NCBI RefSeq assembly: GCF_027158205.1
Contig: NZ_JAPVLU010000008.1
Coordinates: 62,001-126,000, forward strand
DNA from: Streptomyces sp. H39-S7
Lineage (GTDB): Bacteria > Actinomycetota > Actinomycetes > Streptomycetales > Streptomycetaceae
Direction: 5' to 3'
Length of the DNA stretch: 64,000 nucleotides
In this document: positions 1-64,000 of the stretch, piece by piece
Layout: every line of letters begins with the position of its first letter
Numbering within the stretch: position 1 is the first letter of the stretch
The notes under the pieces: generated by a model
Seen by the model: the letters and a program-made list of their open reading frames with translations, nothing else
What the model was told of the DNA's origin: nothing
Databases searched by the model: none
Program-made: the position numbers and the translations under genes

Positions 1-129
1 TGGATCAAGAACACCAAGCACTGGTTCTCCGACATCACCCTCGGCAACGTCCAGTTCGGCTACGAGATCACGTCTTCCGCCGGAGGCCTGGACTTCACCA
101 CCAACAGCTACGGGGTCACCACCTCCTGA
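1..129 (+). CDS. C-terminal end of a secreted GH12-like glucanase (partial)
   Basis: The window opens inside a reading frame that gives 42 residues and stops at 127-129. The tail (VQFGYEI, then GGLDFTTNSYGV) resembles the last beta-strands of the GH12 jelly-roll fold, where family members end with a similar glycine-rich strand. That points to a secreted endoglucanase or xyloglucanase, which would suit the cell-wall locus that follows. Neither catalytic glutamate is in view and the start lies outside the window, so the family call is tentative. A strong hairpin follows the stop by 9 bases. Confidence 0.45.
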   Translation, partial: WIKNTKHWFSDITLGNVQFGYEITSSAGGLDFTTNSYGVTTS

Positions 130-138
130 AACCCGCCG

Positions 139-168
139 CGCGGCGGAGCCCGGTCCGGCTCCGCCGCG
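139..168. terminator. Hairpin terminator, 12-bp arms
   Basis: Perfect inverted repeat, arms 139-150 and 157-168 with a 6-base loop, GC-rich and without a T-run, as is usual in Streptomyces. It lies between the end of the glucanase gene and the convergent roadblock gene and probably ends both transcripts. Confidence 0.75.
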
Positions 169-184
169 TGGGGTGGGCACGCCG

Positions 185-559
185 TCAGACCTCCAGGTCG
201 GCTTCGATCTTCTTGAGCTGATGCCTGGCCATCGCGAGGTTGGCCCGGCCCTTGTCCAGGGCCAGATAGAGGAAGAGGCCGTTTTTTCCCCGCCCCTTGA
301 TCAGCCGGATGAGGTGGTACTGGCCGCCGAGGGTGATGAGGATGTCCTCGATGTCGTCCTTGAGGCCGAGCATCTCCATGGTGCGGACCTTGGCGCGCAC
401 CACGTCGGTGTTCCCCGCGGCCGCGACCGTCAGGTCGAGGTCCTTGCCACCGCCCAGCGTGCCCAGGGCCATGCCGCTGGTGTAGTCGACGAGCGCGACG
501 CCCAGCGTGCCCTCGATCGATGTCGTCGCTTCCTTGAGGGAGGTCTCGATGTTCGTCAT
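185..559 (-). CDS. Roadblock/LC7 domain protein (MglB-like)
   Basis: A 124-residue protein that is essentially one roadblock/LC7 domain (VALVDYTSGMALGTLG near the N-terminus, then ILITLGGQYHLIRLI and an amphipathic C-terminal helix). Such proteins dimerise and act as regulators of small Ras-like GTPases in actinobacterial conservons and in Myxococcus polarity control. The ATG at 559 is chosen because GGAAGGAAG sits just upstream; the frame stays open further upstream without family-like sequence. It is the last gene of a minus-strand group of three roadblock proteins and a DUF4388-like protein. No GTPase or histidine kinase gene lies next to them, so the partner is unknown. Confidence 0.85.
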   Translation of the reverse strand: MTNIETSLKEATTSIEGTLGVALVDYTSGMALGTLGGGKDLDLTVAAAGNTDVVRAKVRTMEMLGLKDDIEDILITLGGQYHLIRLIKGRGKNGLFLYLALDKGRANLAMARHQLKKIEADLEV

Positions 560-627
560 GAGCGGGTACTTCCTTCCGGTCTGATGCGAGATGGTGCGGT
601 CGGTGATGCGTCGGAACGGTGGTGCGG

Positions 628-1020
628 TCAGGTGGCCTCGGGTCGGATCATTGCCCCGTCGGTCAGTTCGGCGATGCGGGCACTGCACCGGCGGGCCTCC
701 AGGTGGAGCCGGCCCACGTTGGCGTCCGTCCCCGCCCACGCGGTCAGCACGACGGACACTCCCGCCGCGTAGGTCGCGACATAGCCCTGCTCGCCCCGGA
801 CCAGCAGTTCCCGGAACGCGCCCCGGTCGGTCCCGTCCGCCAGGCGAAGGGCGACCGAGAGCACGGCCGCGCTGAGCGCGGCGACGGTCTCGGACTCCGG
901 GGTGGGAAAGTCCTGGGCCACCACCAGACCGTCGGTACTCGCCGCGAGAACGCCGGTCAGGTGCGGAACGCGGGCGCGTAACCTGCGGAGCTCTTCCAGG
1001 ACATCGGCCTCCGTCGCCAT
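628..1020 (-). CDS. Roadblock/LC7 domain protein
   Basis: A 130-residue protein starting MATEADVLEEL, with roadblock features (GVLAASTDGLVVAQDF, then a mid-protein helix and strand QGYVATYAAGVSVVLTAWA). The start at 1020 has AAAGGAGA eight bases upstream; a start 14 codons earlier (1062) is possible but has no such site. This protein is closer to the canonical MglB/CvnB type than its two neighbours, which carry the variant TSGMALGTLG or TTGLALGTLG pattern. It likely forms homo- or heterodimers with them and modulates an unlinked GTPase. Confidence 0.85.
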   Translation of the reverse strand: MATEADVLEELRRLRARVPHLTGVLAASTDGLVVAQDFPTPESETVAALSAAVLSVALRLADGTDRGAFRELLVRGEQGYVATYAAGVSVVLTAWAGTDANVGRLHLEARRCSARIAELTDGAMIRPEAT

Positions 1021-1099
1021 CAGCTGTCTCCTTTCGGCGCGCTGTCTCAGTGCGCGTCTCATGACGGCGATGCCGGTGCCTCATGGGGGGTCCGGAAGA

Positions 1100-1864
1100 T
1101 CACAGGGTTGCCTCCAATGCGTCACGCAGTCGGCGCAGCAGGGATATGTCGGGGTCGGCGGACAGGTCCGCGACCCAAGCGGGTATGGGGGAGGGCTCGG
1201 CCGCCGTCGATCGCCGGGGGGTGCGCAGATGCCCGGCGGCGGCCAGCCGGCGTACGTCGACGAGGGTGTGGAAGGCGGGCCGGCCCAGGAGCCGGGCCAT
1301 CGTGAAGGGAGTGCGCACACCGTCCGCCAGATCCAGGACGGCGCGCTGGCGCCGGGTGACCGCGGGGTTGTCGTCCGTCTGGTGGCGTACGACGGGCGCG
1401 CTGTCGACCTCGGGGTGCGGCCAGAGCTGGTCCAGCAGTTCCTCCCGCCGCCGGGTCTCACGTTCGACGACCTCGGCGGGCAGGGGACGCACGGGCCCGA
1501 ACCAGTGGGTGGCCCCGTAGCGGAAGCGGGTCGGGCCGGTCCTGGGCGCGAGCGCGAAGAACGCGGCGTCGAAGACCGCGCCGAGATGGCAGATCTCCAG
1601 CTCCCCGCTGGTGAGCAGGTTGCTCTCGACGAGACTGCGGCCGACCCGGCAGCGTGCGCCGGACCGGTCGATCGTCTCCTGCCACTCCGCCGCGGAGAGC
1701 CGGCGGCGGGCGAGGAGCAGGACGTCGACGCCGGGAGCGGCGGGGCTCTCGGCGTGGACGACCTTGCCGTCGAGCAGGTAGACCGTGCCGGTCTCCCGGA
1801 GCAGCGCTCCGGTGGCCCGGTCTCCGGCCATCCGGACCAGCATCGAGGGGTTCAGCGTCCTCAT
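1100..1864 (-). CDS. DUF4388/winged-helix-like regulatory protein
   Basis: 254 residues. The N-terminal third (ATGALLRETGTVYLLDGKVVHAES, split here by residue 19 onward, then GVDVLLLARRRLS) matches the pattern of DUF4388/PATAN-type domains, which occur in bacterial signalling and polarity proteins. The C-terminal part (RAVLDLADGVRTPFTMARLLGRP, then FHTLVDVRRLAAAGHL) looks like a winged helix. The ATG overlaps the stop of the upstream roadblock gene by four bases, so the two are probably translated together. No enzyme motif is seen. It may connect roadblock/GTPase signalling to another partner, possibly DNA, but that is inference. Confidence 0.7.
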   Translation of the reverse strand: MRTLNPSMLVRMAGDRATGALLRETGTVYLLDGKVVHAESPAAPGVDVLLLARRRLSAAEWQETIDRSGARCRVGRSLVESNLLTSGELEICHLGAVFDAAFFALAPRTGPTRFRYGATHWFGPVRPLPAEVVERETRRREELLDQLWPHPEVDSAPVVRHQTDDNPAVTRRQRAVLDLADGVRTPFTMARLLGRPAFHTLVDVRRLAAAGHLRTPRRSTAAEPSPIPAWVADLSADPDISLLRRLRDALEATL

Positions 1865-2256
1865 CCGAGCACCAGGCGCTCGGCCAGGTTCTGCAGCCGG
1901 AGCCGGGCGAGGGCGAGGTTCCCCTCGTCCCGGTCGAGCCAGAGATGGAAGAACACGCTGCTGTCGAAGGTGGTGTCGACGAAGCACAGCAGGTGGTAGC
2001 TGGTGGGGGTGGTGACGAGGACGTCCTCGACCAGGGGCCCTTTGGTGCCGCCGTCGTTGCCGGGCGGCGCGAAGGCGGTGTGTTCGGCGGCCATGCGGGC
2101 CAGTTCGGCCGTCTCGACCGCGGTGGTCTCGTGGTCGTTGGTGGGGGAGGCGCCGAGAGTGCCGAGCGCCAGTCCCGTGGTCCACTCGACGACGGAGGCG
2201 CCCCGTGCACCGGGCAGACCCATCGCTTCGAGTAAGCACTCATCGATTCCGGGCAC
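1861..2256 (-). CDS. Roadblock/LC7 domain protein, first gene of the cluster
   Basis: 131 residues beginning at a GTG (2256) with GAGGAG eight bases upstream. An upstream in-frame ATG would add an arginine-rich stretch without a ribosome site. It carries the same TTGLALGTLG segment as the gene at 185-559, so the two are paralogues, with a longer acidic middle (ETTAVETAELARMAAEHTAF) and the strand-helix end NLALARLRLQNLAERLVLG. It leads an operon that continues with a 4-base overlap into the DUF4388-like gene. The 259 bases upstream, up to the beta-galactosidase stop, hold no gene, only a weak 7-bp hairpin at 2370-2393. Confidence 0.8.
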   Translation of the reverse strand: MPGIDECLLEAMGLPGARGASVVEWTTGLALGTLGASPTNDHETTAVETAELARMAAEHTAFAPPGNDGGTKGPLVEDVLVTTPTSYHLLCFVDTTFDSSVFFHLWLDRDEGNLALARLRLQNLAERLVLG

Positions 2257-2515
2257 GCCAATGACTCCTCGGTTCGCGGCAGTTGACGACCTCAACCGCA
2301 CTGCGGTGACCGAGAGACTACGCACGGCGACGCACTGGATGCGGACGAAGTATGTTTTCCGGCGAAAACACGGAGCGTTGGGCTATGCTCCGTCCTTGCC
2401 AGACGCATAGTCGCCCGCATCCTGGCGTGTTGACGCCGTGCGGCCGGATCAGCGGTGGGCGAACCACTTCGTCGCGGGCAGAGCCTGACGACGGGCGGGT
2501 GGGGGCCCTGCCGCC

Positions 2516-4525
2516 TCAGCCGTCGAGCCGCACCACGCGGACCGCGCCCGCCGGGACGGCGAGGAGGCCCGCGGCACGCTCGCCGGTGAGGAGTTCGGCT
2601 CCGGCGGATTCCAGCGGGACCTTGGTCTCCGTGCCGGTGTGGTTGATCGCGAAGAGGTACGAGCCGTGCTCGCCGGTGCGCCGGACCACTTCGACGTCGC
2701 GCGGCAGCTCGCCGCGCGGGTCGGTCCCGGCGTCGGCCGACGCGGCGGCCAGCACCGCGTCCAGCGCGTCCGCTCCGAGCCGGGCGGAGACGTACCAGGC
2801 GGTGCCCGCGCCCAGCGCGTGCCGGGTGACGGCCGGGTGCCCGGCGGCCGGGCCGTCGACGTAGGTCCACACGGGCTCGGCGCCGCGCGGGACGACGAAC
2901 TCCGTCCAGACGTCGGCCTCCAGCTCGGTGCCGTCGCCCGCCGCCATCCGCACCCGCTCCCCCGCGAGCAGCGGCGCGTGCTCCTCCACCGTCAGGCCCA
3001 GCACCTCGCGCAGCGCGCCCGGGTGGGCGCCGGGGTGCACGCTGTCGTGCTCGTCGACGATGCCGGAGAAGTACGACACGACGAGGGTGCCGCCGCCTTC
3101 GACGTAGGCGCGCAGGTTGTCCCCGGCGCGGTCGGTGGTGAGGTAGAGCGCGGGGACCACGACCAGGGGGTAGCCCGACAGGTCGGCCTCGGGGTGCGCG
3201 AAGTCGACGGTCAGGTGCCGGTCGTAGAGCGCCTCGTAGAAGGTGTCGGCGCGCTCCCGTGCGTCGTGGTCCTCAGTCGGGCGCCACTCCAGTTTCTGCG
3301 CCCACCAGGACTGCCAGTCCCAGACCATCGCGGCGTCCGGGACGGTGCGGGTGCCGGCGATCTCGGCGAGGGCGGCCAGGTCGGCGCCGAGGGCCACGAC
3401 CTCACGCCAGATCCGGCTGTCGGTGCCGGCGTGCGGCAGCATCGCGGAGTGGAACTTCTCGGCACCGAAGCGGGACTGGCGCCACTGGAAGAACATCGCG
3501 CCCTCCGAGCCACGGGCGACATGGGCCAGGCTGTTGCGGGCCATCTCGCCGGGGCGCTTGGCGGGGTTGCGCGTCTGCCAGCTGACGCCGCTGGTGGAGT
3601 GCTCCATCAGCAGCCAGGGCGCGCCGCCCGCGACCGAGCGGGTGAGGTCGGCGGCCATGGCGAGGTTGACCTGGGTGCGGCGGCCGTCGGTCATCAGGTA
3701 GTGGTCGTTGCTGACCACGTCGGCCTCACGGCCCCACGCCCAGTAGTCCATGGAGTCGCACTGGCTGAGCGCGGTCATGAAGTTGGTCGTGACGGGGATG
3801 CCGGGGGCCAGCCGGTGCAGGAGGTCACGCTCGGCGGTGAAGTTGCCGCGGATCGTCTCGTCGGAGAAGCGCGCGTAGTCGAGCTGCTGCGCGGGGTTGG
3901 CGACGGTGGGGGTCAGCCGGGGGGCGTCGACATGCGTCCAGTCGCCGTAGCGCTGGCCCCAGAACGTCGTGCCCCACGCGGCGTTCAGGGCGTCCAGCGT
4001 GCCGTAGCGGGCGCGCAGCCAGACCCGGAAGTCCTCGACCGAGGTCTCGCAGTAGCAGGCGGAGACGGGGACACCGTACTCGTTGTGGACGTGCCACAGC
4101 GCGATCGCGGGGTGCTGCCCGTAGCGCAGGGCGAGCTGCTCGGTGATCCGGGCGGCGGCGCGGCGGTAGTGCGGCGAGCTGTGGCAGATCGCGCCGCGTG
4201 AGCCGAAGCCGTAGCGCACGCCGTCCCGTGAGACGGGCAGCGCTTCGGGGTGGGCGGCGTAGAACCAGGCGGGCGGCGCGACGGTCGGGGTGCCGAGGTC
4301 GGCGCGGATGCCGTTGGCGTGCAGCAGGTCCAGGAGCCGGTCGAGCCAGCCGAAGTCGTACTCGCCCGGCACGGGCTCGAGCAGTGCCCAGGAGAAGATC
4401 CCGACGCTGACCATGCTCACTCCGGCCTCGCGCATCAGCCGGACATCCTCCTGCCAGACCTCCTCGGGCCACTGTTCGGGGTTGTAGTCGCCGCCGTACA
4501 GCAAGCCACGGACACGAGGCAGCAT
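2516..4525 (-). CDS. GH42 beta-galactosidase (cytoplasmic)
   Basis: 669 residues, the usual GH42 length, with no signal peptide. The family opening GLLYGGDYNPEQWPEEVW is present. The acid/base glutamate is E149 in WHVHNEYG and the nucleophile E308 in LLMEHSTSGVSWQ. A trimerisation/flavodoxin-like middle domain and a short C-terminal beta domain follow. It hydrolyses terminal beta-galactosides, probably galacto-oligosaccharides from pectic galactan, imported by the divergent ABC genes at 4702-7888. The ATG at 4525 has AGGAG nine bases upstream; a start at 4603 would run into the promoter region. The shared intergenic region carries a LacI-type operator at 4633-4650, so both sides are probably controlled together. 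Confidence 0.93.
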   Translation of the reverse strand: MLPRVRGLLYGGDYNPEQWPEEVWQEDVRLMREAGVSMVSVGIFSWALLEPVPGEYDFGWLDRLLDLLHANGIRADLGTPTVAPPAWFYAAHPEALPVSRDGVRYGFGSRGAICHSSPHYRRAAARITEQLALRYGQHPAIALWHVHNEYGVPVSACYCETSVEDFRVWLRARYGTLDALNAAWGTTFWGQRYGDWTHVDAPRLTPTVANPAQQLDYARFSDETIRGNFTAERDLLHRLAPGIPVTTNFMTALSQCDSMDYWAWGREADVVSNDHYLMTDGRRTQVNLAMAADLTRSVAGGAPWLLMEHSTSGVSWQTRNPAKRPGEMARNSLAHVARGSEGAMFFQWRQSRFGAEKFHSAMLPHAGTDSRIWREVVALGADLAALAEIAGTRTVPDAAMVWDWQSWWAQKLEWRPTEDHDARERADTFYEALYDRHLTVDFAHPEADLSGYPLVVVPALYLTTDRAGDNLRAYVEGGGTLVVSYFSGIVDEHDSVHPGAHPGALREVLGLTVEEHAPLLAGERVRMAAGDGTELEADVWTEFVVPRGAEPVWTYVDGPAAGHPAVTRHALGAGTAWYVSARLGADALDAVLAAASADAGTDPRGELPRDVEVVRRTGEHGSYLFAINHTGTETKVPLESAGAELLTGERAAGLLAVPAGAVRVVRLDG

Positions 4526-4606
4526 GTGAACTCCTGGATCATTTCTGGGAACGTGCACAGTCGCTTGTTCAGCGACTCGGCCTAGATAACCGCATGGCAA
4601 CAACCA

Positions 4607-4635
4607 TTGACAAGTGTCCTAGAGGTTTCTCTACT
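4607..4635 (+). promoter_or_regulatory. Sigma70-type promoter of the galactan importer operon
   Basis: TTGACA at 4607-4612, a 17-base spacer, then TCTACT at 4630-4635 (4 of 6 matches to the -10 consensus). The start site would lie near 4642, inside the palindromic operator, which is a classic arrangement for repression by steric block. The element is read directly from sequence; its activity is inferred. Confidence 0.65.
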
Positions 4636-4650
4636 GTGAACGCTCACAGT
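4633..4650. promoter_or_regulatory. LacI-family operator ACTGTGAACGCTCACAGT
   Basis: An 18-base palindrome with one mismatched pair near the centre, typical of LacI/GalR operators with a central CG. It overlaps the -10 and predicted start of the operon at 4702 and lies 108 bases upstream of the GH42 start. The 14-base core TGTGAACGCTCACA recurs exactly at 37072-37085 before an ECF sigma gene. The LacI protein encoded at 7922-8944 is the obvious candidate binder. Confidence 0.8.
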
Positions 4651-4701
4651 GCATGGTGGCAGCCGTACCGATGCGGCCGCCCTTGTCAGGGAAGCGAGCC
4701 C

Positions 4702-6003
4702 ATGCGTACCTCTCTCATTGCCAAGGTCATGGCCGGCGCGGTCGGCGCGGCCCTCCTCGCGGGCTGCGGCGGCAGCTCGGACAGTGCCGGTCAGGCGCAG
4801 GACACCGGACCGGTCAGCCTCACCTACTGGGCTTGGGCGCCCGGCCTGGACAAGGTCGTCGACATCTGGAACCAGCAGCACCCGGAGATCAAGGTCACGG
4901 TGAAGAAGCAGGCGTCCGGCGACGACCTGGTCACCAAGATCATCACGGCCGCGAAGGCCCACAAGTCCCCCGACCTGGTGCAGGCCGAGTTCCAGGCGCT
5001 CCCCACCCTGGTCAGCAATGACGTGCTCGCCGACATCTCGAAGCAGGCCGGCGACACGAAGAAGGACTTCGCGGACGGCGTGTGGCAGCAGGCCACCCTC
5101 GGCTCGGACGCGCTGTACGCGATACCGCAGGACACCGGACCGCTGATGTTCTACTACCGCCAGGACCTGTTCCAGCAGTACGGACTGACCGTCCCGACGA
5201 CCTGGGACGAGTTCGCGGCGACCGCCCGCGCGCTGAAGCAGAAGGACGCCAAGAAGTCCCTGACCACCTTCTCCAGCGGTGACCCCGGCCTGTTCGCGGG
5301 CCTGGCCCAGCAGGCCGGCGCCAAGTGGTGGACGACCAGTGGTGAGAAGTGGAGCGTCGGCATCGACGACACCGCCTCCCAGAAGGTCGCCGACTTCTGG
5401 GGCGGCCTGGTCAAGGAGGGGGCGATCGACAACCAGCCGATGTACACCCCGGCGTGGAACAAGGCCCTCAACACCGGCAGCCAGATCGCCTGGGTCAGCG
5501 CCGTATGGGCGCCGGGCGTTCTCACCTCCGCGGCCCCCGACACCAAGGGCAAGTGGGCGATGGCCCCGCTGCCGCAGTGGAAGAAGGGCGAGAGCACGAC
5601 CGGCAGCTGGGGCGGCTCGACCACCGGCGTCACCAACGACTCGCAGCACAAGGACGCCGCCGCGAAGTTCGCCAAGTGGCTCAACACCGACCCCGCGGCG
5701 GTCGCCGCCCTGGTGAAGGAGGGCGGCATCTACCCCGCCGCCACCGCGGCCCAGACCGGCACCGCCCTGGCCAAGGCCCCTGACTTCTTCGCCAACCAGC
5801 CGGACTTCTACACCACCGCCGCCGGGATCGCGAAGAACACCGCCCCCGGCGCCTGGGGACCCAACGTCAACGTCGCCTACAGCGCCTTCAAGGACGCCTT
5901 CGGCAAGGCCGCCCAGAACAAGTCGGAGTTCGGCGGCGCCCTGGGCACCGTGCAGAAAACCACGGTCGCCGACATGACGAAGCAAGGTTTCAAGGTCTCC
6001 TGA
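4702..6003 (+). CDS. CUT1 sugar-binding lipoprotein (probable galacto-oligosaccharides)
   Basis: 433 residues. The signal peptide ends in the lipobox LLAGC (Cys22), so the mature protein is lipid-anchored outside the membrane. The body (SLTYWAWAPGLDKVVDIWNQ, then a PLMFYYRQDLF segment) is that of family 1 extracellular solute-binding proteins. The ATG at 4702 follows AGGGAAG; a longer in-frame version would place extra residues before the signal peptide and across the operator. Two permeases follow with a 2-base gap. Divergence from GH42 and the shared operator suggest it captures beta-1,4-galacto-oligosaccharides, as in gan systems of other bacteria. The ligand is inferred. Confidence 0.9.
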   Translation: MRTSLIAKVMAGAVGAALLAGCGGSSDSAGQAQDTGPVSLTYWAWAPGLDKVVDIWNQQHPEIKVTVKKQASGDDLVTKIITAAKAHKSPDLVQAEFQALPTLVSNDVLADISKQAGDTKKDFADGVWQQATLGSDALYAIPQDTGPLMFYYRQDLFQQYGLTVPTTWDEFAATARALKQKDAKKSLTTFSSGDPGLFAGLAQQAGAKWWTTSGEKWSVGIDDTASQKVADFWGGLVKEGAIDNQPMYTPAWNKALNTGSQIAWVSAVWAPGVLTSAAPDTKGKWAMAPLPQWKKGESTTGSWGGSTTGVTNDSQHKDAAAKFAKWLNTDPAAVAALVKEGGIYPAATAAQTGTALAKAPDFFANQPDFYTTAAGIAKNTAPGAWGPNVNVAYSAFKDAFGKAAQNKSEFGGALGTVQKTTVADMTKQGFKVS

Positions 6004-6005
6004 AC

Positions 6006-6968
6006 ATGACCCCTCACCGACCGGCCACCACGAAGGCCACCCCCGCGCGCGCGGCACGTGTGCGCAGCGCGGGGCCCCGCATCGCGCCGTACGGGTTCCT
6101 CGTCCCCGCGGCCGTCCTGTTCGCGCTGATCTTCGCCCTCCCCATCGGCTACGCGGTCTTCCTCAGCCTGCACAAGGTGGAGGTCAGCGGCCTGGGCCTC
6201 GGCAGGAACGCCCGCCACGAGGTGTGGGCGGGCCTGTCGAACTACACCGGCGTGCTGCACGACGGAGAGCTGCTCGACGGCACCCTGCGCATCGCCGGCT
6301 ACGGGGCGATCGTCGTCCCCACCATGCTGGGGCTCGCGCTGGTCTTCGCGCTGATGCTGGACGCCCAGCGGACCCGGCTGCGCGGCTTCACCCGGCTGGC
6401 GATCTTCCTGCCGTACGCGGTTCCCGGCGTCGTCGCGGCGCTGCTCTGGGGCTTCCTGTACCTGCCCACCGTCAGCCCCTTCCACTTCCTGCTCGGGAAG
6501 ATGGGGCTGCCGGAGCCCGACCTGCTCTCCGGCGGCGCGATGTTCGGCTCGCTCGGCAACATCGCGGTCTGGGGCGGCACCGGCTTCAACATGATCGTGA
6601 TCTACACGTCGCTGCGCGCGATCCCCCTGGAGATCTACGAGGCGGCCCGTATCGACGGCTGCTCGGAGCTGCAGATCGCGGTACGTATCAAGATCCCGAC
6701 GGTGGCGCCCGCCCTCGTCCTGACCTTCTTCTTCTCCGTGATCGCCACCCTCCAGGTGTTCAGCGAACCGACCACCCTCAAGCCGCTGACCAACTCCATC
6801 TCCACCACCTGGAGCCCGCTGATGAAGGTCTACCAGGACGCGTTCGTCCGCGGGGACATCTACTCGGCGGCCGCGACCTCCGTGGTCATCGCCGTGGTGA
6901 CCCTCGTCCTGTCCTTCGGCTTCCTCAAGGCCGCCAACTCCCGCACCACCCAGGGAGCGTCACGATGA
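6006..6968 (+). CDS. CUT1 ABC transporter permease (MalF-like)
   Basis: 320 residues with six predicted membrane helices, the first at YGFLVPAAVLFALIFALPI. The EAA cytoplasmic loop (EIYEAARIDGCSELQIAVRI, around residue 215) docks with the ATPase. It forms the membrane channel with the next gene and receives sugar from the lipoprotein encoded just upstream. It starts 2 bases after that gene's stop and overlaps the next start by four bases (ATGA), so all three are translationally coupled. No ATPase gene is in the operon, as is usual for Streptomyces CUT1 systems that share MsiK. Confidence 0.92.
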   Translation: MTPHRPATTKATPARAARVRSAGPRIAPYGFLVPAAVLFALIFALPIGYAVFLSLHKVEVSGLGLGRNARHEVWAGLSNYTGVLHDGELLDGTLRIAGYGAIVVPTMLGLALVFALMLDAQRTRLRGFTRLAIFLPYAVPGVVAALLWGFLYLPTVSPFHFLLGKMGLPEPDLLSGGAMFGSLGNIAVWGGTGFNMIVIYTSLRAIPLEIYEAARIDGCSELQIAVRIKIPTVAPALVLTFFFSVIATLQVFSEPTTLKPLTNSISTTWSPLMKVYQDAFVRGDIYSAAATSVVIAVVTLVLSFGFLKAANSRTTQGASR

Positions 6969-7888
6969 GCACCACCACCGCCCCCGGCGGCCGCAGCACC
7001 GTCCCCGCCGCCGGGACCACCCCCGGCGCCGCGCAGGGCCCGCCGAAGAGCCGGCGCTCGCGCCGTCCCGGGCTGATCCCCACCGTCGTCCTGCTGGCCG
7101 GCGCCGGATACTGCCTGCTGCCGGTCGCCTGGGTGCTGATCGCCTCGACCAAGAGCAGCCGCGAGCTCTTCTCGACCTTCACCTTCCTGCCCGGCACCGG
7201 GTTCACCCGGAACGTCGCCGGTCTGTCGGCCTACCGCGACGGCGTGTACTGGCAGTGGATGCTCAACTCCCTCTTCTACGCGGGTGTGGGCGCGCTGCTG
7301 TCCACGGCGGTCTCTGCGCTCAGCGGCTACGCGCTGGCCAAGTACCGCTTCCGGGGCCGCGAGTCGATCTTCAACGTCCTGCTGACCGGAGTGCTGATGC
7401 CGCCGGTCATCCTCGCCATCCCGCAGTACCTGCTGATGGCCAAGGCCGGACTCGCCGACAGCTACACCTCGGTACTGCTGCCGAGCATCCTGTCGCCGTA
7501 CGGCATCTACCTCGCACGGATCTACGCGGCGGCCGCCGTCCCGGACGACGTGATCGAGGCGGCCCGGATGGACGGGGCGCGCGAGTGGGGGATCTTCACC
7601 CGTATCGCACTGCCGGTGATGGTGCCGGGGCTGGTGACGGTCTTCCTGTTCCAGTTCGTCGCCGTGTGGAACAACTTCCTGCTGCCGTACATCATGCTCG
7701 GCGACGACGAGAAGTTCCCGGTGACCCTGGGCCTGTACACCCTGCTGCAGCAAGGTGCCTCCGCCCCCGCCCTGTACACCCTCGTGATCACCGGCGCGCT
7801 GCTGGCGATCGTCCCGCTGATCGCACTGTTCCTCGTCATTCAGCGGTTCTGGAGCCTGGATCTGCTCTCCGGCGCCGTAAAGTCCTGA
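6965..7888 (+). CDS. CUT1 ABC transporter permease (MalG-like)
   Basis: 307 residues. A proline- and arginine-rich cytoplasmic N-terminus of about 40 residues precedes six membrane helices, with the EAA loop DVIEAARMDGAREWGIFTRI near residue 200. It pairs with the permease encoded immediately upstream. The ATG at 6965 overlaps that gene's TGA and is preferred over a much earlier in-frame start, which lies inside the upstream coding sequence. The LacI gene follows after 33 bases and probably belongs to the same transcript. Confidence 0.92.
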   Translation: MSTTTAPGGRSTVPAAGTTPGAAQGPPKSRRSRRPGLIPTVVLLAGAGYCLLPVAWVLIASTKSSRELFSTFTFLPGTGFTRNVAGLSAYRDGVYWQWMLNSLFYAGVGALLSTAVSALSGYALAKYRFRGRESIFNVLLTGVLMPPVILAIPQYLLMAKAGLADSYTSVLLPSILSPYGIYLARIYAAAAVPDDVIEAARMDGAREWGIFTRIALPVMVPGLVTVFLFQFVAVWNNFLLPYIMLGDDEKFPVTLGLYTLLQQGASAPALYTLVITGALLAIVPLIALFLVIQRFWSLDLLSGAVKS

Positions 7889-7921
7889 CCAGTACCGCAC
7901 CTTCGCGAAGGACAAGTCCGC

Positions 7922-8944
7922 ATGAGCCGTACAGACCGGCGCCGCCCCCCGACCATCCATGACGTGGCACACGAGGCGGGAGTCTCCCGCGGCACGGTCT
8001 CACGGGTGCTCAACGGCGGGATCAACGTCAGCCCGGCGGCACTCGAAGCGGTCAACGCGGCCATCCGCAAGACCGGATACGTCGTCAACCGGCACGCCCG
8101 CAGCCTGATCACGGGCCGCTCGGACTCGGTCGGGTTCCTGCTCACCGAGCCGCAGGAGAAGTTCTTCGAGGACCCGAACTTCAACGTGCTGCTGCGGGGC
8201 TGCACCCAGGCCCTCGCCGCGAACGACATCCCGCTGCTGCTGATGATCGCGGGCACCGAGTCCGAGCGGCGGCGGATAACGCGCTACATCACGGCGGGGC
8301 ACGTCGACGGGGTCCTCCTCGTCTCCAGCCACTCCGGCAATCCGATGGCCGAGCGGCTGCAGCAGGCGGGCATACCGCTGGTGGCCTGCGGCAAGCCGCT
8401 CGGCAACGCGTCGAAGGTCAGCTACGTGGCCGCCGACGACCGGGACGGCGCCCAGGAGATGGTCCGCCACCTCCACCGTTCCGGCCGCCGCCGCATCGCG
8501 ACGGTCACCGGACCGCTCGACACCCCGGGCGGCGTGGACCGGTTGGCCGGCTACCGCGAGGTGCTCGCCGAAGTCGGGCTCCCCGCGGACGAGCTGCTGA
8601 TCGCCGAGGGCGACTACAGCCGCGCGAGCGGTGAGTCGGCGATGGACCAGCTGCTGGAGCGGGCGCCGGACCTCGACGCGGTCTTCGTCGCCTCCGACCT
8701 GATGGCGCAGGGCGCCATCAACGCCCTGGAGCGGGCCGGGCGCCGCGTACCGCAGGACGTCGCCGTCGGAGGGTTCGACGACTCCCCCGCCGCGCTGGGC
8801 ACGCGTCCCCCGCTGACCACCGTCCGCCAGCCGTGGGACCGGATCAGCTCGGAGATGGTGCGAGTGCTCCTCTCCCGCATCGCCGGTGAGGAGCCCTCCA
8901 CCGTCATCCTGCCGACGGAACTCGTCATCCGCTCGTCCGCCTGA
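7922..8944 (+). CDS. LacI-family transcriptional regulator (GanR-like role)
   Basis: 340 residues. The N-terminal helix-turn-helix (TIHDVAHEAGVSRGTVSRVL) and hinge helix are followed by a periplasmic-binding-protein-like effector domain (SDSVGFLL through GGFDDSPAALGTRPPLTTVRQ). Its ATG follows GAAGGA, which lies in the right half of a small palindrome (7900-7911). As the last gene of the galactan importer operon it is the best candidate to bind the operator at 4633-4650 and thus to autoregulate, with a galacto-oligosaccharide or galactose as inducer (inferred). The second copy of that operator at 37071 suggests it may also control the ECF sigma gene. Confidence 0.92.
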   Translation: MSRTDRRRPPTIHDVAHEAGVSRGTVSRVLNGGINVSPAALEAVNAAIRKTGYVVNRHARSLITGRSDSVGFLLTEPQEKFFEDPNFNVLLRGCTQALAANDIPLLLMIAGTESERRRITRYITAGHVDGVLLVSSHSGNPMAERLQQAGIPLVACGKPLGNASKVSYVAADDRDGAQEMVRHLHRSGRRRIATVTGPLDTPGGVDRLAGYREVLAEVGLPADELLIAEGDYSRASGESAMDQLLERAPDLDAVFVASDLMAQGAINALERAGRRVPQDVAVGGFDDSPAALGTRPPLTTVRQPWDRISSEMVRVLLSRIAGEEPSTVILPTELVIRSSA

Positions 8945-8961
8945 CCCGCGGGCGGGGAGAA

Positions 8962-8999
8962 CCGCTGACCGCGCGCCTGCCGAGGCGGGCGGTCAGCGG
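8962..8999. terminator. Bidirectional hairpin terminator
   Basis: Outer arms 8962-8972 and 8989-8999 pair perfectly (11 bp), and further GC pairs close inside. The hairpin sits in the 48-base gap between the convergent LacI and pectinesterase genes and reaches into the pectinesterase stop codon. Confidence 0.75.
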
Positions 9000-10111
9000 C
9001 ATTTCTGCCACGGGGCCCAGTCGCCGAACCAGTCCGCCGGGGTCTGCGCGGCCGCTTCACCGGCGGTGAGCTGCGGCCGGCTGGCGGGCACCGGGATCGC
9101 CGCACCCGGGCCGGAGTTGCGGTACTCGCGGAAGCGCTGGCTCTGCCAGGGGTACGAGGCCGACATGTTCGCGTACGGCTCGGACGCGTTGATGCCGGGG
9201 CCGAGCAGGCTGTCGCGGACGGTGAGCATGGGGACCGCGGTGGTGTCCGAACTGGGCACCCAGGGCCGGGCCAGCCGGTAGAAGCCGTCCGGGGCCGCGC
9301 TGGTGATGTGTGAACGGACGACGAGGTAGCCGTACGGGGTGGGGCCGGCGGTGCTGGGCGCGAAGACGAAGCCGTACGGGGCGGATGCCAGGTCGGTGCG
9401 GTTCAGCGTGCGGAAGTGGCAGGAGTCGAACACGGCGGTGGCGCGGCCGAAGACGAAGTCGACGTCGCCCTCGGCGTAGCACCGGTGGAAGTACTGCCGG
9501 GCGATGGTGGTCCTGGCCGGGGTGTCGGCGTACAGGGTGTCCTGGTGGCCGAGGAACCGGCAGTCGTGGAAGGCCGCGCGGTCGCCCATCGCCTTGAGGG
9601 CGACGGCCTGGGTGCCGGTGATCTCCGGGTGGTCCGCGCGCAGCCAGTCGTTGGCGAAGGTGAGGTCGCGGGCGGTGAAGCCGTCGGCCTGCACCGTGGT
9701 GGTGGCGGAGCCGGAGGTGCCGTAGGGGCCGGATCCGTCGGGCTTCGGCGTTCCGTTCGCGTGGTCGTACACGATGACGGTGTCCGCCGCGTCGCAGGTC
9801 GCGCCGAGCAGGGTGAGTCCGGTCTTGGCGGCGCCGACGGCGACGGTCTCACGGTAGACGGCCGCGGCCAGGACGAGCGTCCACCCCTCGGCGGGGTTGT
9901 CCGGCGTGGCCGCCACCGCGGCCTGCACGGTGGTGTGGTCGCCGCGGCCCTGCGGGTCGACGTAGAGGGTGCGGTCGTCGCGGCGCCCGGCGGGCGAACC
10001 GTAGCGGCCGAACGGCCGCGCGGGGTGTGCGGCGGGACGGGTGAAGCCGGTGACGGATCCGACGGCCGCTCCGGCGGCGCCCAGGACGGCGGCTCTGCGG
10101 GTGAGAGACAT
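8993..10111 (-). CDS. Secreted pectinesterase (CE8)
   Basis: 372 residues that remove methyl esters from homogalacturonan so that pectate lyases can cut it. The N-terminus MSLTRRAAVLGAAG has the twin arginines and hydrophobic stretch of a possible Tat signal. The CE8 right-handed beta-helix begins at DRTLYVDPQGRGDHTTVQAAV. The catalytic aspartates lie in FLGHQDTLYAD and DVDFVFGRATA, and the substrate arginine in LARPW. The ATG at 10111 has GAAGGAG nine bases upstream. It is the last gene of a minus-strand unit, 76 bases after a pectate lyase, so the two enzymes are probably made together. Confidence 0.92.
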   Translation of the reverse strand: MSLTRRAAVLGAAGAAVGSVTGFTRPAAHPARPFGRYGSPAGRRDDRTLYVDPQGRGDHTTVQAAVAATPDNPAEGWTLVLAAAVYRETVAVGAAKTGLTLLGATCDAADTVIVYDHANGTPKPDGSGPYGTSGSATTTVQADGFTARDLTFANDWLRADHPEITGTQAVALKAMGDRAAFHDCRFLGHQDTLYADTPARTTIARQYFHRCYAEGDVDFVFGRATAVFDSCHFRTLNRTDLASAPYGFVFAPSTAGPTPYGYLVVRSHITSAAPDGFYRLARPWVPSSDTTAVPMLTVRDSLLGPGINASEPYANMSASYPWQSQRFREYRNSGPGAAIPVPASRPQLTAGEAAAQTPADWFGDWAPWQKCR

Positions 10112-10187
10112 GGGGGCCACTCCTTCGCTGGTGGGGAGGGGGCCGGACGGGGCGGGGCGTCCCGGCCCGCCCGGCGGTGTGGTCCGT

Positions 10188-11513
10188 TCAGAGCCGCCCG
10201 GCGCCCGCGCCGCAGTCGACGATGTGCGGAACCGCGCTCGGACGGTCGACGCGGGTGCGCAGCGTGGGGATCCAGCCCGCGTCACCGGCGATGACCGTGG
10301 TGGGGTGGGCGGCGTTGAACGCGCCGAGGAGGTCGGTCTCCTTGCCGTTGACGACGTTGTGCTCCTCCGTCATCGCGGTGCCCTTCCAGTACGCGATGAC
10401 CCGGTCCGCGCCGACCGTCGTGGGCAGGGTGAACGCGTTCGCCTCAGCGACGAGTTGCGACTTGTAGCCGACCCCGAGGCTGTAGACGTACTCCTGGCCC
10501 GCGGTCACGACGTAGTGGTTGTTGTACGTGTCGACCTGGCCGAAGCGGACCCGTGGCGCGCGCTCGGTGATGTTCTTGAACAGGTTGTGGTGCAGGGTCA
10601 CGCGCAGCTTGCCCGTGTCGGTGGCGCCGGCGCCGTCACTGTTGCCGAAGAGCAGGGTCTTGTCGTGGTCGGTGAAGGCGTTCCAGGAGGCGGTGACGAG
10701 GTCGGCGCCCCTGACGATATCGAGCTCACCGTCGTGCTGCTGGTAGATCCGCCCGAAGTAGAACGGCTGGGCGGCGTCGGGGCGGCGGCCGTCGGTGAAC
10801 GTGTTGTGGTCGATCCAGACGTGGGTGGCGCCGTAGACGACGAGGTTGTCGTACTCGGAGTTCCAGTTGCCGGTGGCGCCGTCGGTGGGGTCCCACTGCG
10901 GGAAGCAGTCGAAGGCGTCCTCGAAGGTGAGGTTGCGGACGATGACGTTGTCCGCGTTCTTGACCTGGAGGTCGAGGGCGAGCAGTTTCGGGTGCTTGCC
11001 GACGCCCACGATGGTGGTGTTGGAGCCGACCAGGAGCTGGACCCGCGCCCCCTGCCGGGCGGCGGACGCGGCGCGGGCGTCCTCCTGCGGGCCGGTGGGC
11101 ACGGTGGCGGTGCCCCAGGTGGCCGGGTCGTACGCGGCGAGGTAGGCGTCCAGGGCGTAGCCGTCGGTGGCGTAGTCCGCGCAGCTCAGCGGCTGTCCGG
11201 CGTCGTCGCTGTTGCCGTCGATGGCGCCCTTGACCTGGATGATCTTGGGGGTGGCGTCGCCGCCGTTGAGGGCGGCGGCGAGCTGGGCGCGGGTACTGAC
11301 GGTGAAGGTGTGGGCCGCGTCGGCGGCCTGACCGCCGGTGGTCCCGGTACCGGACGAGGCCCAGCCGTCCCCCGCGGGCAGTGCGGCGCGGGCGGGCGAG
11401 CGGTGGGCTGCCGGGGCAGCCGGCGAATGGGCCGCCTGGGCGGGCGCGGCCAGCGCCAGGGAAGTGCAGCCGATCAGCGCAGCAATTACATGGGCATGAC
11501 ATGTTCTTCTCAT
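10188..11513 (-). CDS. Secreted pectate lyase, PL1 family
   Basis: 441 residues with a Sec signal peptide ending near ALAAPAQA. The PL1 parallel beta-helix carries the signature HVWIDHNTFTDG, Asp-rich calcium-site strands around DAFDCFPQWDPTDG, and the catalytic-region arginines in ERAPRVRFGQVDTYNN. It cleaves demethylated homogalacturonan by beta-elimination. It is a close paralogue of the lyase at 35638-36996: both begin their mature part with DGWASSGTGTTGGQAAD or a near match and share most motifs. A hairpin at 11581-11611 lies upstream, so it may have its own promoter in the 105-base gap. Confidence 0.93.
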   Translation of the reverse strand: MRRTCHAHVIAALIGCTSLALAAPAQAAHSPAAPAAHRSPARAALPAGDGWASSGTGTTGGQAADAAHTFTVSTRAQLAAALNGGDATPKIIQVKGAIDGNSDDAGQPLSCADYATDGYALDAYLAAYDPATWGTATVPTGPQEDARAASAARQGARVQLLVGSNTTIVGVGKHPKLLALDLQVKNADNVIVRNLTFEDAFDCFPQWDPTDGATGNWNSEYDNLVVYGATHVWIDHNTFTDGRRPDAAQPFYFGRIYQQHDGELDIVRGADLVTASWNAFTDHDKTLLFGNSDGAGATDTGKLRVTLHHNLFKNITERAPRVRFGQVDTYNNHYVVTAGQEYVYSLGVGYKSQLVAEANAFTLPTTVGADRVIAYWKGTAMTEEHNVVNGKETDLLGAFNAAHPTTVIAGDAGWIPTLRTRVDRPSAVPHIVDCGAGAGRL

Positions 11514-11580
11514 TGCGGCTCCCGCTGAAGCGAAGTGAACGGGTGGAGGGGTGAACGGACGGGTGGAGAGGCCGGGCCGC

Positions 11581-11611
11581 GGCGGGGCGCCGATGGGGAC
11601 GGCGCCCCGCC
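11581..11611. terminator. Hairpin downstream of the sugar-binding gene
   Basis: Perfect 11-bp arms (11581-11591 and 11601-11611) with a 9-base loop, 7 bases past the stop of the binding-protein gene. It may end or damp transcription before the pectate lyase and pectinesterase, or protect the 3' end of the binding-protein message. Confidence 0.7.
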
Positions 11612-11618
11612 TCCGGAA

Positions 11619-12959
11619 TCAGCTCTTGTGCTGCTTGTAGTCCGCCTGCGCGGCGTTGAGCTTGCCCGCGAGCTTGTCGGCGAAGTCCTTGGCCGTGGTC
11701 TTGCCGAGCAGCAGCTTCTGGAAGTCCGGCTCGGAGTCGGCCTTGGTGATGCTGTTCCAGTCCGGCAGGTAGTACGGGAACTGCACGATCTTGGTCTTGG
11801 GGTCGTTGAGTGAGTCCATCGCGGCCTTCGTCGGCTTGGCGTCAGTGATCCACGGGTCCCACTCGGTGGCGGTGTTGGCGGGGATCGCGCCGGCCGACTT
11901 GTTCCAGAGGCTGTTCATCTCGGGCGAGGCTGCGAACTCGATGAACTTCCACGCGGCGGCCTTGTTGGAGCCGGACTTGAACAACCCGAGTCCGTCGACC
12001 GGGTTCGACACGATCGTGCGCACCCCGCCGTCGGTGGACGGCGGCAGGGGGATGCCCTCGATCTTCTCCTTCCCGAACGCCTTGACGTGGTCGTTGTACG
12101 AGCCGAGGTTGTGCTGCAGCATCCCGATGTTGCCCTGGTCGAACTCGGCGACCATCTTCACGAAGTCGTTGTTGAGGTCGGCCTCGGGCGTCGCCTTCTT
12201 GTACAGCCCGGCGTACTTCTCCAGCGCGGCGATGTTCCTGGGGTCGTTGACCGTGGTCTTCTCGCCGTTCCAGAAGGCGTCGATCCCCGACTGGGCGTAC
12301 ATCATCTCCAGCGCTTGGGCGATCGAGCCCTTTCCGCCGCGCAGGGTGAAGCCGAACCGGTTGTTCTTGACGTCCGTCAGCTTGTCGGCCGCCGCGTACA
12401 GGCCCGCCCAGGTGGTGGGCGGCTGCAGGCCCGCGGCGGTGAAGAGGTCCGCGCGGTACCACAGCGTGCCCTGGTTGGCCGAGGTCGGCACCTCGTAGAG
12501 CTGCTTGGCGTCACCGCCCGCCGCCAGGACGCTGGTGACCATGCCGGTGACGAGCTTGCCCTTGAGGGCGCTGTCGTTGATCCGGTCGGTCAGCGGCTCC
12601 AGGGCGTTCTGGGCGACCATGTTGGCCAGGTACGCCGTGCCGACGCCGCCCACGTCGGGCAGTCCGCCGCCGGCGATGGCGGTGTCGTACTTCTTCTGCA
12701 CATCGGCGATCGGGATGCCGACGTACTCGACCTGGATGTCGGGGTTCTTCTTCTCGAACGCGGCGATGATCTGCTTCCAGACCGCGGTGCGCACCCCGCC
12801 GTTGTTGTCCCAGAAGACGATCTTCCCATGGCCCTTGCCCTCGTCACCGGACGAGTCGCCGGAGTCGCCACAGGCGGTGGCGGTGAGCGCGAGCGAGACG
12901 GTGAGCGCCGTGGCGGCGATCAGACGGGTTCTGCGGTGCGGCTTCTTCGGCTGTGACAT
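11619..12959 (-). CDS. CUT1 sugar-binding lipoprotein (pectin-derived oligosaccharide)
   Basis: 446 residues with a charged start (MSQPKKPHRRTR) and a lipoprotein signal ending TATAC, followed by the acidic linker GDSGDSSGDEG. The body is a family 1 solute-binding protein (KIVFWDNNGGVRTAVWKQII). It is probably the binding protein for the permeases at 16560-18364. Unusually it is encoded at the far end of the operon, after the oxidoreductase, PmoA-like and GH43 genes, rather than before the permeases. The company of GH43, pectate lyase and pectinesterase suggests an arabinan or pectin oligosaccharide ligand (inferred). Confidence 0.88.
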   Translation of the reverse strand: MSQPKKPHRRTRLIAATALTVSLALTATACGDSGDSSGDEGKGHGKIVFWDNNGGVRTAVWKQIIAAFEKKNPDIQVEYVGIPIADVQKKYDTAIAGGGLPDVGGVGTAYLANMVAQNALEPLTDRINDSALKGKLVTGMVTSVLAAGGDAKQLYEVPTSANQGTLWYRADLFTAAGLQPPTTWAGLYAAADKLTDVKNNRFGFTLRGGKGSIAQALEMMYAQSGIDAFWNGEKTTVNDPRNIAALEKYAGLYKKATPEADLNNDFVKMVAEFDQGNIGMLQHNLGSYNDHVKAFGKEKIEGIPLPPSTDGGVRTIVSNPVDGLGLFKSGSNKAAAWKFIEFAASPEMNSLWNKSAGAIPANTATEWDPWITDAKPTKAAMDSLNDPKTKIVQFPYYLPDWNSITKADSEPDFQKLLLGKTTAKDFADKLAGKLNAAQADYKQHKS

Positions 12960-13046
12960 GGCGGCTCTTTCGGTCGGGGGATCCAGTCGTGCGTTTCATC
13001 GGGCGGTGCGGTCGTGGGATGCGGTGGTGCGTTGCGGTGGTGCGCT

Positions 13047-14570
13047 TCAGGAGGTGATGCGGAAGGTGCCGAACGCGGCCGTTCCCGCCGGGCTCCGGCC
13101 CGGGGGCGCGGTGGCGAACAGGCCGATCTGGGCACCGAGCCAACGCCACGGACTCGCGGTGAACACCGGCCCGGAGGCCTGCGGTCCCTCGCCGGTGTCC
13201 GCGGAGAAGCGGCAGCGGGCGCCCGGTGCGATCTCGATGCGCAGCCGCGCACGGCCGGCGGGCACCGGGCGGGCGTACTCCGCGTCCCGTTCGGCCGGTG
13301 CCGTGGACTCGGCGAAGCGGTGCACGAGACGGATCCCGTCCGCGCCCCGCTCCAGGCCGATCCAGGAGTAGGCGTCCCCGATGACGGCCAGTCCCGCCCT
13401 GGCACCCGGGGTCTCGGACCGCAGGGCCAGGTCGACGGTGACCGTGCAGACCTCGGCCGGCAACCGTTGGACCAGGACGCCGGCCACCGTCCGCAGGTCG
13501 TCGACGTCGGCGGTGCGCGAGCAGGCCAGACGCAGGCCGTCGCCGCTGTGCGCGGTGGTCCGTCGGGGGCGCGGGTTCGCCGCCCACGACCACTGTCGGC
13601 CGAACCGGCCGCCGGGGAAGTCGTCGTCGGTGGCGGGGGCTTCGACCGGCTGCTCCTCGCCCTTCGGCTTGGCGTGGACGGCTACCGGCTGTCCGTCGGC
13701 GCCCATTACCGGCCAGCCGTCCGCCGCCCAGCGCATCGGCTGCAGATGCACCACCCGGCCGTAGGCGCCCCGCGCCTGGAAGTGCAGGAACCAGTCCTCG
13801 CCGGACGGGGTGTCCACCCAGGCGCCCTGGTGCGGCCCGTTGACCGCGGTGGCGCCCTGTTCGAGCACGACCCGCTCCTCGTACGGTCCGAAGAAGTCAC
13901 GGGAGCGGAACGCGCCCTGCCAGCCGGTCTCCACCCCGCCCGCGGGGGCGAGGATCCAGAACCAGCCGTCACGCCGGTAGGCCTTGGGCCCTTCGAGGGT
14001 GAACCAGCCGGGCAGGGCGTCGGCATCGATGATCACCCGCCCCTCGTCGAGCAGTTCGGTGCCGTCGGAGCTCATCCGGTGGCCGGTGAGCCGGTTGTTC
14101 ACCCCCGCCCGCGACCTGGCCCAGGCGTGGACGAGGTACGCGCTGCCGTCCGCGTCCCACAGCGGGCAGGGGTCGATCAGGCCGCGGCCCGCCTTGAGCA
14201 GGTGCGGGCGGGTCCACGGTCCGCGGACGTCCTCCGCGTTGACCTGGAAGACGCCGGTGTCGGGGTCGCCCCAGAAGATCCAGAAGCGGCCGTGGTGATG
14301 GCGGATCGACGGCGCCCACACCCCCCGGTCGTGCCGCGGCACGGCGAAGGCGGCGGCCGGCAGCAGCCGGTCCAGGGCGTGTCCGACGATCCGCCAGTTG
14401 ACCAGATCGCGCGAGTGCAGGACCGGCAGGCCCGGCGCGCGGCCGAAGCTGGAGGCGGTCAGGTAGTAGTCGTCACCGACGCGGATCACGTCGGGGTCGG
14501 GCCAGTCGGCGTTCAGCACGGGATTGCGGTAGGTGCCGTCGCCGAGGTCGGCGGTCCACGCTCGCGTCAT
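13047..14570 (-). CDS. GH43 family glycosidase (arabinan/xylan side-chain type)
   Basis: 507 residues and no signal peptide, so it is cytoplasmic. The GH43 five-bladed propeller is clear: general base Asp in NADWPDPDVIRVGDDYYLT, the HDRGVWAPSIRHHHGRFWIF segment, the pKa-tuning Asp in IDPCPLWDADG, and the general acid Glu in FTLEGPKAYRRDGWFWI. A C-terminal beta-sandwich of about 190 residues follows, as in longer GH43 subfamilies. It probably trims arabino- or xylo-configured oligosaccharides imported by the linked transporter. The ATG overlaps the upstream stop by four bases. Confidence 0.9.
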   Translation of the reverse strand: MTRAWTADLGDGTYRNPVLNADWPDPDVIRVGDDYYLTASSFGRAPGLPVLHSRDLVNWRIVGHALDRLLPAAAFAVPRHDRGVWAPSIRHHHGRFWIFWGDPDTGVFQVNAEDVRGPWTRPHLLKAGRGLIDPCPLWDADGSAYLVHAWARSRAGVNNRLTGHRMSSDGTELLDEGRVIIDADALPGWFTLEGPKAYRRDGWFWILAPAGGVETGWQGAFRSRDFFGPYEERVVLEQGATAVNGPHQGAWVDTPSGEDWFLHFQARGAYGRVVHLQPMRWAADGWPVMGADGQPVAVHAKPKGEEQPVEAPATDDDFPGGRFGRQWSWAANPRPRRTTAHSGDGLRLACSRTADVDDLRTVAGVLVQRLPAEVCTVTVDLALRSETPGARAGLAVIGDAYSWIGLERGADGIRLVHRFAESTAPAERDAEYARPVPAGRARLRIEIAPGARCRFSADTGEGPQASGPVFTASPWRWLGAQIGLFATAPPGRSPAGTAAFGTFRITS

Positions 14571-15397
14571 CCGGCCGGCCCTCCGCCCGTCGCCCGCGCC
14601 AGCGCCGCGGCTTCGTCGCGCCCGAGCCGCCCGTCGGCGATCCCGGTGACGATCCGCCGGGTGACGGTGGCCGCCGGCGGCACCGCCAACCGGTCCCGCG
14701 CCGCGAGCGAGGAGCCGACGCCGGGGTACTCGCCGGTGCGCACGAACCACGGGTCCGGTCCGCTGAACACCAGCGTCCAGCGGTCATCGGCGAGGGCGAG
14801 CCATGCGGCCGGACGGCCGTGTACCGCGTCCTCACCGTCGGCGTCCGCGGTGAAGACGTCCGGGGGGCTCGCGTGTTTGGGTGCCCGCCAGAAGAAGCCG
14901 CCGTATCCCGCGCCGGGCCGGCCGTTGGTGGCCGGGCTGCCGATGCTCAGCGGACGGCCGGTGGTGTTGGTGAGTGCGAAGGTGAAGTCGAGCGCCCAGG
15001 CGGTGTCGTCGATCCGCCGGACGTCGACGGTGCGCCGCTCGCGCAGCAGTTCGTGGTCGTCGGCGGTCCAGGACAGCTCCTCGGTGAAGCCGCCGGCCGT
15101 CCGCCGCAGCCAACCGCTGTGCCGCTGCACACCGTGGTTGTCCCGCTCGGTGGGCCCCTGGCCGCGCACGAAGGTCCGGCCGCCCCAGAAGTTGCGGCCC
15201 TCCACGTCCGGGACCGCGACGCTGACGCCCAGGTGGTGCCGGTGGTCCTCGGGCATCAGCTCGGTGACCGCCACACCGCCCAGGGTGCGGAGCGGGTGCA
15301 GCCAGGGGCGCGGCGACAGCTCGCCTGCCAGGTCGGAGGAGTGGACATAGCTGCCGACGACCCGGTCGTCGCAGCGCAGTTCGAGGGGTTCGGTCAT
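14567..15397 (-). CDS. PmoA/DUF6807-family protein
   Basis: 276 residues matching the PmoA (DUF6807) family, named after a methane monooxygenase operon gene but common in sugar-utilisation operons with unproven activity. The family hallmark is the His cluster PEDHRHHLGVSVAVPDV near residue 55, and the all-beta, mutarotase-like pattern continues to GYGGFFWRAPKH. Its start overlaps the stop of the oxidoreductase gene by one base and its stop overlaps the GH43 start by four. Constant linkage of this family with Gfo/Idh/MocA oxidoreductases suggests a shared oxidation or isomerisation step on an imported sugar (inference). Confidence 0.8.
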   Translation of the reverse strand: MTEPLELRCDDRVVGSYVHSSDLAGELSPRPWLHPLRTLGGVAVTELMPEDHRHHLGVSVAVPDVEGRNFWGGRTFVRGQGPTERDNHGVQRHSGWLRRTAGGFTEELSWTADDHELLRERRTVDVRRIDDTAWALDFTFALTNTTGRPLSIGSPATNGRPGAGYGGFFWRAPKHASPPDVFTADADGEDAVHGRPAAWLALADDRWTLVFSGPDPWFVRTGEYPGVGSSLAARDRLAVPPAATVTRRIVTGIADGRLGRDEAAALARATGGGPAG

Positions 15398-16554
15398 CAG
15401 CAGCGCACCTCCCGCGCCGGCTGCCGTACGGCCCAGGGCGCGCCGAGTTCGGAGAAGAGCGCGAGCGTCTCCGCGGCGGAGTCGACCAGGCCGTCGACAC
15501 CCGGCACCACCCGCCGCCGGGAGCGCTCCCCTGCGACGGCACGCCACAGCCGGCCAGGAACCGGCACCGGGTCGGCGGCGGTGCGCACCGCCTCGACGAC
15601 CTTCATGAAGGCGCCGGTGGAGCGCGGCGGGACGAGCAGTTCCTCGCCGTGCGCGAGATGGGCGAGCAGGTTCTCCAGCAGGTCGGTCCGTGCGAAGACG
15701 CGCTCCTCGGGACCGTGGGAAGCACGCTGCAGCAGCACCCGGTCCTGCTTGTACCAGAAGGTGATGCGGCCTTTCGTGCCGTGCACGGCGACGTACGGTT
15801 CGGCCGCGGTCTCGGCGCACAGGGTGGCGGCGACGGTGACGCGGGTGCCGCGCGCGGTCCGGATCCGGACGCAGGAGGTGTCGTCGGACTCGATCTCGTT
15901 GGCGCGGAAGAGCTCGGTCTCGATGGCGGCCACGTCGGCGGCACGATCACTTCCGTCCAGGCGCAGGGCGGTGGCCACGGCATGCGCGAGGGGGTTGGTG
16001 AGCACGCCGTCGACCACGTCGACGCCCCGCAGGGCGCGCCGCCCGGACCAGGCGGCGCGGGTGAAGTACTTCTCGTCCCGTACCCAGTTGCCCGCCGCGC
16101 CGATGCCCCGAACCCGGCCGATCGCGTCGTCGGCGATCAGGTCGCGTACCGCGGTCACGGCCTGCGAGCCGAGCGACTGGAAGCCGATCTGGCAGGCGCT
16201 GCCGCTCGCCTCGAGACCCGTGACCAGCCGCTCGTACTCGGCGTACGACGGGGTCGGGGGCTTCTCCAGCAGCACGTGCGCGCCATGGGCGGCGGCGGTC
16301 AGTGCCAGGTCGGCATGGGTGTGGATCGGTGTGCAGACGATCGCGACGACGGCGCCCGTCCGGTCGATCAGCTCCCCCAGGTCGGTCCCCTGGGCCGGTG
16401 TGCCCAGTCCGGCGAGCTGTTCCTCCTCCAGCGGCCGCAGGTCGCACACCCCGGCCAGACGTACGGTTCCGGCGGCGGTGAGCCTGCGCAGGTTCTCCAG
16501 GTGCCAGTGCCCGTGGCCGTACGCGCCGGCCAGGACGACGGGTATCGCTCCCAT
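15397..16554 (-). CDS. Gfo/Idh/MocA-family oxidoreductase
   Basis: 385 residues. The N-terminal Rossmann fold is marked by VVLAGAYGHGHWHLENL and the family signature HVLLEKPPTPSYAEY around residue 100 (consensus EKP), followed by the alpha/beta substrate domain. Members oxidise or epimerise sugars and inositols with NAD(P). The ATG at 16554 has AAGGGG eight bases upstream. A GTG at 16563 that overlaps the permease stop is an alternative adding three residues. It lies between permeases and the PmoA-like gene, so its substrate is probably the imported sugar. Confidence 0.88.
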   Translation of the reverse strand: MGAIPVVLAGAYGHGHWHLENLRRLTAAGTVRLAGVCDLRPLEEEQLAGLGTPAQGTDLGELIDRTGAVVAIVCTPIHTHADLALTAAAHGAHVLLEKPPTPSYAEYERLVTGLEASGSACQIGFQSLGSQAVTAVRDLIADDAIGRVRGIGAAGNWVRDEKYFTRAAWSGRRALRGVDVVDGVLTNPLAHAVATALRLDGSDRAADVAAIETELFRANEIESDDTSCVRIRTARGTRVTVAATLCAETAAEPYVAVHGTKGRITFWYKQDRVLLQRASHGPEERVFARTDLLENLLAHLAHGEELLVPPRSTGAFMKVVEAVRTAADPVPVPGRLWRAVAGERSRRRVVPGVDGLVDSAAETLALFSELGAPWAVRQPAREVRC

Positions 16555-16559
16555 GCCGC

Positions 16560-17462
16560 TCACCCCTTGACCGCCCCGGCGCTGAAGCCGGTGACCAGCC
16601 ACTTCTGGATGAACGCGAAGACGATCACGACCGGCACCGCGGCCACGACCCCGCCGGCCGCCAGCGCCCCCAGGTCGACGCTGTCGGCGCCGATCAGGGT
16701 GTTGAGGCCGACCGGGATCGTCTGCTTGTCCTGCGAGCTGAGGAACATCAGCGCGAACAGGAAGTGGTTCCAGCTGTGCACGAACGCGAAGGAGCCGACC
16801 GCGATCAACCCGGGCCGCAGCATCGGCAGCACGATGGCGCGGAACGCCTGGAGGCGCGAGCAGCCGTCCACCCAGGCGGCCTCCTCCAGCGCCATGGGCA
16901 CGTTCCTGATGAAGCCGCTGATCAGGATGATGGACAGCGGCAGTTGGAACACCGTCTCCGCGATGACCACGCTCCACAGCGAGTTGATCAGCTGCAGGTT
17001 CCTGAAGATCTCGAAGAGCGGGACGAGCATCAGCGCGCCGGGGATGAACTGCGAGCACAGCAGCCCCAGCATGAAGGCGTTCCTGCCCCGGAACGAGAAG
17101 CGGGCGAGGGCGTAGCCGCCGCACAGCGCCACCACGGTCGTGGTGATCAGGGTGGCGACGCCGACCAGCATGCTGTTCTGGAAGTACATGCCGAACGAGC
17201 GCTCGTTCCAGACCTTCTCGAAGTGCTCGGTCGTGGCGGGCCAGGGCACCAGTGACGTCGACCCCGCCGGGCGCACCGCGAACAGCAGCATCCAGTAGAA
17301 CGGGACCAGCGTGAACAGCAGGTACAGCCCGAGCGGCAGATAGATCTGCCAGCGCGGCGTGCCGTCGTCCACCGCGCGGCGGCGGCGCCGGGAGGTGCGC
17401 GGCGGAGTGGTACCGGCGGGTGGTACCGCTCGGATGTCCTTCTCCGCGAGTGCGGCGGTCAT
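16560..17462 (-). CDS. CUT1 ABC transporter permease (MalG-like)
   Basis: 300 residues. A basic N-terminus (TSRRRRRAVDDG) precedes six membrane helices, with the EAA loop ALEEAAWVDGCSRLQAFRAI near residue 195. It works with the permease at 17459-18364 and probably with the lipoprotein encoded at 11619-12959. The ATG at 17462 overlaps the upstream stop. The downstream oxidoreductase starts within six bases, which supports one transcript. No ATPase gene is present locally. Confidence 0.9.
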   Translation of the reverse strand: MTAALAEKDIRAVPPAGTTPPRTSRRRRRAVDDGTPRWQIYLPLGLYLLFTLVPFYWMLLFAVRPAGSTSLVPWPATTEHFEKVWNERSFGMYFQNSMLVGVATLITTTVVALCGGYALARFSFRGRNAFMLGLLCSQFIPGALMLVPLFEIFRNLQLINSLWSVVIAETVFQLPLSIILISGFIRNVPMALEEAAWVDGCSRLQAFRAIVLPMLRPGLIAVGSFAFVHSWNHFLFALMFLSSQDKQTIPVGLNTLIGADSVDLGALAAGGVVAAVPVVIVFAFIQKWLVTGFSAGAVKG

Positions 17463-18364
17463 GTGCGGTCGCCTCCGAACTTGCTCAGGCGCAGATAGAG
17501 GATCGAGCAGAACAGGAGGATCACGAAGGCGACGGTGGTCAGCGCCGACGCGTAGCCGAAGTCGTGTCCCTCGATCCCGGTGTTGGCGACGTACAGCGGC
17601 AGCGTCGTGGTCTGACCGGCGGGTCCCCCGCCGGTGAGGGTGTAGAGCAGGTCGACGTTGTTGAACTCCCACACCCCGCGCAGCAGCGTGGACAGCACGA
17701 TTGCGTCCCGCAGGTGGGGCAGCGTGATGTGGAAGAGCTGCCGGTACCGGTTCGCGCCGTCGACGGAGGCCGCCTCGTACAGCTCCTTGGGGATGGACTG
17801 GAGGTCGGCGAGGATGAGGATCGCGAAGAAGGGCACTCCGCGCCAGAGTTCGGCCAGGACCGCCGCCCAGAACACCGTGCCGGTGTCGGAGAGCACCGAG
17901 GTGCCGTAGGTGCCGATGCCGGCGTCCGCGAGGTAGCGGCTGAACCCGGTGGACGGGTTGTACAGCAGCATCCAGATGGTGGTCGTCAGGACACCGGAGA
18001 CCGCCCAGGGCGAGAAGACCAGCGCGCGGGCGATGCCCCGGCCGATGAAGGTCTGGTTGACCAGCAGCGCCAGCACGAGTCCGAGGGCGAGTTGCAGGCC
18101 GACCTCGACGACGACCCACCGGGCGCTGAAGCCCAGGCTCTGCCAGAACAGCGGGTCGTCGGTGAAGATCCTGGTGAAGTTGGAGAACCCGGCGTAGCCG
18201 TTCCGCCAGGGCTTGGTGACGTTGTAGTCCTGCAGGCTGTAGTAGAGAACGCTGACCATCGGGTACGCGATGAACCCGAGCATCAGCAGGCCTGCCGGGG
18301 CTATCAGCAGATACGGGAGGCGCCGGTCGCGCCGCCGGGATGGTTTCGCCACGGCGATGGCCAT
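17459..18364 (-). CDS. CUT1 ABC transporter permease (MalF-like), first gene of pectin importer operon
   Basis: 301 residues with six predicted membrane helices (first at LPYLLIAPAGLLMLGFIAY) and the EAA loop ELYEAASVDGANRYRQLFHI near residue 210. It heads the minus-strand unit: permease, permease, oxidoreductase, PmoA-like, GH43, binding protein, pectate lyase, pectinesterase. A LacI-type operator (18388-18399) lies 24 bases upstream of its ATG, where a repressor would block transcription. It is therefore likely induced separately from the arabonate dehydratase gene 108 bases upstream. Confidence 0.9.
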   Translation of the reverse strand: MAIAVAKPSRRRDRRLPYLLIAPAGLLMLGFIAYPMVSVLYYSLQDYNVTKPWRNGYAGFSNFTRIFTDDPLFWQSLGFSARWVVVEVGLQLALGLVLALLVNQTFIGRGIARALVFSPWAVSGVLTTTIWMLLYNPSTGFSRYLADAGIGTYGTSVLSDTGTVFWAAVLAELWRGVPFFAILILADLQSIPKELYEAASVDGANRYRQLFHITLPHLRDAIVLSTLLRGVWEFNNVDLLYTLTGGGPAGQTTTLPLYVANTGIEGHDFGYASALTTVAFVILLFCSILYLRLSKFGGDRT

Positions 18365-18387
18365 GACTGGGACTCCTTTACTACGGG

Positions 18388-18399
18388 GTAAGCGCTTGC
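18388..18399. promoter_or_regulatory. LacI-type operator GTAAGCGCTTGC
   Basis: A 12-base near-palindrome with central CG, one base off the perfect GCAAGCGCTTGC found at 23002-23013. It sits 24-35 bases before the permease start. The matching regulator is not obvious in the window. Confidence 0.6.
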
Positions 18400-18472
18400 T
18401 GAAGGGTGTGCGGCACCCCGGACGCCGAACGCCGGGGGCGGTTGAGGTGCGGAAGGGGACTGCGGCGGGCGC

Positions 18473-20194
18473 TCAGCCCGCGTAGGGCTCGGGCACTTCG
18501 CCGGGCCTGGCCAGGAAACGGAAGTCGCAGCCGGTGTCGGCCTGGGTGATCTGTTCCTGGTAGAGGGCGCCGTAGCCGCGTGAGTAGCGGGGCGGGGGCG
18601 GCTGCCACGCGGCGCGCCGGCGCTCCAACTCGGCGTCATCCACTTCGAGGTGCAGCCTCCGGCCCGCCACGTCGAGGGTGATCAGGTCACCGGTGCGGAC
18701 GAGCGCGAGCGGACCACCGACGTGCGACTCGGGGGCGATGTGCAGGACACAGGCGCCGTAACTCGTGCCGCTCATCCGCGCGTCCGAGATCCGGACCATG
18801 TCGCGCACCCCCTGTTTCAGCAGACGGTCGGGGATCGGCAGCATCCCGTACTCGGGCATCCCGGGGCCGCCGAGCGGCCCCGAGCCGCGCAGGACCAGGA
18901 CGCTGTCGGCCGTGATGCCCAGCTCCGGGTCGTTGATGGTGGCCTGCATCGCCCGGTAGTCGTCGAACACCACGGCCGGGCCGGTGTGCTGGAGCAGGTG
19001 CGGTTCGGCGGCGATGTGCTTGATGACGGCACCGTCCGGACACAGGTTGCCGCGCAGTACCGCGAGGCCGCCCTCGGCGGCCAGCGGGTTGCCGCGCGGG
19101 CGGATGACGTCCTCGTTGTGGACGAGTACGCCGTGGAGCTGCTCGCGCAGCGTGGTGTGCGCGACCGTCGGGCGGTCCAGGTGCAGGAGGTCCGTCAGCC
19201 GCGCGAGGAACCCGGGCAGGCCGCCGGCGAAGTGGAAGTCCTCCATCAGGTACCGGCCGCCCGGACGCAGGTTCGCCAGCACCGGGACCGTGCGGGCGAT
19301 GCGGTCGAAGTCGTCCAGGGTCAGTTCGACGCCGGAGCGGCCGGCCATCGCGATCAGGTGGATCACCGCATTCGTGGAGCCGCCCAGGGCGAGGACGGTG
19401 GCGACCGCGTCCTGGTAGGCGTCAGGGGTCAGGATCCGTGACAGCCGCAGGTCCTGCCACACCAGTTCGACGATGCGCGCCCCCGAGGCGGCGGCCATCC
19501 GCTCGTGGGCGGAGTCGACCGCCGGGATCGAGGACGCCCCGGGCATGGTGACCCCCAGCGCCTCGGCGGCGGCGGTCAGCGTCGAGGCGGTGCCCATCGT
19601 CATGCAGTGGCCGGGGGAACGCGCGAGCCCGTTCTCCAGCTCGGCCAGCTCGGCGTCGCCGATCAGCCCGGCCCGCTTGTCGTCCCAGTACTTCCACATG
19701 TCCGTGCCGGAGCCCAGCACCTCGTTGCGCCAGTGGCCCGGCAGCATGGGCCCGGCCGGCACGAAGACGGCCGGCAGGTCCATGCTGGCCGCGCCCATCA
19801 GCAGCGCCGGAGTGGACTTGTCGCAGCCGCCCAGCAGGACGGCGCCGTCCACCGGGTACGACCGCAGCAGTTCCTCGGTCTCCATGGCGAGCAGGTTGCG
19901 GTAGAGCATCGGCGTCGGCTTCTGGAAGGTCTCCGAGAGCGTGGACACCGGGAACTCCAGCGGGAAGCCGCCCGCCTGCCACACCCCGCGCTTGACCGCC
20001 TGGGCACGTTCGCGCAGGTGGGAGTGGCAGGGGTTGATGTCGGACCAGGTGTTGAGGATCGCGATCACCGGCTTGCCGAGGTGCTCCTCGGGAAGATAGC
20101 CGAGCTGCCGCGTACGGGCCCGGTGGCTGAACGAGCGCAGCCCGTCGGTGCCGTACCAGTGGTGGCTGCGCAACTCCTCGGGCGACTTCCTCAT
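18473..20194 (-). CDS. L-arabonate dehydratase (IlvD/Edd family)
   Basis: 573 residues. It fits the pentonate branch of the IlvD/Edd dehydratases closely (RSFSHRARTRQLGYLPEEHL, KPTPMLYRNLLAMETEELL). The iron-sulfur cysteines are C56 (NPCHSH), C124 (GGCDKS) and C197 (GHCMTMGTAS), the arrangement of the [2Fe-2S] L-arabonate dehydratases. It would convert L-arabonate to 2-dehydro-3-deoxy-L-arabonate in the cytoplasm, and the next enzyme is encoded directly upstream with a four-base overlap. A related pentonate or aldonate such as D-xylonate or L-fuconate is possible. It is not the branched-chain amino acid enzyme IlvD, since the context is sugar catabolism and the pentonate motifs match. Confidence 0.85.
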   Translation of the reverse strand: MRKSPEELRSHHWYGTDGLRSFSHRARTRQLGYLPEEHLGKPVIAILNTWSDINPCHSHLRERAQAVKRGVWQAGGFPLEFPVSTLSETFQKPTPMLYRNLLAMETEELLRSYPVDGAVLLGGCDKSTPALLMGAASMDLPAVFVPAGPMLPGHWRNEVLGSGTDMWKYWDDKRAGLIGDAELAELENGLARSPGHCMTMGTASTLTAAAEALGVTMPGASSIPAVDSAHERMAAASGARIVELVWQDLRLSRILTPDAYQDAVATVLALGGSTNAVIHLIAMAGRSGVELTLDDFDRIARTVPVLANLRPGGRYLMEDFHFAGGLPGFLARLTDLLHLDRPTVAHTTLREQLHGVLVHNEDVIRPRGNPLAAEGGLAVLRGNLCPDGAVIKHIAAEPHLLQHTGPAVVFDDYRAMQATINDPELGITADSVLVLRGSGPLGGPGMPEYGMLPIPDRLLKQGVRDMVRISDARMSGTSYGACVLHIAPESHVGGPLALVRTGDLITLDVAGRRLHLEVDDAELERRRAAWQPPPPRYSRGYGALYQEQITQADTGCDFRFLARPGEVPEPYAG

Positions 20195-21114
20195 AGCGCC
20201 CAGCCCTTGATGAGTTCCGCGACCTCGGCGCGCTGGTTGTCGGGCAGTTGGCGGCTCGGCGGCCGCACCTCGCGGCGGCACAGGCCGAGTGCGGCGAGTG
20301 CCTCCTTGACGACCGTCACGTTGTTCGCGGACTGCTGTGCGGCACGCAGGTCCTCGAAGGGGCGGATCTGCTCCCAGATCCGCATCGCCTCACGGTGGTC
20401 CCCGGTGCGCAACGCCGTCAGCATGCCCAGCGAGACGGACGGAGCGACGTTGACCAGGCCGGAGGTGAAGCCGGTGGCGCCGGACACCCAGTAGGCGGGC
20501 GCGTACAGTTCCGCCAGTCCCGCCACCCACACGAACCGGTCGAGGCCGGCGTCGCGTGCGAAGGCCGCGAAGCGGGCGGCGTCCGGCACCGCGTACTTGG
20601 CGCCGATCACGTTGGGGCACAGGTCGCCGAGGAGTGCCATGCGGTCGCCGCCGAGGAGCGGGTTGCGGATGTAGGGCACCACGCCCAGTTCGGGGACGGA
20701 CTCGGCGATGGCCCGGTGGTAGTCGACCCATCCGTCGTGCGAGACGTAGGGGTGCACCGGCTGGTGCACCATCACCATCTGGGCGCCGTGGTCGCGGGCG
20801 TGCCGGGCCGCGGCGACGGCGGTGGGCACGTCGTGTCCGACGCCCACCAGGACGACGGCCGGTCGCCCCGCGGTCTCGGCGAGCGTGTCCTCGACGACCG
20901 TGAGCCGCTCCTCCGGGGTCAGGGCGTAGAACTCACCGGTGTTCCCGTTGGGCGTCAGCGTGCGGACACCGCCGTCCAGCAGCCTGCGCAGCAGGGAGCG
21001 GTACGCGGCGCGGTCGATCGCGCCGTCGGCGTCGAAGGGGGTCACCGGTATCGCGACGACGTCGGCGAGTGCGGCCCGCAGTTCGGCGGGGTGCGTCGGT
21101 TCGGGGCGGTCCAT
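20191..21114 (-). CDS. DapA-family dehydratase (probable 2-dehydro-3-deoxy-L-arabonate dehydratase)
   Basis: 307 residues, a dihydrodipicolinate synthase-type barrel. The substrate-binding loop is TPNGNTGEFYALT (about residues 54-66) and the Schiff-base lysine is K173 in VIGAKYAVPD. Together with the adjacent arabonate dehydratase it would give 2-oxoglutarate semialdehyde, the oxidative (Weimberg-type) pentose route. Close relatives act on 5-dehydro-4-deoxyglucarate, so a uronate-derived substrate from pectin is a real alternative. The gene shares a one-base stop/start overlap with the upstream GntR gene. Confidence 0.8.
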   Translation of the reverse strand: MDRPEPTHPAELRAALADVVAIPVTPFDADGAIDRAAYRSLLRRLLDGGVRTLTPNGNTGEFYALTPEERLTVVEDTLAETAGRPAVVLVGVGHDVPTAVAAARHARDHGAQMVMVHQPVHPYVSHDGWVDYHRAIAESVPELGVVPYIRNPLLGGDRMALLGDLCPNVIGAKYAVPDAARFAAFARDAGLDRFVWVAGLAELYAPAYWVSGATGFTSGLVNVAPSVSLGMLTALRTGDHREAMRIWEQIRPFEDLRAAQQSANNVTVVKEALAALGLCRREVRPPSRQLPDNQRAEVAELIKGWAL

Positions 21115-21764
21115 CAGGCTCCCGCCTCCTGCTGCTCCGGGTACGCGCGGCGCACGAAGTCGGAGATGTGGGAGTGCAGCAGCCGGGCCGCGCCGTCCGC
21201 GTCCCCGGCGAGCGCCGTGCGCAGGATCTCCTGGTGCTCGCGGGCCTCCTGCTCCCAGGAGGGGGAGGCGGCCCAGGCGACGGCCGACACCAGGGCCGCC
21301 TGGTCGCGCACCTCGTCGAGCATGCGCGTCAGCAGTGGATTGCCGCAGGGCAGGTACAGCGCCCGGTGGAAGTCACGGTTGGCGAGGCTCCGGTCGGCCC
21401 GGTCCTCCGCGCCCTCGGCGCGCACGAGCGCGTCCTGCGCGGCCGCCAGGGACTCCTTCCTGACGATGCTGCGGCGCAGCGCCTCCGGCTCCAGCAGCAG
21501 CCGCACGTCATAGATCTCACGCGCCATGGCCGCGTCCACGGCCCGCACCGTGACGCCCTTGTACTGGCTCATCACGACGAGTCCGGTGCCGGCCAGCGTC
21601 TTGAGCGCCTCGCGTACCGGAGTCTTCGAGACTCCGAACTGTGCCGCGAGGTCGGCTTCGACAAGTGGCTGTCCCGGTCTCAACTGCCCGGTGAGGATGC
21701 CGTGCTTGATCGCCTCCAGCACGAATTGCGTCCGGGAGGGGATCGGGGCGGGAGCAAAGGTCAT
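21114..21764 (-). CDS. GntR-family regulator, FadR/FCD type
   Basis: 216 residues. The winged helix-turn-helix (QLRPGQPLVEADLAAQFGVS, then TPVREALKTLAGTGLV) is followed by an all-helical FCD effector domain with metal-binding histidines (FHRAL, EHQEIL, HSHISDFVRR). It leads the operon with the DapA-family and arabonate dehydratase genes and likely represses it until a sugar acid binds. Inverted repeats just upstream (21786-21823) are candidate operators. The ribosome site is weak (GAGAG). Confidence 0.9.
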   Translation of the reverse strand: MTFAPAPIPSRTQFVLEAIKHGILTGQLRPGQPLVEADLAAQFGVSKTPVREALKTLAGTGLVVMSQYKGVTVRAVDAAMAREIYDVRLLLEPEALRRSIVRKESLAAAQDALVRAEGAEDRADRSLANRDFHRALYLPCGNPLLTRMLDEVRDQAALVSAVAWAASPSWEQEAREHQEILRTALAGDADGAARLLHSHISDFVRRAYPEQQEAGA

Positions 21765-21785
21765 GTGCGCTCTCAGATCTCACGT

Positions 21786-21823
21786 ATCGCGTCTGATATA
21801 TGACGTACGAAGTACGACGCGAT
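21786..21823. promoter_or_regulatory. Nested inverted repeats, candidate GntR operator
   Basis: Outer arms ATCGCGTC (21786-21793) and GACGCGAT (21816-21823) are perfect complements, and inside lies CGTAC-GAA-GTACG (21804-21816). The site is 22-59 bases before the GntR start, where autorepression is usual for FCD regulators. Binding is inferred. Confidence 0.55.
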
Positions 21824-21884
21824 GAAAGTTAGGGCCGTGCCGAAGGTTCGTCAATGCTTTCGACAGAACTGATCCACCACGGCT

Positions 21885-21920
21885 CCGGCCCGCTATGGGA
21901 GCGCTCCCATAGCGGGCCGG
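21885..21920. terminator. 36-base perfect palindrome with a CebR-box core
   Basis: The two 18-base halves are exact reverse complements, so the RNA would form a very stable hairpin. It lies 85 bases past the stop of the PL3 pectate lyase gene and 120 bases upstream of the GntR operon, fitting a terminator for the lyase. Its centre (21896-21909) is TGGGAGCGCTCCCA, identical to the known Streptomyces CebR operator that controls cellulose and cello-oligosaccharide genes. It may serve as terminator, operator for the GntR operon, or both. Confidence 0.65.
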
Positions 21921-22005
21921 ATCAGGGCTGGATCACCGTCGGTCAGGGCCGGCGATCAGCCGGCCTTGCCGGTGCCCGTGCGGACGCCGGCCGCCATGCC
22001 GCCTC

Positions 22006-22836
22006 TCACTTGTAGACGATGTCGGAGGCGGAGTAGAGGCAGTTGACGCCGTCGGGACCGCTGCCGATCTTCGTCGGCTCGCCACTGGTCACGCCCTTGT
22101 AGCGGTCACAGGGGCTGATCTTCTTCTGGCTGTCGTTCACGACGGTGATGCCGGAGAGCTTCGCGGTGTCCCCGTAGTTGGAGTTGATGCCGACGATGGA
22201 CTTGCCGGGCGAGGTGACGGTGACGTTCTGGACGATGACGTGCCGCTCGTACTGCTTCTTGCAGTTGCCGCACGAGCGGTAGAGCTTCCCGAAGTCGTTC
22301 ACCTGGAAGTTCTTGATGATCATCGTGCCGGGGCCGTTGTGCTGGAAGACCTTGTCCGAGGCCTTGCGGGCACCGCCGCCGTCGATGGTCATCGTCTGCG
22401 ACGCGGACGTGCCCTTGAAGGTCGCGGCGTCCTCGCCGACGTCCTGCCACCAGACGTTCTTCAGCGTGCAGGTGCCCAGGCAGTGGATGCCGTCGGCCGC
22501 GGGGGTGCCGAGGATGACGTTCTGCAGGGTCGCGCCGTTCGCCAGCTCGAAGATCGGGTCCTGGCTCTCACCCTGGTCGTCGGTGCCCAGCGCGCCGCTG
22601 CCGATGTACCGGACCATGCCGCCGTCGCGGGTGCCCGTCACCTTGATCGTGCTCGTGACCAGCTTGTCGCTGGACGGTGTCGGCCAACTGGCCGCCGCGG
22701 CCGCGATCCCGGGCGCGGTGCCTCCCGCGGATGCGCTGCCCGGGACGGCGACCAGTCCGGTCACCGCCAGGGCGATGGCCGCCAACGGCGCGAGGACGGC
22801 GGGGGCGACCCGCCGGGACGATGTACGTGATGTCAT
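22006..22836 (-). CDS. Secreted pectate lyase, PL3 family
   Basis: 276 residues with a Sec signal peptide ending at GSASA (about residue 37). The mature part is the compact PL3 beta-helix (SQDPIFELANGATLQNVILG, then ADGIHCLGTCTLKNVWWQDVGEDAATFKG, given here in parts, and the Cys-containing RSCGNCKKQYERHVIVQNV). PL3 enzymes cut demethylated and partly methylated pectin in a calcium-dependent way. It appears to be transcribed alone: the palindrome at 21885-21920 lies downstream and a 254-base region with a LacI-type site (23002-23013) lies upstream. Confidence 0.93.
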   Translation of the reverse strand: MTSRTSSRRVAPAVLAPLAAIALAVTGLVAVPGSASAGGTAPGIAAAAASWPTPSSDKLVTSTIKVTGTRDGGMVRYIGSGALGTDDQGESQDPIFELANGATLQNVILGTPAADGIHCLGTCTLKNVWWQDVGEDAATFKGTSASQTMTIDGGGARKASDKVFQHNGPGTMIIKNFQVNDFGKLYRSCGNCKKQYERHVIVQNVTVTSPGKSIVGINSNYGDTAKLSGITVVNDSQKKISPCDRYKGVTSGEPTKIGSGPDGVNCLYSASDIVYK

Positions 22837-23001
22837 GTCGGTCCTCCATGGGGGGATGGTGAAGGATGCGGCTGCTCACCGTCGTTCATGGTTGAAAGTC
22901 GAAGTTCACGTCCATGAACGATGGGGCCGGTGATGAAATTAGAGAGCAAGCGCGTACCTGTCAATGACCTGAGCATCCCTGTGTCCAGAGGGAGTTGGCG
23001 A

Positions 23002-23013
23002 GCAAGCGCTTGC
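23002..23013. promoter_or_regulatory. LacI-type operator GCAAGCGCTTGC
   Basis: Perfect 12-base palindrome, 166 bases upstream of the PL3 pectate lyase start and 78 bases downstream of the GH51 stop (both minus strand). A degenerate copy, GCAAGCGCGTAC, lies at 22946-22957, nearer the lyase. One base differs from the site before the pectin importer operon (18388-18399), which suggests joint control. Confidence 0.6.
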
Positions 23014-23090
23014 CCTCAGCGCCTTCGGGCGCGCGAAGGCGACCGGCCACGCGAAGTGGTCGGCCGCCGCCGCGCGGGACGTGCTTCCGC

Positions 23091-26000
23091 TCAGCCGATG
23101 GTGAGTTGGGTCACCGAGTTGGCCGGGAAGGTGCGGGTGAAGGTGGCTCCCAGGCCGGTCACCGCGGTCGTGACCGGGACGACGTGGTGGGGGTCGGTGA
23201 TCGTGTTGGTGTCGGAGGGACTGGCGGAGGTCAGGGTGACCGCGGTGCCGGTGGTCGGGACGGCCGCGCCGGCCCCCGTCAGACGAACGGTGATCGCCTG
23301 CGCGTTGCCGCCCGGGTTCACGACGGTGACGTAGTACTTCCCGGTGCTGGACGAGCGGCTGACCACGTGGTTGACGGTGCTGGTGCCGGCGTACGAGGCG
23401 GACAGGATCTGATCGCCGTGTGCGGCGGCCATCATCTGCTGCACGTAGGCGCTGGGCGAGTTGTAACTGGTCGAGGCGTCGAAGGCGATCAGGTTGGTGT
23501 TCCACTGGACGCTGTTGACGTTGGCCAGCAGCGGGGCGTACGCCTCCATCGCCACCACGTCGGAGTTGCGCTGCAGATTGGTGAGCCAGGAGGCGTCACC
23601 GATCGCGCCCGCCAGGTTCGGGGTCGGCCGGCCGATCTGGGAGGCCCACTCCCCCTCGAACACCTTCGGGCCGCTGCGCGAATAGGTGTCGTACGCGTGG
23701 GAGTTCGCGTTGAACCAGCCGGGCGAACGGTAGTTGTGCAGATCCACCACATCCGGAGTGCGCGCGGAGACGCCCGTCGTGGCGATCAGCTTGAGCGCGG
23801 GGTAGGCCGCCCGGATGGCATCGTGGAACTGCGCGTAGCGGCCGTTGCCGCCGTCGTAGCTGCCGGTGGTGTCGAACCAGTCCTCGTTGCCGATCTCGAC
23901 GTACTTGAGGGGGAACGGCGCGGGGTGCCCGTCGGCGGCGCGCTTCGCCCCCCAGGGGGTCGTGACGGCGCCGGTGACGTACTGGATCTCGTCCAGGGCG
24001 TCCTGGACGTACGGTCCGAGCTGGTCCAGCGGGACGACGTCGTGCTGCAGGGAGTACCCGGCGTAGACCCCCAGGAGGGGCTGGGCGCCGAGGTCCTCGC
24101 ACCACTCGAGGTATTCCAGCAGGCCGAGGCCGTCCGTGGACCAGTAGCCCCAGGGGTCCTGGTGGCCGGGCCGGCTCTCGGTCGCGCCGAGGGTCTTCTT
24201 CCAGTCGAAGCGTTCGGCGACCGTGTTGCCCTCGAGGTAGTTGCCGCCCGGCAGCCGGATGAAGGAGGGCTTGAGGGCCTTCATCTTCTCCATCAGATCG
24301 ACCCGCAGGCCGTTGGGGCGGTTGTTGTAGGTGGGCGGGAAGAGCGAGACGTTGCTCAGCCACAAGGTGGCCCCCGTCGCGCTCTCCGAGGAGAGCACGA
24401 AGCGGTTGGTGGAGCTGGTGGGAGCGCCGGCCGCGGTCTTCAGAGTGACGGTGTACTTCTTCCAGCCGCTCGTCAGGGCGGGGATGGTGGCCGTCGCGTA
24501 CGGCGTGCCCGCGGTGCTCTCCAGGGAGAGCTTGAGCGGACCGGTGAAGCCGGGGGCGGCCTTGGCGTACAGCGACGCGGTGTAGGTGGTGGACGGCTTG
24601 ACGGGGATGCCCCAGAAGCCGCCGTTGGCGACCCCTGCCCGGTTGCCGGCCGTGGCCTTGGCCAGGGAGACCTTCAGCGAGCGGGTCAGCGCGGTGTTGA
24701 GCGGGTTCGCCGTGTCCAGCGCGATGCTCGCCGAGCCGCCGGTGGAGCCGACGGCGGACCACGGGTCCGGGTTGTTGCCGGCCATCAGGGAGCGGTTCTG
24801 CAGCAGTTCGCCGTAGAGGCCGCCCTCGCCCGAGTGGTTGATGTCCTCGGTCATCAGGCCGAAGAAGTCACCGGGCAGTGCGTGCGCGGCGGTGCCCGCG
24901 TCGACGGAGAGGGTGCCGTTGCCCTGGCCGAGGATCGTCTCCAGCTCGGGCGCGGTGACCGGATGGTCGTGGATCACCACGTCGTCGATGGTGGCGTCGG
25001 CGAAGTCGGCCGGGTTGCCGTTGTACTTGCCGCGGCCGACCGCTGTGCCCGCGGACGCCTTCCACGGGGTGGTGTAGGCGACCGTGGACTGCAGGATGCC
25101 GTTGACGTACAGCCTCAGCCGGCCGGACGCGTTGTCACTGACGCCGGCGAGGTGGTACCAGGTGCCGGCGACGGGCGCGGCCGTCGCGTCGGCGTGGCGC
25201 GCTTCGGCCGATGAGCTGTCGGACGCCAGCCGGGTGAAGGCGAACTTGCCGGTGTCCCCGCGCAGTTGCAGGTAGAAGCCGGAGACGGCGGTCCCGTCCA
25301 GGCTCGCGAAGGTCTGGTATCCGGTGAGGGTGTTGAGCTTGACCCAGGCCGAGACCGAGAACGGCTGCGAGGTGTCCGTGGCGGCGGTGGTGGAGGTCGC
25401 GGACGAGGCGGCCGTCGCGTTGGACCGCAGCGCGTGGCCGCCGGTCCTGCCGGTGGTCCAGGCTGCCGTCGCGCCCAGGGTGAGGGGGTGGCCGTGGCCG
25501 GAGCTGTCCACGGCGGAGGTTCCGCTGCCCGCGTCGAACGCCCACTGCGCGGGCCGGTCCAGTGCGGTCACCGCGGACGCGTCGAGCGCGCCGGTGTGGA
25601 ACCGCACGTCGTCCACGCCTCCGCTGAGGAAGTCCACCGGATTCCCGGCGTACTTGCCGCGGCCGACCACCGCGTGCCCGGCGGCCTTCCACGGGGTGGT
25701 GTAGGGGACGGTCGTCTGCGGCTTGCCGTCGACGTAGAGCGCGAGCGTGCCGGCCGCGGCGTCCTGGACCCCGGTCAGGTGGTACCAGGTCCCGACGGTC
25801 GGAGCGTCGGGACCTGGTGGTACCAGGTCCCGACGGTCGGAGCGTCGGCGGCGGCCGCGACGGCCGCCGTCCCGGGGGTGTCGGAGGGCAGCCGGGCGAA
25901 GGCGAACGTCCCGGTGTCTCCGCGCAGTCCGAGGTAGAAGCCGCTGACCTGACCGCCGTCGACGCTGACGGCCGTCTGGTAGCCGTCGGTGGTGTTGAGC

Positions 26001-26359
26001 TTCACCCAGGCGGAGACGCTGAAGGACGCGGAGGTGTCGACGATCGGGGCACCGAGGTCGACGTTGCCGGTGCCGGTGCCGTTCGTCGCGACGCTGCCGG
26101 CTCCCACCTGCCCGGCCGCGTGCGTGGCTCCGGCCGCGAGGGTGCCGGGGTGGGCGCCGCCGGAGTCGTCGGCCGCGGTACTGCCGGTGGCCTCGTCCAG
26201 GGCCCAGTGCCCGGCGAGGGTGGCGGCCGCCGACGCGGGGGTGGCCGCGAGGGGGACGAAGGCGACGGTGAGCAGCGCCGCGCTCGTGGCGAGGGCGGCA
26301 GTGGTACGCAGCCGTCGCCGGTGCTGACGGCGTGGTCGAAGGGACCTGGCGAATTGCAT
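23091..26359 (-). pseudogene. GH51 alpha-L-arabinofuranosidase with two LamG-like domains, frameshifted
   Basis: Reads as a secreted multidomain enzyme interrupted by a 38-base insertion at 25778-25848. Order: signal peptide (ending near ATPASA), LamG-like domain 1, LamG-like domain 2 (starting AQWAFDAGSGTSAVDSSG), the GH51 N-terminal strand (FFGLMTEDINHSGEGG), a CBM4-like insert, then the barrel with the acid/base Glu in EIGNEDWF and the nucleophile in VFEGEWASQ. The upstream frame ends at 25775, and the rest continues in another frame. Removing 38 bases restores one 1076-residue frame. It would release arabinose from arabinan and arabinogalactan side chains. The break may be genuine, phase-variable or an assembly fault. 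The ATG at 26359 has AAGGGAGA upstream. Confidence 0.8.
25778..25848. repeat. 33-base direct repeat with 5-base spacer that shifts the GH51 frame
   Basis: Copies at 25778-25810 and 25816-25848 are identical, separated by GACCT. The net extra length of 38 is not a multiple of three. The junction also makes a perfect hairpin: 12-base arms 25807-25818 and 25822-25833 around GGT. Deleting one unit restores the sequence DAPTVGTWYHLTGVQ in frame within LamG-like domain 1. Confidence 0.9.
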
Positions 26360-26459
26360 GGGTCTCCCTTGAAAGGTGGGGAAGGGTGGATTCCATGGCG
26401 CGAGGGGGGTACGGGTGGTCCGGTGCCCGACGGGGTGGCGGGCGGTCGTTCGCCCCCGT

Positions 26460-26497
26460 GCCGCACGGCCGCGCGGTCAGGAGCGCGGCCGTGCGGC
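26460..26497. terminator. Hairpin terminator after the arabinose importer operon
   Basis: Perfect 14-base arms (26460-26473 and 26484-26497) with a 10-base loop, 39 bases past the permease stop on the minus strand. It separates the araBDA-importer transcript from the GH51 gene, which then needs its own promoter in the following 100 bases. Confidence 0.75.
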
Positions 26498-26535
26498 TGC
26501 TGGTCGTCCGGTCGGTCAGGCGTGCTGACGCGAGG

Positions 26536-27546
26536 TCAGGCCCGCCGGCGGGACGTCATCAGGCGCTGCAGCAGGACGAAGGCGAACAGCAGCGTGCCGA
26601 CCGCGATCTTCGTCCACCAGGAGCTGAGCGTGCCTTCGAAGGTGATGATGGTCTTGATGACCCCGAGGACGAGGACGCCCAGCAGGGTGCCCAGGACATA
26701 GCCGGAGCCGCCGGACAGGATCGTCCCGCCGATCACGACGGCGGCGATCGCGTCGAGTTCCGTGCCGACGAGGTGCAGGCTGTAGCCGGACAGTGTGTAG
26801 AGCGTGAACAGCACTCCGCCCAGCGCCGAGCACAGGCCGCTGACCGTGTAGGCGCGGATCACGGTCCGGCCGACCGGGACACCCATCAGCAGTGCCGACT
26901 GCGCGTTGCCGCCGACCGCGTACACCGCGCGGCCGAAGCCCGTGTAGTGCAGCGTCAGGAACGCGATGGCGACGGCGGCGAGCGCGATCACCACCGACCA
27001 GGAGATGAACACACCGCCGGGGAAGGTGACATGGGACTGCGCCAGGGTGGTGAAGACCGGGTCGTCGATCGGGATCGAGTTGGTGCTGATCAGGTAGCAC
27101 AGGCCGCGGGCGAAGAACATCCCGGCGAGGGTCGCGATGAAGGGCTGGACCTCGAAGTGGTGGATGGCGTAGCCCATGGCGCCACCGATCAGGGCGCCGA
27201 CCGCCAGGACCAGCGGGATGACCAGGGCCGGCGGCCATCCGTGCTGCTGGACGAGGGTGGCGCACAGCATCGTGGAGAGCGCGGCGACGGCTCCGACGGA
27301 GAGGTCGATGCCGCCGGTGAGGATCACGAACGTCATCCCGACCGCGATGACCAGCAGGAACGCGTTGTCCACGAAGAGGTTGGCGATGGTCTGCCCGGCC
27401 AGGAAGTCCAGGTAGCGGTAGTTGCCCGCTTCCAGGGTCAGCGCGAACAGGACTGCGGTGGCCATGACCGGGACGTAGTCGCGGTGCTGGGCCAGGAAGG
27501 TGCGCACGCCGCGGCCGGCGGCTGCGCGGGGCTGGGTCGCGCTCAT
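26536..27546 (-). CDS. CUT2 (ribose/arabinose-type) ABC permease
   Basis: 336 residues of the BPD_transp_2 family (RbsC/AraH type), with eight to ten membrane helices and the conserved motif VILTGGIDLSVGAVAALSTM. Near the C-terminus IGGTILSGGSGYVLGTLLG is also typical. It forms the membrane part of the importer with the permease at 27543-28670, powered by the ATPase at 28670-30199. The ATG at 27546 overlaps the upstream stop by four bases. Its position downstream of araB-araD-araA makes L-arabinose the likely substrate. Confidence 0.9.
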   Translation of the reverse strand: MSATQPRAAAGRGVRTFLAQHRDYVPVMATAVLFALTLEAGNYRYLDFLAGQTIANLFVDNAFLLVIAVGMTFVILTGGIDLSVGAVAALSTMLCATLVQQHGWPPALVIPLVLAVGALIGGAMGYAIHHFEVQPFIATLAGMFFARGLCYLISTNSIPIDDPVFTTLAQSHVTFPGGVFISWSVVIALAAVAIAFLTLHYTGFGRAVYAVGGNAQSALLMGVPVGRTVIRAYTVSGLCSALGGVLFTLYTLSGYSLHLVGTELDAIAAVVIGGTILSGGSGYVLGTLLGVLVLGVIKTIITFEGTLSSWWTKIAVGTLLFAFVLLQRLMTSRRRA

Positions 27547-28670
27547 AGGGCGGTCGCCTCCTTCGGGCTCTGGGCGTCGTTGGCCGGTGCGTGGTCCCGG
27601 GGGGCGCCGGGGCGTTGCGCGGTGGCGTCCGCACGTGCGCCGCCGGCGGTGCCCGGTCGGCGGGGCGCCTTGCGCGACAGCACTTTGGCGCGGAACGCCG
27701 GGGACTGCAGGAGGCAGACCGCCATCACGACCAGCGCCTTGAACACCAGCGTCGTCTCGGGCGGCACTCCGACGGTGTAGACCGTGGTGGAGAGCGTCTG
27801 GATGACGAGGGCGCCGATGGCGGTGCCGCCGAGGTGGAAGCGGCCTCCGGTGAGTGACGTGCCGCCGATGACGACGGCGAGAATCGCGTCGAGTTCGATC
27901 CACAGGCCGGCGTTGTTCCCGTCGGCGGCGGCCACGTTGGAGCTGATCATCAGTCCGGCGCCCGCCGCGCACAGCGCGCAGAACGCGTAGACCGCGATGG
28001 TCAGGCCCCGGGCCCGGATGCCGACGAGCCGGCTGGCCTCCTTGTTGCCGCCGACCGACTCGAGCAGCAGCCCCAGTGCGGTGCGCCGCACGACCAGGCC
28101 GGTCAGCACGAGCACCGCCGCGGCGATCAGTACCGAGAGCGGGAGGCCGAGTTCGTAGCCGCCGCCGATCAGGTGGTAGGGCTCGCTGTTGACCGTGATG
28201 ATCCGGCCGCTGGTGATCATCTGTGCGACGCCGCGCCCCGCGACCATCAGGATCAGGGTGGCGATGATCGGCTGCATGCCGATCCCGGCGACCAGCACAC
28301 CGTTCCACACGCCCAGGGCGATGCAGACGCCCAGCGCGATCAGGACCGCGACGACGACTCCGCCGGCGCTGTGCTGGTCGGCGAGGTCACTGATGTTCAG
28401 GCAGGCGACGGCGCCGGAGATGGCGACGACCGCGCCGACCGACAGGTCGATCCCGCCGATGGCGATGACCAGGGTCATGCCGAGGGCTACCAGCAGCAGC
28501 GGGGAGCCGAGCCGCAGGATGTCGATCAGGCTGCCGAAGAGGTGGCCGTCGCGGATCTGGATCGAGAAGAAGTCGGGGGTGTAGACGACGTTGGTGACCA
28601 GCAGGGCGGCGAGCAGCGCGAGCGGCCAGAACAGCCGGTGGGCGGCCAGCCTGGTGACGAGGGGCGGCAT
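27543..28670 (-). CDS. CUT2 (ribose/arabinose-type) ABC permease
   Basis: 375 residues, a paralogue of the next permease, with TLVIAIGGIDLSVGAVVAIS and IGGTSLTGGRFHLGGTAIGA motifs and a long C-terminal cytoplasmic tail rich in Ala, Arg and Pro (about 50 residues). Two different permeases in one importer suggest a heterodimeric channel, as in YtfT-YjfF galactofuranose/arabinofuranose systems. The start overlaps the ATPase stop by one base. Confidence 0.9.
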   Translation of the reverse strand: MPPLVTRLAAHRLFWPLALLAALLVTNVVYTPDFFSIQIRDGHLFGSLIDILRLGSPLLLVALGMTLVIAIGGIDLSVGAVVAISGAVACLNISDLADQHSAGGVVVAVLIALGVCIALGVWNGVLVAGIGMQPIIATLILMVAGRGVAQMITSGRIITVNSEPYHLIGGGYELGLPLSVLIAAAVLVLTGLVVRRTALGLLLESVGGNKEASRLVGIRARGLTIAVYAFCALCAAGAGLMISSNVAAADGNNAGLWIELDAILAVVIGGTSLTGGRFHLGGTAIGALVIQTLSTTVYTVGVPPETTLVFKALVVMAVCLLQSPAFRAKVLSRKAPRRPGTAGGARADATAQRPGAPRDHAPANDAQSPKEATAL

Positions 28671-30199
28671 CAGTGGGTCCCTCCGGTCGCGATGGTCTCC
28701 ATCAGCCGGTCCAAGGTGAGTTCTTCGGTGTTGGCAAGCGTCGCCACGAGCTCGCGGTCGCGCAGCACCGCGACAGTGTCGGACAGGCTCAGCACCTCTT
28801 CGAGTTCGGCGGAGACATAGACCACCGCCATGCCGTCCGCGGCGAGCGAGGCCACCAGCCGCTGGATCTCGGCCTTGGCCCCGATGTCGATGCCGCGGGT
28901 CGGCTCGTCCAGGATCAGCAGTTTCGGTTCGGTGATCAGCCAGCGGGCGAGCAGCACCTTCTGCTGGTTGCCGCCGCTCAGGTTCCGGACGACCGCCTCG
29001 GGGTCGGCGGGGTGGATGTGCAGGGCGGAGATCCAGTGCGCGACCAGCTCCTCCGTCCGGCGGGCGGGCAGCGCCCTGACCCAGCCGCGGGCGGCCTGCA
29101 GGGCGAGGACGATGTTCTCCCGGACCGTCAGATCGGGGATGATCCCCTCGCTCCTGCGGTTCTCCGAACAGAAGGCGATACCGCGCCGGACGGCGGCGCG
29201 GGGGCTGCGCAGGGTCACGGACCGCCCGTCGACCGTGAGACTGCCGGAGTCGGCGCGGTCGGCGCCGGCCAGCAGCCGGGCGGTCTCCGAGCGACCCGCG
29301 CCGAGCAGCCCGGCCAGGCCCAGCACCTCCCCCGGGCGCACGGCGAGGTCGAACGGCGCGATGGCGCCCTTGCGCCCCAGGGCGTGCGCCTCGGCGAACG
29401 GGGTTCCGGCCGGACGCTCCCGGTCGCCCCGTCCCCGCTCGGTGAGCTCACCGAGCTCCTGTCCGAGCATCGCCGACACCAGCTCGATCTGCGGCAGTTG
29501 CGCGGTGCGGTACTCACCGACGAGACGGCCGTCGCGGAGCACGGTGATCCGGTCGGACACGTCGTAGACCTGGTCCAGGAAGTGCGTCACGAACAGGATC
29601 GCCACGCCCTCACCGCGCAGCCGGCGGATCACCTTGAACAGCTGCGTCACCTCCTCGCGGTCCAGGCTGGAGGTGGGCTCGTCGAGGATCAGCACCTTCG
29701 CCCGGATGTCCACGGCGCGGGCGATGGCGACCATCTGCTGCAGGGCGAGCGGAAGGGTGTCCAGCGGCGCGCGGACGTCGATCTGCAGATCGAGACCGGC
29801 CAGCAGGTCACGGGCGCGGCGGCGCAGTTCGGACCAGGCGATGCGGCCGAGCCTGCGGGGCTCGCGGCCGAGGAAGATGTTCTCCGCGACCGACAGGTTG
29901 GGGCAGAGGTTGACCTCCTGGTACACGGTGCTGACACCGGCCTGCTGCGCCTGCAGCGGGCCGGCGAAACGGACCGGGCGGCCGTCGAGCGTGACCGTCC
30001 CGGCCTCCGCCTCGTGCACCCCGGTCAGCACTTTGATCAGGGTGGACTTCCCGGCGCCGTTCTCGCCCATCAGGGCGTGCACCTCGCCGGGGTACAGCTC
30101 GAGACCGACGTCGGAGAGCGCCCGGACGCCGGCGAACTCCTTGGTGATGCCGGTCATCCGGAGGACGGGTTGAGCGGGGCTGGGCTGCGGCGTCGACAT
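28670..30199 (-). CDS. CUT2 ABC transporter ATPase with two nucleotide-binding domains
   Basis: 509 residues. The first domain has Walker [10 protein letters not shown] (about residue 45) and a degenerate signature (LPLALQQMVAIARA). The second has the usual degenerate Walker A (GLLGAGRSET) and a good signature ([14 protein letters not shown]). This pattern is that of AraG/RbsA/YtfR. It energises import by the two downstream permeases. The ATG at 30199 follows GAGGAG. A hairpin in the 93-base gap before it (30245-30260) probably lowers its expression relative to the binding protein. Confidence 0.92.
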   Translation of the reverse strand: MSTPQPSPAQPVLRMTGITKEFAGVRALSDVGLELYPGEVHALMGENGAGKSTLIKVLTGVHEAEAGTVTLDGRPVRFAGPLQAQQAGVSTVYQEVNLCPNLSVAENIFLGREPRRLGRIAWSELRRRARDLLAGLDLQIDVRAPLDTLPLALQQMVAIARAVDIRAKVLILDEPTSSLDREEVTQLFKVIRRLRGEGVAILFVTHFLDQVYDVSDRITVLRDGRLVGEYRTAQLPQIELVSAMLGQELGELTERGRGDRERPAGTPFAEAHALGRKGAIAPFDLAVRPGEVLGLAGLLGAGRSETARLLAGADRADSGSLTVDGRSVTLRSPRAAVRRGIAFCSENRRSEGIIPDLTVRENIVLALQAARGWVRALPARRTEELVAHWISALHIHPADPEAVVRNLSGGNQQKVLLARWLITEPKLLILDEPTRGIDIGAKAEIQRLVASLAADGMAVVYVSAELEEVLSLSDTVAVLRDRELVATLANTEELTLDRLMETIATGGTH

Positions 30200-30244
30200 G
30201 GGAGCTCCTCTCCTCGGGCCGCTCAGGCTCCGGCCGGGGCCGGG

Positions 30245-30260
30245 GCGCCCCCTGGGGCGC
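30245..30260. terminator. Attenuating hairpin between binding protein and ATPase genes
   Basis: GCGCCCC (30245-30251) and GGGGCGC (30254-30260) pair perfectly around two bases, within a GC-rich run. It lies 33 bases past the binding-protein stop. Such intercistronic hairpins commonly stabilise the abundant binding-protein message. Confidence 0.45.
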
Positions 30261-30292
30261 ACCCGTCCCGGATCACCGGAGCTGTACTGGCA

Positions 30293-31321
30293 TCAGTACT
30301 GGCGGTTGGGGAGCTCTGCCGCTGCCTTGTCCTTGGTGAAGACGCTCTCCTTGGACTCCACCCGGGCCGGTACCTCGGCCTTGTCCTTGAGCTTGCGCAC
30401 GAGGTCCATGACCTGCGGGCCGATCAGCGGGTTGCACTCGACCACGACCTCGATCTTGCCGTCGGCCATCGCCTGGAAGGCGTCCTTGACCCCGTCGATC
30501 GAGACGATGCGGATGTCCTTGCCCGGCTTGAGGCCCGCTTCCTCGATCGCCTGGATGGCACCCATCGCCATGTCGTCGTTGTGGGCGAAGAGCACGTCGA
30601 TGTCCTTGTGCGCCTTCAGGAAGGCCGTCATGACCTCCTTGCCCTTGGCGCGGGTGAAGTCACCGGTCTGGTCCGCGACCAGCTTGAACTTGGGGTCCTT
30701 GAGGACCAGGTCCTCGAACCCCTTCTTGCGGTCGATGGCGGGGGCGGAGCCGGTGGTGCCCTCGAGTTCCGCGATGTTCACCGTGCCGGTGTTGCTCTTC
30801 TCCGCGTCGACCAGCCACTGGCCCGCGGAGGTCCCCTCCTTGACGAAGTCCGAGCCGATGAAGGTCTTGTAGAGGGACTTGTCCTGCGTGTCGATCGCCC
30901 GGTCGGTGAGGATCACCGGGATGCCGGCGGTCTTCGCTTCCTTCAGTACGGTGTCCCAGCCCGTCACAACCACCGGCGAGAAGCCGATGACGTCCACCTT
31001 CTGCTGGATGAAGGTGCGGATCGCGGCTATCTGGTTCTCCTGCTTCTGCTGCGCGTCGGAGAACTTGAGCTCGAAGCCGGCGGCCTTCGCCGCGTCCTGG
31101 ATGGACTTGGTGTTGGCGGCGCGCCAGCCGCTCTCGGAGCCGACCTGGGAGAAGCCGAAGACCAGCTTCTTGGCACCGCTCGCGTCCGTGCCGCTGCCCG
31201 CGGCGGCCTTCTTGCCCGCCCCTCCGCAGGCGGCGAGCGACACGCACAGCGCCACGGCCAGAAGGGCCGCGGCGGTGCCGCGCGTACGGGGTCTTGCTGG
31301 GGTGGAAGCGGTGAGGGACAT
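30293..31321 (-). CDS. Sugar-binding lipoprotein of the arabinose/galactofuranose-type importer
   Basis: 342 residues with a lipoprotein signal ending SLAAC. The body is a type I periplasmic-binding fold (KKLVFGFSQVGSESGWRAAN, then AIRTFIQQKVDVIGFSPVV and LFAHNDDMAMGAIQAI), closest in pattern to YtfQ, which binds furanose sugars. Together with the two-permease layout this hints at arabinofuranose or galactofuranose as ligand. The ATG at 31321 follows AAAGGAGAG. It lies 79 bases downstream of araA on the same strand, so the catabolic and uptake genes are probably one transcript. Confidence 0.9.
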   Translation of the reverse strand: MSLTASTPARPRTRGTAAALLAVALCVSLAACGGAGKKAAAGSGTDASGAKKLVFGFSQVGSESGWRAANTKSIQDAAKAAGFELKFSDAQQKQENQIAAIRTFIQQKVDVIGFSPVVVTGWDTVLKEAKTAGIPVILTDRAIDTQDKSLYKTFIGSDFVKEGTSAGQWLVDAEKSNTGTVNIAELEGTTGSAPAIDRKKGFEDLVLKDPKFKLVADQTGDFTRAKGKEVMTAFLKAHKDIDVLFAHNDDMAMGAIQAIEEAGLKPGKDIRIVSIDGVKDAFQAMADGKIEVVVECNPLIGPQVMDLVRKLKDKAEVPARVESKESVFTKDKAAAELPNRQY

Positions 31322-31400
31322 CGTGCACTCTCCTTTGAGCCGGGAAAAACCCTGCGATGTGTGACCTGGGTGGTACGACTGCGAATTCGGCCGAAGCCGC

Positions 31401-32906
31401 TCAGAAACCTCGCGCCAGGCGGTGGTACGCCTGGTTCCAGCGGATCTCCTTGGTGAACTGACGCATCGTGGTCTCCGCGTCGATGACCAGGAGTTCCGCT
31501 CCGGCCATCTCCGCGAAGTCCTCGAGCTCCTCCGTGCCGACGGCACTGGAGAGCACGGTGTGGTGCGGGCCGCCGGCCGTGAGCCACGCCTCGGTCGAGG
31601 TCCGCAGGTCGGGTCGCGGCTTCCACACCGCGTGCGCCACCGGCAGGTTCGGCAGCGGCTCGGCGGCGGCGACCACGTCGATCTCGTTGGCGACCAGCCG
31701 GAACCGGTCCCCCATGTCGGCGAGGCCCACGACCACCGCCGGGCCCGGGGTGGCTTCGAAGACCAGCCGGACGGGGTCCTCCCGGCCGCCGATGCCCAGG
31801 GGGTGGATCTCGCACGAGGGGACCTCGGCGGCGATCGACGGGCAGACCTCCAGCATGTGCGCGCCGAGGATGACCTCCTGCCCGGCCTCCAGGTGGTAGG
31901 TGTAGTCCTCCATGAACGAGGTCCCGCCGGGCAGACCGGCGGACATCGCCTTCAGCGTGCGCAGCAGCGCGGCGGTCTTCCAGTCCCCCTCGCCACCGAA
32001 GCCGTAGCCGTCCGCCATCAGGCGCTGCACGGCCAGACCGGGCAGCTGGCGCAGCCCTCCGAGGTCCTCGAAGTTGGTGGTGAACGCCTGGAAACCACCG
32101 TCGGTGAGGAACGCGCGCATGCCGAGTTCGATCCGCGCCGCGTACCGCAGCGCGTCGTGCCGCCCGGCCCCGAGGCGCAGTTCGGGCGTGAGCCGGTAGC
32201 TCTCCTGGTACTCCTTGGCCAGCTCGGTGACGTCGGCGTCGGCCACCGCGTCCACCACGGCGACCAGGTCGTTGACCCCGTAGGTGTTGACCGAGACGCC
32301 GAACCGCAGCTGCGCCTCGACCTTGTCGCCCTCGGTGACCGCGACATCGCGCATGTTGTCGCCGAAACGCGCCACCCGCAGGGTGCGCAGCGCCGCGTGT
32401 CCTGCGGCGGCGCGGGCCCAGGCAGCGATGCGCCGGGTCACCGACGGGTCGCTGACGTGTCCGGCGACCGTCTTGCGGGCCACTCCCAGCCGCGACTGGA
32501 TGTACCCGAACTCGCGGTCGCCGTGGGCCGCCTGGTTCAGGTTCATGAAGTCCATGTCGATGGAGCCCCACGGCAGTGCCCGGTTGGCCTGGGTGTGCAG
32601 GTGCAGCATCGGCTTGCGCAGCGCGTCGAGGCCGGAGATCCACATCTTGGCCGGGGAGAACGTGTGCATCCAGGAGATCACGCCGACGCAGTCGTCCGCG
32701 GCGTTGGCGTCGAGACAGACCCGCCGGATCGCCTCCGCGTCGGTGAGGACGGGCAGCCACTTCACCCGGACCGCAACGTCCGCACTGTCGTTGAGCGTCT
32801 CGGCGATCTGCCGGGACTGCTCGGCGACCTGCTGGAGCGTGTCCGGTCCGTAGAGCCCCTGGCTTCCGGTGAGGAACCAGACTTCACGGCCTTCGAGCGA
32901 TTTCAT
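31401..32906 (-). CDS. araA: L-arabinose isomerase
   Basis: 501 residues, the length of the E. coli enzyme. It converts L-arabinose to L-ribulose in the cytoplasm with Mn2+. The opening [13 protein letters not shown] and the active-site block [20 protein letters not shown] followed by HMLEVCPS contain the metal-binding Glu and His of the family. The ATG at 32906 follows GAAGGAG and overlaps the araD stop by one base. The gene order araB-araD-araA is seen here as a tight operon. Confidence 0.96.
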
Positions 32907-33616
32907 CACTGGGCTCCTTCGCGGCCGGCGGGCTGCTGGCCGTACACGTTCTGATAGCGGTCGTAGAGCGAGTCGATGTCCGGCGCGGCGATGCCGACCG
33001 GTTCCCCGAGCTGGCGGGAGATGTGGACGGTGCGGGCGACGTCCTCGCACATCACGGCGGCCTTGACGGCGGCCTTGGCGTCCTTGCCGATGGTGAACAC
33101 GCCGTGGCTCTGCATCAGCACGGCGGGCGAGCGGTGGCCCTTGAGGGTGGCCACGATGCCCTGGCCGATCGAGTCGTCGCCGATCAGCGCGAACGGGCCG
33201 ACGGGGATCTCCGCGCCGAACTCGTCCGCCATCGCGGTGACGACGCAGGGCACCGCCTCACCGCGGGCCGCCCAGCCGGTGGCGTAGGTGGAGTGGGTGT
33301 GCACCACACCGCCCACTTCGGGCATGTGGCGGTAGACGTAGGCGTGGGCGGCGGTGTCCGAGGAGGGGTTGTGGCTGCCTTCGAGGACCTGGCCGTCCAG
33401 GTCGCAGAGGATCATGTTCTCGGGCGTCAGGTCGTCGTAGGAGACGCCGCTGGGCTTGATGACCATCAGGTCGTGGCCCGGTACGCGGGCCGAGACGTTG
33501 CCGGCCGTCCACACCACGAGCTGGTAGCGGACGAGCTCCTGGTGCAGATCACTGACCTGCTGCCGGATCAGCTGGATCGCGGCGGCGGTCGCGGGGTCGA
33601 TCGTGGGGTCGGTCAT
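32906..33616 (-). CDS. araD: L-ribulose-5-phosphate 4-epimerase
   Basis: 236 residues of the class II aldolase/epimerase family. The zinc histidines lie in [15 protein letters not shown], and the phosphate-binding region is [20 protein letters not shown]. It turns L-ribulose 5-phosphate into D-xylulose 5-phosphate, the entry to the pentose phosphate pathway. The ATG at 33616 follows GGAAGG. It lies 21 bases after araB and overlaps araA by one base. Confidence 0.95.
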
Positions 33617-33637
33617 GAGGGCGGCCTTCCGTGCGGG

Positions 33638-35329
33638 TCAGTTGGCGACAGGGGTGCCGGTCTCGTTGCGCAGTTCGCGCAACCGGTGCAGCACGCCCTT
33701 GTGCTCGCCTCCGAGCAGGTCGTGCAGGGCGCGGTACTCGGCGAACAGCCGGTCGTACGCGTCGGCGCGGGCCGTGTCGGGCAGGTACTGGTCCTCGTGC
33801 ACCCGGCCCATCACCTCGGCCGCGGCCAGGACGCTCCCATAGGCTCCGGCCGCCACCGCGGCGTGGATGGCCGAGCCCAGCGCCGGTGCCTGCTCGGAGG
33901 CCGCGACGCTCAGCGGGCGGCGCAGTACGTCCGCGTAGATCTGCATCAGCAGCGGGTTCTTGGTGAGGCCGCCGGCCGCGGTGAAGCGGGTGACCGGGAC
34001 TCCGGCGTTCTCGAAGGCCTCGACGATGACCCGGGTGCCGAAGGCGGTCGACTCCAGCAGCGCCCGGTAGATCTCGGGCGGCCGGGTGGACAGCGTGGCA
34101 CCGACCAGCACTCCGGAGAGCCGGTGGTCGACCAGGACCGAGCGGTTGCCGTTCCACCAGTCGAGCGCCACCAGGCCGTGTCCGCCGACCGGTTGGTCCG
34201 CGGCCAGCCGGGACAGCAGCTCGTGCACGCTGATGTCCTCGGCGGCGGCCTGCGCGTGGTAGACGGGCGGTACGCCGTGCTCGACGAACCAGCCGAAGAT
34301 GTCGCCGACGCCGCTCTGGCCGGCTTCGTAGCCCCACAGCCCGTCGACCACTCCCCCGTCCACCACTCCGCACATGCCGGGGACCTCGGCGACCTTCTCG
34401 CCGTTGAGGATGTGGCAGGTGGAGGTGCCCATCACGGCGAGCAGTTCGCCGGCTCCGGCCGAGCGGGCCGCCGGGGCGGTGACGTGCGCGTCCACGTTGC
34501 CGACCGCGACGGCGATGCCCTCCGGGAGCCCCGTCCAGGCGGCGGCCGCGGCCGTCAGGCCGCCGGCCCGGCCGCCCAGCGGGGAGAGCGGGTGTTCCAG
34601 CCTGGTCTGCGCGAAGTCCGCGAAGCCGGGGTTGAGGGTGGCAAGGTACCCGGTCGCCGGGTAGCCGCCGTTCTGGTGGATCCCCTTGTAGCCGGCCGTA
34701 CAGGTGTTACGGGTCTCGACCCCGGTGAGCTGCCAGACGATCCAGTCCGCCGCCTCGATCCAGCGGTCGGTGCGCCGGTAGGTGTCCGGGTCCTCCTCCA
34801 GCACCTGCAGGGCCTTGGCGTACTGCCACTCGGAGGAGATCAGACCGCCGTAGCGGGCGATCCAGTCCTCACCGCGCTCATGGGCCAGTGCGTTGATCCG
34901 GTCGGCCTGGCTCTGGGCCGCGTGGTGCTTCCACAGTTTGGGCCAGGCGTGCGGCCGGGAGGCGAGCTCCGGGAGGAGACAGAGCGGGGTGCCGTCGGCG
35001 CGGGCGGGAAGGCAGGTGGAGGCGGTGAAGTCGGTGCCGATGCCGATCACCGCCGCGGGGTCGATCCCGGCGGCGGCGACGGCCTCGGGGACGGCCCGGC
35101 GGATCACGTCCAGCCAGTCCCCGGGATGCTGCAGGGCCCAGTCCGGGGGCAGCGGGGCGCCGGTGCCGGGCAACCGGTCGTCGATCACCGCGTGTGTGTA
35201 GGCGTGAACGGCGCTGCCCATCTCGGCGCCGTCCGAGACGCGGACGACGACGGCGCGGCCGGAGAGCGTGCCGTAGTCGATGCCCAGGACGTAGCTGGGC
35301 CGAGAGGGATTGTTAGCGTTAACACTCAT
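33638..35329 (-). CDS. araB: L-ribulokinase
   Basis: 563 residues of the FGGY kinase family, close to E. coli AraB in length. The N-terminal nucleotide motif is YVLGIDYGTLSGRAVVV, with IGIGTDFTAST for substrate binding and a second phosphate-binding segment at FTAAGGLTKNPLLMQIYADV. It phosphorylates L-ribulose. The ATG at 35329 is the only start with a fair ribosome site (GGAAAG). Its first codons (MSVNANN) are the operator TGTTAGCGTTAACA read on the other strand, so a bound repressor would cover the start of the gene. It leads the araB-araD-araA-importer operon. Confidence 0.95.
   Translation of the reverse strand: MSVNANNPSRPSYVLGIDYGTLSGRAVVVRVSDGAEMGSAVHAYTHAVIDDRLPGTGAPLPPDWALQHPGDWLDVIRRAVPEAVAAAGIDPAAVIGIGTDFTASTCLPARADGTPLCLLPELASRPHAWPKLWKHHAAQSQADRINALAHERGEDWIARYGGLISSEWQYAKALQVLEEDPDTYRRTDRWIEAADWIVWQLTGVETRNTCTAGYKGIHQNGGYPATGYLATLNPGFADFAQTRLEHPLSPLGGRAGGLTAAAAAWTGLPEGIAVAVGNVDAHVTAPAARSAGAGELLAVMGTSTCHILNGEKVAEVPGMCGVVDGGVVDGLWGYEAGQSGVGDIFGWFVEHGVPPVYHAQAAAEDISVHELLSRLAADQPVGGHGLVALDWWNGNRSVLVDHRLSGVLVGATLSTRPPEIYRALLESTAFGTRVIVEAFENAGVPVTRFTAAGGLTKNPLLMQIYADVLRRPLSVAASEQAPALGSAIHAAVAAGAYGSVLAAAEVMGRVHEDQYLPDTARADAYDRLFAEYRALHDLLGGEHKGVLHRLRELRNETGTPVAN
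35311..35324. promoter_or_regulatory. AraR-type operator TGTTAGCGTTAACA inside the araB start
   Basis: A 14-base near-palindrome covering part of codons 2-7 of araB. An identical site lies at 40767-40780 before the ChvE-type binding protein, and a variant at 35444-35457. The LacI regulator encoded at 45163-46212 is a likely binder, since a related site lies before its own gene. Confidence 0.8.
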
Positions 35330-35443
35330 GGATCGCGCTTTCCGTTCAAGGTGATGAAGTCGTGGGGTGCAACGGGTGGGGCTGGTCTCCGACGCGCAGC
35401 CGACCACCCCGGAATGTTGCACCGAGGTTACCGACCCCCAGAG

Positions 35444-35457
35444 TGTGAGCGTTAACA
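35444..35457. promoter_or_regulatory. Second AraR-type operator TGTGAGCGTTAACA
   Basis: One base differs from the site at 35311. The two centres are 133 bases apart in the 308-base region between divergent araB and the PL1 lyase gene (35638). Two sites could allow looping and joint repression of arabinose catabolism and a secreted lyase. The rest of this region holds no gene. Confidence 0.75.
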
Positions 35458-35637
35458 AAGGGTGGCGTCAATGCTCCGCGCTGGTCACAAATCGACAACG
35501 TAGGCGGTTCCGCGACGGCTCCGGGTCGGCCATCGGGCGCCCGCGCCGAAGAAATCTCCTGATCGGCGGCAACCTTCCCGGCGGCCGCGGCAACTGAAGA
35601 ACCGAACCCTCACTTCGCACCGAAGGAACGACATCAC

Positions 35638-36996
35638 GTGTCTGCCCCCTCGCACCGCCGCTCGCCGTCCCGACGCCTGATGGCACTCATCGGCGTCGCC
35701 TCCCTGGCGGCCGCCGGCCTCGCCGTCGTGCCCCTGACCATGGGCGCCGGCGCCGCCGCCGTCGACCTCGCGCACGCGGCCCTGCCCGCCAACGACGGCT
35801 GGGCCGCAAGCGGCTCGGGCACCACCGGCGGCCAGGCCGCCGACACCGCCCACACCTTCACCGTCTCCACCAGGGCCCAGCTGGCCAAGGCCCTCAAGGC
35901 CGGCCCCACCGGCGCGCCGCGGATCATCCAGGTCAAGGGCGTCATCGACGCCAACACCGACGACTCGGGCAAGGCCCTCGGCTGCGCGGACTACGCCGCC
36001 GGCACCGGCTACTCGCTCAGCGCCTACCTCAAGGCCTACGACCCGGCGACCTGGGGCCGCGGCAAGCTGCCCACCGGGACGCAGGAGAAGGCGCGGGACG
36101 CCGCGCAGGACCGGCAGGCCGCACGCGTGGTCCTGACCGTTCCCTCCCGCACCACGATCGTCGGCGTGCCCGGCTCGGGCGCGGCGATCGTCGGCGGCAG
36201 CCTCCAGGTGAAGAACGCGGACAACGTCATCATCCGCAACCTCAGCCTCACCGACACCCGTGACTGTTTCCCCCAGTGGGACCCGACCGACGGCTCGACC
36301 GGGAACTGGAACTCCCAGTACGACGCGGTCACGGTCCGCGGCTCCACGCACGTGTGGGCCGACCACAACACCTTCGGCGACGGCCCGCACTACGACCGGG
36401 CGAACCCGTCCTACTTCGGGCGCGAGTACCAGGTCCACGACGGCGCCCTGGACATCACCAACGCCTCCGACCTGGTCACCGTCGAGTACAACCGGTTCGC
36501 CAACCATGACAAGACCATGCTCATCGGGAGCAGCGACAAGGACACCAAGCTGCGGGTGACGCTCCACCACAACGTCTTCCAGGGCATCGTCCAGCGCGCC
36601 CCGCTCGCCAGGGTCGGCCAGATACACCTGTACGACAACTACTACGACACGGCGACGCTCAACAACTACACCCACAGCTACAGCATCAACTCCCGGGCCA
36701 AGGCCCAGATCGTCGCCCAGAACAACTACTGGGCCCTGTCCGGCGGCCGGAAGGCCTCGCAACTGCTCAGCGGGGACGGCACCGGCTCGGTGGCGGGCAG
36801 CGGCAACCTGGTCAACGGCACCGTGACCGACCTCGTCGCGGCGTACAACGGCGAGCACTCCTCCAAGAAGATCAAGACGTCCGTGAACTGGACACCCAAG
36901 CTGACGGCGGGCCTGGAGCCCGCCGCCGGGCTGCCCGCCGCACTCGCCAAGAAGGCCGGCGCGGGCATCCTGACCTCATCGGGAGGCACCTCCTGA
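35638..36996 (+). CDS. Secreted pectate lyase, PL1 family
   Basis: 452 residues starting at GTG with GAAGGA upstream. The signal peptide runs to about residue 40 (LTMGAGAAAVDLAHA). PL1 features: DTRDCFPQWDPTDGSTGNWN, the HVWADHNTFGDG motif (Ala where the paralogue at 10188-11513 has Ile), and QRAPLARVGQIHLYDNYY with the conserved arginines. It shares the DGWAASGSGTTGGQAAD opening with that paralogue, so one probably arose by duplication. It lies divergent to araB across two AraR-type operators, linking pectin cleavage to arabinose control. Confidence 0.93.
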   Translation: MSAPSHRRSPSRRLMALIGVASLAAAGLAVVPLTMGAGAAAVDLAHAALPANDGWAASGSGTTGGQAADTAHTFTVSTRAQLAKALKAGPTGAPRIIQVKGVIDANTDDSGKALGCADYAAGTGYSLSAYLKAYDPATWGRGKLPTGTQEKARDAAQDRQAARVVLTVPSRTTIVGVPGSGAAIVGGSLQVKNADNVIIRNLSLTDTRDCFPQWDPTDGSTGNWNSQYDAVTVRGSTHVWADHNTFGDGPHYDRANPSYFGREYQVHDGALDITNASDLVTVEYNRFANHDKTMLIGSSDKDTKLRVTLHHNVFQGIVQRAPLARVGQIHLYDNYYDTATLNNYTHSYSINSRAKAQIVAQNNYWALSGGRKASQLLSGDGTGSVAGSGNLVNGTVTDLVAAYNGEHSSKKIKTSVNWTPKLTAGLEPAAGLPAALAKKAGAGILTSSGGTS

Positions 36997-37007
36997 CACC
37001 GGAACGG

Positions 37008-37042
37008 CTGCCCGGAACCACCCTCGGACCGGTTGCGGGCAG
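37008..37042. terminator. Hairpin terminator after the PL1 gene
   Basis: Arms 37008-37019 and 37031-37042 pair over 12 bases with one mismatch, 11-base loop, directly after the lyase stop. Confidence 0.55.
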
Positions 37043-37070
37043 GGGGGTTGCTAAGCTGCCGCCTCCACAT

Positions 37071-37086
37071 ATGTGAACGCTCACAT
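37071..37086. promoter_or_regulatory. LacI-family operator ATGTGAACGCTCACAT
   Basis: The core TGTGAACGCTCACA is identical to that at 4635-4648 before the galactan importer. Here it lies four bases before the ribosome site of the ECF sigma gene. No convincing sigma70 promoter was found nearby, so the start site is unknown. Confidence 0.75.
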
Positions 37087-37103
37087 TTCCTGGAGAGGTC
37101 GCC

Positions 37104-37646
37104 TTGGACATGCTTCTCGAGGACGCATCCGCCGAGTTCCCCTCCGAGTTCCACGACTTCTTCGAGCGCCACTACGCCGAGCTCGGCCGCCTCGCCCATC
37201 TCCTGACGGGCGAGGCGGACGCGGCGGACGACCTCGCCGCGGACGCGCTGACCGCGATCTGGCACCGCTGGGACCGCGTGCGACGAGCCGACCACCCCCT
37301 CGCCTACGCCCGGGGCGTGGTGACGAACATGGCCCGCAACCGCATCCGCGGCGCGGTCCGTGAGCGCCGCCGCGTCGCGCTGTTCTGGACCCGGCACAGC
37401 GACCGGACGGACGACCCGGATGTCGCGGCCGTCGTGGACGTCCGCGTCGCGCTCGACCGGCTCCCCTTCCGCAAACGCGCGTGCGTCGTGCTGCGGCACG
37501 CCTTCGACCTCTCGGAGAAGGACACCGCGCTCGCCCTCGGAATATCGGTCGGTACGGTGAAGAGCCAGACGTCCAAAGCTCTCGCGGAACTCGAACGCAC
37601 ACTCAACGGACGGGCCACCGAAGAACTGGCGGGGAGGAGGAACTGA
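37104..37646 (+). CDS. ECF RNA polymerase sigma factor (SigE-like family)
   Basis: 180 residues. Region 2 is at FFERHYAELGRLAHLL through AIWHRWDRV, and region 4 at DRLPFRKRACVVLRHAFDLS with the helix-turn-helix DTALALGISVGTVKSQTSKAL. It would direct polymerase to a special promoter class. A TTG start at 37104 sits five bases after GGAGAGG; an ATG at 37110 is an alternative two codons later. The stop overlaps the next start by one base. A LacI-type operator lies directly upstream, and pectinolytic genes flank it, so a role in inducing cell-wall genes is plausible but unproven. Confidence 0.88.
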   Translation: MDMLLEDASAEFPSEFHDFFERHYAELGRLAHLLTGEADAADDLAADALTAIWHRWDRVRRADHPLAYARGVVTNMARNRIRGAVRERRRVALFWTRHSDRTDDPDVAAVVDVRVALDRLPFRKRACVVLRHAFDLSEKDTALALGISVGTVKSQTSKALAELERTLNGRATEELAGRRN

Positions 37647-38500
37647 TGGACGAAGTACGCAGTCAGCTGCGGCGGGCCGCCGCCGCCCATCAACCGGACC
37701 GGGCGCGCATGCTCGCCCGCGTCCAGCGCGGCATGTTCTCCTCCGCCGCCACCGACACCACTGCCCTCGATCCCGTCGGCTCCCGCACCGCCCGGCACCG
37801 CAACCGGATCGCCCTGTCCTGGCCGAAGGTCGCGCTCACCACACTCGCGACCGCCGCGACCCTGGCCGTGGGCGGCTTCGCCGTGGGTGCCGTGGTCCGG
37901 AGTCACGAACCGCGGCAGGGATCCGCCGTCGGCGGCCCCGAGACACCCCGGTCCCCCTCCCCCGCCGCCTCCTCGCCCCGCGCCGCCGGGCCCCGGCAGC
38001 CGGGCCCCAGCACGCCGCCGCCCACCGGGACCGGCCGACCCTCGGCACCGTCCACCGGCCCCGGATCCGGCCACCCGTCCGCAGCGCCGCCGAGCGGTCC
38101 GCGCACCGAGGACGGACCCCTGTGGGCGGACGGATCCGTCGACCCCCACAGCAACAGCTTCTGGGCCCAGAGCAACGTCACCCTCAAGACGCGCACGACC
38201 CTGACCGCGCTCAGCGTGGAACTCCGCATCGCCCAGACCGGCGGTGTCCACAACGCCGGTGCCTGGCGGACGCTGCCCGCCGACGACTTCGCCCTCTCCG
38301 TGCGGGCGGACGGCGACGTGCTCGTCTACCGCTGGACGCTGAAGGCGGGCAGAACCGTCCCCGCGGGACAGCACGTCTTCGCCGGCCAGTACGACCACAC
38401 CGCGGGCGGCCGGGACGCCAGGGCCGACAGCTATCGGGTGAACGCCGTCACGGCGGACGGGAAACCCGCGGTCTGGGGTCACTTCGCCCGCAGTTCCTGA
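37646..38500 (+). CDS. Single-pass membrane protein coupled to the ECF sigma factor
   Basis: 284 residues. A basic cytoplasmic N-terminus of about 55 residues is followed by one membrane helix (VALTTLATAATLAVGGFAVG), a Pro/Ser/Gly-rich linker of about 80 residues, and an extracytoplasmic domain of about 130 residues rich in beta-strands and tryptophan (SNSFWAQSNVTLKTRTTLTA). The topology fits a sensor or anti-sigma-like partner, but the N-terminus shows no zinc-binding ZAS motif (no HxxxCxxC). The outer domain could bind carbohydrate; that is inference. Translation is coupled to the sigma gene. I do not recognise a named family. Confidence 0.7.
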   Translation: MDEVRSQLRRAAAAHQPDRARMLARVQRGMFSSAATDTTALDPVGSRTARHRNRIALSWPKVALTTLATAATLAVGGFAVGAVVRSHEPRQGSAVGGPETPRSPSPAASSPRAAGPRQPGPSTPPPTGTGRPSAPSTGPGSGHPSAAPPSGPRTEDGPLWADGSVDPHSNSFWAQSNVTLKTRTTLTALSVELRIAQTGGVHNAGAWRTLPADDFALSVRADGDVLVYRWTLKAGRTVPAGQHVFAGQYDHTAGGRDARADSYRVNAVTADGKPAVWGHFARSS

Positions 38501-38560
38501 GCGACCGGGGCGGGCGGGGGACGGCGGGTCCGTGGGAGGCGCGGCAACCTATTCGCCCGC

Positions 38561-38596
38561 GGTGGTGACTGGTGGGTGCGACAACCAGTCACCACC
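38561..38596. promoter_or_regulatory. Hairpin in the leader of the PL1-CE8 gene
   Basis: Perfect 13-base arms (38561-38573 and 38584-38596) with a 10-base loop, 60 bases past the sigma partner's stop and 17 bases before the fusion gene's ATG. It could terminate the sigma operon, or act as an operator or leader structure for the lyase gene. Confidence 0.6.
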
Positions 38597-38613
38597 CCCA
38601 GGCAGATGAGGTC

Positions 38614-40674
38614 ATGGAAACCACTCAGCACAAGGCACGCCACCGCAGGCGCCGGCTCGGCCTGATGATCGGCCTCCCCGTCGCGCTGACCACCGCGGTC
38701 GGCGTGACGTACGGCGCGGCCTTCGGGGCGTTCGGCGCGGACGCACAGCAGAAAGCGGCCACCACCACCCCGGCATGGGCCCGCGCCACCGCGGACGGCT
38801 TCGCATCGGTCGACGCCCTGGGACAGAACGGCACGTACGGCGGCCGCGGCGGCGCGATCGTCACGGTGCGGACCCTCGCCGACCTGGAGAGGTACGCGAC
38901 CTCGACGGAGCCGTACGTCATCGTCGTGGCGGGGACGATCGCCATGACGCCCAAGGGCAGGGAGATCAAGGTCGCCTCCCACAAGACGATCGTGGGCTCG
39001 GGAACCGCGGGCCAGATAGTCGGTGGAGGGTTCTTCCTCGGCCAGGGCGTGCACAACGTGATCATCAGAAGCCTCACGATCCGTGACGCGTACACCGGCA
39101 CGTGGAACGACAAGGCGCACGACTGGGACGCCATCCAGATGGACGGTGCCCACCATGTGTGGATCGATCACAACGATCTGCGCAACATGGCCGACGGACT
39201 GATCGACAGCCGCAAGGACACCACGTATCTGACGGTGTCCTGGAACCGGTTGACGCACGACAACAAGGCCTTCGGTATCGGCTGGACCGACCACGCCACC
39301 GCCGACATCACGATCCACCACAACTGGTTCCACGAGACCCAGCAGCGCAATCCCTCCGTCGACAACGTCGCGCACGCGCACCTCTACAACAACTTCCTGC
39401 AGGACGACCCGGGCACGTCCATCACCGCGGCCTACGGCAACTACGCGCGCGGCAGGACGCGGATGGTGCTGGAGAACAGCTACTTCGAAGGCCTCGCCAA
39501 CCCGGTCACCAAGGACCGCACGGCCGCCCTCGTGCAGCGCGGCAACCTCTTCGCGCACACCACCGGCCGCAACGAGAGCGGCGGGACGGCCTTCGACCCC
39601 AAGGCGTACTACCGCTACACCCTCGACCCGGCCGCCACCGTCCCCACGCGGGTGAAATCCGGCGCCGGCCCCCGCTCCACCATCGGCACCGCGCCGGCCA
39701 CGCCTCCCCCGTCCCCGGCCACGACCGCCTTCACCGTCGCCAAGGACGGATCGGGCCGCTACCGCACGGTGCAGGCGGCCGTCGACGCCGCTCCGGCGAA
39801 CAGCACCTCGCGCGTCGTCATCCTCATCAAACCCGGCACCTACCGGGAGACGGTCAAGGTCCCGGCGAACAAGCCGCACCTCACCCTCAAGGGCACCGGA
39901 AGCAGCCGCAAGGACACCGTCATCGTCCAGAACCACGCCTCCGGCACTCCTGAACCGGGCGGATCGGGCACCTACGGTACGGCCGGCAGCGCCACCGTCG
40001 CCGTCGAGGCGGACGACTTCGAGGCCCGCGACCTCACCATTTCCAACGACTTCGACGAGAAGGCGCACCCCGGCGTCAGCGCCCAGGCGGTGGCGCTGCG
40101 CACCGCCGCCGACCGGGTCCTGCTCGACTCCGTGAGCATCACGGGCGACCAGGACACCCTGTTGCTGGACGCCGCAGGCAGGAAGCCGGGCCGGGTCTAC
40201 GTCACGGGATCCGACATCGTGGGCAATGTCGACTTCGTCTTCGGTGGGGCCACCGCCGTGATCGACCAATCGTCGCTCACTCTCAAGAAGCGGTGGGACG
40301 GCAGTTCGGGAGGCTGCGTCACGGCGCCCAGCACCGCCGCCGGCCGCAAAGGCTTCCTGATCACCCGCAGCACGGTCGACGGCGCTGTCACGCCCGGGGG
40401 CTTCTCCCTGGGCAGGCCCTGGCACGCGGGCGGCGACGCGTCCCTCGACCCGCAGACCACCGTGAGCCTCTCGACGCTCGGCCAGGCCGTCAGTACCTCC
40501 CCGTGGGCCGACATGGGCGGCTTCTCCTGGAGGAACGACCGCTTCGCGGAGTACCGGAACACCGGCCCCGGCGCTCGCCCCGCCGGCCGCAACCGCCCGC
40601 AGCTGACCGATGCACGGGCCGCCGGCCAGGAGGCCGACGACTGGCTGGGCGACTGGACGCCCGCCGCGTCCTGA
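38614..40674 (+). CDS. Secreted bifunctional pectate lyase (PL1) - pectinesterase (CE8)
   Basis: 686 residues. The signal peptide (KARHRRRRLGLMIGLPVALT) is followed by a PL1 domain (about 50-350) with HVWIDHNDL and the arginine in HETQQRNPSVDNV, a Pro-rich linker (TAPATPPPSPATTA), and a CE8 domain (about 375-680) with ITGDQDTLLLD, GNVDFVFGGATA and LGRPW. The esterase removes methyl groups and the lyase cuts the product, so the fusion puts two successive steps in one protein. The ATG at 38614 is chosen because its product begins with a normal basic signal peptide; a GTG at 38572 is possible but falls in the hairpin. Confidence 0.93.
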   Translation: METTQHKARHRRRRLGLMIGLPVALTTAVGVTYGAAFGAFGADAQQKAATTTPAWARATADGFASVDALGQNGTYGGRGGAIVTVRTLADLERYATSTEPYVIVVAGTIAMTPKGREIKVASHKTIVGSGTAGQIVGGGFFLGQGVHNVIIRSLTIRDAYTGTWNDKAHDWDAIQMDGAHHVWIDHNDLRNMADGLIDSRKDTTYLTVSWNRLTHDNKAFGIGWTDHATADITIHHNWFHETQQRNPSVDNVAHAHLYNNFLQDDPGTSITAAYGNYARGRTRMVLENSYFEGLANPVTKDRTAALVQRGNLFAHTTGRNESGGTAFDPKAYYRYTLDPAATVPTRVKSGAGPRSTIGTAPATPPPSPATTAFTVAKDGSGRYRTVQAAVDAAPANSTSRVVILIKPGTYRETVKVPANKPHLTLKGTGSSRKDTVIVQNHASGTPEPGGSGTYGTAGSATVAVEADDFEARDLTISNDFDEKAHPGVSAQAVALRTAADRVLLDSVSITGDQDTLLLDAAGRKPGRVYVTGSDIVGNVDFVFGGATAVIDQSSLTLKKRWDGSSGGCVTAPSTAAGRKGFLITRSTVDGAVTPGGFSLGRPWHAGGDASLDPQTTVSLSTLGQAVSTSPWADMGGFSWRNDRFAEYRNTGPGARPAGRNRPQLTDARAAGQEADDWLGDWTPAAS

Positions 40675-40682
40675 AGCGGATC

Positions 40683-40718
40683 CGCGGGGGCGCCGTCCGC
40701 GTGGCGGTCGCCCCCGCG
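40683..40718. terminator. Hairpin terminator after the PL1-CE8 gene
   Basis: Ten-base perfect arms (40683-40692 and 40709-40718), 16-base loop, 8 bases past the stop. The remaining 275 bases to the next gene carry an operator (40767-40780) and no gene. Confidence 0.65.
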
Positions 40719-40766
40719 ACGTCCTGCGATGCGAAACGGTGACCATCGGGCCCTTGACGCCCATTC

Positions 40767-40780
40767 TGTTAGCGTTAACA
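40767..40780. promoter_or_regulatory. AraR-type operator TGTTAGCGTTAACA
   Basis: Identical to the araB site at 35311-35324. A TTGACG element lies at 40754-40759, and a -10 element about 16 bases on would fall inside the operator (TAACAC at 40776), consistent with repression of the downstream importer. The 5' leader would be about 200 bases long. Confidence 0.8.
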
Positions 40781-40993
40781 CTCTTGTAACGCCAGGCCAG
40801 CGACATGGTCGGGCCGGGCACCGGCGGGCTTGCCAACAGCCACCGGGCCCCTGTCGGCCGAGCCCGATCCGTGCGCGACCCCTGCGCCTCATCGCACCCC
40901 GCCGGCCACGGGACTCGACCGATTCGAGGACACCGGGGTCGCGCGGAGACCGTATGCGGGTCTCGCCGGCCGCGGCAGATCACTGGAGGAAGT

Positions 40994-42091
40994 GTGCGGA
41001 AGATTTCGACGGGCGTCGCCCTGGTTGCGCTAACAATGGTGTTGGCCGCCTGCGGGCAGGCCGCCAACGGCGTTGGCCCCCATGCGAAACACCCTGATGA
41101 CAAGGGCGGTCTGGTGGGCATCGCGATGCCCACCAAGTCCTCGGAGCGCTGGATCAACGACGGCGCCAACATGGTCAAGCAGTTCCAGGCCAAGGGGTAC
41201 AAGACCGATCTCCAGTACGGCGACAACGTCGTGGAGAACCAGGTGTCCCAGATCGAGAACATGATCACCAAGGGCGCCCGGCTGCTGGTCATCGCCGCCG
41301 TCGACGGCTCGTCGCTCACCGATGTGCTGGAGAAGGCAGCCGACGCGGACATCCCGGTGATCTCCTACGACCGGCTCATCCTCGGTACCAAGAACGTCGA
41401 CTACTACGCCACGTTCGACAACTACAAGGTCGGCGTCCTCCAGGGCACCTACATCGCCGACAAGCTCGGCCTCAAGGACGGCAAGGGCCCGTTCAACGTC
41501 GAGCTGTTCGGCGGCTCGCCGGACGACAACAACTCGCCGTACTTCTTCCAGGGCGCGATGAGCGTGCTCAAGCCGTACATCGCCGACAAGAAGCTCGTCG
41601 TCCGCAGCGGCCAGTCCAACTTCAACCAGGTCGCCACCCTGCGCTGGGACGGCGGACTCGCGCAGTCCCGGATGGACAACCTGCTCAGCAAGTCCTACAC
41701 GACCGCCCGGGTCGACGCGGTGCTCTCCCCCTACGACGGCATCTCGATCGGCATCCTGTCGTCGCTCAAGGGCGTCGGCTACGGCGGTGCGGGCAAGGAA
41801 CTGCCCATCGTCACCGGCCAGGACGCCGAACTGGCGTCGGTGAAGTCCATCCTCGCCGGCGAGCAGACCCAGACCGTCTCCAAGGACACCCGCGCCCTCG
41901 CCAAGGTGGCCGTGCAGATGGGCGACGCGCTGCTCAGTGGCGGCAAGCCCCAGGTCAACGACACCAAGCAGTACAACAACGGCAAGAAGGTCGTTCCGGC
42001 CTTCCTGCTGCAGCCGATCAGTGTCGACAAGGACAACTACCGCAAGGTGCTGGTCGACACCGGGCAGCTCTCCGCCGGTCAGCTCAAGTAG
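40994..42091 (+). CDS. ChvE-type multiple-sugar-binding lipoprotein
   Basis: 365 residues with a lipoprotein signal ending VLAAC. The body is a type I binding fold of the ChvE/XylF group ([20 protein letters not shown], then [20 protein letters not shown] and [20 protein letters not shown]). ChvE homologues bind arabinose, xylose, glucose and galactose. The GTG at 40994 follows GGAGGA closely; a longer frame upstream lacks a signal peptide at its start. It is followed by the matching ATPase and permease. The AraR-type operator upstream marks it as arabinose-regulated. Confidence 0.9.
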
Positions 42092-42240
42092 CCCACCGCG
42101 GGGCGCTGTTACCCGGCCTGTCCCGACCTGTCCCCGACCTGAGCGGCGGCCCATCGCCGGGCCCCGCAACCCCCTGGTGGGGGCGGCCCTCCACGACCAG
42201 GCCGACCGCCCCCACCACCCGACCCGAACGGATGCACATC

Positions 42241-43788
42241 ATGGCCGGACCCGTCCTGGAGATGCGTTCGATCAGCAAGTCCTTCCCCGGCGTCAAAGCG
42301 CTGTCCGACGTCAACCTGAGTGTGGCGCCCGGCGAAGTCCACGCCGTCTGCGGCGAGAACGGCGCCGGCAAGTCCACCCTGATGAAGGTGCTCAGCGGGG
42401 TCTACCCGCACGGCACGTACGAGGGCGACATCCTCTTCGAGGGCGCGCCGTGCGCGTTCAAGGACATCCGGGCGAGCGAGCAGCACGGCATCGTGATCAT
42501 CCACCAGGAGCTCGCCCTGGTGCCCTACCTCTCCATCGCCGAGAACATCTTCCTCGGCAACGAGCACGCCTCGCGCGGCATCATCAGCTGGCACCGCACC
42601 CTCACCCACGCGCAGAAGCTGCTCCAGCGGGTGGGCCTGCACGAGAACCCGCAGACCCGCGTCGCGGACATCGGGGTGGGCAAACAGCAGTTGGTGGAGA
42701 TCGCCAAGGCGCTCGCCAAGGAGGTCAAACTCCTGATCCTGGACGAGCCGACGGCCGCGCTGAACGACGAGGACAGCCGCAAACTGCTCGACCTCATCCT
42801 CGAACTCAAGGCGCAGGGGATCTCCTGCATCATGATCTCGCACAAGCTCAACGAGATCGCCCGCGTCGCCGACTCCGTCACCATCCTCCGGGACGGCCGG
42901 ACCATCGAGACCGTCGCCGTGGGCGCCGAGGGCATCTCCGAGGACCGCATCATCCGGGGCATGGTCGGCCGCGACCTCGACCACCGCTACCCCGAGCGCA
43001 CGCCCGACATCGGCGATGTCGCCTTCGCCATCGAGGACTGGACGGTCCTCCATCCGATCGACCACCAGCGCAAGGTCGTCGACGACGTCTCGGTCCATGT
43101 GCGGAGCGGCGAGATCGTCGGCGTCGCCGGCCTGATGGGCGCCGGCCGCACCGAGCTCGCGATGAGCGTCTTCGGCCGCTCCTACGGCCGGTACACCGGC
43201 GGCCGGGTGCTGCTGAACGGTACGGAGATCAGGACCCGTACGGTTCCGGAGGCGATCGGGCACGGCCTCGCGTACGTCACCGAGGACCGCAAGCAGCTCG
43301 GGCTCAACCTGACCGAGGACATCAGCCGCAACATCTCGCTGAGCGCACTCGGGAAGGTCTCCCGGCGCGGCTGGGTCAACGAGCACGAGGAGACGCGGGT
43401 CGCGGAGAAGTTCCGCGCCTCGATGAACATCAAGGCGCCGTCCGTCTTCGCGGAGACCGGCAAGCTCAGCGGCGGCAACCAGCAGAAGGTCGTCCTCAGC
43501 AAGTGGATCTTCTCTGAGCCCGACGTGCTGATCCTCGACGAACCCACCCGCGGCATCGACGTCGGCGCCAAGGCCGAGATCTACTCGGTGATCGCCGATC
43601 TGGCCGCCCAGGGCAAGGCGGTACTGGTCATCTCCTCGGAACTGCCCGAGCTGCTCGGCCTGTGCGACCGCATCTACACCATGGCCGAGGGCCGGCTCAC
43701 CGGCGAGGTGGACCGCACCGACGCCACCCAGGAATCACTCATGCGCCTCATGACCGTGAGCGCGGCAACCCAGAACGAGCAGGTGTGA
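42241..43788 (+). CDS. Multiple-sugar ABC transporter ATPase (GguA/MmsA-type)
   Basis: 515 residues with two nucleotide-binding domains. First: Walker [10 protein letters not shown] and [13 protein letters not shown] with [11 protein letters not shown]. Second: [24 protein letters not shown] and [19 protein letters not shown]. The insertion [20 protein letters not shown] between domains is typical of the GguA branch. The ATG at 42241 matches homologue starts; an ATG three codons earlier (42232) is possible. It powers import by the permease four bases downstream. Confidence 0.92.
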
Positions 43789-43791
43789 CGC

Positions 43792-45045
43792 ATGGCCCAG
43801 ACACAGACCTCCGGCATCGAGGCGAGCACACCCACCGACGGTAAGCCGAGCGGCCCCAGGGGCGCCGGCGGCGGGGTGGGACAGCAGCTGGTCCAGGCCC
43901 TGCGCGGCAACATCCGCCAGTACGGCATGCTGGTCGCGCTGGCGCTGATCATCGTGCTCTTCCAGATCTGGACCGACGGCACGCTCCTCAAGCCGCTCAA
44001 CGTCACCAACCTGATCCAGCAGAACAGCTATATCCTGATCCTGGCCATCGGCATGATGATCGTCATCATCGCGGGCCACATCGACCTGTCGGTCGGCTCG
44101 CTCGCCGCCTTCGTCGGCGCGGCGGCCGCGGTGATGATGGTCAAACACGACGTGCCCTGGCCGGTGGCGCTCGTCGCCGCACTGCTGATCGGCGCGGTCG
44201 CCGGTGCCTGGCAGGGGTTCTGGATCGCCTACGTCGGCATCCCGTCCTTCATCGTCACGCTGGCCGGCATGCTGCTGTTCCGCGGCGGCACCCAGATCCT
44301 GCTCCAGGGCCAGTCGGTGGCCCCGTTCCCGCGCGGCTTCCAGAAGATCAGCAGCGGCTTCATGCCGGAGGTCGGCCCGTACACCGATTACCACAACCTG
44401 ACCCTGCTGCTCGGCATCGGAGTCCTCGCGATCGCGGTGCTCCAGGAGTTCCGCGGCCGCCGCCAGGCCGCGAGCTTCGGGCTCGAACTGCTGCCGCTGG
44501 GCTTCTTCCTCGCCAAACTGGCGGCCATCGCCGCCGCGGTGACCGTGTTCACCCTGCTGCTCGCCAGCTACCACGGCTTCCCGATCGTGCTGCTCATCCT
44601 GGGCGCCCTGCTGGTCGGCTTCGGCTACCTGATGCGCAACTCGATCCTCGGCCGCCACACCTACGCGATCGGCGGGAACGAACCGGCCGCCCGGCTGTCC
44701 GGCGTGAAGAGCAAGCGCGTCGTCTTCCTCGCCTTCGTGAACATGGGCGTCCTGGCCGCGCTGGCCGGCATGGTCTTCGCGGCCCGGCTCAACGCCGGTA
44801 CGCCGCAGGCCGGTATCAACTTCGAACTGGAGGCGATCGCGGCGGCCTTCATCGGCGGCGCCTCGGCCTCCGGCGGCGTCGGCACCGTCCTCGGCGCGAT
44901 CATCGGTGGCCTGGTGCTCGGGGTGCTCAACAACGGCATGTCGCTGGTGGGCATCGGCACCGACTACCAGCAGGTCATCAAGGGCCTGGTGCTGCTGGCG
45001 GCCGTCGGCTTCGACGTCTACAACAAGCGCAAGGTCGGCTCCTGA
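43792..45045 (+). CDS. Multiple-sugar ABC permease (GguB/MmsB-type)
   Basis: 417 residues, longer than RbsC because the central region between helices is extended, as in GguB. The conserved motif MIVIIAGHIDLSVGSLAAFV is present, as is IGGASASGGVGTVLGAIIGG near the end. About ten membrane helices are predicted. With the binding protein and ATPase upstream it forms the second pentose-type importer of the window, distinct from the one at 26536-31321. A very strong terminator follows. Confidence 0.92.
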   Translation: MAQTQTSGIEASTPTDGKPSGPRGAGGGVGQQLVQALRGNIRQYGMLVALALIIVLFQIWTDGTLLKPLNVTNLIQQNSYILILAIGMMIVIIAGHIDLSVGSLAAFVGAAAAVMMVKHDVPWPVALVAALLIGAVAGAWQGFWIAYVGIPSFIVTLAGMLLFRGGTQILLQGQSVAPFPRGFQKISSGFMPEVGPYTDYHNLTLLLGIGVLAIAVLQEFRGRRQAASFGLELLPLGFFLAKLAAIAAAVTVFTLLLASYHGFPIVLLILGALLVGFGYLMRNSILGRHTYAIGGNEPAARLSGVKSKRVVFLAFVNMGVLAALAGMVFAARLNAGTPQAGINFELEAIAAAFIGGASASGGVGTVLGAIIGGLVLGVLNNGMSLVGIGTDYQQVIKGLVLLAAVGFDVYNKRKVGS

Positions 45046-45061
45046 CCCGCCCCGCACCCAG

Positions 45062-45112
45062 CGATACGCCGCCGGCCCCCGAGCTCTGTTCCCGGGGGCC
45101 GGCGGCGTATCG
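45062..45112. terminator. Bidirectional terminator with 20-base perfect arms
   Basis: Arms 45062-45081 and 45093-45112 are exact complements around an 11-base loop, between the importer operon (+) and the convergent LacI gene (-). It is the longest perfect hairpin of the window apart from the 36-base palindrome at 21885. Confidence 0.9.
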
Positions 45113-45161
45113 GGGCTGTCCGGTGGCCGGCGGCGTGTCCGGGCTGTCCGGTGGCCGGCGG
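45113..45161. repeat. 21-base direct repeat next to the terminator
   Basis: The 21-base sequence beginning GGGCTGTCCGG occurs at 45113-45133 and 45141-45161, seven bases apart, between the terminator and the LacI stop. It is non-coding and probably a local slippage duplication. Confidence 0.7.
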
Positions 45162-45162
45162 G

Positions 45163-46212
45163 TCAGACCACCGGGGTCGTCGTGCTGCCCCGCACGATGA
45201 GCTGGGGTTCGATCACGTGGTGCGGGACGACGGTCCGGTCGCCGCCCTCGATCCGGTCCAGGAGCAGCCGGATACTGGCCCGGCCGACGGCGGCGAAATC
45301 CTGCCGCACGGTGGTCAGCGGAGGCGCGAAGAACTCCGCCTCGGGGATGTCGTCGAAACCGGCGATCGCCACGTCCACGGGGATGCGCACGCCCGCCTCG
45401 CGGAAGGCGCGCATGATGCCCAGTGCCATCTGGTCGTTGGCGGCGAACACCGCCGTCAGATCGGACCCGCCGGCCCCCCGGCGGCCGACGCGGCCGGCGA
45501 GCTCCTGCCCGGCGCGGTAGCCGGAGAGCGGGCTCCAGTCCCCGATCAGCGGCGGGGGCACCTCGGCGCCGGCCGCCTTCAGGGCCGCCCGCCACCCCGC
45601 CAGACGGGCCGCCGCCTCCAGCCAGTCCTGCGGACCCGCGACGTGCCAGACGGTGCGGTGGCCGCACCCGAGCAGATGGTCGGTGACCAGCCGGGCACCC
45701 AGGTTCTGGTCCACCGACACGCTGGGGAGCTCCAGGTCGTGCCCGCCCTCGACGGTCACCACCGGGAAGGGGTGGCGCAGCTCGAAGAGCGCGGCGGCCG
45801 CCTCACGCTGCGGGGTGATCACCACAGCGCCCTCCACACCCCACTCACCGAGGTGCTGCAGCGCCTCGGTGAGGCCGAGCCGGCTGAGCGCCCGCCCGCT
45901 CACCGTCGAAACCATGTACCCCTCGGCCCGCGCCGACTCCGCCAGTCCCGCGACGGTGCTTGCGGGACCGAACAGCGTGGTGTCCGCCGCGACCACACCC
46001 AGCGTGCGGGTGCGCCGGGTGGCCAGGGCCCGCGCGGTGGAGTTGCGGCGGTATCCGAGCTCGTCGATCGCCTTCTGCACCCCCGCCCGTGTCACCTCGC
46101 GCACGTTCGGGTGGCCGCTGAGCACCCGGGACACGGTCTGGTGCGAAACCCCTGCCAGTTGGGCGACGTCCGCCATGGTGGGGAGACGGGTGTCTTCGGC
46201 AGGCCGTGGCAC
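45163..46212 (-). CDS. LacI-family regulator, probable AraR
   Basis: 349 residues from a GTG at 46212 preceded by AGGAGG. The helix-turn-helix is TMADVAQLAGVSHQTVSRVL, followed by the hinge helix and an effector domain ending GFDDIPEAEFFAPPLTTVRQ. It lies next to the ChvE-type importer. The site TTGTTAACGATAACAA 39 bases upstream shares both TGTTA/TAACA half-sites with the araB and importer operators, so autoregulation and control of the arabinose genes are likely. The effector is presumably L-arabinose or a derivative. It is clearly paralogous to the LacI protein at 47620-48636, which is the rival candidate. Confidence 0.88.
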   Translation of the reverse strand: MPRPAEDTRLPTMADVAQLAGVSHQTVSRVLSGHPNVREVTRAGVQKAIDELGYRRNSTARALATRRTRTLGVVAADTTLFGPASTVAGLAESARAEGYMVSTVSGRALSRLGLTEALQHLGEWGVEGAVVITPQREAAAALFELRHPFPVVTVEGGHDLELPSVSVDQNLGARLVTDHLLGCGHRTVWHVAGPQDWLEAAARLAGWRAALKAAGAEVPPPLIGDWSPLSGYRAGQELAGRVGRRGAGGSDLTAVFAANDQMALGIMRAFREAGVRIPVDVAIAGFDDIPEAEFFAPPLTTVRQDFAAVGRASIRLLLDRIEGGDRTVVPHHVIEPQLIVRGSTTTPVV

Positions 46213-46251
46213 AGACCCTCCTGGAGCTGACACGATAAGAGCGGATGTAAT

Positions 46252-46265
46252 TGTTAACGATAACA
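46252..46265. promoter_or_regulatory. LacI-type operator TGTTAACGATAACA
   Basis: Near-perfect palindrome (extends to TTGTTAACGATAACAA at 46251-46266) in the 78-base divergent gap between the LacI gene and aldO. It shares the outer half-sites of TGTTAGCGTTAACA but differs in the centre. It can control both genes. Confidence 0.75.
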
Positions 46266-46290
46266 AAGTTGCCGGTCAGGAAGACAAGCG

Positions 46291-47562
46291 ATGACGACAA
46301 GCACGCCGACCAACTGGGCCGGCAACGTGACGTTCCGGGCCCGACAGGTCCACACCCCGTCCTCGGTCGAGGAACTGCAGCACCTCGTGGCCTCCGCGGA
46401 GAACATCCGCGCGCTCGGGACCGGACACTCCTTCAACCTCGTCGCGGACACCGAGGGCGACCTCGTACGCCTGCACGGCCTGCCGCCCCGGATCGACATC
46501 GACCGCCGGGCGTCGACCGTGACCGTCGCCGCCGGACTGCGGTACGCGCAGGTCGCCCAGCGGCTGCACGAGCAGGGTTTCGCCCTGGCGAACATGGCGT
46601 CGCTGCCGCAGATCTCCATCGCGGGCGCCGTCGCCACCGGCACCCACGGCTCCGGCGAGGGCCTGCGTGGCCTGGCCTCGGCGGTCGCCGGGCTGCGCCT
46701 GGTCGGTGCCGGCGGCCGGCTGACCGAGCTGCGCCGGGAGGATCCGCAGGGCCAGCTGCCCGGTGCCGTGATCGGACTGGGCGCCCTCGGCATCGTCACC
46801 GACGTCACCCTGGACATCGAGCCGGCCTACGAGGTCGCGCAATGGGTCTACGACGGTCTCTCCCTCGACCGGCTGTCGGCCGGTTTCGACGAGATCTCCG
46901 GCGCCGGCTACAGCGTCAGTGTGTTCACCGACTGGCACGCGGACGCCGCTCAGGTCTGGCTCAAGACGCGGACGGACCAGCCGGGCGCCGGGCATCCCGG
47001 CGACTCGTGGCTGGGAGCCCGTCCGGCCGACGGCCCGCGCCACCCGATCCCGACCATGCCCGGCACCTGGTGCACCGTGCAGTCGGGCATCCCCGGGCCC
47101 TGGCACGAACGGCTCCCCCACTTCCGTCCCGACTTCACACCGAGCAGCGGCGCGGAACTGCAGTCCGAGCTGCTCCTCCCGCGCGCGGCGGCCCGCGAGG
47201 CCTTCGCGGCGCTGCGCGAGCTCGGCGACCGCATACGCCCCTGCCTGCAGATCTCGGAGGTCCGCACCGTCGCGGCGGACGATCTCTGGCTCAGTCCCGC
47301 CTACCGGCAGGACTCCGTCGCGCTGCACTTCACCTGGACCGAGGACACGGCGGCGGTCCTGCCGGTCCTCGGCGCCGTCGAGAACCGGCTCGTGCCGCTC
47401 GGGGCCCGGCCGCACTGGGGAAAGCTGACCACCATCGCACCGCAGGACGTCATCGGCCGCTACGAACGGGCCCCTGATTTCGAGCGGCTGATGGCCCTGC
47501 ACGATCCCGCCGGGGTCTTCCGCAACGCCTTCGTGAACGGCCTGTTCCCGCGCCAGGCGTAG
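46291..47562 (+). CDS. aldO: Alditol oxidase (FAD-dependent)
   Basis: 423 residues resembling the Streptomyces coelicolor alditol oxidase over the whole length. The flavin is attached covalently to His46 in GTGHSF. The other key positions of that enzyme are kept: Glu323 and Arg325 (SEVRTVAAD), Thr348 (HFTW) and Lys378 (HWGK). It oxidises polyols such as xylitol and sorbitol at C1 with oxygen, making an aldose and hydrogen peroxide. The ATG follows AGGAAG. Its place between two LacI genes and under an arabinose-like operator suggests arabinitol or a related pentitol as the natural substrate (inferred). Confidence 0.9.
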   Translation: MTTSTPTNWAGNVTFRARQVHTPSSVEELQHLVASAENIRALGTGHSFNLVADTEGDLVRLHGLPPRIDIDRRASTVTVAAGLRYAQVAQRLHEQGFALANMASLPQISIAGAVATGTHGSGEGLRGLASAVAGLRLVGAGGRLTELRREDPQGQLPGAVIGLGALGIVTDVTLDIEPAYEVAQWVYDGLSLDRLSAGFDEISGAGYSVSVFTDWHADAAQVWLKTRTDQPGAGHPGDSWLGARPADGPRHPIPTMPGTWCTVQSGIPGPWHERLPHFRPDFTPSSGAELQSELLLPRAAAREAFAALRELGDRIRPCLQISEVRTVAADDLWLSPAYRQDSVALHFTWTEDTAAVLPVLGAVENRLVPLGARPHWGKLTTIAPQDVIGRYERAPDFERLMALHDPAGVFRNAFVNGLFPRQA

Positions 47563-47572
47563 CCCGCTCCAC

Positions 47573-47611
47573 CCCTCCCGCCGGGTGCGCCGTGTCGCTT
47601 CGGCGGGAGGG
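47573..47611. terminator. Hairpin terminator between convergent aldO and LacI genes
   Basis: Perfect 11-base arms (47573-47583 and 47601-47611) with a 17-base loop in the 57-base gap. Confidence 0.7.
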
Positions 47612-47619
47612 CCCCGCAC

Positions 47620-48636
47620 TCAGCGGGACCGGACCGGGCCCGTGCTCCTGCGCAGCACCATTTCCGGGGGCACCAGGATGTGGTGGCGCGAGGGGCCGAC
47701 GCCGGTCAGCTGCTCCACCAGGAGCTCCAGCGCGCGACGGCCCAGCTCGCCGAAGTCCTGGCGCACGGTGGTCAGGGGCGGGGAGAAGTAGGCGGCCTCG
47801 GAGATGTCGTCGAACCCGATGACGCTGATGTCACCGGGGATCGCCCGGCCCGACTCGTGCAGCGCCCGGAGCAGGCCGAGCGCCATGTGGTCGTTGGCGC
47901 AGAACACCGCTGTGACCTCGGGGTCCGCCGCGAGACCCAGTCCGGCCTCGTACCCGGAGCGGGCGCTCCAGTCCCCGCTCCGCACGGAGGGCACCGGCGC
48001 TCCCGCCTCCTCGAGCGCCCTGCGCCAGCCGTTCTGCCGGGCCGTGGTCTCCAACCAGCCGGGCGGGCCCGCGACATGGTGCACCGTCGGGTGTCCGAGG
48101 TCGAGCAGGTGCCGGGTGGCCGCCAGGGCGCCCGACTCGTTGTCGATCGCCACCACCGGCACGTGGGACTCGCTGCCGGAGCCGACCGCGACGACCGGCA
48201 CCACGGTCGAGAGCTTGCCGATCGCGCTGACCGCCGACGTCTGCGGCGCGATCACCGCGATGCCCTCCACACCCTGGTCGCGAAGCCGGTCCACGGCTTC
48301 CTGCACCGATCGGCTGTCCAGCGACCGCAGACTCGCCACGCTGACGAAGTAGCCGGCGCTGCGCGCCGCCTGCTCGATCCCGTCCAGCATCGAGGCGGGC
48401 CCGTAGAGCACACTGCCGAAACTCACGACGCCGAGCGTCTGGGAGCGCCGGGTGACCAGGGCCCGCGCCGCCGAGTTGGGCCGGTAGTCCAACTGGCGGA
48501 TCGCGGCGAGCACCCGGTCCCGGGTCTCCTCGCGCACATGCGAGGCCCCGTTGAGAACCCGCGACACCGTCTGGTGGGACACGCCCGCGACCCGGGCCAC
48601 GTCCGCCATCACCGGCGGACGCGCTTCGGGATCCAT
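47620..48636 (-). CDS. LacI-family regulator, paralogue of the AraR-like protein
   Basis: 338 residues. The helix-turn-helix VMADVARVAGVSHQTVSRVL is nearly the same as in the regulator at 45163-46212, and the effector domains align along their length (GFDDISEAAYFSPPLTTVRQ). The ATG at 48636 follows GGGAAGCGG; an upstream GTG is possible. A palindromic site, TGTTCACGATCACA, lies about 100 bases upstream and resembles the site between AraR and aldO. The two paralogues may bind related operators, with this one possibly answering to an alditol or to arabinitol (inference). Confidence 0.88.
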   Translation of the reverse strand: MDPEARPPVMADVARVAGVSHQTVSRVLNGASHVREETRDRVLAAIRQLDYRPNSAARALVTRRSQTLGVVSFGSVLYGPASMLDGIEQAARSAGYFVSVASLRSLDSRSVQEAVDRLRDQGVEGIAVIAPQTSAVSAIGKLSTVVPVVAVGSGSESHVPVVAIDNESGALAATRHLLDLGHPTVHHVAGPPGWLETTARQNGWRRALEEAGAPVPSVRSGDWSARSGYEAGLGLAADPEVTAVFCANDHMALGLLRALHESGRAIPGDISVIGFDDISEAAYFSPPLTTVRQDFGELGRRALELLVEQLTGVGPSRHHILVPPEMVLRRSTGPVRSR

Positions 48637-48733
48637 CCGCCCGCTTCCCACGTCTCGGCACCCCTCTTCAGCGATTTCCGGGGGCTGCGCGCCCTGGTGC
48701 GACCTTCGCACGGCCACGGACCAAGAGTCTATT

Positions 48734-48747
48734 TGTTCACGATCACA
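48734..48747. promoter_or_regulatory. LacI-type operator TGTTCACGATCACA
   Basis: Imperfect palindrome 98 bases upstream of the LacI start at 48636. It matches the 46252 site at 12 of 14 positions, each half changed by one base (A to C), which may separate the targets of the two paralogues. Confidence 0.55.
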
Positions 48748-48924
48748 GAACAAGGAAGGGACGCGGAGGAGGGAGTCCATGCGGTGGGGGCACCCTCCCA
48801 TCCCGAGGGGGAGTGCCCAAATGCGGGCGGTCCGACCGTGGTTCGGTGGGTGTGCGAGCACGGCGCCGGTGCCATTACCATGATCATCTCGGCGGATCGG
48901 CCGAGTTCATTCCTTGGGGGAATC

Positions 48925-49386
48925 TTGCGTTTCCAGCACACCATCCTGGCCGGCGCCGCGGCGCTCGCCGCCCTGATCGTCCCGCTCGCCGCGACGCCCG
49001 CCGCGGCCGCCGTGCCGACCACGTCGGACACCGTGACGGAGAACTCCTTCTCCGGGCACATGGACATCGGATGGAGGATCTCGCCGTACCGGCTGGACCC
49101 CATCCACATCACCTTGAAGGACACGGCGGCAGATGGCTACGCCATCGGCACCCGACTGGTCACGTACGGTGAGAACGGCAAGATCGTCTGGAAGATGCGG
49201 ACCATTCCGACGGGCCAGGACACCGCTGCCTGGACGACGTACGCCGCTCCGGGCGGTTACATCAACTATGCCTACTTCCAGGTTTGCAAGATCAAGGTGA
49301 GTACGGGCGTCATCTCGTACTGCCACGACTCGAACGTGATGAACGCACCATTCGACGACTCCTCGATGAGTCGCTTCCAGGGCTGA
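48925..49386 (+). CDS. Small secreted protein of unknown function
   Basis: 153 residues from a TTG four bases after GGGGG; an ATG at 48880 (168 residues) is an alternative. The N-terminus (RFQHTILAGAAALAALIVPL) is a signal peptide cut near TPAAAA. The mature part is beta-rich and polar with two cysteines (FQVCKIKVSTGVISYCHDSN) that could form a disulfide. No family is recognised. It resembles the many small secreted proteins of Streptomyces with a single beta-sandwich. A strong hairpin follows the stop. Confidence 0.7.
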   Translation: MRFQHTILAGAAALAALIVPLAATPAAAAVPTTSDTVTENSFSGHMDIGWRISPYRLDPIHITLKDTAADGYAIGTRLVTYGENGKIVWKMRTIPTGQDTAAWTTYAAPGGYINYAYFQVCKIKVSTGVISYCHDSNVMNAPFDDSSMSRFQG

Positions 49387-49407
49387 GCACCACCGCTGCC
49401 CTGACCT

Positions 49408-49445
49408 GCGGAGGGGGCGCCCGCTCGGTCGGGTGCCCCCTCCGC
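49408..49445. terminator. Hairpin terminator
   Basis: Perfect 11-base arms (49408-49418 and 49435-49445) 21 bases past the stop of the small secreted protein gene. Confidence 0.7.
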
Positions 49446-49580
49446 CGTCCGTACGGGCAGCGGGTCACGGTGAAGCTTTGGCCAGCGATCCGACGGCGCC
49501 CCGGAGACCGCCCGCCGGGCCCACCCGCAGCGCACGGCCCCCCGCTCGCCGGGATCGGCCGGAAGTGTGACAGTGGAGAG

Positions 49581-49856
49581 ATGAGCTGGGCGTCATGGAC
49601 AACCACAGGAGTCTTCGCCGGGCGCGGTGGGGTGCGCACCGACGAGGTGGGAATCCTGACGGGCGATCTCTCCGTGCACACCACATGGACCGGTGACGAG
49701 GCACGCATCGCCGTTCAGTACAGCGGCTCGTCGGACTGGTTCACCATGACGGGCAGCCCCATCCCCTGCCCGTCCGAGTCGGACAGCCGGAACCTCCACG
49801 ACGAGGTTGTCGAGGCGGTACGCGCCGGCACCGCCGCCACCGTGCCGCCGCACTGA
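49581..49856 (+). CDS. Conserved small protein of unknown function
   Basis: 91 residues starting MSWASWTTTGVFAGRGGVRT, with no signal peptide or membrane helix. The middle GDLSVHTTWTGDEARIAVQY is a run of beta-strands and the C-terminus is a short helix (LHDEVVEAVRAG). It looks like a single small cytoplasmic domain; codon use fits a real gene (GC at third positions throughout). The ATG is preceded directly by GGAGAG, which is closer than ideal. A terminator with 15-base arms follows the stop by 38 bases. Confidence 0.6.
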   Translation: MSWASWTTTGVFAGRGGVRTDEVGILTGDLSVHTTWTGDEARIAVQYSGSSDWFTMTGSPIPCPSESDSRNLHDEVVEAVRAGTAATVPPH

Positions 49857-49894
49857 CACCGGGCCGCCATCTCCCGCGCCGAGAGCACCTGCCC

Positions 49895-49927
49895 TGATCA
49901 GCCCCTGCCTCCGGCAGGGGCTGATCA
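49895..49927. terminator. Strong hairpin terminator, 15-base arms
   Basis: Perfect arms 49895-49909 and 49913-49927 around a 3-base loop. The following 463 bases to the next gene hold no open frame I would call, only the regulatory elements listed at 50125-50345. Confidence 0.85.
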
Positions 49928-50124
49928 TGCTGCCCTGCGGGCCCGGCGTGTCGGGCACCCTGCGGCCTGAGCCCTCCAGCGGCCAGCACCGTGTTCGCGC
50001 GCGCGGCGAAACACCGTGAGCGCTTTCGGAGCGCGCTCGCCCGCAGGATTTGAAGGCCCGCACGGTTCGCAAGTCCCAACTCTTGTCCGGGTCCCGTACG
50101 GGTCGTGAGGGCGAGAGCAGTCGG

Positions 50125-50136
50125 GAGAGCGCTCTC
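50125..50136. promoter_or_regulatory. LacI-type operator GAGAGCGCTCTC (distal)
   Basis: Perfect 12-base palindrome 255 bases upstream of the binding-protein gene. The same core recurs at 50331-50342. Two sites about 206 bases apart centre to centre could allow DNA looping. Confidence 0.65.
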
Positions 50137-50290
50137 TGAGTGGGGCGATGGTTTCCTTCGCGCTTCCGGGGTGTCAAGCGTTGTGACCGGACGGGCGCCA
50201 CAGCGAAGCTCCGGACTCTTGCTTTGTCATGCTTTCTGGTAGTGCTGCGCTCCGGGCATCGATTTCCTGCTCCGCATCCGCCGCGAACTC

Positions 50291-50320
50291 TTGACAGCCA
50301 CGGTCCTTCGGCAGGAATCT
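50291..50320 (+). promoter_or_regulatory. Possible sigma70 promoter of the GH3 operon
   Basis: TTGACA at 50291-50296 is perfect; 18 bases on, GAATCT (50315-50320) is a weak -10. The proximal operator at 50328-50345 would cover the start site. The -10 is poor, so the assignment is tentative. Confidence 0.4.
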
Positions 50321-50327
50321 ACGCCAG

Positions 50328-50345
50328 CGGGAGAGCGCTCTCCCG
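50328..50345. promoter_or_regulatory. LacI-type operator CGGGAGAGCGCTCTCCCG (proximal)
   Basis: Perfect 18-base palindrome 45 bases before the binding-protein start. It has the same GAGCGCTC centre as the CebR box but different flanks (GGGAGA rather than TGGGA), so a CebR relative rather than CebR itself may bind. Confidence 0.75.
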
Positions 50346-50390
50346 GCCGCTTCCACGCCGCTCTCCCTCCCCAGTCATCAAGGACCCACC

Positions 50391-51686
50391 ATGCGCGAGA
50401 CCCTCACCGGACGCACCACCCGGCTTGCCGCCCTCGGCGCCACGCTCGCGGGCGCGCTGCTCGTCACCGCCTGCGGCGGCGACGCCAAGCCCGCGGCAGA
50501 CAACGCGGACTCCAAGATCACGCTCACCGTCAACCTCTTCTCCGACTTCGGCTACAAGGACCTCTACGCCCAGTACCACCAGCTGCACCCCAACATCACG
50601 ATCAAGGAGAACCGCGCCGACATGGGTGCGCACCACCAGAACCTGCACGCGCACCTGATGGCCGGCAGCGGCACCGCCGACATCGAGGCTGTCGAGATCG
50701 GGCAGATCGCCGGCTTCCAGGGGCAGTCGGGCAAGTTCGTGAACTTCCTCGACCACGGTGTCGACAAGAACCAGTGGGTGCCGTCCAAGACCAAGCCCGC
50801 CAGCAGCAAGGACGGTTCGTCGCTGTACGGCCTCGGCACCGACATGGGCGGCATGGCGCTCTGCTACCGCAGCGACCTCTTCAAGAAGGCGGGCCTGCCC
50901 ACCGACCGCGACCAGGTCTCAGCGCTGCTCACGGACTGGAACGCCTACTTCGCCGCCGGCAAGCAGTTCCTGGCCAAGAGCCCGGACAAGAAGGCCAAGT
51001 GGTTCGACGCGGGCAGCAACGTCTTCTCCGCGATGACCGCGCAGGCGCCGCAGGGCTTCTACGACGAGTCCGGCAAGGTGATCGCCGACTCCAACCCGGC
51101 GGTCAAGCAGGCCTTCGACCAGGTCGCCGGTGCCATCAAGGACGGCGAGTCCGCCGGGATCGCGGCGTTCACCCCCGCCTGGGACACCGGCTTCCAGAAG
51201 AGCCAGTTCGCCACCGTCACCTGCCCCGCGTGGATGAGCTACGAGTTCAAGGCCAATCCGCCCACCGACGGCGGCACGTGGGACATGGCCAGGATCCCCG
51301 GGGGCGGGGGCAACTGGGGCGGCTCCTACCTGACGGTGCCGACCCAGGGCAAGCACCAGGCTGCCGCCGTCGAACTGGCCAAGTGGCTCAGCGCACCCGC
51401 CCAGGAGGCGTGGCTGTTCAAGAACAAGGGGTACTTCCCGTCCGACCAGGCGCTGTGGAGCCAGCCGGACATCGCCTCGTTCACCGACCCGCTCTTCAAC
51501 AACGCCCCCACCGGCAAGATCTTCTCCGAGTCGGCGAAGGCCCTCAACCCGCAGCCGCTGGGCGCGCACGGCGGTGACATCGGCAACGTCTTCGGCAACG
51601 GCCTGGTCTCCGTGGAGCAGGGCAAAGCCACCCCGGACAAGGCCTGGAAGAACTCGCTCGCCGAGATCACCAACATCGGCGGCTGA
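50391..51686 (+). CDS. CUT1 sugar-binding lipoprotein (probable beta-glucoside or oligosaccharide)
   Basis: 431 residues with a lipoprotein signal ending LLVTAC (about residue 28). The family 1 binding-protein body (KITLTVNLFSDFGYKDLYAQ, then GLGTDMGGMALCYRSDLF) is typical of oligosaccharide importers. It leads an operon with two permeases and a GH3 beta-glucosidase, the layout of the cebEFG-bglC cello-oligosaccharide operon, although the GH3 family differs from BglC (GH1). Candidate ligands are beta-gluco-oligosaccharides or glycosides from plant material. Control is probably by a LacI repressor encoded elsewhere. Confidence 0.9.
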   Translation: MRETLTGRTTRLAALGATLAGALLVTACGGDAKPAADNADSKITLTVNLFSDFGYKDLYAQYHQLHPNITIKENRADMGAHHQNLHAHLMAGSGTADIEAVEIGQIAGFQGQSGKFVNFLDHGVDKNQWVPSKTKPASSKDGSSLYGLGTDMGGMALCYRSDLFKKAGLPTDRDQVSALLTDWNAYFAAGKQFLAKSPDKKAKWFDAGSNVFSAMTAQAPQGFYDESGKVIADSNPAVKQAFDQVAGAIKDGESAGIAAFTPAWDTGFQKSQFATVTCPAWMSYEFKANPPTDGGTWDMARIPGGGGNWGGSYLTVPTQGKHQAAAVELAKWLSAPAQEAWLFKNKGYFPSDQALWSQPDIASFTDPLFNNAPTGKIFSESAKALNPQPLGAHGGDIGNVFGNGLVSVEQGKATPDKAWKNSLAEITNIGG

Positions 51687-51729
51687 ACCGCCCGGCCTCC
51701 CGAACCCCGTCCGCAAGGAGTACGCCGCC

Positions 51730-52713
51730 ATGGCCGTGTCGACCGAATCACCACCTACCAGCAGAACGGCCACGGCCCCGGCCGCCCGCGGGCCCTCCCG
51801 GTTCGCCTGGCGCCGCCTGGAGCGCACCTCCTCGCCCTACCTCTACATCGCCCCGTTCTTCCTGGTCTTCGCCGTCTTCGGCCTCTTCCCCCTGCTGTAC
51901 ACCGCGTACGTCTCCCTGACCGGATGGCGGGCGGACACCGAAGGCAGCGAGCACACCTTCGTCGGACTGGACAACTACCGGGCACTGCTGCACGACCAGT
52001 TCTTCTGGAACGCGCTGAAGAACACCCTGGGCATCGGTGTCCTGTCGACCGTTCCGCAACTGCTGCTCGCGCTCGGCCTGGCCCACCTGCTCAACTACCG
52101 GCTGCGCGGCCGCACCTTCATCCGCATGGGAGTGCTGCTGCCGAACGTCACCTCGGTGGCCGCCGTCACCATCATCTTCGTCCAGCTCTTCGGGCGGGAC
52201 TACGGGCTGGTGAACTGGGTGCTCGGCCTGTTCGGGGTCGGCCACACCGACTGGCAGGCCGGCACCCTGTCCTCCTGGGTCGGCATCTCCTGCATCGTCA
52301 CCTGGCGCTGGACCGGCTACAACGCCCTGATCTACCTCGCCGCCATGCAGGCCGTGCCGTTCGAGCTCTACGAGGCCGCCGCCATCGACGGGGCGAGCCG
52401 GTGGCGGCAGTTCCGCAGCATCACCATCCCGATGCTGCGCCCGACGATCCTGTTCACCGTCATCACCTCCACCATCGGGGCGCTCCAGATGTTCGGCGAA
52501 CCATTGCTGTTCAGCGCCAGCCAGACACCCATGGCAGGCGGTTCGCAACACCAGTTCCAGACGATGGCGCTCTACACGTACGACCAGTTCTGGGGGAAGT
52601 TCAAGTACGGCTACGGGGCCGCGATCTCCTGGGCGATGTTCCTGGTGATCGTCCTCATTGTCGCGCTGAACTTCGTCCTCGCGCGACGCATGAAGGGAGT
52701 CGACGCCGCATGA
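51730..52713 (+). CDS. CUT1 ABC transporter permease (MalF-like)
   Basis: 327 residues. A cytoplasmic N-terminus of about 35 residues precedes six membrane helices (first at SPYLYIAPFFLVFAVFGLF), with the EAA loop ELYEAAAIDGASRWRQFRSI near residue 220. It forms the channel with the next gene. The ATG at 51730 has AAGGAG eleven bases upstream. The stop overlaps the next start by four bases. Confidence 0.92.
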   Translation: MAVSTESPPTSRTATAPAARGPSRFAWRRLERTSSPYLYIAPFFLVFAVFGLFPLLYTAYVSLTGWRADTEGSEHTFVGLDNYRALLHDQFFWNALKNTLGIGVLSTVPQLLLALGLAHLLNYRLRGRTFIRMGVLLPNVTSVAAVTIIFVQLFGRDYGLVNWVLGLFGVGHTDWQAGTLSSWVGISCIVTWRWTGYNALIYLAAMQAVPFELYEAAAIDGASRWRQFRSITIPMLRPTILFTVITSTIGALQMFGEPLLFSASQTPMAGGSQHQFQTMALYTYDQFWGKFKYGYGAAISWAMFLVIVLIVALNFVLARRMKGVDAA

Positions 52714-53630
52714 GCGCCCCCGTTCCCCTCACCGGCACCACCCGCCCCACGCATCAGGGCCCCGCCCCCCGGCAGCCGCGCCGGCCGACCCGCCGGCGGG
52801 CCCGCAACAGTCAGCTCACCGCCGGGCGGGGCATCTACGCCGTCCTGGCCGTGGTGGTCGCGCTCTCCCTCTTCCCGCTCTACTGGACGGTGGTGGCCGC
52901 GTCCCGCGACAACGCCTCGATCACCCGCATGCCACCCGTCCTGCTGCCCGGATCCCGGCTGTGGTCCAACATCGGCCGGGTCTTCAGCCAGTCCGACATG
53001 CAACTGGCCCTGCTCAACTCGGTGATCGTCGCCTCATTGGTGACGGTCTCGGTGATCGCCACCTCGACCCTGGCCGGTTTCGCCTTCGCGAAGCTGCGCT
53101 TCCGGGGCCGCAACGGCCTGCTCGGTGCCGTCGTGGCGACGATGATGGTGCCCACCCAGCTCGGCATCATCCCGCTCTACATCATGATGGCGAACTGGCT
53201 GCACTGGACCGACCATCTGCAGGCCCTGATTGTCCCGTCCATAGCCAATGCCTTCGGCGTCTTCTTCATGCGCCAGTACCTCGTCACCGCCGTCCCCGAC
53301 GAACTGCTCGACGCCGGACGCATGGACGGCTGCACCACCCGCGGACTGGCCTGGCACGTCGTGGTGCCGGCCGCCCGCCCCGCGATGGCGGTGCTGGGAA
53401 TGCTGACGTTCATGGCCACCTGGAACGACTTCTACTGGCCCAAGGTCGTCATGACGCAGCAGAACCCCACCGTCCAGCTGTCGCTGTCGGAACTGGCCAG
53501 CGGCTACTTCCGGGACAACTCACTCGTACTCGCCGGCACGCTGGTCTCCAGCCTGCCGATCATCGTGGTCTTCCTTCTGATGGGCCGCCAGATCCTCGAC
53601 GGAATCATGCAGGGAGCGATGAAGGGATGA
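52710..53630 (+). CDS. CUT1 ABC transporter permease (MalG-like)
   Basis: 306 residues with a long basic, Pro-rich N-terminus (PRQPRRPTRRRARNSQ), six membrane helices and the EAA loop ELLDAGRMDGCTTRGLAWHV (EAA itself is degenerate, LDAG). It partners the permease upstream and overlaps both neighbours by four bases. Translation of importer and GH3 enzyme is therefore tightly coupled. Confidence 0.92.
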   Translation: MSAPVPLTGTTRPTHQGPAPRQPRRPTRRRARNSQLTAGRGIYAVLAVVVALSLFPLYWTVVAASRDNASITRMPPVLLPGSRLWSNIGRVFSQSDMQLALLNSVIVASLVTVSVIATSTLAGFAFAKLRFRGRNGLLGAVVATMMVPTQLGIIPLYIMMANWLHWTDHLQALIVPSIANAFGVFFMRQYLVTAVPDELLDAGRMDGCTTRGLAWHVVVPAARPAMAVLGMLTFMATWNDFYWPKVVMTQQNPTVQLSLSELASGYFRDNSLVLAGTLVSSLPIIVVFLLMGRQILDGIMQGAMKG

Positions 53631-56170
53631 CCGTGACCGCTCAGGACCCCACAGAACCGTCCGTCCCCACCGCCCCCCTACCCCAGGGCGCCGCACTACC
53701 GTCCGCCGAGGAGCTGGACCGGCTGATCGCCAAGCTCGACCTGCCCGCGAAGGTGCGGCTGCTCTCCGGCTCCGCGGTCTTCCGCACTCCGGCGGAGCCC
53801 GCCGTCGGGCTGCGGGCCATGACGTTCTCCGACGGCCCGGTCGGGGTGCGGGGCGAGCGCTGGGACGAACGCGACGCCGCTCTCACCCTGCCCTCCCCCA
53901 CGGCGCTCGCCGCCTGCTGGGACGAGCAACTGGTCGAGGAGCTGGGCGGGCTGCTGGCGGGCGAGGCGCGCCGCAAACGGATCGACGTCCTGCTCGCGCC
54001 CACCCTCAACCTGCACCGCTCCCCGGTCGGCGGCCGGCACTTCGAGTGTTTCTCCGAGGACCCGCTGCTCACCGGCCGCACCGGCGCCGCATATGTACGC
54101 GGGGTGCAGGGCGGCGGGGTGGCGGCCACCGCCAAGCACTACGTGGCCAACGACTCCGAGACCGAACGCCTCACCCTGGACGCGCACATCGACGAGCGCA
54201 CCCTGCGGGAGGTGTACCTGGCGCCCTTCGAGGCCGCCGTCCGGGCCGGTGCCTGGGTGGTGATGTCGGCGTACAACGCCGTCAACGGTACGGCGATGTC
54301 GGAGAGCCCGCTGCTCGACGAGCCGCTGAAGGGCGAGTGGGGCTTCGACGGCCTGGTGGTGTCGGACTGGGGCGCGGTGCGCTCCACCGCCGCCTCGGCC
54401 CGCGCGGCGCAGGACCTGTCGATGCCGGGGCCGAACGCCCTGTGGGGCGCGGCGCTGGTGCGGGCGGTCGAGGACGGCACCGTCCCCGAGGCGGCGATCG
54501 ACGCCAAGATCCGCCGCATCCTGCGGCTCGCCGCCCGCGTCGGCGCGCTGGCCGGCCAACCGCCCCGCCCCGTGCCGCCGCCCGCGCCCTCCCCCGAGGC
54601 CGCCCGGACCCTGCTGCGCCGGGCCGTCGCCGCCGGGGCGGTGCTGCTCCGCAACGAGGACGCGCTGCTGCCGCTGGAGCGCGCGCGGCTGCGATCGGTC
54701 GCGGTCATCGGGCCGAACGCCGCCGCGGCCCGGATCCAGGGCGGGGGCAGCGCCGGTGTCTTCCCCGTCGCCGCGCTCTCCCCCATGGAGGGCATCCGCG
54801 GCGCGCTGGAGGGCATCGCCGAGGTCCGGCACTGCGCGGGCGTCTTCCTCACCGCCCGCCCGACGCCGCTGTCGGCCCGCAACGCCTACAACCCGCGCAC
54901 CGGTGAGCCCGGAGTCCTGGTGCGCTACCTCAATGACGCGGACGTCGAGGTCCACGTCGAGCAGCGGCTCAGCGGCCGGATCCTGGAACCCACCGACGCC
55001 GGCGCCGACATCAGCGCGGCGACGACCGTCGAGGTCAGCGCCGTGCTGCGGCCGGACCGGTCCGGCGCGTGGCAGTTCGCGGTGGTGGGACTCGGCCAGG
55101 TGAGCCTGCGGGTCGACGGCCGGACGCTGATCGACGAGTACGTGACACCCGAGTCCCGGGACCCCACCTACCTCCACGTCGCGCCGTCCTTCCGGCAGGT
55201 CCCCTGCCAGGTCGAAGCCGGCCAGGACGTACGACTGGTCGCACGGCGCCGGATGGAGGCCGATTCCGGGTACCCGGTGGCGCTGGCCGCCGACCCGCCG
55301 CGGCGCGACGAGGACGCGGAGCTGGCCGCGGCCGTGGAGCTCGCGCGCTCCGCGGACCTGGCGATCGTGGTGGTCGGTACCACCGACGAGTTCGAGAGCG
55401 AGGGATTCGACCGCCCGGGGCTGGCCCTGCCGGGGCGTCAGGACGAGCTGGTGGCCGCCGTCGCCGCGGCCAATCCGCGGACCGTGGTGATCGTGAACTC
55501 CGGCGGACCGGTCGAGCTGCCGTGGCGGGAGGCGGTGCCGGCCATCCTCCTCGGCTGGTTCCCCGGCCAGGAGGCGGGCGACGGGCTGGCCGACGTGCTC
55601 TTCGGCGCCGCTGAGCCGGGCGGCCGGCTCCCCACCACCTGGGCGGCCCGCACCGAGGACGTCCCGGTGCTCGACACCGTGCCCGTCGACGGCGTCCTGC
55701 GGTACGCGGAAGGCCCCCGCATCGGCTACCAGGCCTGGCTGCACGCGACGAACGAGCCGGCCTTCTGGTTCGGGCACGGCCTCGGCTACACCCGGTGGAG
55801 CTACGAGGGCCTCTCGGCCCCCGCGGAGCTCGCGGCGGGGGCCGCCCTGACGGTCCACGTCCGGCTGCGCAACACCGGCGCGCGGGCGGGCCGCGAAGTG
55901 GTACAGGTCTACCTCTCCCGCCCGCCGGACGCCTCGTCTCGCGGCCCGGAGCGCCGGCTCGCGGGGTACGCCGCCGTCCGCGCCGAACCGGGCGAGACGG
56001 TGACAGCGGCCGTCCGCGTCGATCCGCGCGCCTTCCAGTACTGGTCGCCCGAGCATGCCGGCTGGCGCACCGAACCCGGCGACGTCGCCCTGTTCGCCGG
56101 ATCCTCGTCGGCCGAACTGCCGCTGCGCGCCGGGCTCACGGTGACGGCGGAGCCAGAACCCCCGTCCTGA
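53627..56170 (+). CDS. GH3 beta-glucosidase with PA14 domain (cytoplasmic)
   Basis: 847 residues and no signal peptide. The GH3 barrel carries the substrate pocket KHYVANDSE (about residue 170) and the nucleophile Asp247 in GLVVSDWGA. A PA14-like insert (roughly 420-560, RYLNDADVEVHVEQRL) sits within the second domain, followed by a fibronectin III-like C-terminus (GAALTVHVRLRNTGARAGRE). PA14-bearing GH3 enzymes act on short beta-glucosides and related sugars. It would hydrolyse oligosaccharides delivered by the importer encoded directly upstream. Confidence 0.93.
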   Translation: MTVTAQDPTEPSVPTAPLPQGAALPSAEELDRLIAKLDLPAKVRLLSGSAVFRTPAEPAVGLRAMTFSDGPVGVRGERWDERDAALTLPSPTALAACWDEQLVEELGGLLAGEARRKRIDVLLAPTLNLHRSPVGGRHFECFSEDPLLTGRTGAAYVRGVQGGGVAATAKHYVANDSETERLTLDAHIDERTLREVYLAPFEAAVRAGAWVVMSAYNAVNGTAMSESPLLDEPLKGEWGFDGLVVSDWGAVRSTAASARAAQDLSMPGPNALWGAALVRAVEDGTVPEAAIDAKIRRILRLAARVGALAGQPPRPVPPPAPSPEAARTLLRRAVAAGAVLLRNEDALLPLERARLRSVAVIGPNAAAARIQGGGSAGVFPVAALSPMEGIRGALEGIAEVRHCAGVFLTARPTPLSARNAYNPRTGEPGVLVRYLNDADVEVHVEQRLSGRILEPTDAGADISAATTVEVSAVLRPDRSGAWQFAVVGLGQVSLRVDGRTLIDEYVTPESRDPTYLHVAPSFRQVPCQVEAGQDVRLVARRRMEADSGYPVALAADPPRRDEDAELAAAVELARSADLAIVVVGTTDEFESEGFDRPGLALPGRQDELVAAVAAANPRTVVIVNSGGPVELPWREAVPAILLGWFPGQEAGDGLADVLFGAAEPGGRLPTTWAARTEDVPVLDTVPVDGVLRYAEGPRIGYQAWLHATNEPAFWFGHGLGYTRWSYEGLSAPAELAAGAALTVHVRLRNTGARAGREVVQVYLSRPPDASSRGPERRLAGYAAVRAEPGETVTAAVRVDPRAFQYWSPEHAGWRTEPGDVALFAGSSSAELPLRAGLTVTAEPEPPS

Positions 56171-56172
56171 GA

Positions 56173-56220
56173 CCGGTCCTCAATCCGCCGCCTGCCCGGC
56201 GCCGCCACTTTGAGGACCGG
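56173..56220. terminator. Hairpin terminator after the GH3 gene
   Basis: Perfect 11-base arms (56173-56183 and 56210-56220) with a 26-base GC-rich loop, two bases past the stop. Confidence 0.65.
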
Positions 56221-56664
56221 CCCGGGCCGGCACGTTCGTCCGCCCCCGCGCGGACCTTCAGCGGGTGTGCCCTCCGGTCCTGACCCCGGGGGGCACACCA
56301 GGCGCCGCACCACGGACCCGGCATCCGTGACTCCGCACGCGGCTCCCCGGACGATCGGTTTACGTGTCGCCTTCCGGCCCGCCCACCGGAACGCCCGCCG
56401 GATCGCGCGCCGCCCGCTCGTCCGACCCAGCATGCCCTGAGGTGTGTCCGAGCGAGGCGGAGTGCGACAGAAGATGCGTCGGGGACGGTCACCTGCGCTC
56501 GCTCCCGTGCTGAATTTGGTCGTACCTGTCGCCGCTCGGCGTTCGTCCGGGCCGCGCGCGCGGTAGCAAGGACGGGATCACCGGCGACCGCCCGCGCGGC
56601 ATCCCGGCAGGTCGCGCGTCCGGTGTGCCAACCGTCCGCGCTCGACTTCCACCCAGGGGGCTTC
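56221..56664. other. Non-coding stretch without a recognised gene
   Basis: Between the GH3 terminator and the broken secreted-protein gene I see no open frame with plausible start, codon use and family signal on either strand, no tRNA and no clear operator. It marks the right edge of the sugar locus. Confidence 0.5.
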
Positions 56665-57203
56665 ATGACCTTCACCCGTTTACGCGCCTGCGCCACCACC
56701 GCGGCCACCCTCGCGGCACTCACCCTCGGCTCGGGCCAGGCGCTCGCCGACCATCCCAGCCCAGTGGCACTCCCGCACCCACCGCCCACGGCTTCGCGTA
56801 CGACCTCCGCACCGGGGCATGGACCGACCTCGGCGACCGGATGTTCGCCCAGACCCGCGTGAGCGGCGACACCGCTGTCGGTTCGGACGGCCGCAGCGCC
56901 TGCACCGTCGATCTCACCACGGGCGTCCGGACGGCACTGGGCTCGAACCAGGGCCGCACCAGGATCGAAGGGATCAGCGGGAAGCTCGTCATCGGCGAGA
57001 CCTACCCCACCCCCACTCTCGCCTTCGCGTACCGCACCGACACCCGCACGACCACGCTGCTGCCCGCGGCCGGCGGCCTCGTCTCCGTCGCGAACGGCGC
57101 CGACCGGAGGGGCTTCGTCACCGGGACCGCGGCGACCACCACCGACCCCGACACCGTCAACTCCACCTATCACGCCGTCCTGTGGACCCCGCACACCGGC
57201 TGA
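56665..57203 (+). pseudogene. Frameshifted remnant of a secreted HAF-like repeat protein
   Basis: A signal peptide (MTFTRLRACATTAATLAALT, cut after ALA) starts at 56665 behind AGGGGG, but its frame breaks up between about 56755 and 56790. The rest continues in another frame from HGFAYDLRTGAWTDLGDRMF to VLWTPHTG, with two repeats of the pattern found in extracellular HAF-family proteins (AFAYRTDTRTTTLLP). A single-base loss would explain the switch. Only about 140 residues of repeat remain, so the gene also looks truncated. No function can be assigned. Confidence 0.65.
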
Positions 57204-57414
57204 CCGGCCGAGGCGGCTGAACCGGGCGTCCCCGCGCGTGCCGCTCCTCAGGATTCCTGATCGATGGCGGGCACCGGGTGCTCCGTTGCGGTGAGATGCC
57301 ATTTATGTCCCGGCAAAGTCGGCGTGTTGGGGCGGTTTTCGAGGTGAATGTGTGGGCTTGATCCTCGGGTCTGTGCCGCAACCGGTGCGGTGCTCACTCG
57401 ACAAGGAGATTTTG

Positions 57415-57825
57415 ATGTCGCGTTTCGCCAAGGCCACCACGGTGGTCGCGGTCATGGGGTCCGCTCTGTTCGCCGGTGCGGGCATGGCCGCCGCCGACGC
57501 GGGTGCGCAGGCAGCAGCCATCGGTTCGCCCGGCGTCCTGTCCGGCAACGTGCTGCAGGTTCCCGTGCACATCCCGATCAACCTCTGCGGCAACTCCGTG
57601 AACGTGATCGGCCTGCTGAACCCGGCGTTCGGCAACACCTGCGTGAACGGCTCCGGTCACGACAAGTCCGGCGATGACGGGCGCAACAACGACCACGGTC
57701 GCCCGCACGGCTCGCACGGCCCGCAGGCCGGCCAGGAGACCCACGGCCAGCACAGCGAGCACGGCCAGCAGACCGGCCACCAGAGCCACAACCAGCACGG
57801 CGACAAGGACGACTGCGAGCACTGA
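57415..57825 (+). CDS. Chaplin with a hydrophilic His-rich tail
   Basis: 136 residues. The signal peptide is followed by a full chaplin domain (GSPGVLSGNVLQVPVHIPIN, then LCGNSVNVIGLLNPAFGNTC) with the two cysteines that form the internal disulfide. Chaplins assemble into amyloid-like fibrils that coat aerial hyphae. Unlike the usual short chaplins, which end soon after the domain, this one has about 60 more residues rich in His, Gly, Asp and Gln (HGSHGPQAGQETHGQHSEHG) and no sortase motif. The ATG follows AAGGAG by eight bases (tttg spacing). It stands alone with terminators on its right. Confidence 0.93.
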   Translation: MSRFAKATTVVAVMGSALFAGAGMAAADAGAQAAAIGSPGVLSGNVLQVPVHIPINLCGNSVNVIGLLNPAFGNTCVNGSGHDKSGDDGRNNDHGRPHGSHGPQAGQETHGQHSEHGQQTGHQSHNQHGDKDDCEH

Positions 57826-57845
57826 TTCGCGGCGTGTCCGACGGT

Positions 57846-57876
57846 GTGCCGGACCTTCCCGTACAAGGTCCGGCAC
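57846..57876. terminator. Hairpin terminator after the chaplin gene
   Basis: Perfect 12-base arms (57846-57857 and 57865-57876) around a 7-base loop, 20 bases past the stop. Confidence 0.75.
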
Positions 57877-57907
57877 GCCGCGCGGCACCCTTCGATCCGT
57901 GAACGTC

Positions 57908-57940
57908 GACGGGCCCGGCGGCACGCCCGCCGGGCCCGTC
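57908..57940. terminator. Second hairpin, serving the convergent epimerase gene
   Basis: Perfect 14-base arms (57908-57921 and 57927-57940) around five bases, 14 bases past the epimerase stop on the minus strand. Confidence 0.75.
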
Positions 57941-57954
57941 GGCCCTGGGGCCGG

Positions 57955-58941
57955 TCAGTCCAGCGCGGCCAGCAGTTCGCGCTCGCGTTCGCTGCTCAAC
58001 CCCGCGCGGCGGGGCCGGTCCAGGCCCTGCTCCCGCTCCCAGCGCAGGATGTCCGCCAGCAGTTCGGCCCGGGGCCGGTGCCGCAGGCCGGCCGCGCCCG
58101 CCGCGTCGCCGTTGCGGTCGCTGAAGCCGATCCAGTCCGGGTCCGCCATCCACATCGCGAGCGACTCGGGGCCCATGAACTCGCCCACCTCCTGGGCGAG
58201 CAGCCACTCCCGGCCGGCCTCCACGAGCCGTCCGGTGTGGCCGCCGATCTCCCGCGACATCGCGAGCCACTGCCCGAAGGGCACGACCGGCCCGACCGCG
58301 TTGTAGGTCCCCGTCGTCCCGTTCTCCGCGCAGAGGACCAGCCACGCCGCGAGGTCCCGGGCATCGACCGCCTGGGTCGGCACGTCGAGGGAGTCGGGCA
58401 CGAGCAGCGGCGCCAGCGGCTCGCGGGCCGACCGCGCGACCCAGTACCCGGTGCGGCCGGTGTGGTCGCCCGGGCCGCCGATCAGCCCCGCGCGGGCGAT
58501 GAGCAGCCGGTCCGCCACCACGGCCGTCGAGGCCTGCTCGCACGCCACCTTGGCCTGCCCGTACTCCTCGCGCTCGACCTCGTCCCCCTCCGCCGCCGGG
58601 AGCAGTTCGGCGGACTCGTCCGCGTCCGGCTGCCCGTGCGTCGCGTACGCGCTGACCGACGACACGTACGTCCAGTGACCAGCGCGTTCGGCGAGTGCCG
58701 CCAGCGCCGCGCGGACGAAGCCGGGCTGCCACGACACCTCGAACACGGCGTCCCAGTCCTGGTCCGCCAGACTCTCGTAGGCCGACGCGTCGCGCCGGTC
58801 CGCGGTGACCAGGGTCGCGCCCTCGGCCACTTCGCCGCTCTCCCCGCGGGCCAGGCACGTCACCCGGTGCCCGCGCTCCAGTGCCTGTCGCGAGACCTCG
58901 CGACCCAGCCATGCCGTCCCGCCCAACACCAAGATTTTCAT
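57955..58941 (-). CDS. NAD-dependent epimerase/dehydratase family protein
   Basis: 328 residues of the extended short-chain dehydrogenase type. The Rossmann glycine motif is [20 protein letters not shown], with [10 protein letters not shown] for the catalytic Ser. The expected YxxxK is [11 protein letters not shown], so the Tyr and Lys are present. C-terminal sequence ([14 protein letters not shown]) is that of isoflavone reductase-like or sugar-nucleotide epimerases common in Streptomyces. The substrate is unknown. The ATG at 58941 fits the fold start; upstream in-frame sequence is not family-like. Confidence 0.85.
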
Positions 58942-59225
58942 CGGGCCACTCAAACACCGGCCGCCGGCCCGCGCGACCGGACTTCGCCGACAGCGCAGAG
59001 GTTCACCGAGAGCGAAGCGCTCCGTCCGTCCCGTTGCGGCGTTCCGGTGAAGACCAAGGCCCCTGCGGGGTCGCGAGGGTGACACGCGCCGGAATCCCCG
59101 CACGACAACTACCCATAGGGGAGGCTTATCCCGTTCGTCCCCCGCCTGGGGGGTCGTGGCTGTCGGCTTCAGGCGGTACCGACCCGGTACCTGCCCGCTC
59201 CGGCAACCTGTCGAGAGGACCGCGG

Positions 59226-59633
59226 ATGTCTGTGTTCAAGCGCCGGATCGCCGCCGGAGTCAGTGCCGTCGCCCTCATCGGGGGCGGGTTGCTCACGCTG
59301 GCTCCCGTCGCCGACGCGGCGGCCGGCGCACCGGTGGTGTGCGACACGGGCAGCGCCATGAGCAAGAAGACCGCGCACAACGGGAACATGATCATCGAGC
59401 TGCGTTACAACGCGGCCAGCCGGTGCGCCTGGGGCCGGATCAGCAGGGCGCAGGTGAAGAACCAGGTATGGGTGGACCGCTCGTCCAACGGCGGTTCGAC
59501 GTGGACGGGTCCGATGGGGATGAAGCACCTGGAGTCCGGCACGGGCACGTACACGACCGCCTTCAACGACGCCGGCTACGTCATGCGGGCCTGCGGCTAC
59601 AACGGCAGGACCGTCTGCACCGGCTGGTACTGA
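59226..59633 (+). CDS. Small secreted DUF2690-like protein
   Basis: 135 residues with a signal peptide ending at VADAAA. The mature domain has the DUF2690 pattern: a first cysteine ([14 protein letters not shown]), the strand [17 protein letters not shown], and a closing [13 protein letters not shown]. The four cysteines probably pair. DUF2690 proteins are widespread in Streptomyces, often secreted and of unknown role. The ATG follows GAGAGGA. Confidence 0.8.
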
Positions 59634-59641
59634 CGGGCTCG

Positions 59642-59675
59642 CGTGCCGGTCCGCGCCCCCGCGTGGACCAGCACG
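59642..59675. terminator. Imperfect hairpin between convergent genes
   Basis: An imperfect stem (CGTGC.GGTCC against GGACC.GCACG, with further GC pairs inside) fills the 44-base gap between the DUF2690 gene and the CDF transporter gene. Confidence 0.45.
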
Positions 59676-59677
59676 TG

Positions 59678-60715
59678 TCAGCGACCCGCGGGGTGCTCCG
59701 CGGCCGCCCCGTCGAGGAGTTCCCGGTCCCGGCCGGCCCGGGAGCGGTCCTCGTCGGAGGCGTCGGTGATGTCGAGGAAGACATGGTCGGCGGTGGGCCA
59801 CCTCTCCCGCATCTCGCCCTTGATCCGGCCGGAGATCTCCTCGACCTCCTCACTGTCCAGCCCGCCCACCAGGTCCACCCGTGCGGCGACCAGCGTGGAG
59901 TCCATCCCCAGCCGCATCGTCAGCAGCGAGGTGACGGCGTCGACCTCGGGCTGCTCGGCCAGGAAAGCCCGTATCCGCAGTTGCATCCCCGGATCGACGG
60001 CCTCGCCGATCAGCTGTCCGCGGGCGTCCTTGCCGAGCCGGTAGGCGACGTAGATGAGCAGGACGCCGATGGCCAGCGACGCGCCGGCCTCCCACTGCAC
60101 CTGCCCGGTGACCATGTGCAGCGCCATGCCGGCGATGGCCAGCAGCACACCGATCACCGCTGTGCCGTCTTCGGCCAGCACGGTCCGCAGGGCCGGATCC
60201 TCGGCCAGCCGGATCTGCTGGAGCAGGCCGCGTCCCGCCTCGCGGGCCTGCCCGCGCAGCTGGAGCAGCGCCTTCGCCAGCGACGCCGCCTCGGCGAGCA
60301 GCGCGACGACCAGGACACCCAGCCCCACCAGATAGCCGGAATGGCTCTCCTCGCCGCTCGACCGCAGCGCTTCGACGCCCTGGAAGACCGAGAAGCAGCC
60401 GCCCATCGTGAAGATTCCCACCGCGGCGAGCAGCGACCAGAAGAACCGGTCCTTGCCGTAGCCGAAGGGGTGCTCGTTGTCCGGCGCACGCTTGCTGCGC
60501 TTGAGGGAGGCGAGCAGGAACACCTCGTTCAGGCTGTCCGCCACGGAGTGGGCGGCCTCGGACAGCAGGGCGGGGGATCCGGCGAAGAGTCCACCGACCG
60601 CCTTGGCGACGGCGATGACCAGATTGGCACCGAGCGCCATGAGAATCGTGACCCTGGTCTTGCCGTCCTCCCCGGACGAGCCACCCACGACCGCCTTGCC
60701 GGACTGCTCTGTCAT
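59678..60715 (-). CDS. Cation diffusion facilitator (CDF) transporter
   Basis: 345 residues with five or six membrane helices. The metal site motif is SEAAHSVADSLNE (HxxxD), and HPFGYGKDRFFWS follows helix two as in the FieF/YdfM branch. The C-terminal cytoplasmic domain (LTMRLGMDSTLVAARVDLVG) has the ferredoxin-like CDF fold. Such proteins export zinc, iron, manganese or other divalent metals in exchange for protons. The start at 60715 places the first helix near residue 25. No metal regulator is adjacent. Confidence 0.88.
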   Translation of the reverse strand: MTEQSGKAVVGGSSGEDGKTRVTILMALGANLVIAVAKAVGGLFAGSPALLSEAAHSVADSLNEVFLLASLKRSKRAPDNEHPFGYGKDRFFWSLLAAVGIFTMGGCFSVFQGVEALRSSGEESHSGYLVGLGVLVVALLAEAASLAKALLQLRGQAREAGRGLLQQIRLAEDPALRTVLAEDGTAVIGVLLAIAGMALHMVTGQVQWEAGASLAIGVLLIYVAYRLGKDARGQLIGEAVDPGMQLRIRAFLAEQPEVDAVTSLLTMRLGMDSTLVAARVDLVGGLDSEEVEEISGRIKGEMRERWPTADHVFLDITDASDEDRSRAGRDRELLDGAAAEHPAGR

Positions 60716-60830
60716 CAGCGGACTGTCCTCCCGATCGCTCCTGTCGGCTTCGCCTACCCCTGCCGGACACCCGCACACCCGGCCCGGTGCCGCGCCGTCA
60801 CGCCTCGGCGATCGGCCCGCGGGCGGCAGG

Positions 60831-62009
60831 TCAGCGCGGTCCGAGCCAGGTGCGCAGCGCCCACCACCAGTGGAGCGTGTCCAGGACGGCCGTCCGGCCC
60901 TGCGTGGTGAGCGCCTCCAGTGAGGTGCCGACGGTCTCCTCGAACCGCGTGAGCCGGTAGCGGATGGTGTTCGGGTGGACGTGCAGGGCCGTCGCGGTGC
61001 GGTCGAACCGCTGCCCGTGATCGAGGTAGGCGAGCACGGTGGCCGCGAGTTGCCGGTGGAAGGGATCAGCGGGGTCGAGCGCGCCGAGGAGCGTGCGGCT
61101 CAGCAGGTCCGCCATCGCGGGCCGGGTGGACAGTGCGCTCTGCCCGGCGAGGTCGGTGACGTGGTGCGGCCCGCGCAGCCCGAGCTCTTCGGCGGAGCCG
61201 AGAGCGTCCAGGCAGAGTGCGTACAGCGCACGGATCCGGTGCAGGGGGGCTGCGGGCGCGACCACCACCAGCGCCTGGACGTCGAGCGGTCCGGGCGGCG
61301 GGAGCCGGGTGGTGATCCCGGTCAACTTGCCGTCGACCAGGCCGAAGAGACCGGAGTTGCCGGCGAGCTGCCGCTCCAGGGCGCGGGCGCGTACGGGGTC
61401 GGTGACGTCCGACACGACGCAGTGGTACTGCCCCTGCGGTTGCAGCCCCGTGTCGGCCAGTTCGTCGGCGGACAGCGTGCGGGCGTCACCGAGCAGGAGT
61501 CGGCGCAACACCTGTGTGCGGACGTCGCGCGCCGTGCGCGCCAGCTCCAACTCGGCCTCGTGGTAGCCGGTGATGACGTGGATCTCCAGCGCGCCGGTGT
61601 AGCGGTCCGACTGCAGCAGGACCTCCAGCATGACCTCCGCGGGCACGCCCGCGGCCCGGGCCCGTTCCGTGGCGATCTGCACCGCACGGTTGCGGCCCGC
61701 CTGGACTCCGCGCAGCAGGGCGGTGATGGGCACGCCCTGCGCGGCCCGGTCGGCACCCAGCAGGACGGCCGCCTCGAAGTCCGGTTCGACGTCGGGCGCG
61801 GGTTCACCCGCTTCCCCGGGCCGGACGAACGCGGCCAGCCCGGCAGCGAGCATCACCTCGACGTGCCGCCGGTTCTCCGCGGGCGGCAGCCTGGCCACCT
61901 CGACGGAATCGGCACGCGCCGCCGCGACGACCTCGTCGACGACGGCCGGGTCGGCGGCCATGGCCCGGAACACCGCGGTGAGCGCGCTACGACCCGCTTC
62001 AGCCACCAC
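60831..62009 (-). CDS. PucR/CdaR-family transcriptional regulator
   Basis: 392 residues from a GTG (62009 or the next codon, 62006). The C-terminal helix-turn-helix typical of PucR proteins is clear (DRTATALHVHPNTIRYRLTR). An all-helical N-terminal sensor region (AALLRGVQAGRNRAVQIA pattern) and a GGDEF-like middle domain precede it. Members respond to small metabolites or regulate neighbouring genes. The divergent secreted beta-propeller gene (62259), 249 bases away, is a possible target. No operator was identified. Confidence 0.88.
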   Translation of the reverse strand: MVAEAGRSALTAVFRAMAADPAVVDEVVAAARADSVEVARLPPAENRRHVEVMLAAGLAAFVRPGEAGEPAPDVEPDFEAAVLLGADRAAQGVPITALLRGVQAGRNRAVQIATERARAAGVPAEVMLEVLLQSDRYTGALEIHVITGYHEAELELARTARDVRTQVLRRLLLGDARTLSADELADTGLQPQGQYHCVVSDVTDPVRARALERQLAGNSGLFGLVDGKLTGITTRLPPPGPLDVQALVVVAPAAPLHRIRALYALCLDALGSAEELGLRGPHHVTDLAGQSALSTRPAMADLLSRTLLGALDPADPFHRQLAATVLAYLDHGQRFDRTATALHVHPNTIRYRLTRFEETVGTSLEALTTQGRTAVLDTLHWWWALRTWLGPR

Positions 62010-62258
62010 GTTCTACCGCCTTCGCCCGGTGTCCAGGGCTGGTTGGGGCCGAGTCACAACCGAAGGGCACGTCCTTGGGGACCGGTGCCTATCGGTGGTG
62101 CGAGCGGCCTTGGTTTCCTGTGGACTACCGAAAAGTAACACCGGCGTGCCGTGCGGGAGACCCCCGTCGCCCGCACGGCGCCGCCCCGTATCCGTCCGAG
62201 CCGCGGTGCACTTCCGGTCGGCGGGCCCCCGTTCGACGCCATCGACTCCGGAGTCTCC

Positions 62259-63518
62259 ATGAACGCATTCAAGCGCCCGAGGACCTCTCTCGTCCTGCTC
62301 GCCGCGACCCTGGCCCTCACCGCCGTGTGCACCGCCCCGGCCGGCGCCGAGCAGCCCCGGGCCGCCGACCCCCTCCGGGAGGTGCTGTTCGTCGGGAACA
62401 ACTGGGACGGCACGGCCGACGTGGTCCGCTCCACCGGCACCTTCGCGAAGGTCGGGCACGTCAATGTGATCCCCGACAAGGCGCAGCGGCTCACCGAGAT
62501 CTACCTCAACCCGATCCGGCTGGCCATCTACCTCGCCATCCAGCAGGGCCCCGGCGAGGGCCACGACCAGTACGTCGACGACATGTACACCACGCCGGAC
62601 GGACGTTCCGTGGTCGTCTCCCGCCCGAGTTTCGGTGATGTGGTCTCGCTCGACCTCGCGACGGGCAAGGTCAACTGGCGCTATCCGGTGTCGGGTTACC
62701 GCTCCGACCACATGGCGCTGTCCCCCGACGGCCGGCGCGTCGTGGTCTCCGCCTCCCTGGCGAACGCGGCCTATGTGATCGACATCGAGACCGGCCGGCA
62801 GCTCGGCTCCTTCCCGACGGGCGCCAAGCCGCACGAGAACGTCTTCACCCATGACGGCAGATACCTGTGGAACATGTCGATCGGCGAGGTCCAGACGAAC
62901 CTCGACGACCCGCTGTGGGACTGGACCAAGGGCGACCGGCACATCACCGTCGTCGACGGCGCCACCTACCAGCCGGTCCGGACCATCGACATGCGGGCCC
63001 GCCTCAACGCGTTCGGCCGCTCGGACCTCTCCAACGCCGTGCGGCCGGTGGCGTTCTCCCCGGACTGGTCGAAGCTGTACTTCCAGGTGTCGTTCTTCAA
63101 CGGCTTCGTCGAGTACTCCGTCGCCACGGACAAGATCACCCGTGTCAAGACCCTGCCGGTGAACCCGGCCACGAATCCGGACCGGACCACCTGGCCCAAC
63201 GACTCGCGCGACCACGGGCTGTCGATGAGTCCGGACGGTGCCAAACTGTGCGTCGCCGGCACCGTGGACGACTACGCCACGGTCGTCGACCGGGCCACCT
63301 TGCAGGAGGGTCCGCTCGTCCCGGCGTCGAAACCGTACTGGGCCACGCTGAGCGGGGACGGCAAGTCCTGCGTCATCTCCGAGAGCGGAGCGAACCAGAT
63401 CACCGCGATCGACTTCGCCACCGGACAGAAGATCCTCTCCGTCCCCGTCGGCTACCACCCCCAGCGGGTCCGCCTCGGCCACGTGGCCGCCGACTGGACC
63501 GGACCGGCCGCCGGCTGA
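62259..63518 (+). CDS. Secreted YncE-like beta-propeller protein
   Basis: 419 residues with a signal peptide cut near PAGAEQ. The mature part contains repeated propeller blades with the pattern MYTTPDGRSVVVSRPSFGDV, DHMALSPDGRRVVVSASLAN, THDGRYLWNMSIGEV and LSMSPDGAKLCVAGTVDDYA. This is a seven-bladed YncE/surface-layer type propeller. Such proteins bind ligands or act in quinohemoprotein-like modules, but no catalytic residue is evident. The ATG follows GGAG. Confidence 0.82.
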   Translation: MNAFKRPRTSLVLLAATLALTAVCTAPAGAEQPRAADPLREVLFVGNNWDGTADVVRSTGTFAKVGHVNVIPDKAQRLTEIYLNPIRLAIYLAIQQGPGEGHDQYVDDMYTTPDGRSVVVSRPSFGDVVSLDLATGKVNWRYPVSGYRSDHMALSPDGRRVVVSASLANAAYVIDIETGRQLGSFPTGAKPHENVFTHDGRYLWNMSIGEVQTNLDDPLWDWTKGDRHITVVDGATYQPVRTIDMRARLNAFGRSDLSNAVRPVAFSPDWSKLYFQVSFFNGFVEYSVATDKITRVKTLPVNPATNPDRTTWPNDSRDHGLSMSPDGAKLCVAGTVDDYATVVDRATLQEGPLVPASKPYWATLSGDGKSCVISESGANQITAIDFATGQKILSVPVGYHPQRVRLGHVAADWTGPAAG

Positions 63519-63523
63519 CGATC

Positions 63524-63554
63524 CTCGCCCCGCGGCACTACCGCGGGGCGAGGT
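63524..63554. terminator. Bidirectional hairpin terminator
   Basis: Perfect 13-base arms (63524-63536 and 63542-63554) with a 5-base loop between the propeller gene and the convergent partial gene, overlapping the latter's stop. Confidence 0.8.
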
Positions 63555-64000
63555 TGCCGACGAGGGTCAGGAACAGGTGCAGGTTCGCGATATCGCTGAG
63601 CGCGTCGTCGGACCACGGGCTGGACGCGCCGGCCCTCATGACGCGCACCCTGCCCGCGGCGACACGGCACTCCTGGAGGTCGGACCAGGGCAGCTCGCCC
63701 TTGCCGCGGGTGTGCAGGCCCGTGCTGGAGAGCGTGTGGGGGCCGAAGTTCACCGTCCGGCCCTCGATGACCGCCTCCAGGGACGTCTGGCCCTGGGCCC
63801 GCACCACCGCGTGCTGCATCCACGGTCCCCAAGTCTGGGGGTTGTCGTAGAACTCCGTGATCGTCGCGCTCGTGATGCCCGGGCCCACCACGGAGTAGCG
63901 ATAGGTGGTGGGGCCGGGCACCCCGTTGACGAACGTCTGGGTGATGTCCTGGAAGAGGCGGACGGACTCCCAGCGCAGGACGGTGGCACCGGCGCCGAAC
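63538..64000 (-). CDS. C-terminal part of a DUF6585-like protein (partial)
   Basis: The frame runs from the window edge to a stop at 63538 and gives about 153 residues: VLRWESVRLFQDITQTFVNG near the edge, then YRYSVVGPGITSATITEFYD and a final AGASSPWSDDALSDIANLHL. The pattern LRW..V...QD.T....NG....T..Y is that of DUF6585-type proteins in actinobacteria, of unknown function. A GTG at 63921 could start a shorter product, but family-like sequence continues upstream, so the true start is outside the window. Confidence 0.65.
   Translation of the reverse strand, partial: FGAGATVLRWESVRLFQDITQTFVNGVPGPTTYRYSVVGPGITSATITEFYDNPQTWGPWMQHAVVRAQGQTSLEAVIEGRTVNFGPHTLSSTGLHTRGKGELPWSDLQECRVAAGRVRVMRAGASSPWSDDALSDIANLHLFLTLVGNLAPR

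Follow-up and report, generated by a model that had tools for sequence, protein, structure and literature searches.

What controls the gene for an ECF sigma factor that lies in the middle of a pectinolytic locus of Streptomyces sp. H39-S7, and to which sugar does that control respond? The window, that is, the whole stretch of 64,000 nucleotides analysed here (Table 1), contains the 14-mer TGTGAACGCTCACA twice, as the original prediction had it: at 4635-4648 (+), by a GH42-linked sugar importer, and at 37072-37085 (+), in front of the ECF gene. No other exact copy exists in the genome (9,543,752 bases in 146 contigs), in which the reversed control pattern has no match. The prediction was to be abandoned if many unrelated copies turned up; exactly two in 9.54 Mb do not refute it. 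Beyond the exact pair, the genome has two places at one mismatch, each reading TGTTAACGCTCACA, one at 35444-35457 of the window and the other at C96:30549. With up to three mismatches and both strands counted, the window has 18 matches against 5.5 expected, a number attained by none of 100 shuffles. Given so few exact copies, both kept in place at their genes across many species, a chance match of the two sites has next to no probability, and we reject it on the ground of this conservation.

Table 1. Features of the GH42 and pectinolytic loci, in window coordinates.
Feature	Position	Strand	Remark
GH42 beta-galactosidase-family enzyme	2516..4525	-	
TGGGAACGTGCACA, second GH42-side site	4546..4559	+	relatives keep TGGGAACGTGCACA, TGTGAACGTGCACA or close variants
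TGTGAACGCTCACA, GH42-linked importer operator sequence	4635..4648	+	assigned here to the LacI at 7922
GH42-linked sugar ABC importer	4702..7888	+	SBP; two permeases by position and sequence
GH42-linked LacI-family regulator	7922..8944	+	recognition helix SRGTVSRVL
araA (L-arabinose isomerase)	31401..32906	-	start approximate
araD (L-ribulose-5-phosphate 4-epimerase)	32906..33616	-	
araB (ribulokinase)	33638..35329	-	
TGTTAACGCTAACA, araB-proximal site	35311..35324	-	within araB first codons
TGTTAACGCTCACA, araB-distal site	35444..35457	-	upstream of PL1 too
Predicted ECF-type promoter of PL1	35568..35596	+	GGCAACC-N14-GGCAACTG
Pectate lyase PL1 (Pectate_lyase_4)	35638..36996	+	
Extended -10-like element of ECF operon, TGCTAAGCT	37049..37057	+	by eye
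ECF sigma operon operator sequence, LacI-type, TGTGAACGCTCACA	37072..37085	+	exact in 3 species; variants in relatives
Ribosome-site-like GGAGAGG of ECF sigma gene	37092-37098	+	
ECF sigma factor gene, SigE-family	37104..37646	+	TIGR02983 above cut-off
Second operon gene	37646..38500	+	candidate anti-sigma factor or sensor
Predicted ECF-type promoter of PLPME	38543..38571	+	GGCAACC-N14-GGTGACTG
Pectate lyase-pectinesterase fusion (PLPME)	38614..40674	+	
TGTTAACGCTAACA at ChvE-type importer promoter	40767..40780	-	
ChvE-GguA-type sugar ABC importer	40898..45045	+	SBP about 40898-42091, ATPase 42232-43788, permease 43792-45045; ChvE, GguA above cut-off; permease by position
LacI45, LacI-family regulator	45163..46266	-	recognition helix SHQTVSRVL; candidate ECF-site binder; start codon uncertain
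TGTTAACGATAACA between LacI45 and lactone oxidase gene	46252..46265	+	proposed autoregulation

The ECF protein matches PF04542 and PF08281 (regions 2 and 4) and scores 163.8 bits with TIGR02983 (cut-off 141.55). Its operator starts 14 bases past a -10-like TAAGCT (37052-37057) and ends 6 bases ahead of GGAGAGG. The site is kept at 27 of 108 ECF relatives, mainly as TGTTAACGC(T/G/A)CACA. Among 81 ECF copies (79 named loci from the best 80 of 509 relatives), TGTKAACGCKCACA occurs between -80 and -20 exactly in 14, with up to one mismatch in 22 and with up to two in 25; two control windows gave no match, and permuted patterns (300 each) gave none at one mismatch and a mean of 0.1, with a maximum of 7, at two. 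Across the 27 operator-bearing loci the majority base averages 92% in the operator columns versus 52% in the upstream flank, and TGNTANNCT-like letters were seen by eye to repeat immediately 5' of the operator in relatives' ECF loci. These results support the presence of a conserved LacI-type operator sequence at an ECF sigma gene within a pectinolytic locus, and the placement fits repression. The other 81 of the 108 relatives, among them all 26 same-genus ones at 73-79%, have no such operator, so the wiring is not universal.

At the GH42 locus, the importer promoter has a -35-like TTGACA (4607-4612) and, after a spacer of 17, a -10-like TCTACT (4630-4635), on the last base of which the 4635 site begins. 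TGTGAACGCTCACA stands exactly at the importer in 13 of the 17 loci of GH42-linked LacI relatives that were read, out of 91 genomes with this LacI. Judged from sequence, the conserved 14-mer at 4635 would be the operator of the GH42-linked LacI.

The original prediction assigned both sites to this one regulator, with galacto-oligosaccharide as the signal. The operators are indeed letter-identical and the genome's only two exact copies, orthologs keep the 14-mer at the importer, and the recognition helix carries RG, unlike the HQ of LacI45. Streptomyces fildesensis, however, is without the region equivalent to window positions 2414-10149 (GH42, importer and LacI), which is missing as one block. 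It has no ortholog of the GH42-linked LacI: the best match is at 47%, a level that paralogs in the window's genome reach too. Even so, the ECF site is retained there letter for letter, the one exact copy of TGTGAACGCTCACA in that genome. The GH42-linked LacI is thus not needed for the ECF site: the letter identity stands, the dependence on that regulator does not. A galacto-oligosaccharide signal fares no better, as most other operator-bearing relatives have TGTTAACG-type ECF sites that match 14-mers of an arabinose gene set. In view of the S. fildesensis deletion we hold it very unlikely that the GH42-linked LacI is the sole binder; most likely the two identical copies would answer to different regulators.

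The original prediction overlooked that the window has LacI-type sites of another family, at 35311, 35444, 40767 and 46252, accompanied by a second LacI gene, at 45163-46266. The product, LacI45, has both the DNA-binding (PF00356) and the sugar-binding (PF13377) domain above cut-off; in all nine loci in which the helix of a LacI45/LacI47-type regulator was found, it reads SHQTVSRVL. The ECF-type 14-mer or close variants also stand before araBDA and the importer of ChvE type, and before arabinofuranosidase genes; several other species have the araB-distal TGTTAACGCTCACA letter for letter as their ECF operator. Where the ChvE-type SBP shares at least 78% identity and upstream sequence is readable, importer and ECF gene both have the site (10 of 10 loci, window included); where the SBP relative is at 64-66%, neither has it (4 of 4). 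All 12 genomes scanned that have the operator at their ECF gene contain further TGTTARCGCKMACA sites, for which the reversed control gave no match; these genomes make up 12 of the 27 operator-bearing entries, and one of them, G307, is S. fildesensis again.

The neighbourhoods read for these sites cover 25 automatically extracted loci and 9 fetched regions. Setting aside three of the 25 loci that are ECF sites, 19 of the remaining 22 adjoin genes for araB, a ChvE-type SBP, a LacI45-like regulator, GH127 or an alpha-L-arabinofuranosidase; the last are presumed, from Pfam for three of four and by eye for L219, and the GH127 assignments at L216 and L231 are based on 26% and 37% identity. No arabinose-type neighbour was seen at L221, L222 and L229. 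In the window's genome, C96:30549 lies about 400 bases 5' of a GH127 beta-L-arabinofuranosidase gene; C91:28921, at two mismatches, adjoins unrelated genes and falls outside the arabinose set. Cross-tabulating operator against ara-neighbour over the 77 loci 10 kb or longer gives 12/14/1/50 (Fisher p 2.7e-6, kinship ignored); the loci offer few independent pairs. On this evidence L-arabinose, acting through LacI45, is the likelier ECF signal.

In the window, as in the two relatives nearest to it, the ECF site takes the form TGTG/TGTG, without the TGTT half-site; most other operator-bearing relatives have a TGTT/TGTG-type site. The TGTG/TGTG site differs by two changes from the best sites of LacI45 itself and matches the GH42 LacI operator letter for letter; the araB-distal site is one mismatch away. 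In the tree this three-species clade stands apart, with weak support, from the main operator-bearing group, so its operator may be an independent gain. Under the code of Camas et al. 2010, as it relates residues 15-16 to bases 4-5 (PMC2978694), HQ and RG helices would read different halves.

Both regulators could bind the ECF site where both exist, so that arabinose and galacto-oligosaccharide would both be needed for relief. The site is within reach of both motifs, and G020, with both regulators, keeps the two exact sites at a distance of about 33.5 kb. The two exact sites together are, however, seen in two genomes only (G000 and G020), and S. fildesensis has the ECF site without the second LacI; dual control is therefore not what keeps the site there, and we regard it as possible but unlikely. 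Still less probable is binding by another LacI of the HQ type, such as LacI47 (47620-48861), which adjoins ara genes and has the identical helix SHQTVSRVL. Against it, the site upstream of LacI47 itself differs, reading TGTGATCGTGAACA (48734), and its relatives have TGTGATCGTGAACA (L035) or TGTGATCGCGAACA (L050) upstream.

If LacI45 gates the ECF gene, what does the sigma factor switch on? Both pectinase genes flanking it have the motif GGCAACC-N14-GGYRACTG, in the genome's only exact copies, and in the three closest genomes none of the five exact sites is more than 1.6 kb from the ECF gene. In 33 of the 79 loci from the best 80 of 509 relatives there are 46 exact matches with a spacer of 14; spacers of 6-13 and 16-23 have none and a spacer of 15 has two. 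Spacer 14 thus accounts for 46 of 48 exact matches, as a bipartite -35/-10 motif of fixed spacing upstream of predicted targets, and shuffled motif halves gave a mean of 0.035 and a maximum of 2. The form GGCAACCT has 94 sites in 64 of 297 family genomes. At least 34 of the 94 lie within 5 kb of the gene for this ECF factor, versus about 0.1 expected.

Pfam searches of ten genes behind the motif, two of them (L198 and L050:8922) at one-mismatch sites, identified wall-active enzymes and expansin-like proteins. The expansin-like gene C63:8465, at one mismatch, has the form GGCCACTG, also found at PL1 of G020/L036, and is a weaker member.

A different sigma factor might read this motif, with the ECF factor here controlling something else. 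Sixty of the 94 sites have no listed ECF relative within 5 kb, and with one mismatch the motif is no commoner than its reversed control in three genomes (11 vs 17 in the window's genome, 14 vs 16 and 6 vs 17 in two relatives), so only exact sites were used in the counts. Yet the exact sites of the three closest genomes crowd around the ECF gene, and motif presence follows it: GGCAACCT occurs in 59 of 157 ECF-bearing versus 5 of 140 ECF-less genomes. We consider a different reader distinctly unlikely.

The operator and its conservation, the shared site set and the paired motif concentrated beside the sigma factor are seen directly. We consider it probable that LacI45 represses the ECF sigma operon, that L-arabinose releases it, and that the sigma factor starts the flanking pectinase genes, LacI45 being the predicted binder, L-arabinose the predicted effector, repression the presumed mode and the sigma factor the putative reader of the motif. 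Breakdown of pectin and arabinan would free L-arabinose, which would lift repression of the operon (37104-38500); the sigma factor, once made, would direct transcription of PL1 and PLPME at their GGCAACC-N14-GGYRACTG motifs and so the secretion of pectinases. The result would be a feed-forward loop in which a breakdown product switches on the enzymes that free more of it.

The operon's next gene encodes a membrane protein that may act as a second gate. This protein has short N-terminal helices, a hydrophobic stretch (by eye), a Pro/Ser/Thr linker and a C-terminus modelled as a beta-sandwich with generic fold matches only; the model alignment held the window protein and 37 of 81 from named loci (best 80 of 509 relatives), leaving out near-copies, cut sequences and loci where another frame was picked. 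Neither Pfam nor NCBIfam gave a match, and no carbohydrate-binding module matched its outside domain. We regard it as a candidate anti-sigma factor or sensor; at L089 and L101 an operator-bearing ECF copy has no partner gene after it. A two-key switch is a tentative extension, and a rather doubtful one: LacI45 would open ECF transcription with intracellular L-arabinose, the membrane partner would free the sigma factor when its outside beta-sandwich contacts a wall polymer, and in the window's lineage the operator, identical to that of the galactan regulator, would add a second sugar.

The usual view of ECF sigma factors is that anti-sigma proteins gate them; the present prediction places an intracellular sugar repressor in control of the ECF sigma gene itself. 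We know of no streptomycete LacI local repressor that represses an ECF sigma gene, and the original statement that no described case was known agrees with our searches of the open-licence full-text literature, which gave no LacI-type sugar control of an ECF sigma gene in a pectinolytic locus. The name RsgI belongs to the SigI/RsgI-type systems of Clostridium thermocellum. SigI-type systems of that species and ECF-sigma/anti-sigma systems of Bacteroides are described as controlling polysaccharide-degrading enzymes and resemble the proposed circuit in joining an alternative sigma factor to a membrane partner, but their input is extracellular glycan on the membrane protein (PMC10766802), to which an intracellular sugar-repressor gate is predicted to be added here. 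ECF52 sigma factors such as SCO4117 are likewise streptomycete ECF factors and have membrane and possibly carbohydrate-binding parts (PMC5826349, PMC10766802); an ECF52 factor is, however, one fused protein (PMC10766802), whereas two separate genes encode the sigma factor and the membrane protein here. On the input side an analogue may be AraQ, a LacI-family regulator for arabinose in bifidobacteria: its predicted sites precede araBDA and arabinoside genes, and those 3' of the -10 are taken as repression; in contrast, its core regulon as listed there has central-metabolism genes and names no sigma factor (PMC5928203). The main text of PMC4052901 contains neither 'sigma' nor 'arabinose'.

In Streptomyces, Kitasatospora, Streptacidiphilus and Kribbella, the proposed circuit would tie the catabolism of pentoses to wall-degrading enzymes that the cell secretes. 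ECF relatives at E 1e-58 occur in 157 of the 297 family genomes, and this widespread family would gain a predicted input and an output motif, a role that we did not find in the open-licence literature. If true, it would offer an inducible route to the secretion of pectinase, expansin and hemicellulase.

Sugar-responsive local repressors of the LacI family, such as CebR, repress an adjacent importer and hydrolase in streptomycete sugar operons, an arrangement like that proposed for the GH42-linked LacI. A candidate CebR-type operator, TGGGAGCGCTCCCA at 21896, was rejected: it forms the centre of a perfect palindrome of 38 bases (21884-21921). This palindrome lies between two same-strand genes and looks like a terminator.

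Two exact copies of TGTGAACGCTCACA had been described in the original prediction, one at the importer of the GH42 block and one before the ECF sigma gene, and our scan of the window reproduced both coordinates (4635-4648 and 37072-37085). The genome-wide scan that it proposed shows that the 14-mer is not widespread: within 9.54 Mb these are the sole exact copies, and the two places at one mismatch, window 35444-35457 and C96:30549, both read TGTTAACGCTCACA. A reversed control gave 0 matches genome-wide, and the match of the two sites is not chance. For TGTTAACGCTAACA the genome holds 13 strand-matches at up to two mismatches, compared to 2 for the control. The window contains two sugar blocks, listed below with the other sites and the relatives that carry a longer upstream sequence.

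Sugar blocks, other LacI-type sites and loci with a longer sequence upstream of the ECF gene
Feature	Position or locus	Content
Block 1	2516-8944	GH42 enzyme, ABC importer, GH42-linked LacI (gLacI)
Block 2	31401-48861	araA, araD, araB, pectate lyase (PL1), ECF operon, pectate lyase-pectinesterase fusion (PLPME), ChvE-GguA-type importer, LacI45, LacI47
Other LacI-type sites in window	35311, 35444	araB
	40767	importer
	46252	LacI45
GTTGTTAAACGCGCAAC(C/T)AACGCGCACATCATTGCC-like sequence	L047, L060, L064, L066, L068, L069, L071, L072, L078, L079, L086, L090, L100	just upstream of ECF

Orthologs of gLacI occur in 91 of 297 genomes. Among the 17 such loci read, 13 carry TGTGAACGCTCACA exactly upstream of the importer and the other four carry TGTGAACG-type variants; the second GH42-side site in these loci reads TGGGAACGTGCACA, TGTGAACGTGCACA or a near variant. 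Judged from sequence, the 4635 site is most simply a putative gLacI operator.

A natural deletion in S. fildesensis (G007; 100% complete, 470 contigs) bears on the proposal that gLacI also binds at the ECF gene. This genome aligns with the window through base 2413 and resumes at 10150, the intervening block missing at a single junction, and the closest match to gLacI in it reaches 47% identity, the same level as paralogs in the window's genome. S. fildesensis thus lacks the gLacI block but retains the exact ECF site, its sole exact copy of TGTGAACGCTCACA genome-wide, while bases further upstream have diverged; gLacI is therefore not what maintains the ECF site, and a role for it as the needed binder is not supported. 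LacI45 is 96% identical there and its sites are retained.

Conservation at the ECF gene extends beyond these species. TGTGAACGCTCACA is exact in the window, S. fildesensis and Streptomyces sp. SPB162, the closest three species among the matches listed; other relatives, Kitasatospora, Streptacidiphilus and Kribbella included, have TGTTAACGCTCACA, TGTTAACGCGCACA, TGTTAACGCACACA or near variants, and the site ends approximately 24-38 bases upstream of the aligned start. In 79 named loci with 81 ECF copies (the best 80 of at least 509 ECF relatives), TGTKAACGCKCACA is present exactly at 14 of 81 copies, at 22 with up to one mismatch and at 25 with up to two; two control windows at the same 81 copies gave no match. 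Mean identity is 92% in the operator columns versus 52% in the upstream flank (27 loci). The operator is absent from all 26 further same-genus relatives, for a total of 27 of 108 (best 80 of at least 509, plus these 26), and requires five changes on a FastTree tree of the 108 ECF proteins. The trio including the window forms a clade (support 99) whose placement beside the operator-less L043 and L087 is weakly supported, so retention and independent gain of its operator are both possible.

Thirteen tabulated loci look as though the operator had grown by about 12 bases, and another regulator may act there. Members of one branch lacking the arabinose-type operator have a CAAGCGCTTG palindrome at the ECF -10 region (L062:9801, L073:9894, L084:9876). 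L089 and L101 each have one pectate lyase gene between two ECF copies; the operator stands at one copy only, and that copy has no partner gene after it.

The type of site found at the ECF gene marks the L-arabinose gene set. An identical 14-mer occurs at importer and ECF on opposite strands in L038, L044 and L045, where araB has that 14-mer or a one-base variant. Where the ChvE-type SBP is at least 78% identical and the upstream region readable, the site is at importer and ECF alike (10/10 loci); where the SBP relative is at 64-66%, it is at neither (4/4). In 12 genomes, chosen from the 27 operator-bearing ones because in most of the 12 the ECF gene lies apart from the ara genes, TGTTARCGCKMACA has 4 to 21 matches per genome with both strands counted (control 0). 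Three of 25 site loci inspected are the ECF site itself, and 19 of the other 22 adjoin genes for araB, ChvE-type SBP, LacI45-like protein, GH127 or alpha-L-arabinofuranosidase B (the last Pfam-confirmed at L212, from Kribbella, L226 and L236); L221, L222 and L229 have none of these beside the site. Among the neighbours in nine fetched regions are again importer, araBDA, GH127 and LacI45-like genes, and some sites adjoin other secreted-protein genes. In the window's genome, a GH127 beta-L-arabinofuranosidase gene follows about 400 bases after C96:30549, and C91:28921 adjoins unrelated genes. Of the genome's three exact TGTTAACGCTAACA sites, two fall within first codons: 35311-35324 (araB) and C96:51463 (L150:9464), at the start of a GH30-like gene.

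The ECF operator starts 14 bases past a -10-like TAAGCT, upstream of the ribosome site. Arzamasov et al. (PMC5928203) read an operator so located as repression. The recognition helix is SRGTVSRVL in gLacI and SHQTVSRVL in both LacI45 and LacI47. The recognition code of Camas et al. (PMC2978694) pairs protein residues 15-16 with half-site bases 4-5. These residues are HQ in LacI45 and RG in gLacI. In E. coli LacI, which reads TG halves, they are YQ; by analogy, a Q in the main position would be compatible with TGTG halves. The upstream site of LacI47 itself (48734-48747) reads TGTGATCGTGAACA, as does L035:19511 (TGTGATCGCGAACA at L050:4826), and differs from the LacI45 sites although both recognition helices match.

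The predicted output motif of the sigma factor, GGCAACC-N14-GGYRACTG, stands upstream of both PL1 and PLPME, its sole exact copies in the genome. Across 1,480,044 bases of the 79 loci (best 80 of at least 509 ECF relatives), a spacer of 14 gave 46 exact matches in 33 loci, 15 gave two, and 6-13 and 16-23 gave none; shuffled halves averaged 0.035 matches, with a maximum of 2, in 200. The GGCAACCT form has 94 sites spread over 64 of the 297 family genomes (reversed control, 3). Of the 157 genomes that have the ECF gene (E 1e-58), 59 contain this form, versus 5 of the 140 that lack the gene. For at least 34 of the 94 sites a listed ECF relative is no more than 5 kb away, where about 0.12 are expected. 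Counting against the ECF factor as reader are the 60 sites with no ECF relative nearby among the matches listed, and the motif at one mismatch, which is not above control in the window's genome or two relatives. Ten genes tested downstream encode pectate lyase, expansin-like DPBB, GH10-GH62, BNR/ricin-lectin (GH74-like) and PL9-like proteins. In S. fildesensis the PLPME gene (window ~38655-40683) is gone but its GGCAACC-N14-GGTGACTG motif is left at L035:11443, and the ChvE-type SBP gene now follows it at some 400 bases.

LacI repressors are well known, and so are ECF factors. Full-text searches of openly licensed papers turned up no wall-degradation circuit that joins the two, and within that scope the link is new.

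The second operon gene, the partner, either begins at the sigma stop codon or overlaps it, and has a relative in 75 of the 79 named loci (best 80 of at least 509); of the other four, three lie on soon-ending contigs and L046 has a masked stretch. An AlphaFold2 model built from 38 sequences (mean pLDDT 72.7) shows two helices at the N-terminus and a beta-sandwich at the C-terminus, with low confidence in between and blocks at pLDDT 80-98 in residues 151-280; Foldseek with this model returned generic sandwiches only (AP2 mu, YcnI). We infer an anti-sigma factor or sensor. The partner reading frame is interrupted in S. fildesensis (L035:10528-11365), with sigma gene and operator intact.

Elsewhere in the window, a 38-base perfect palindrome at 21884-21921 is flanked by a pectate lyase gene (PF03211) and a gene named GntR-like by eye. 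Its core, TGGGAGCGCTCCCA, has the CebR-box letters; from its sequence, the palindrome is more suggestive of a terminator hairpin than of an operator.
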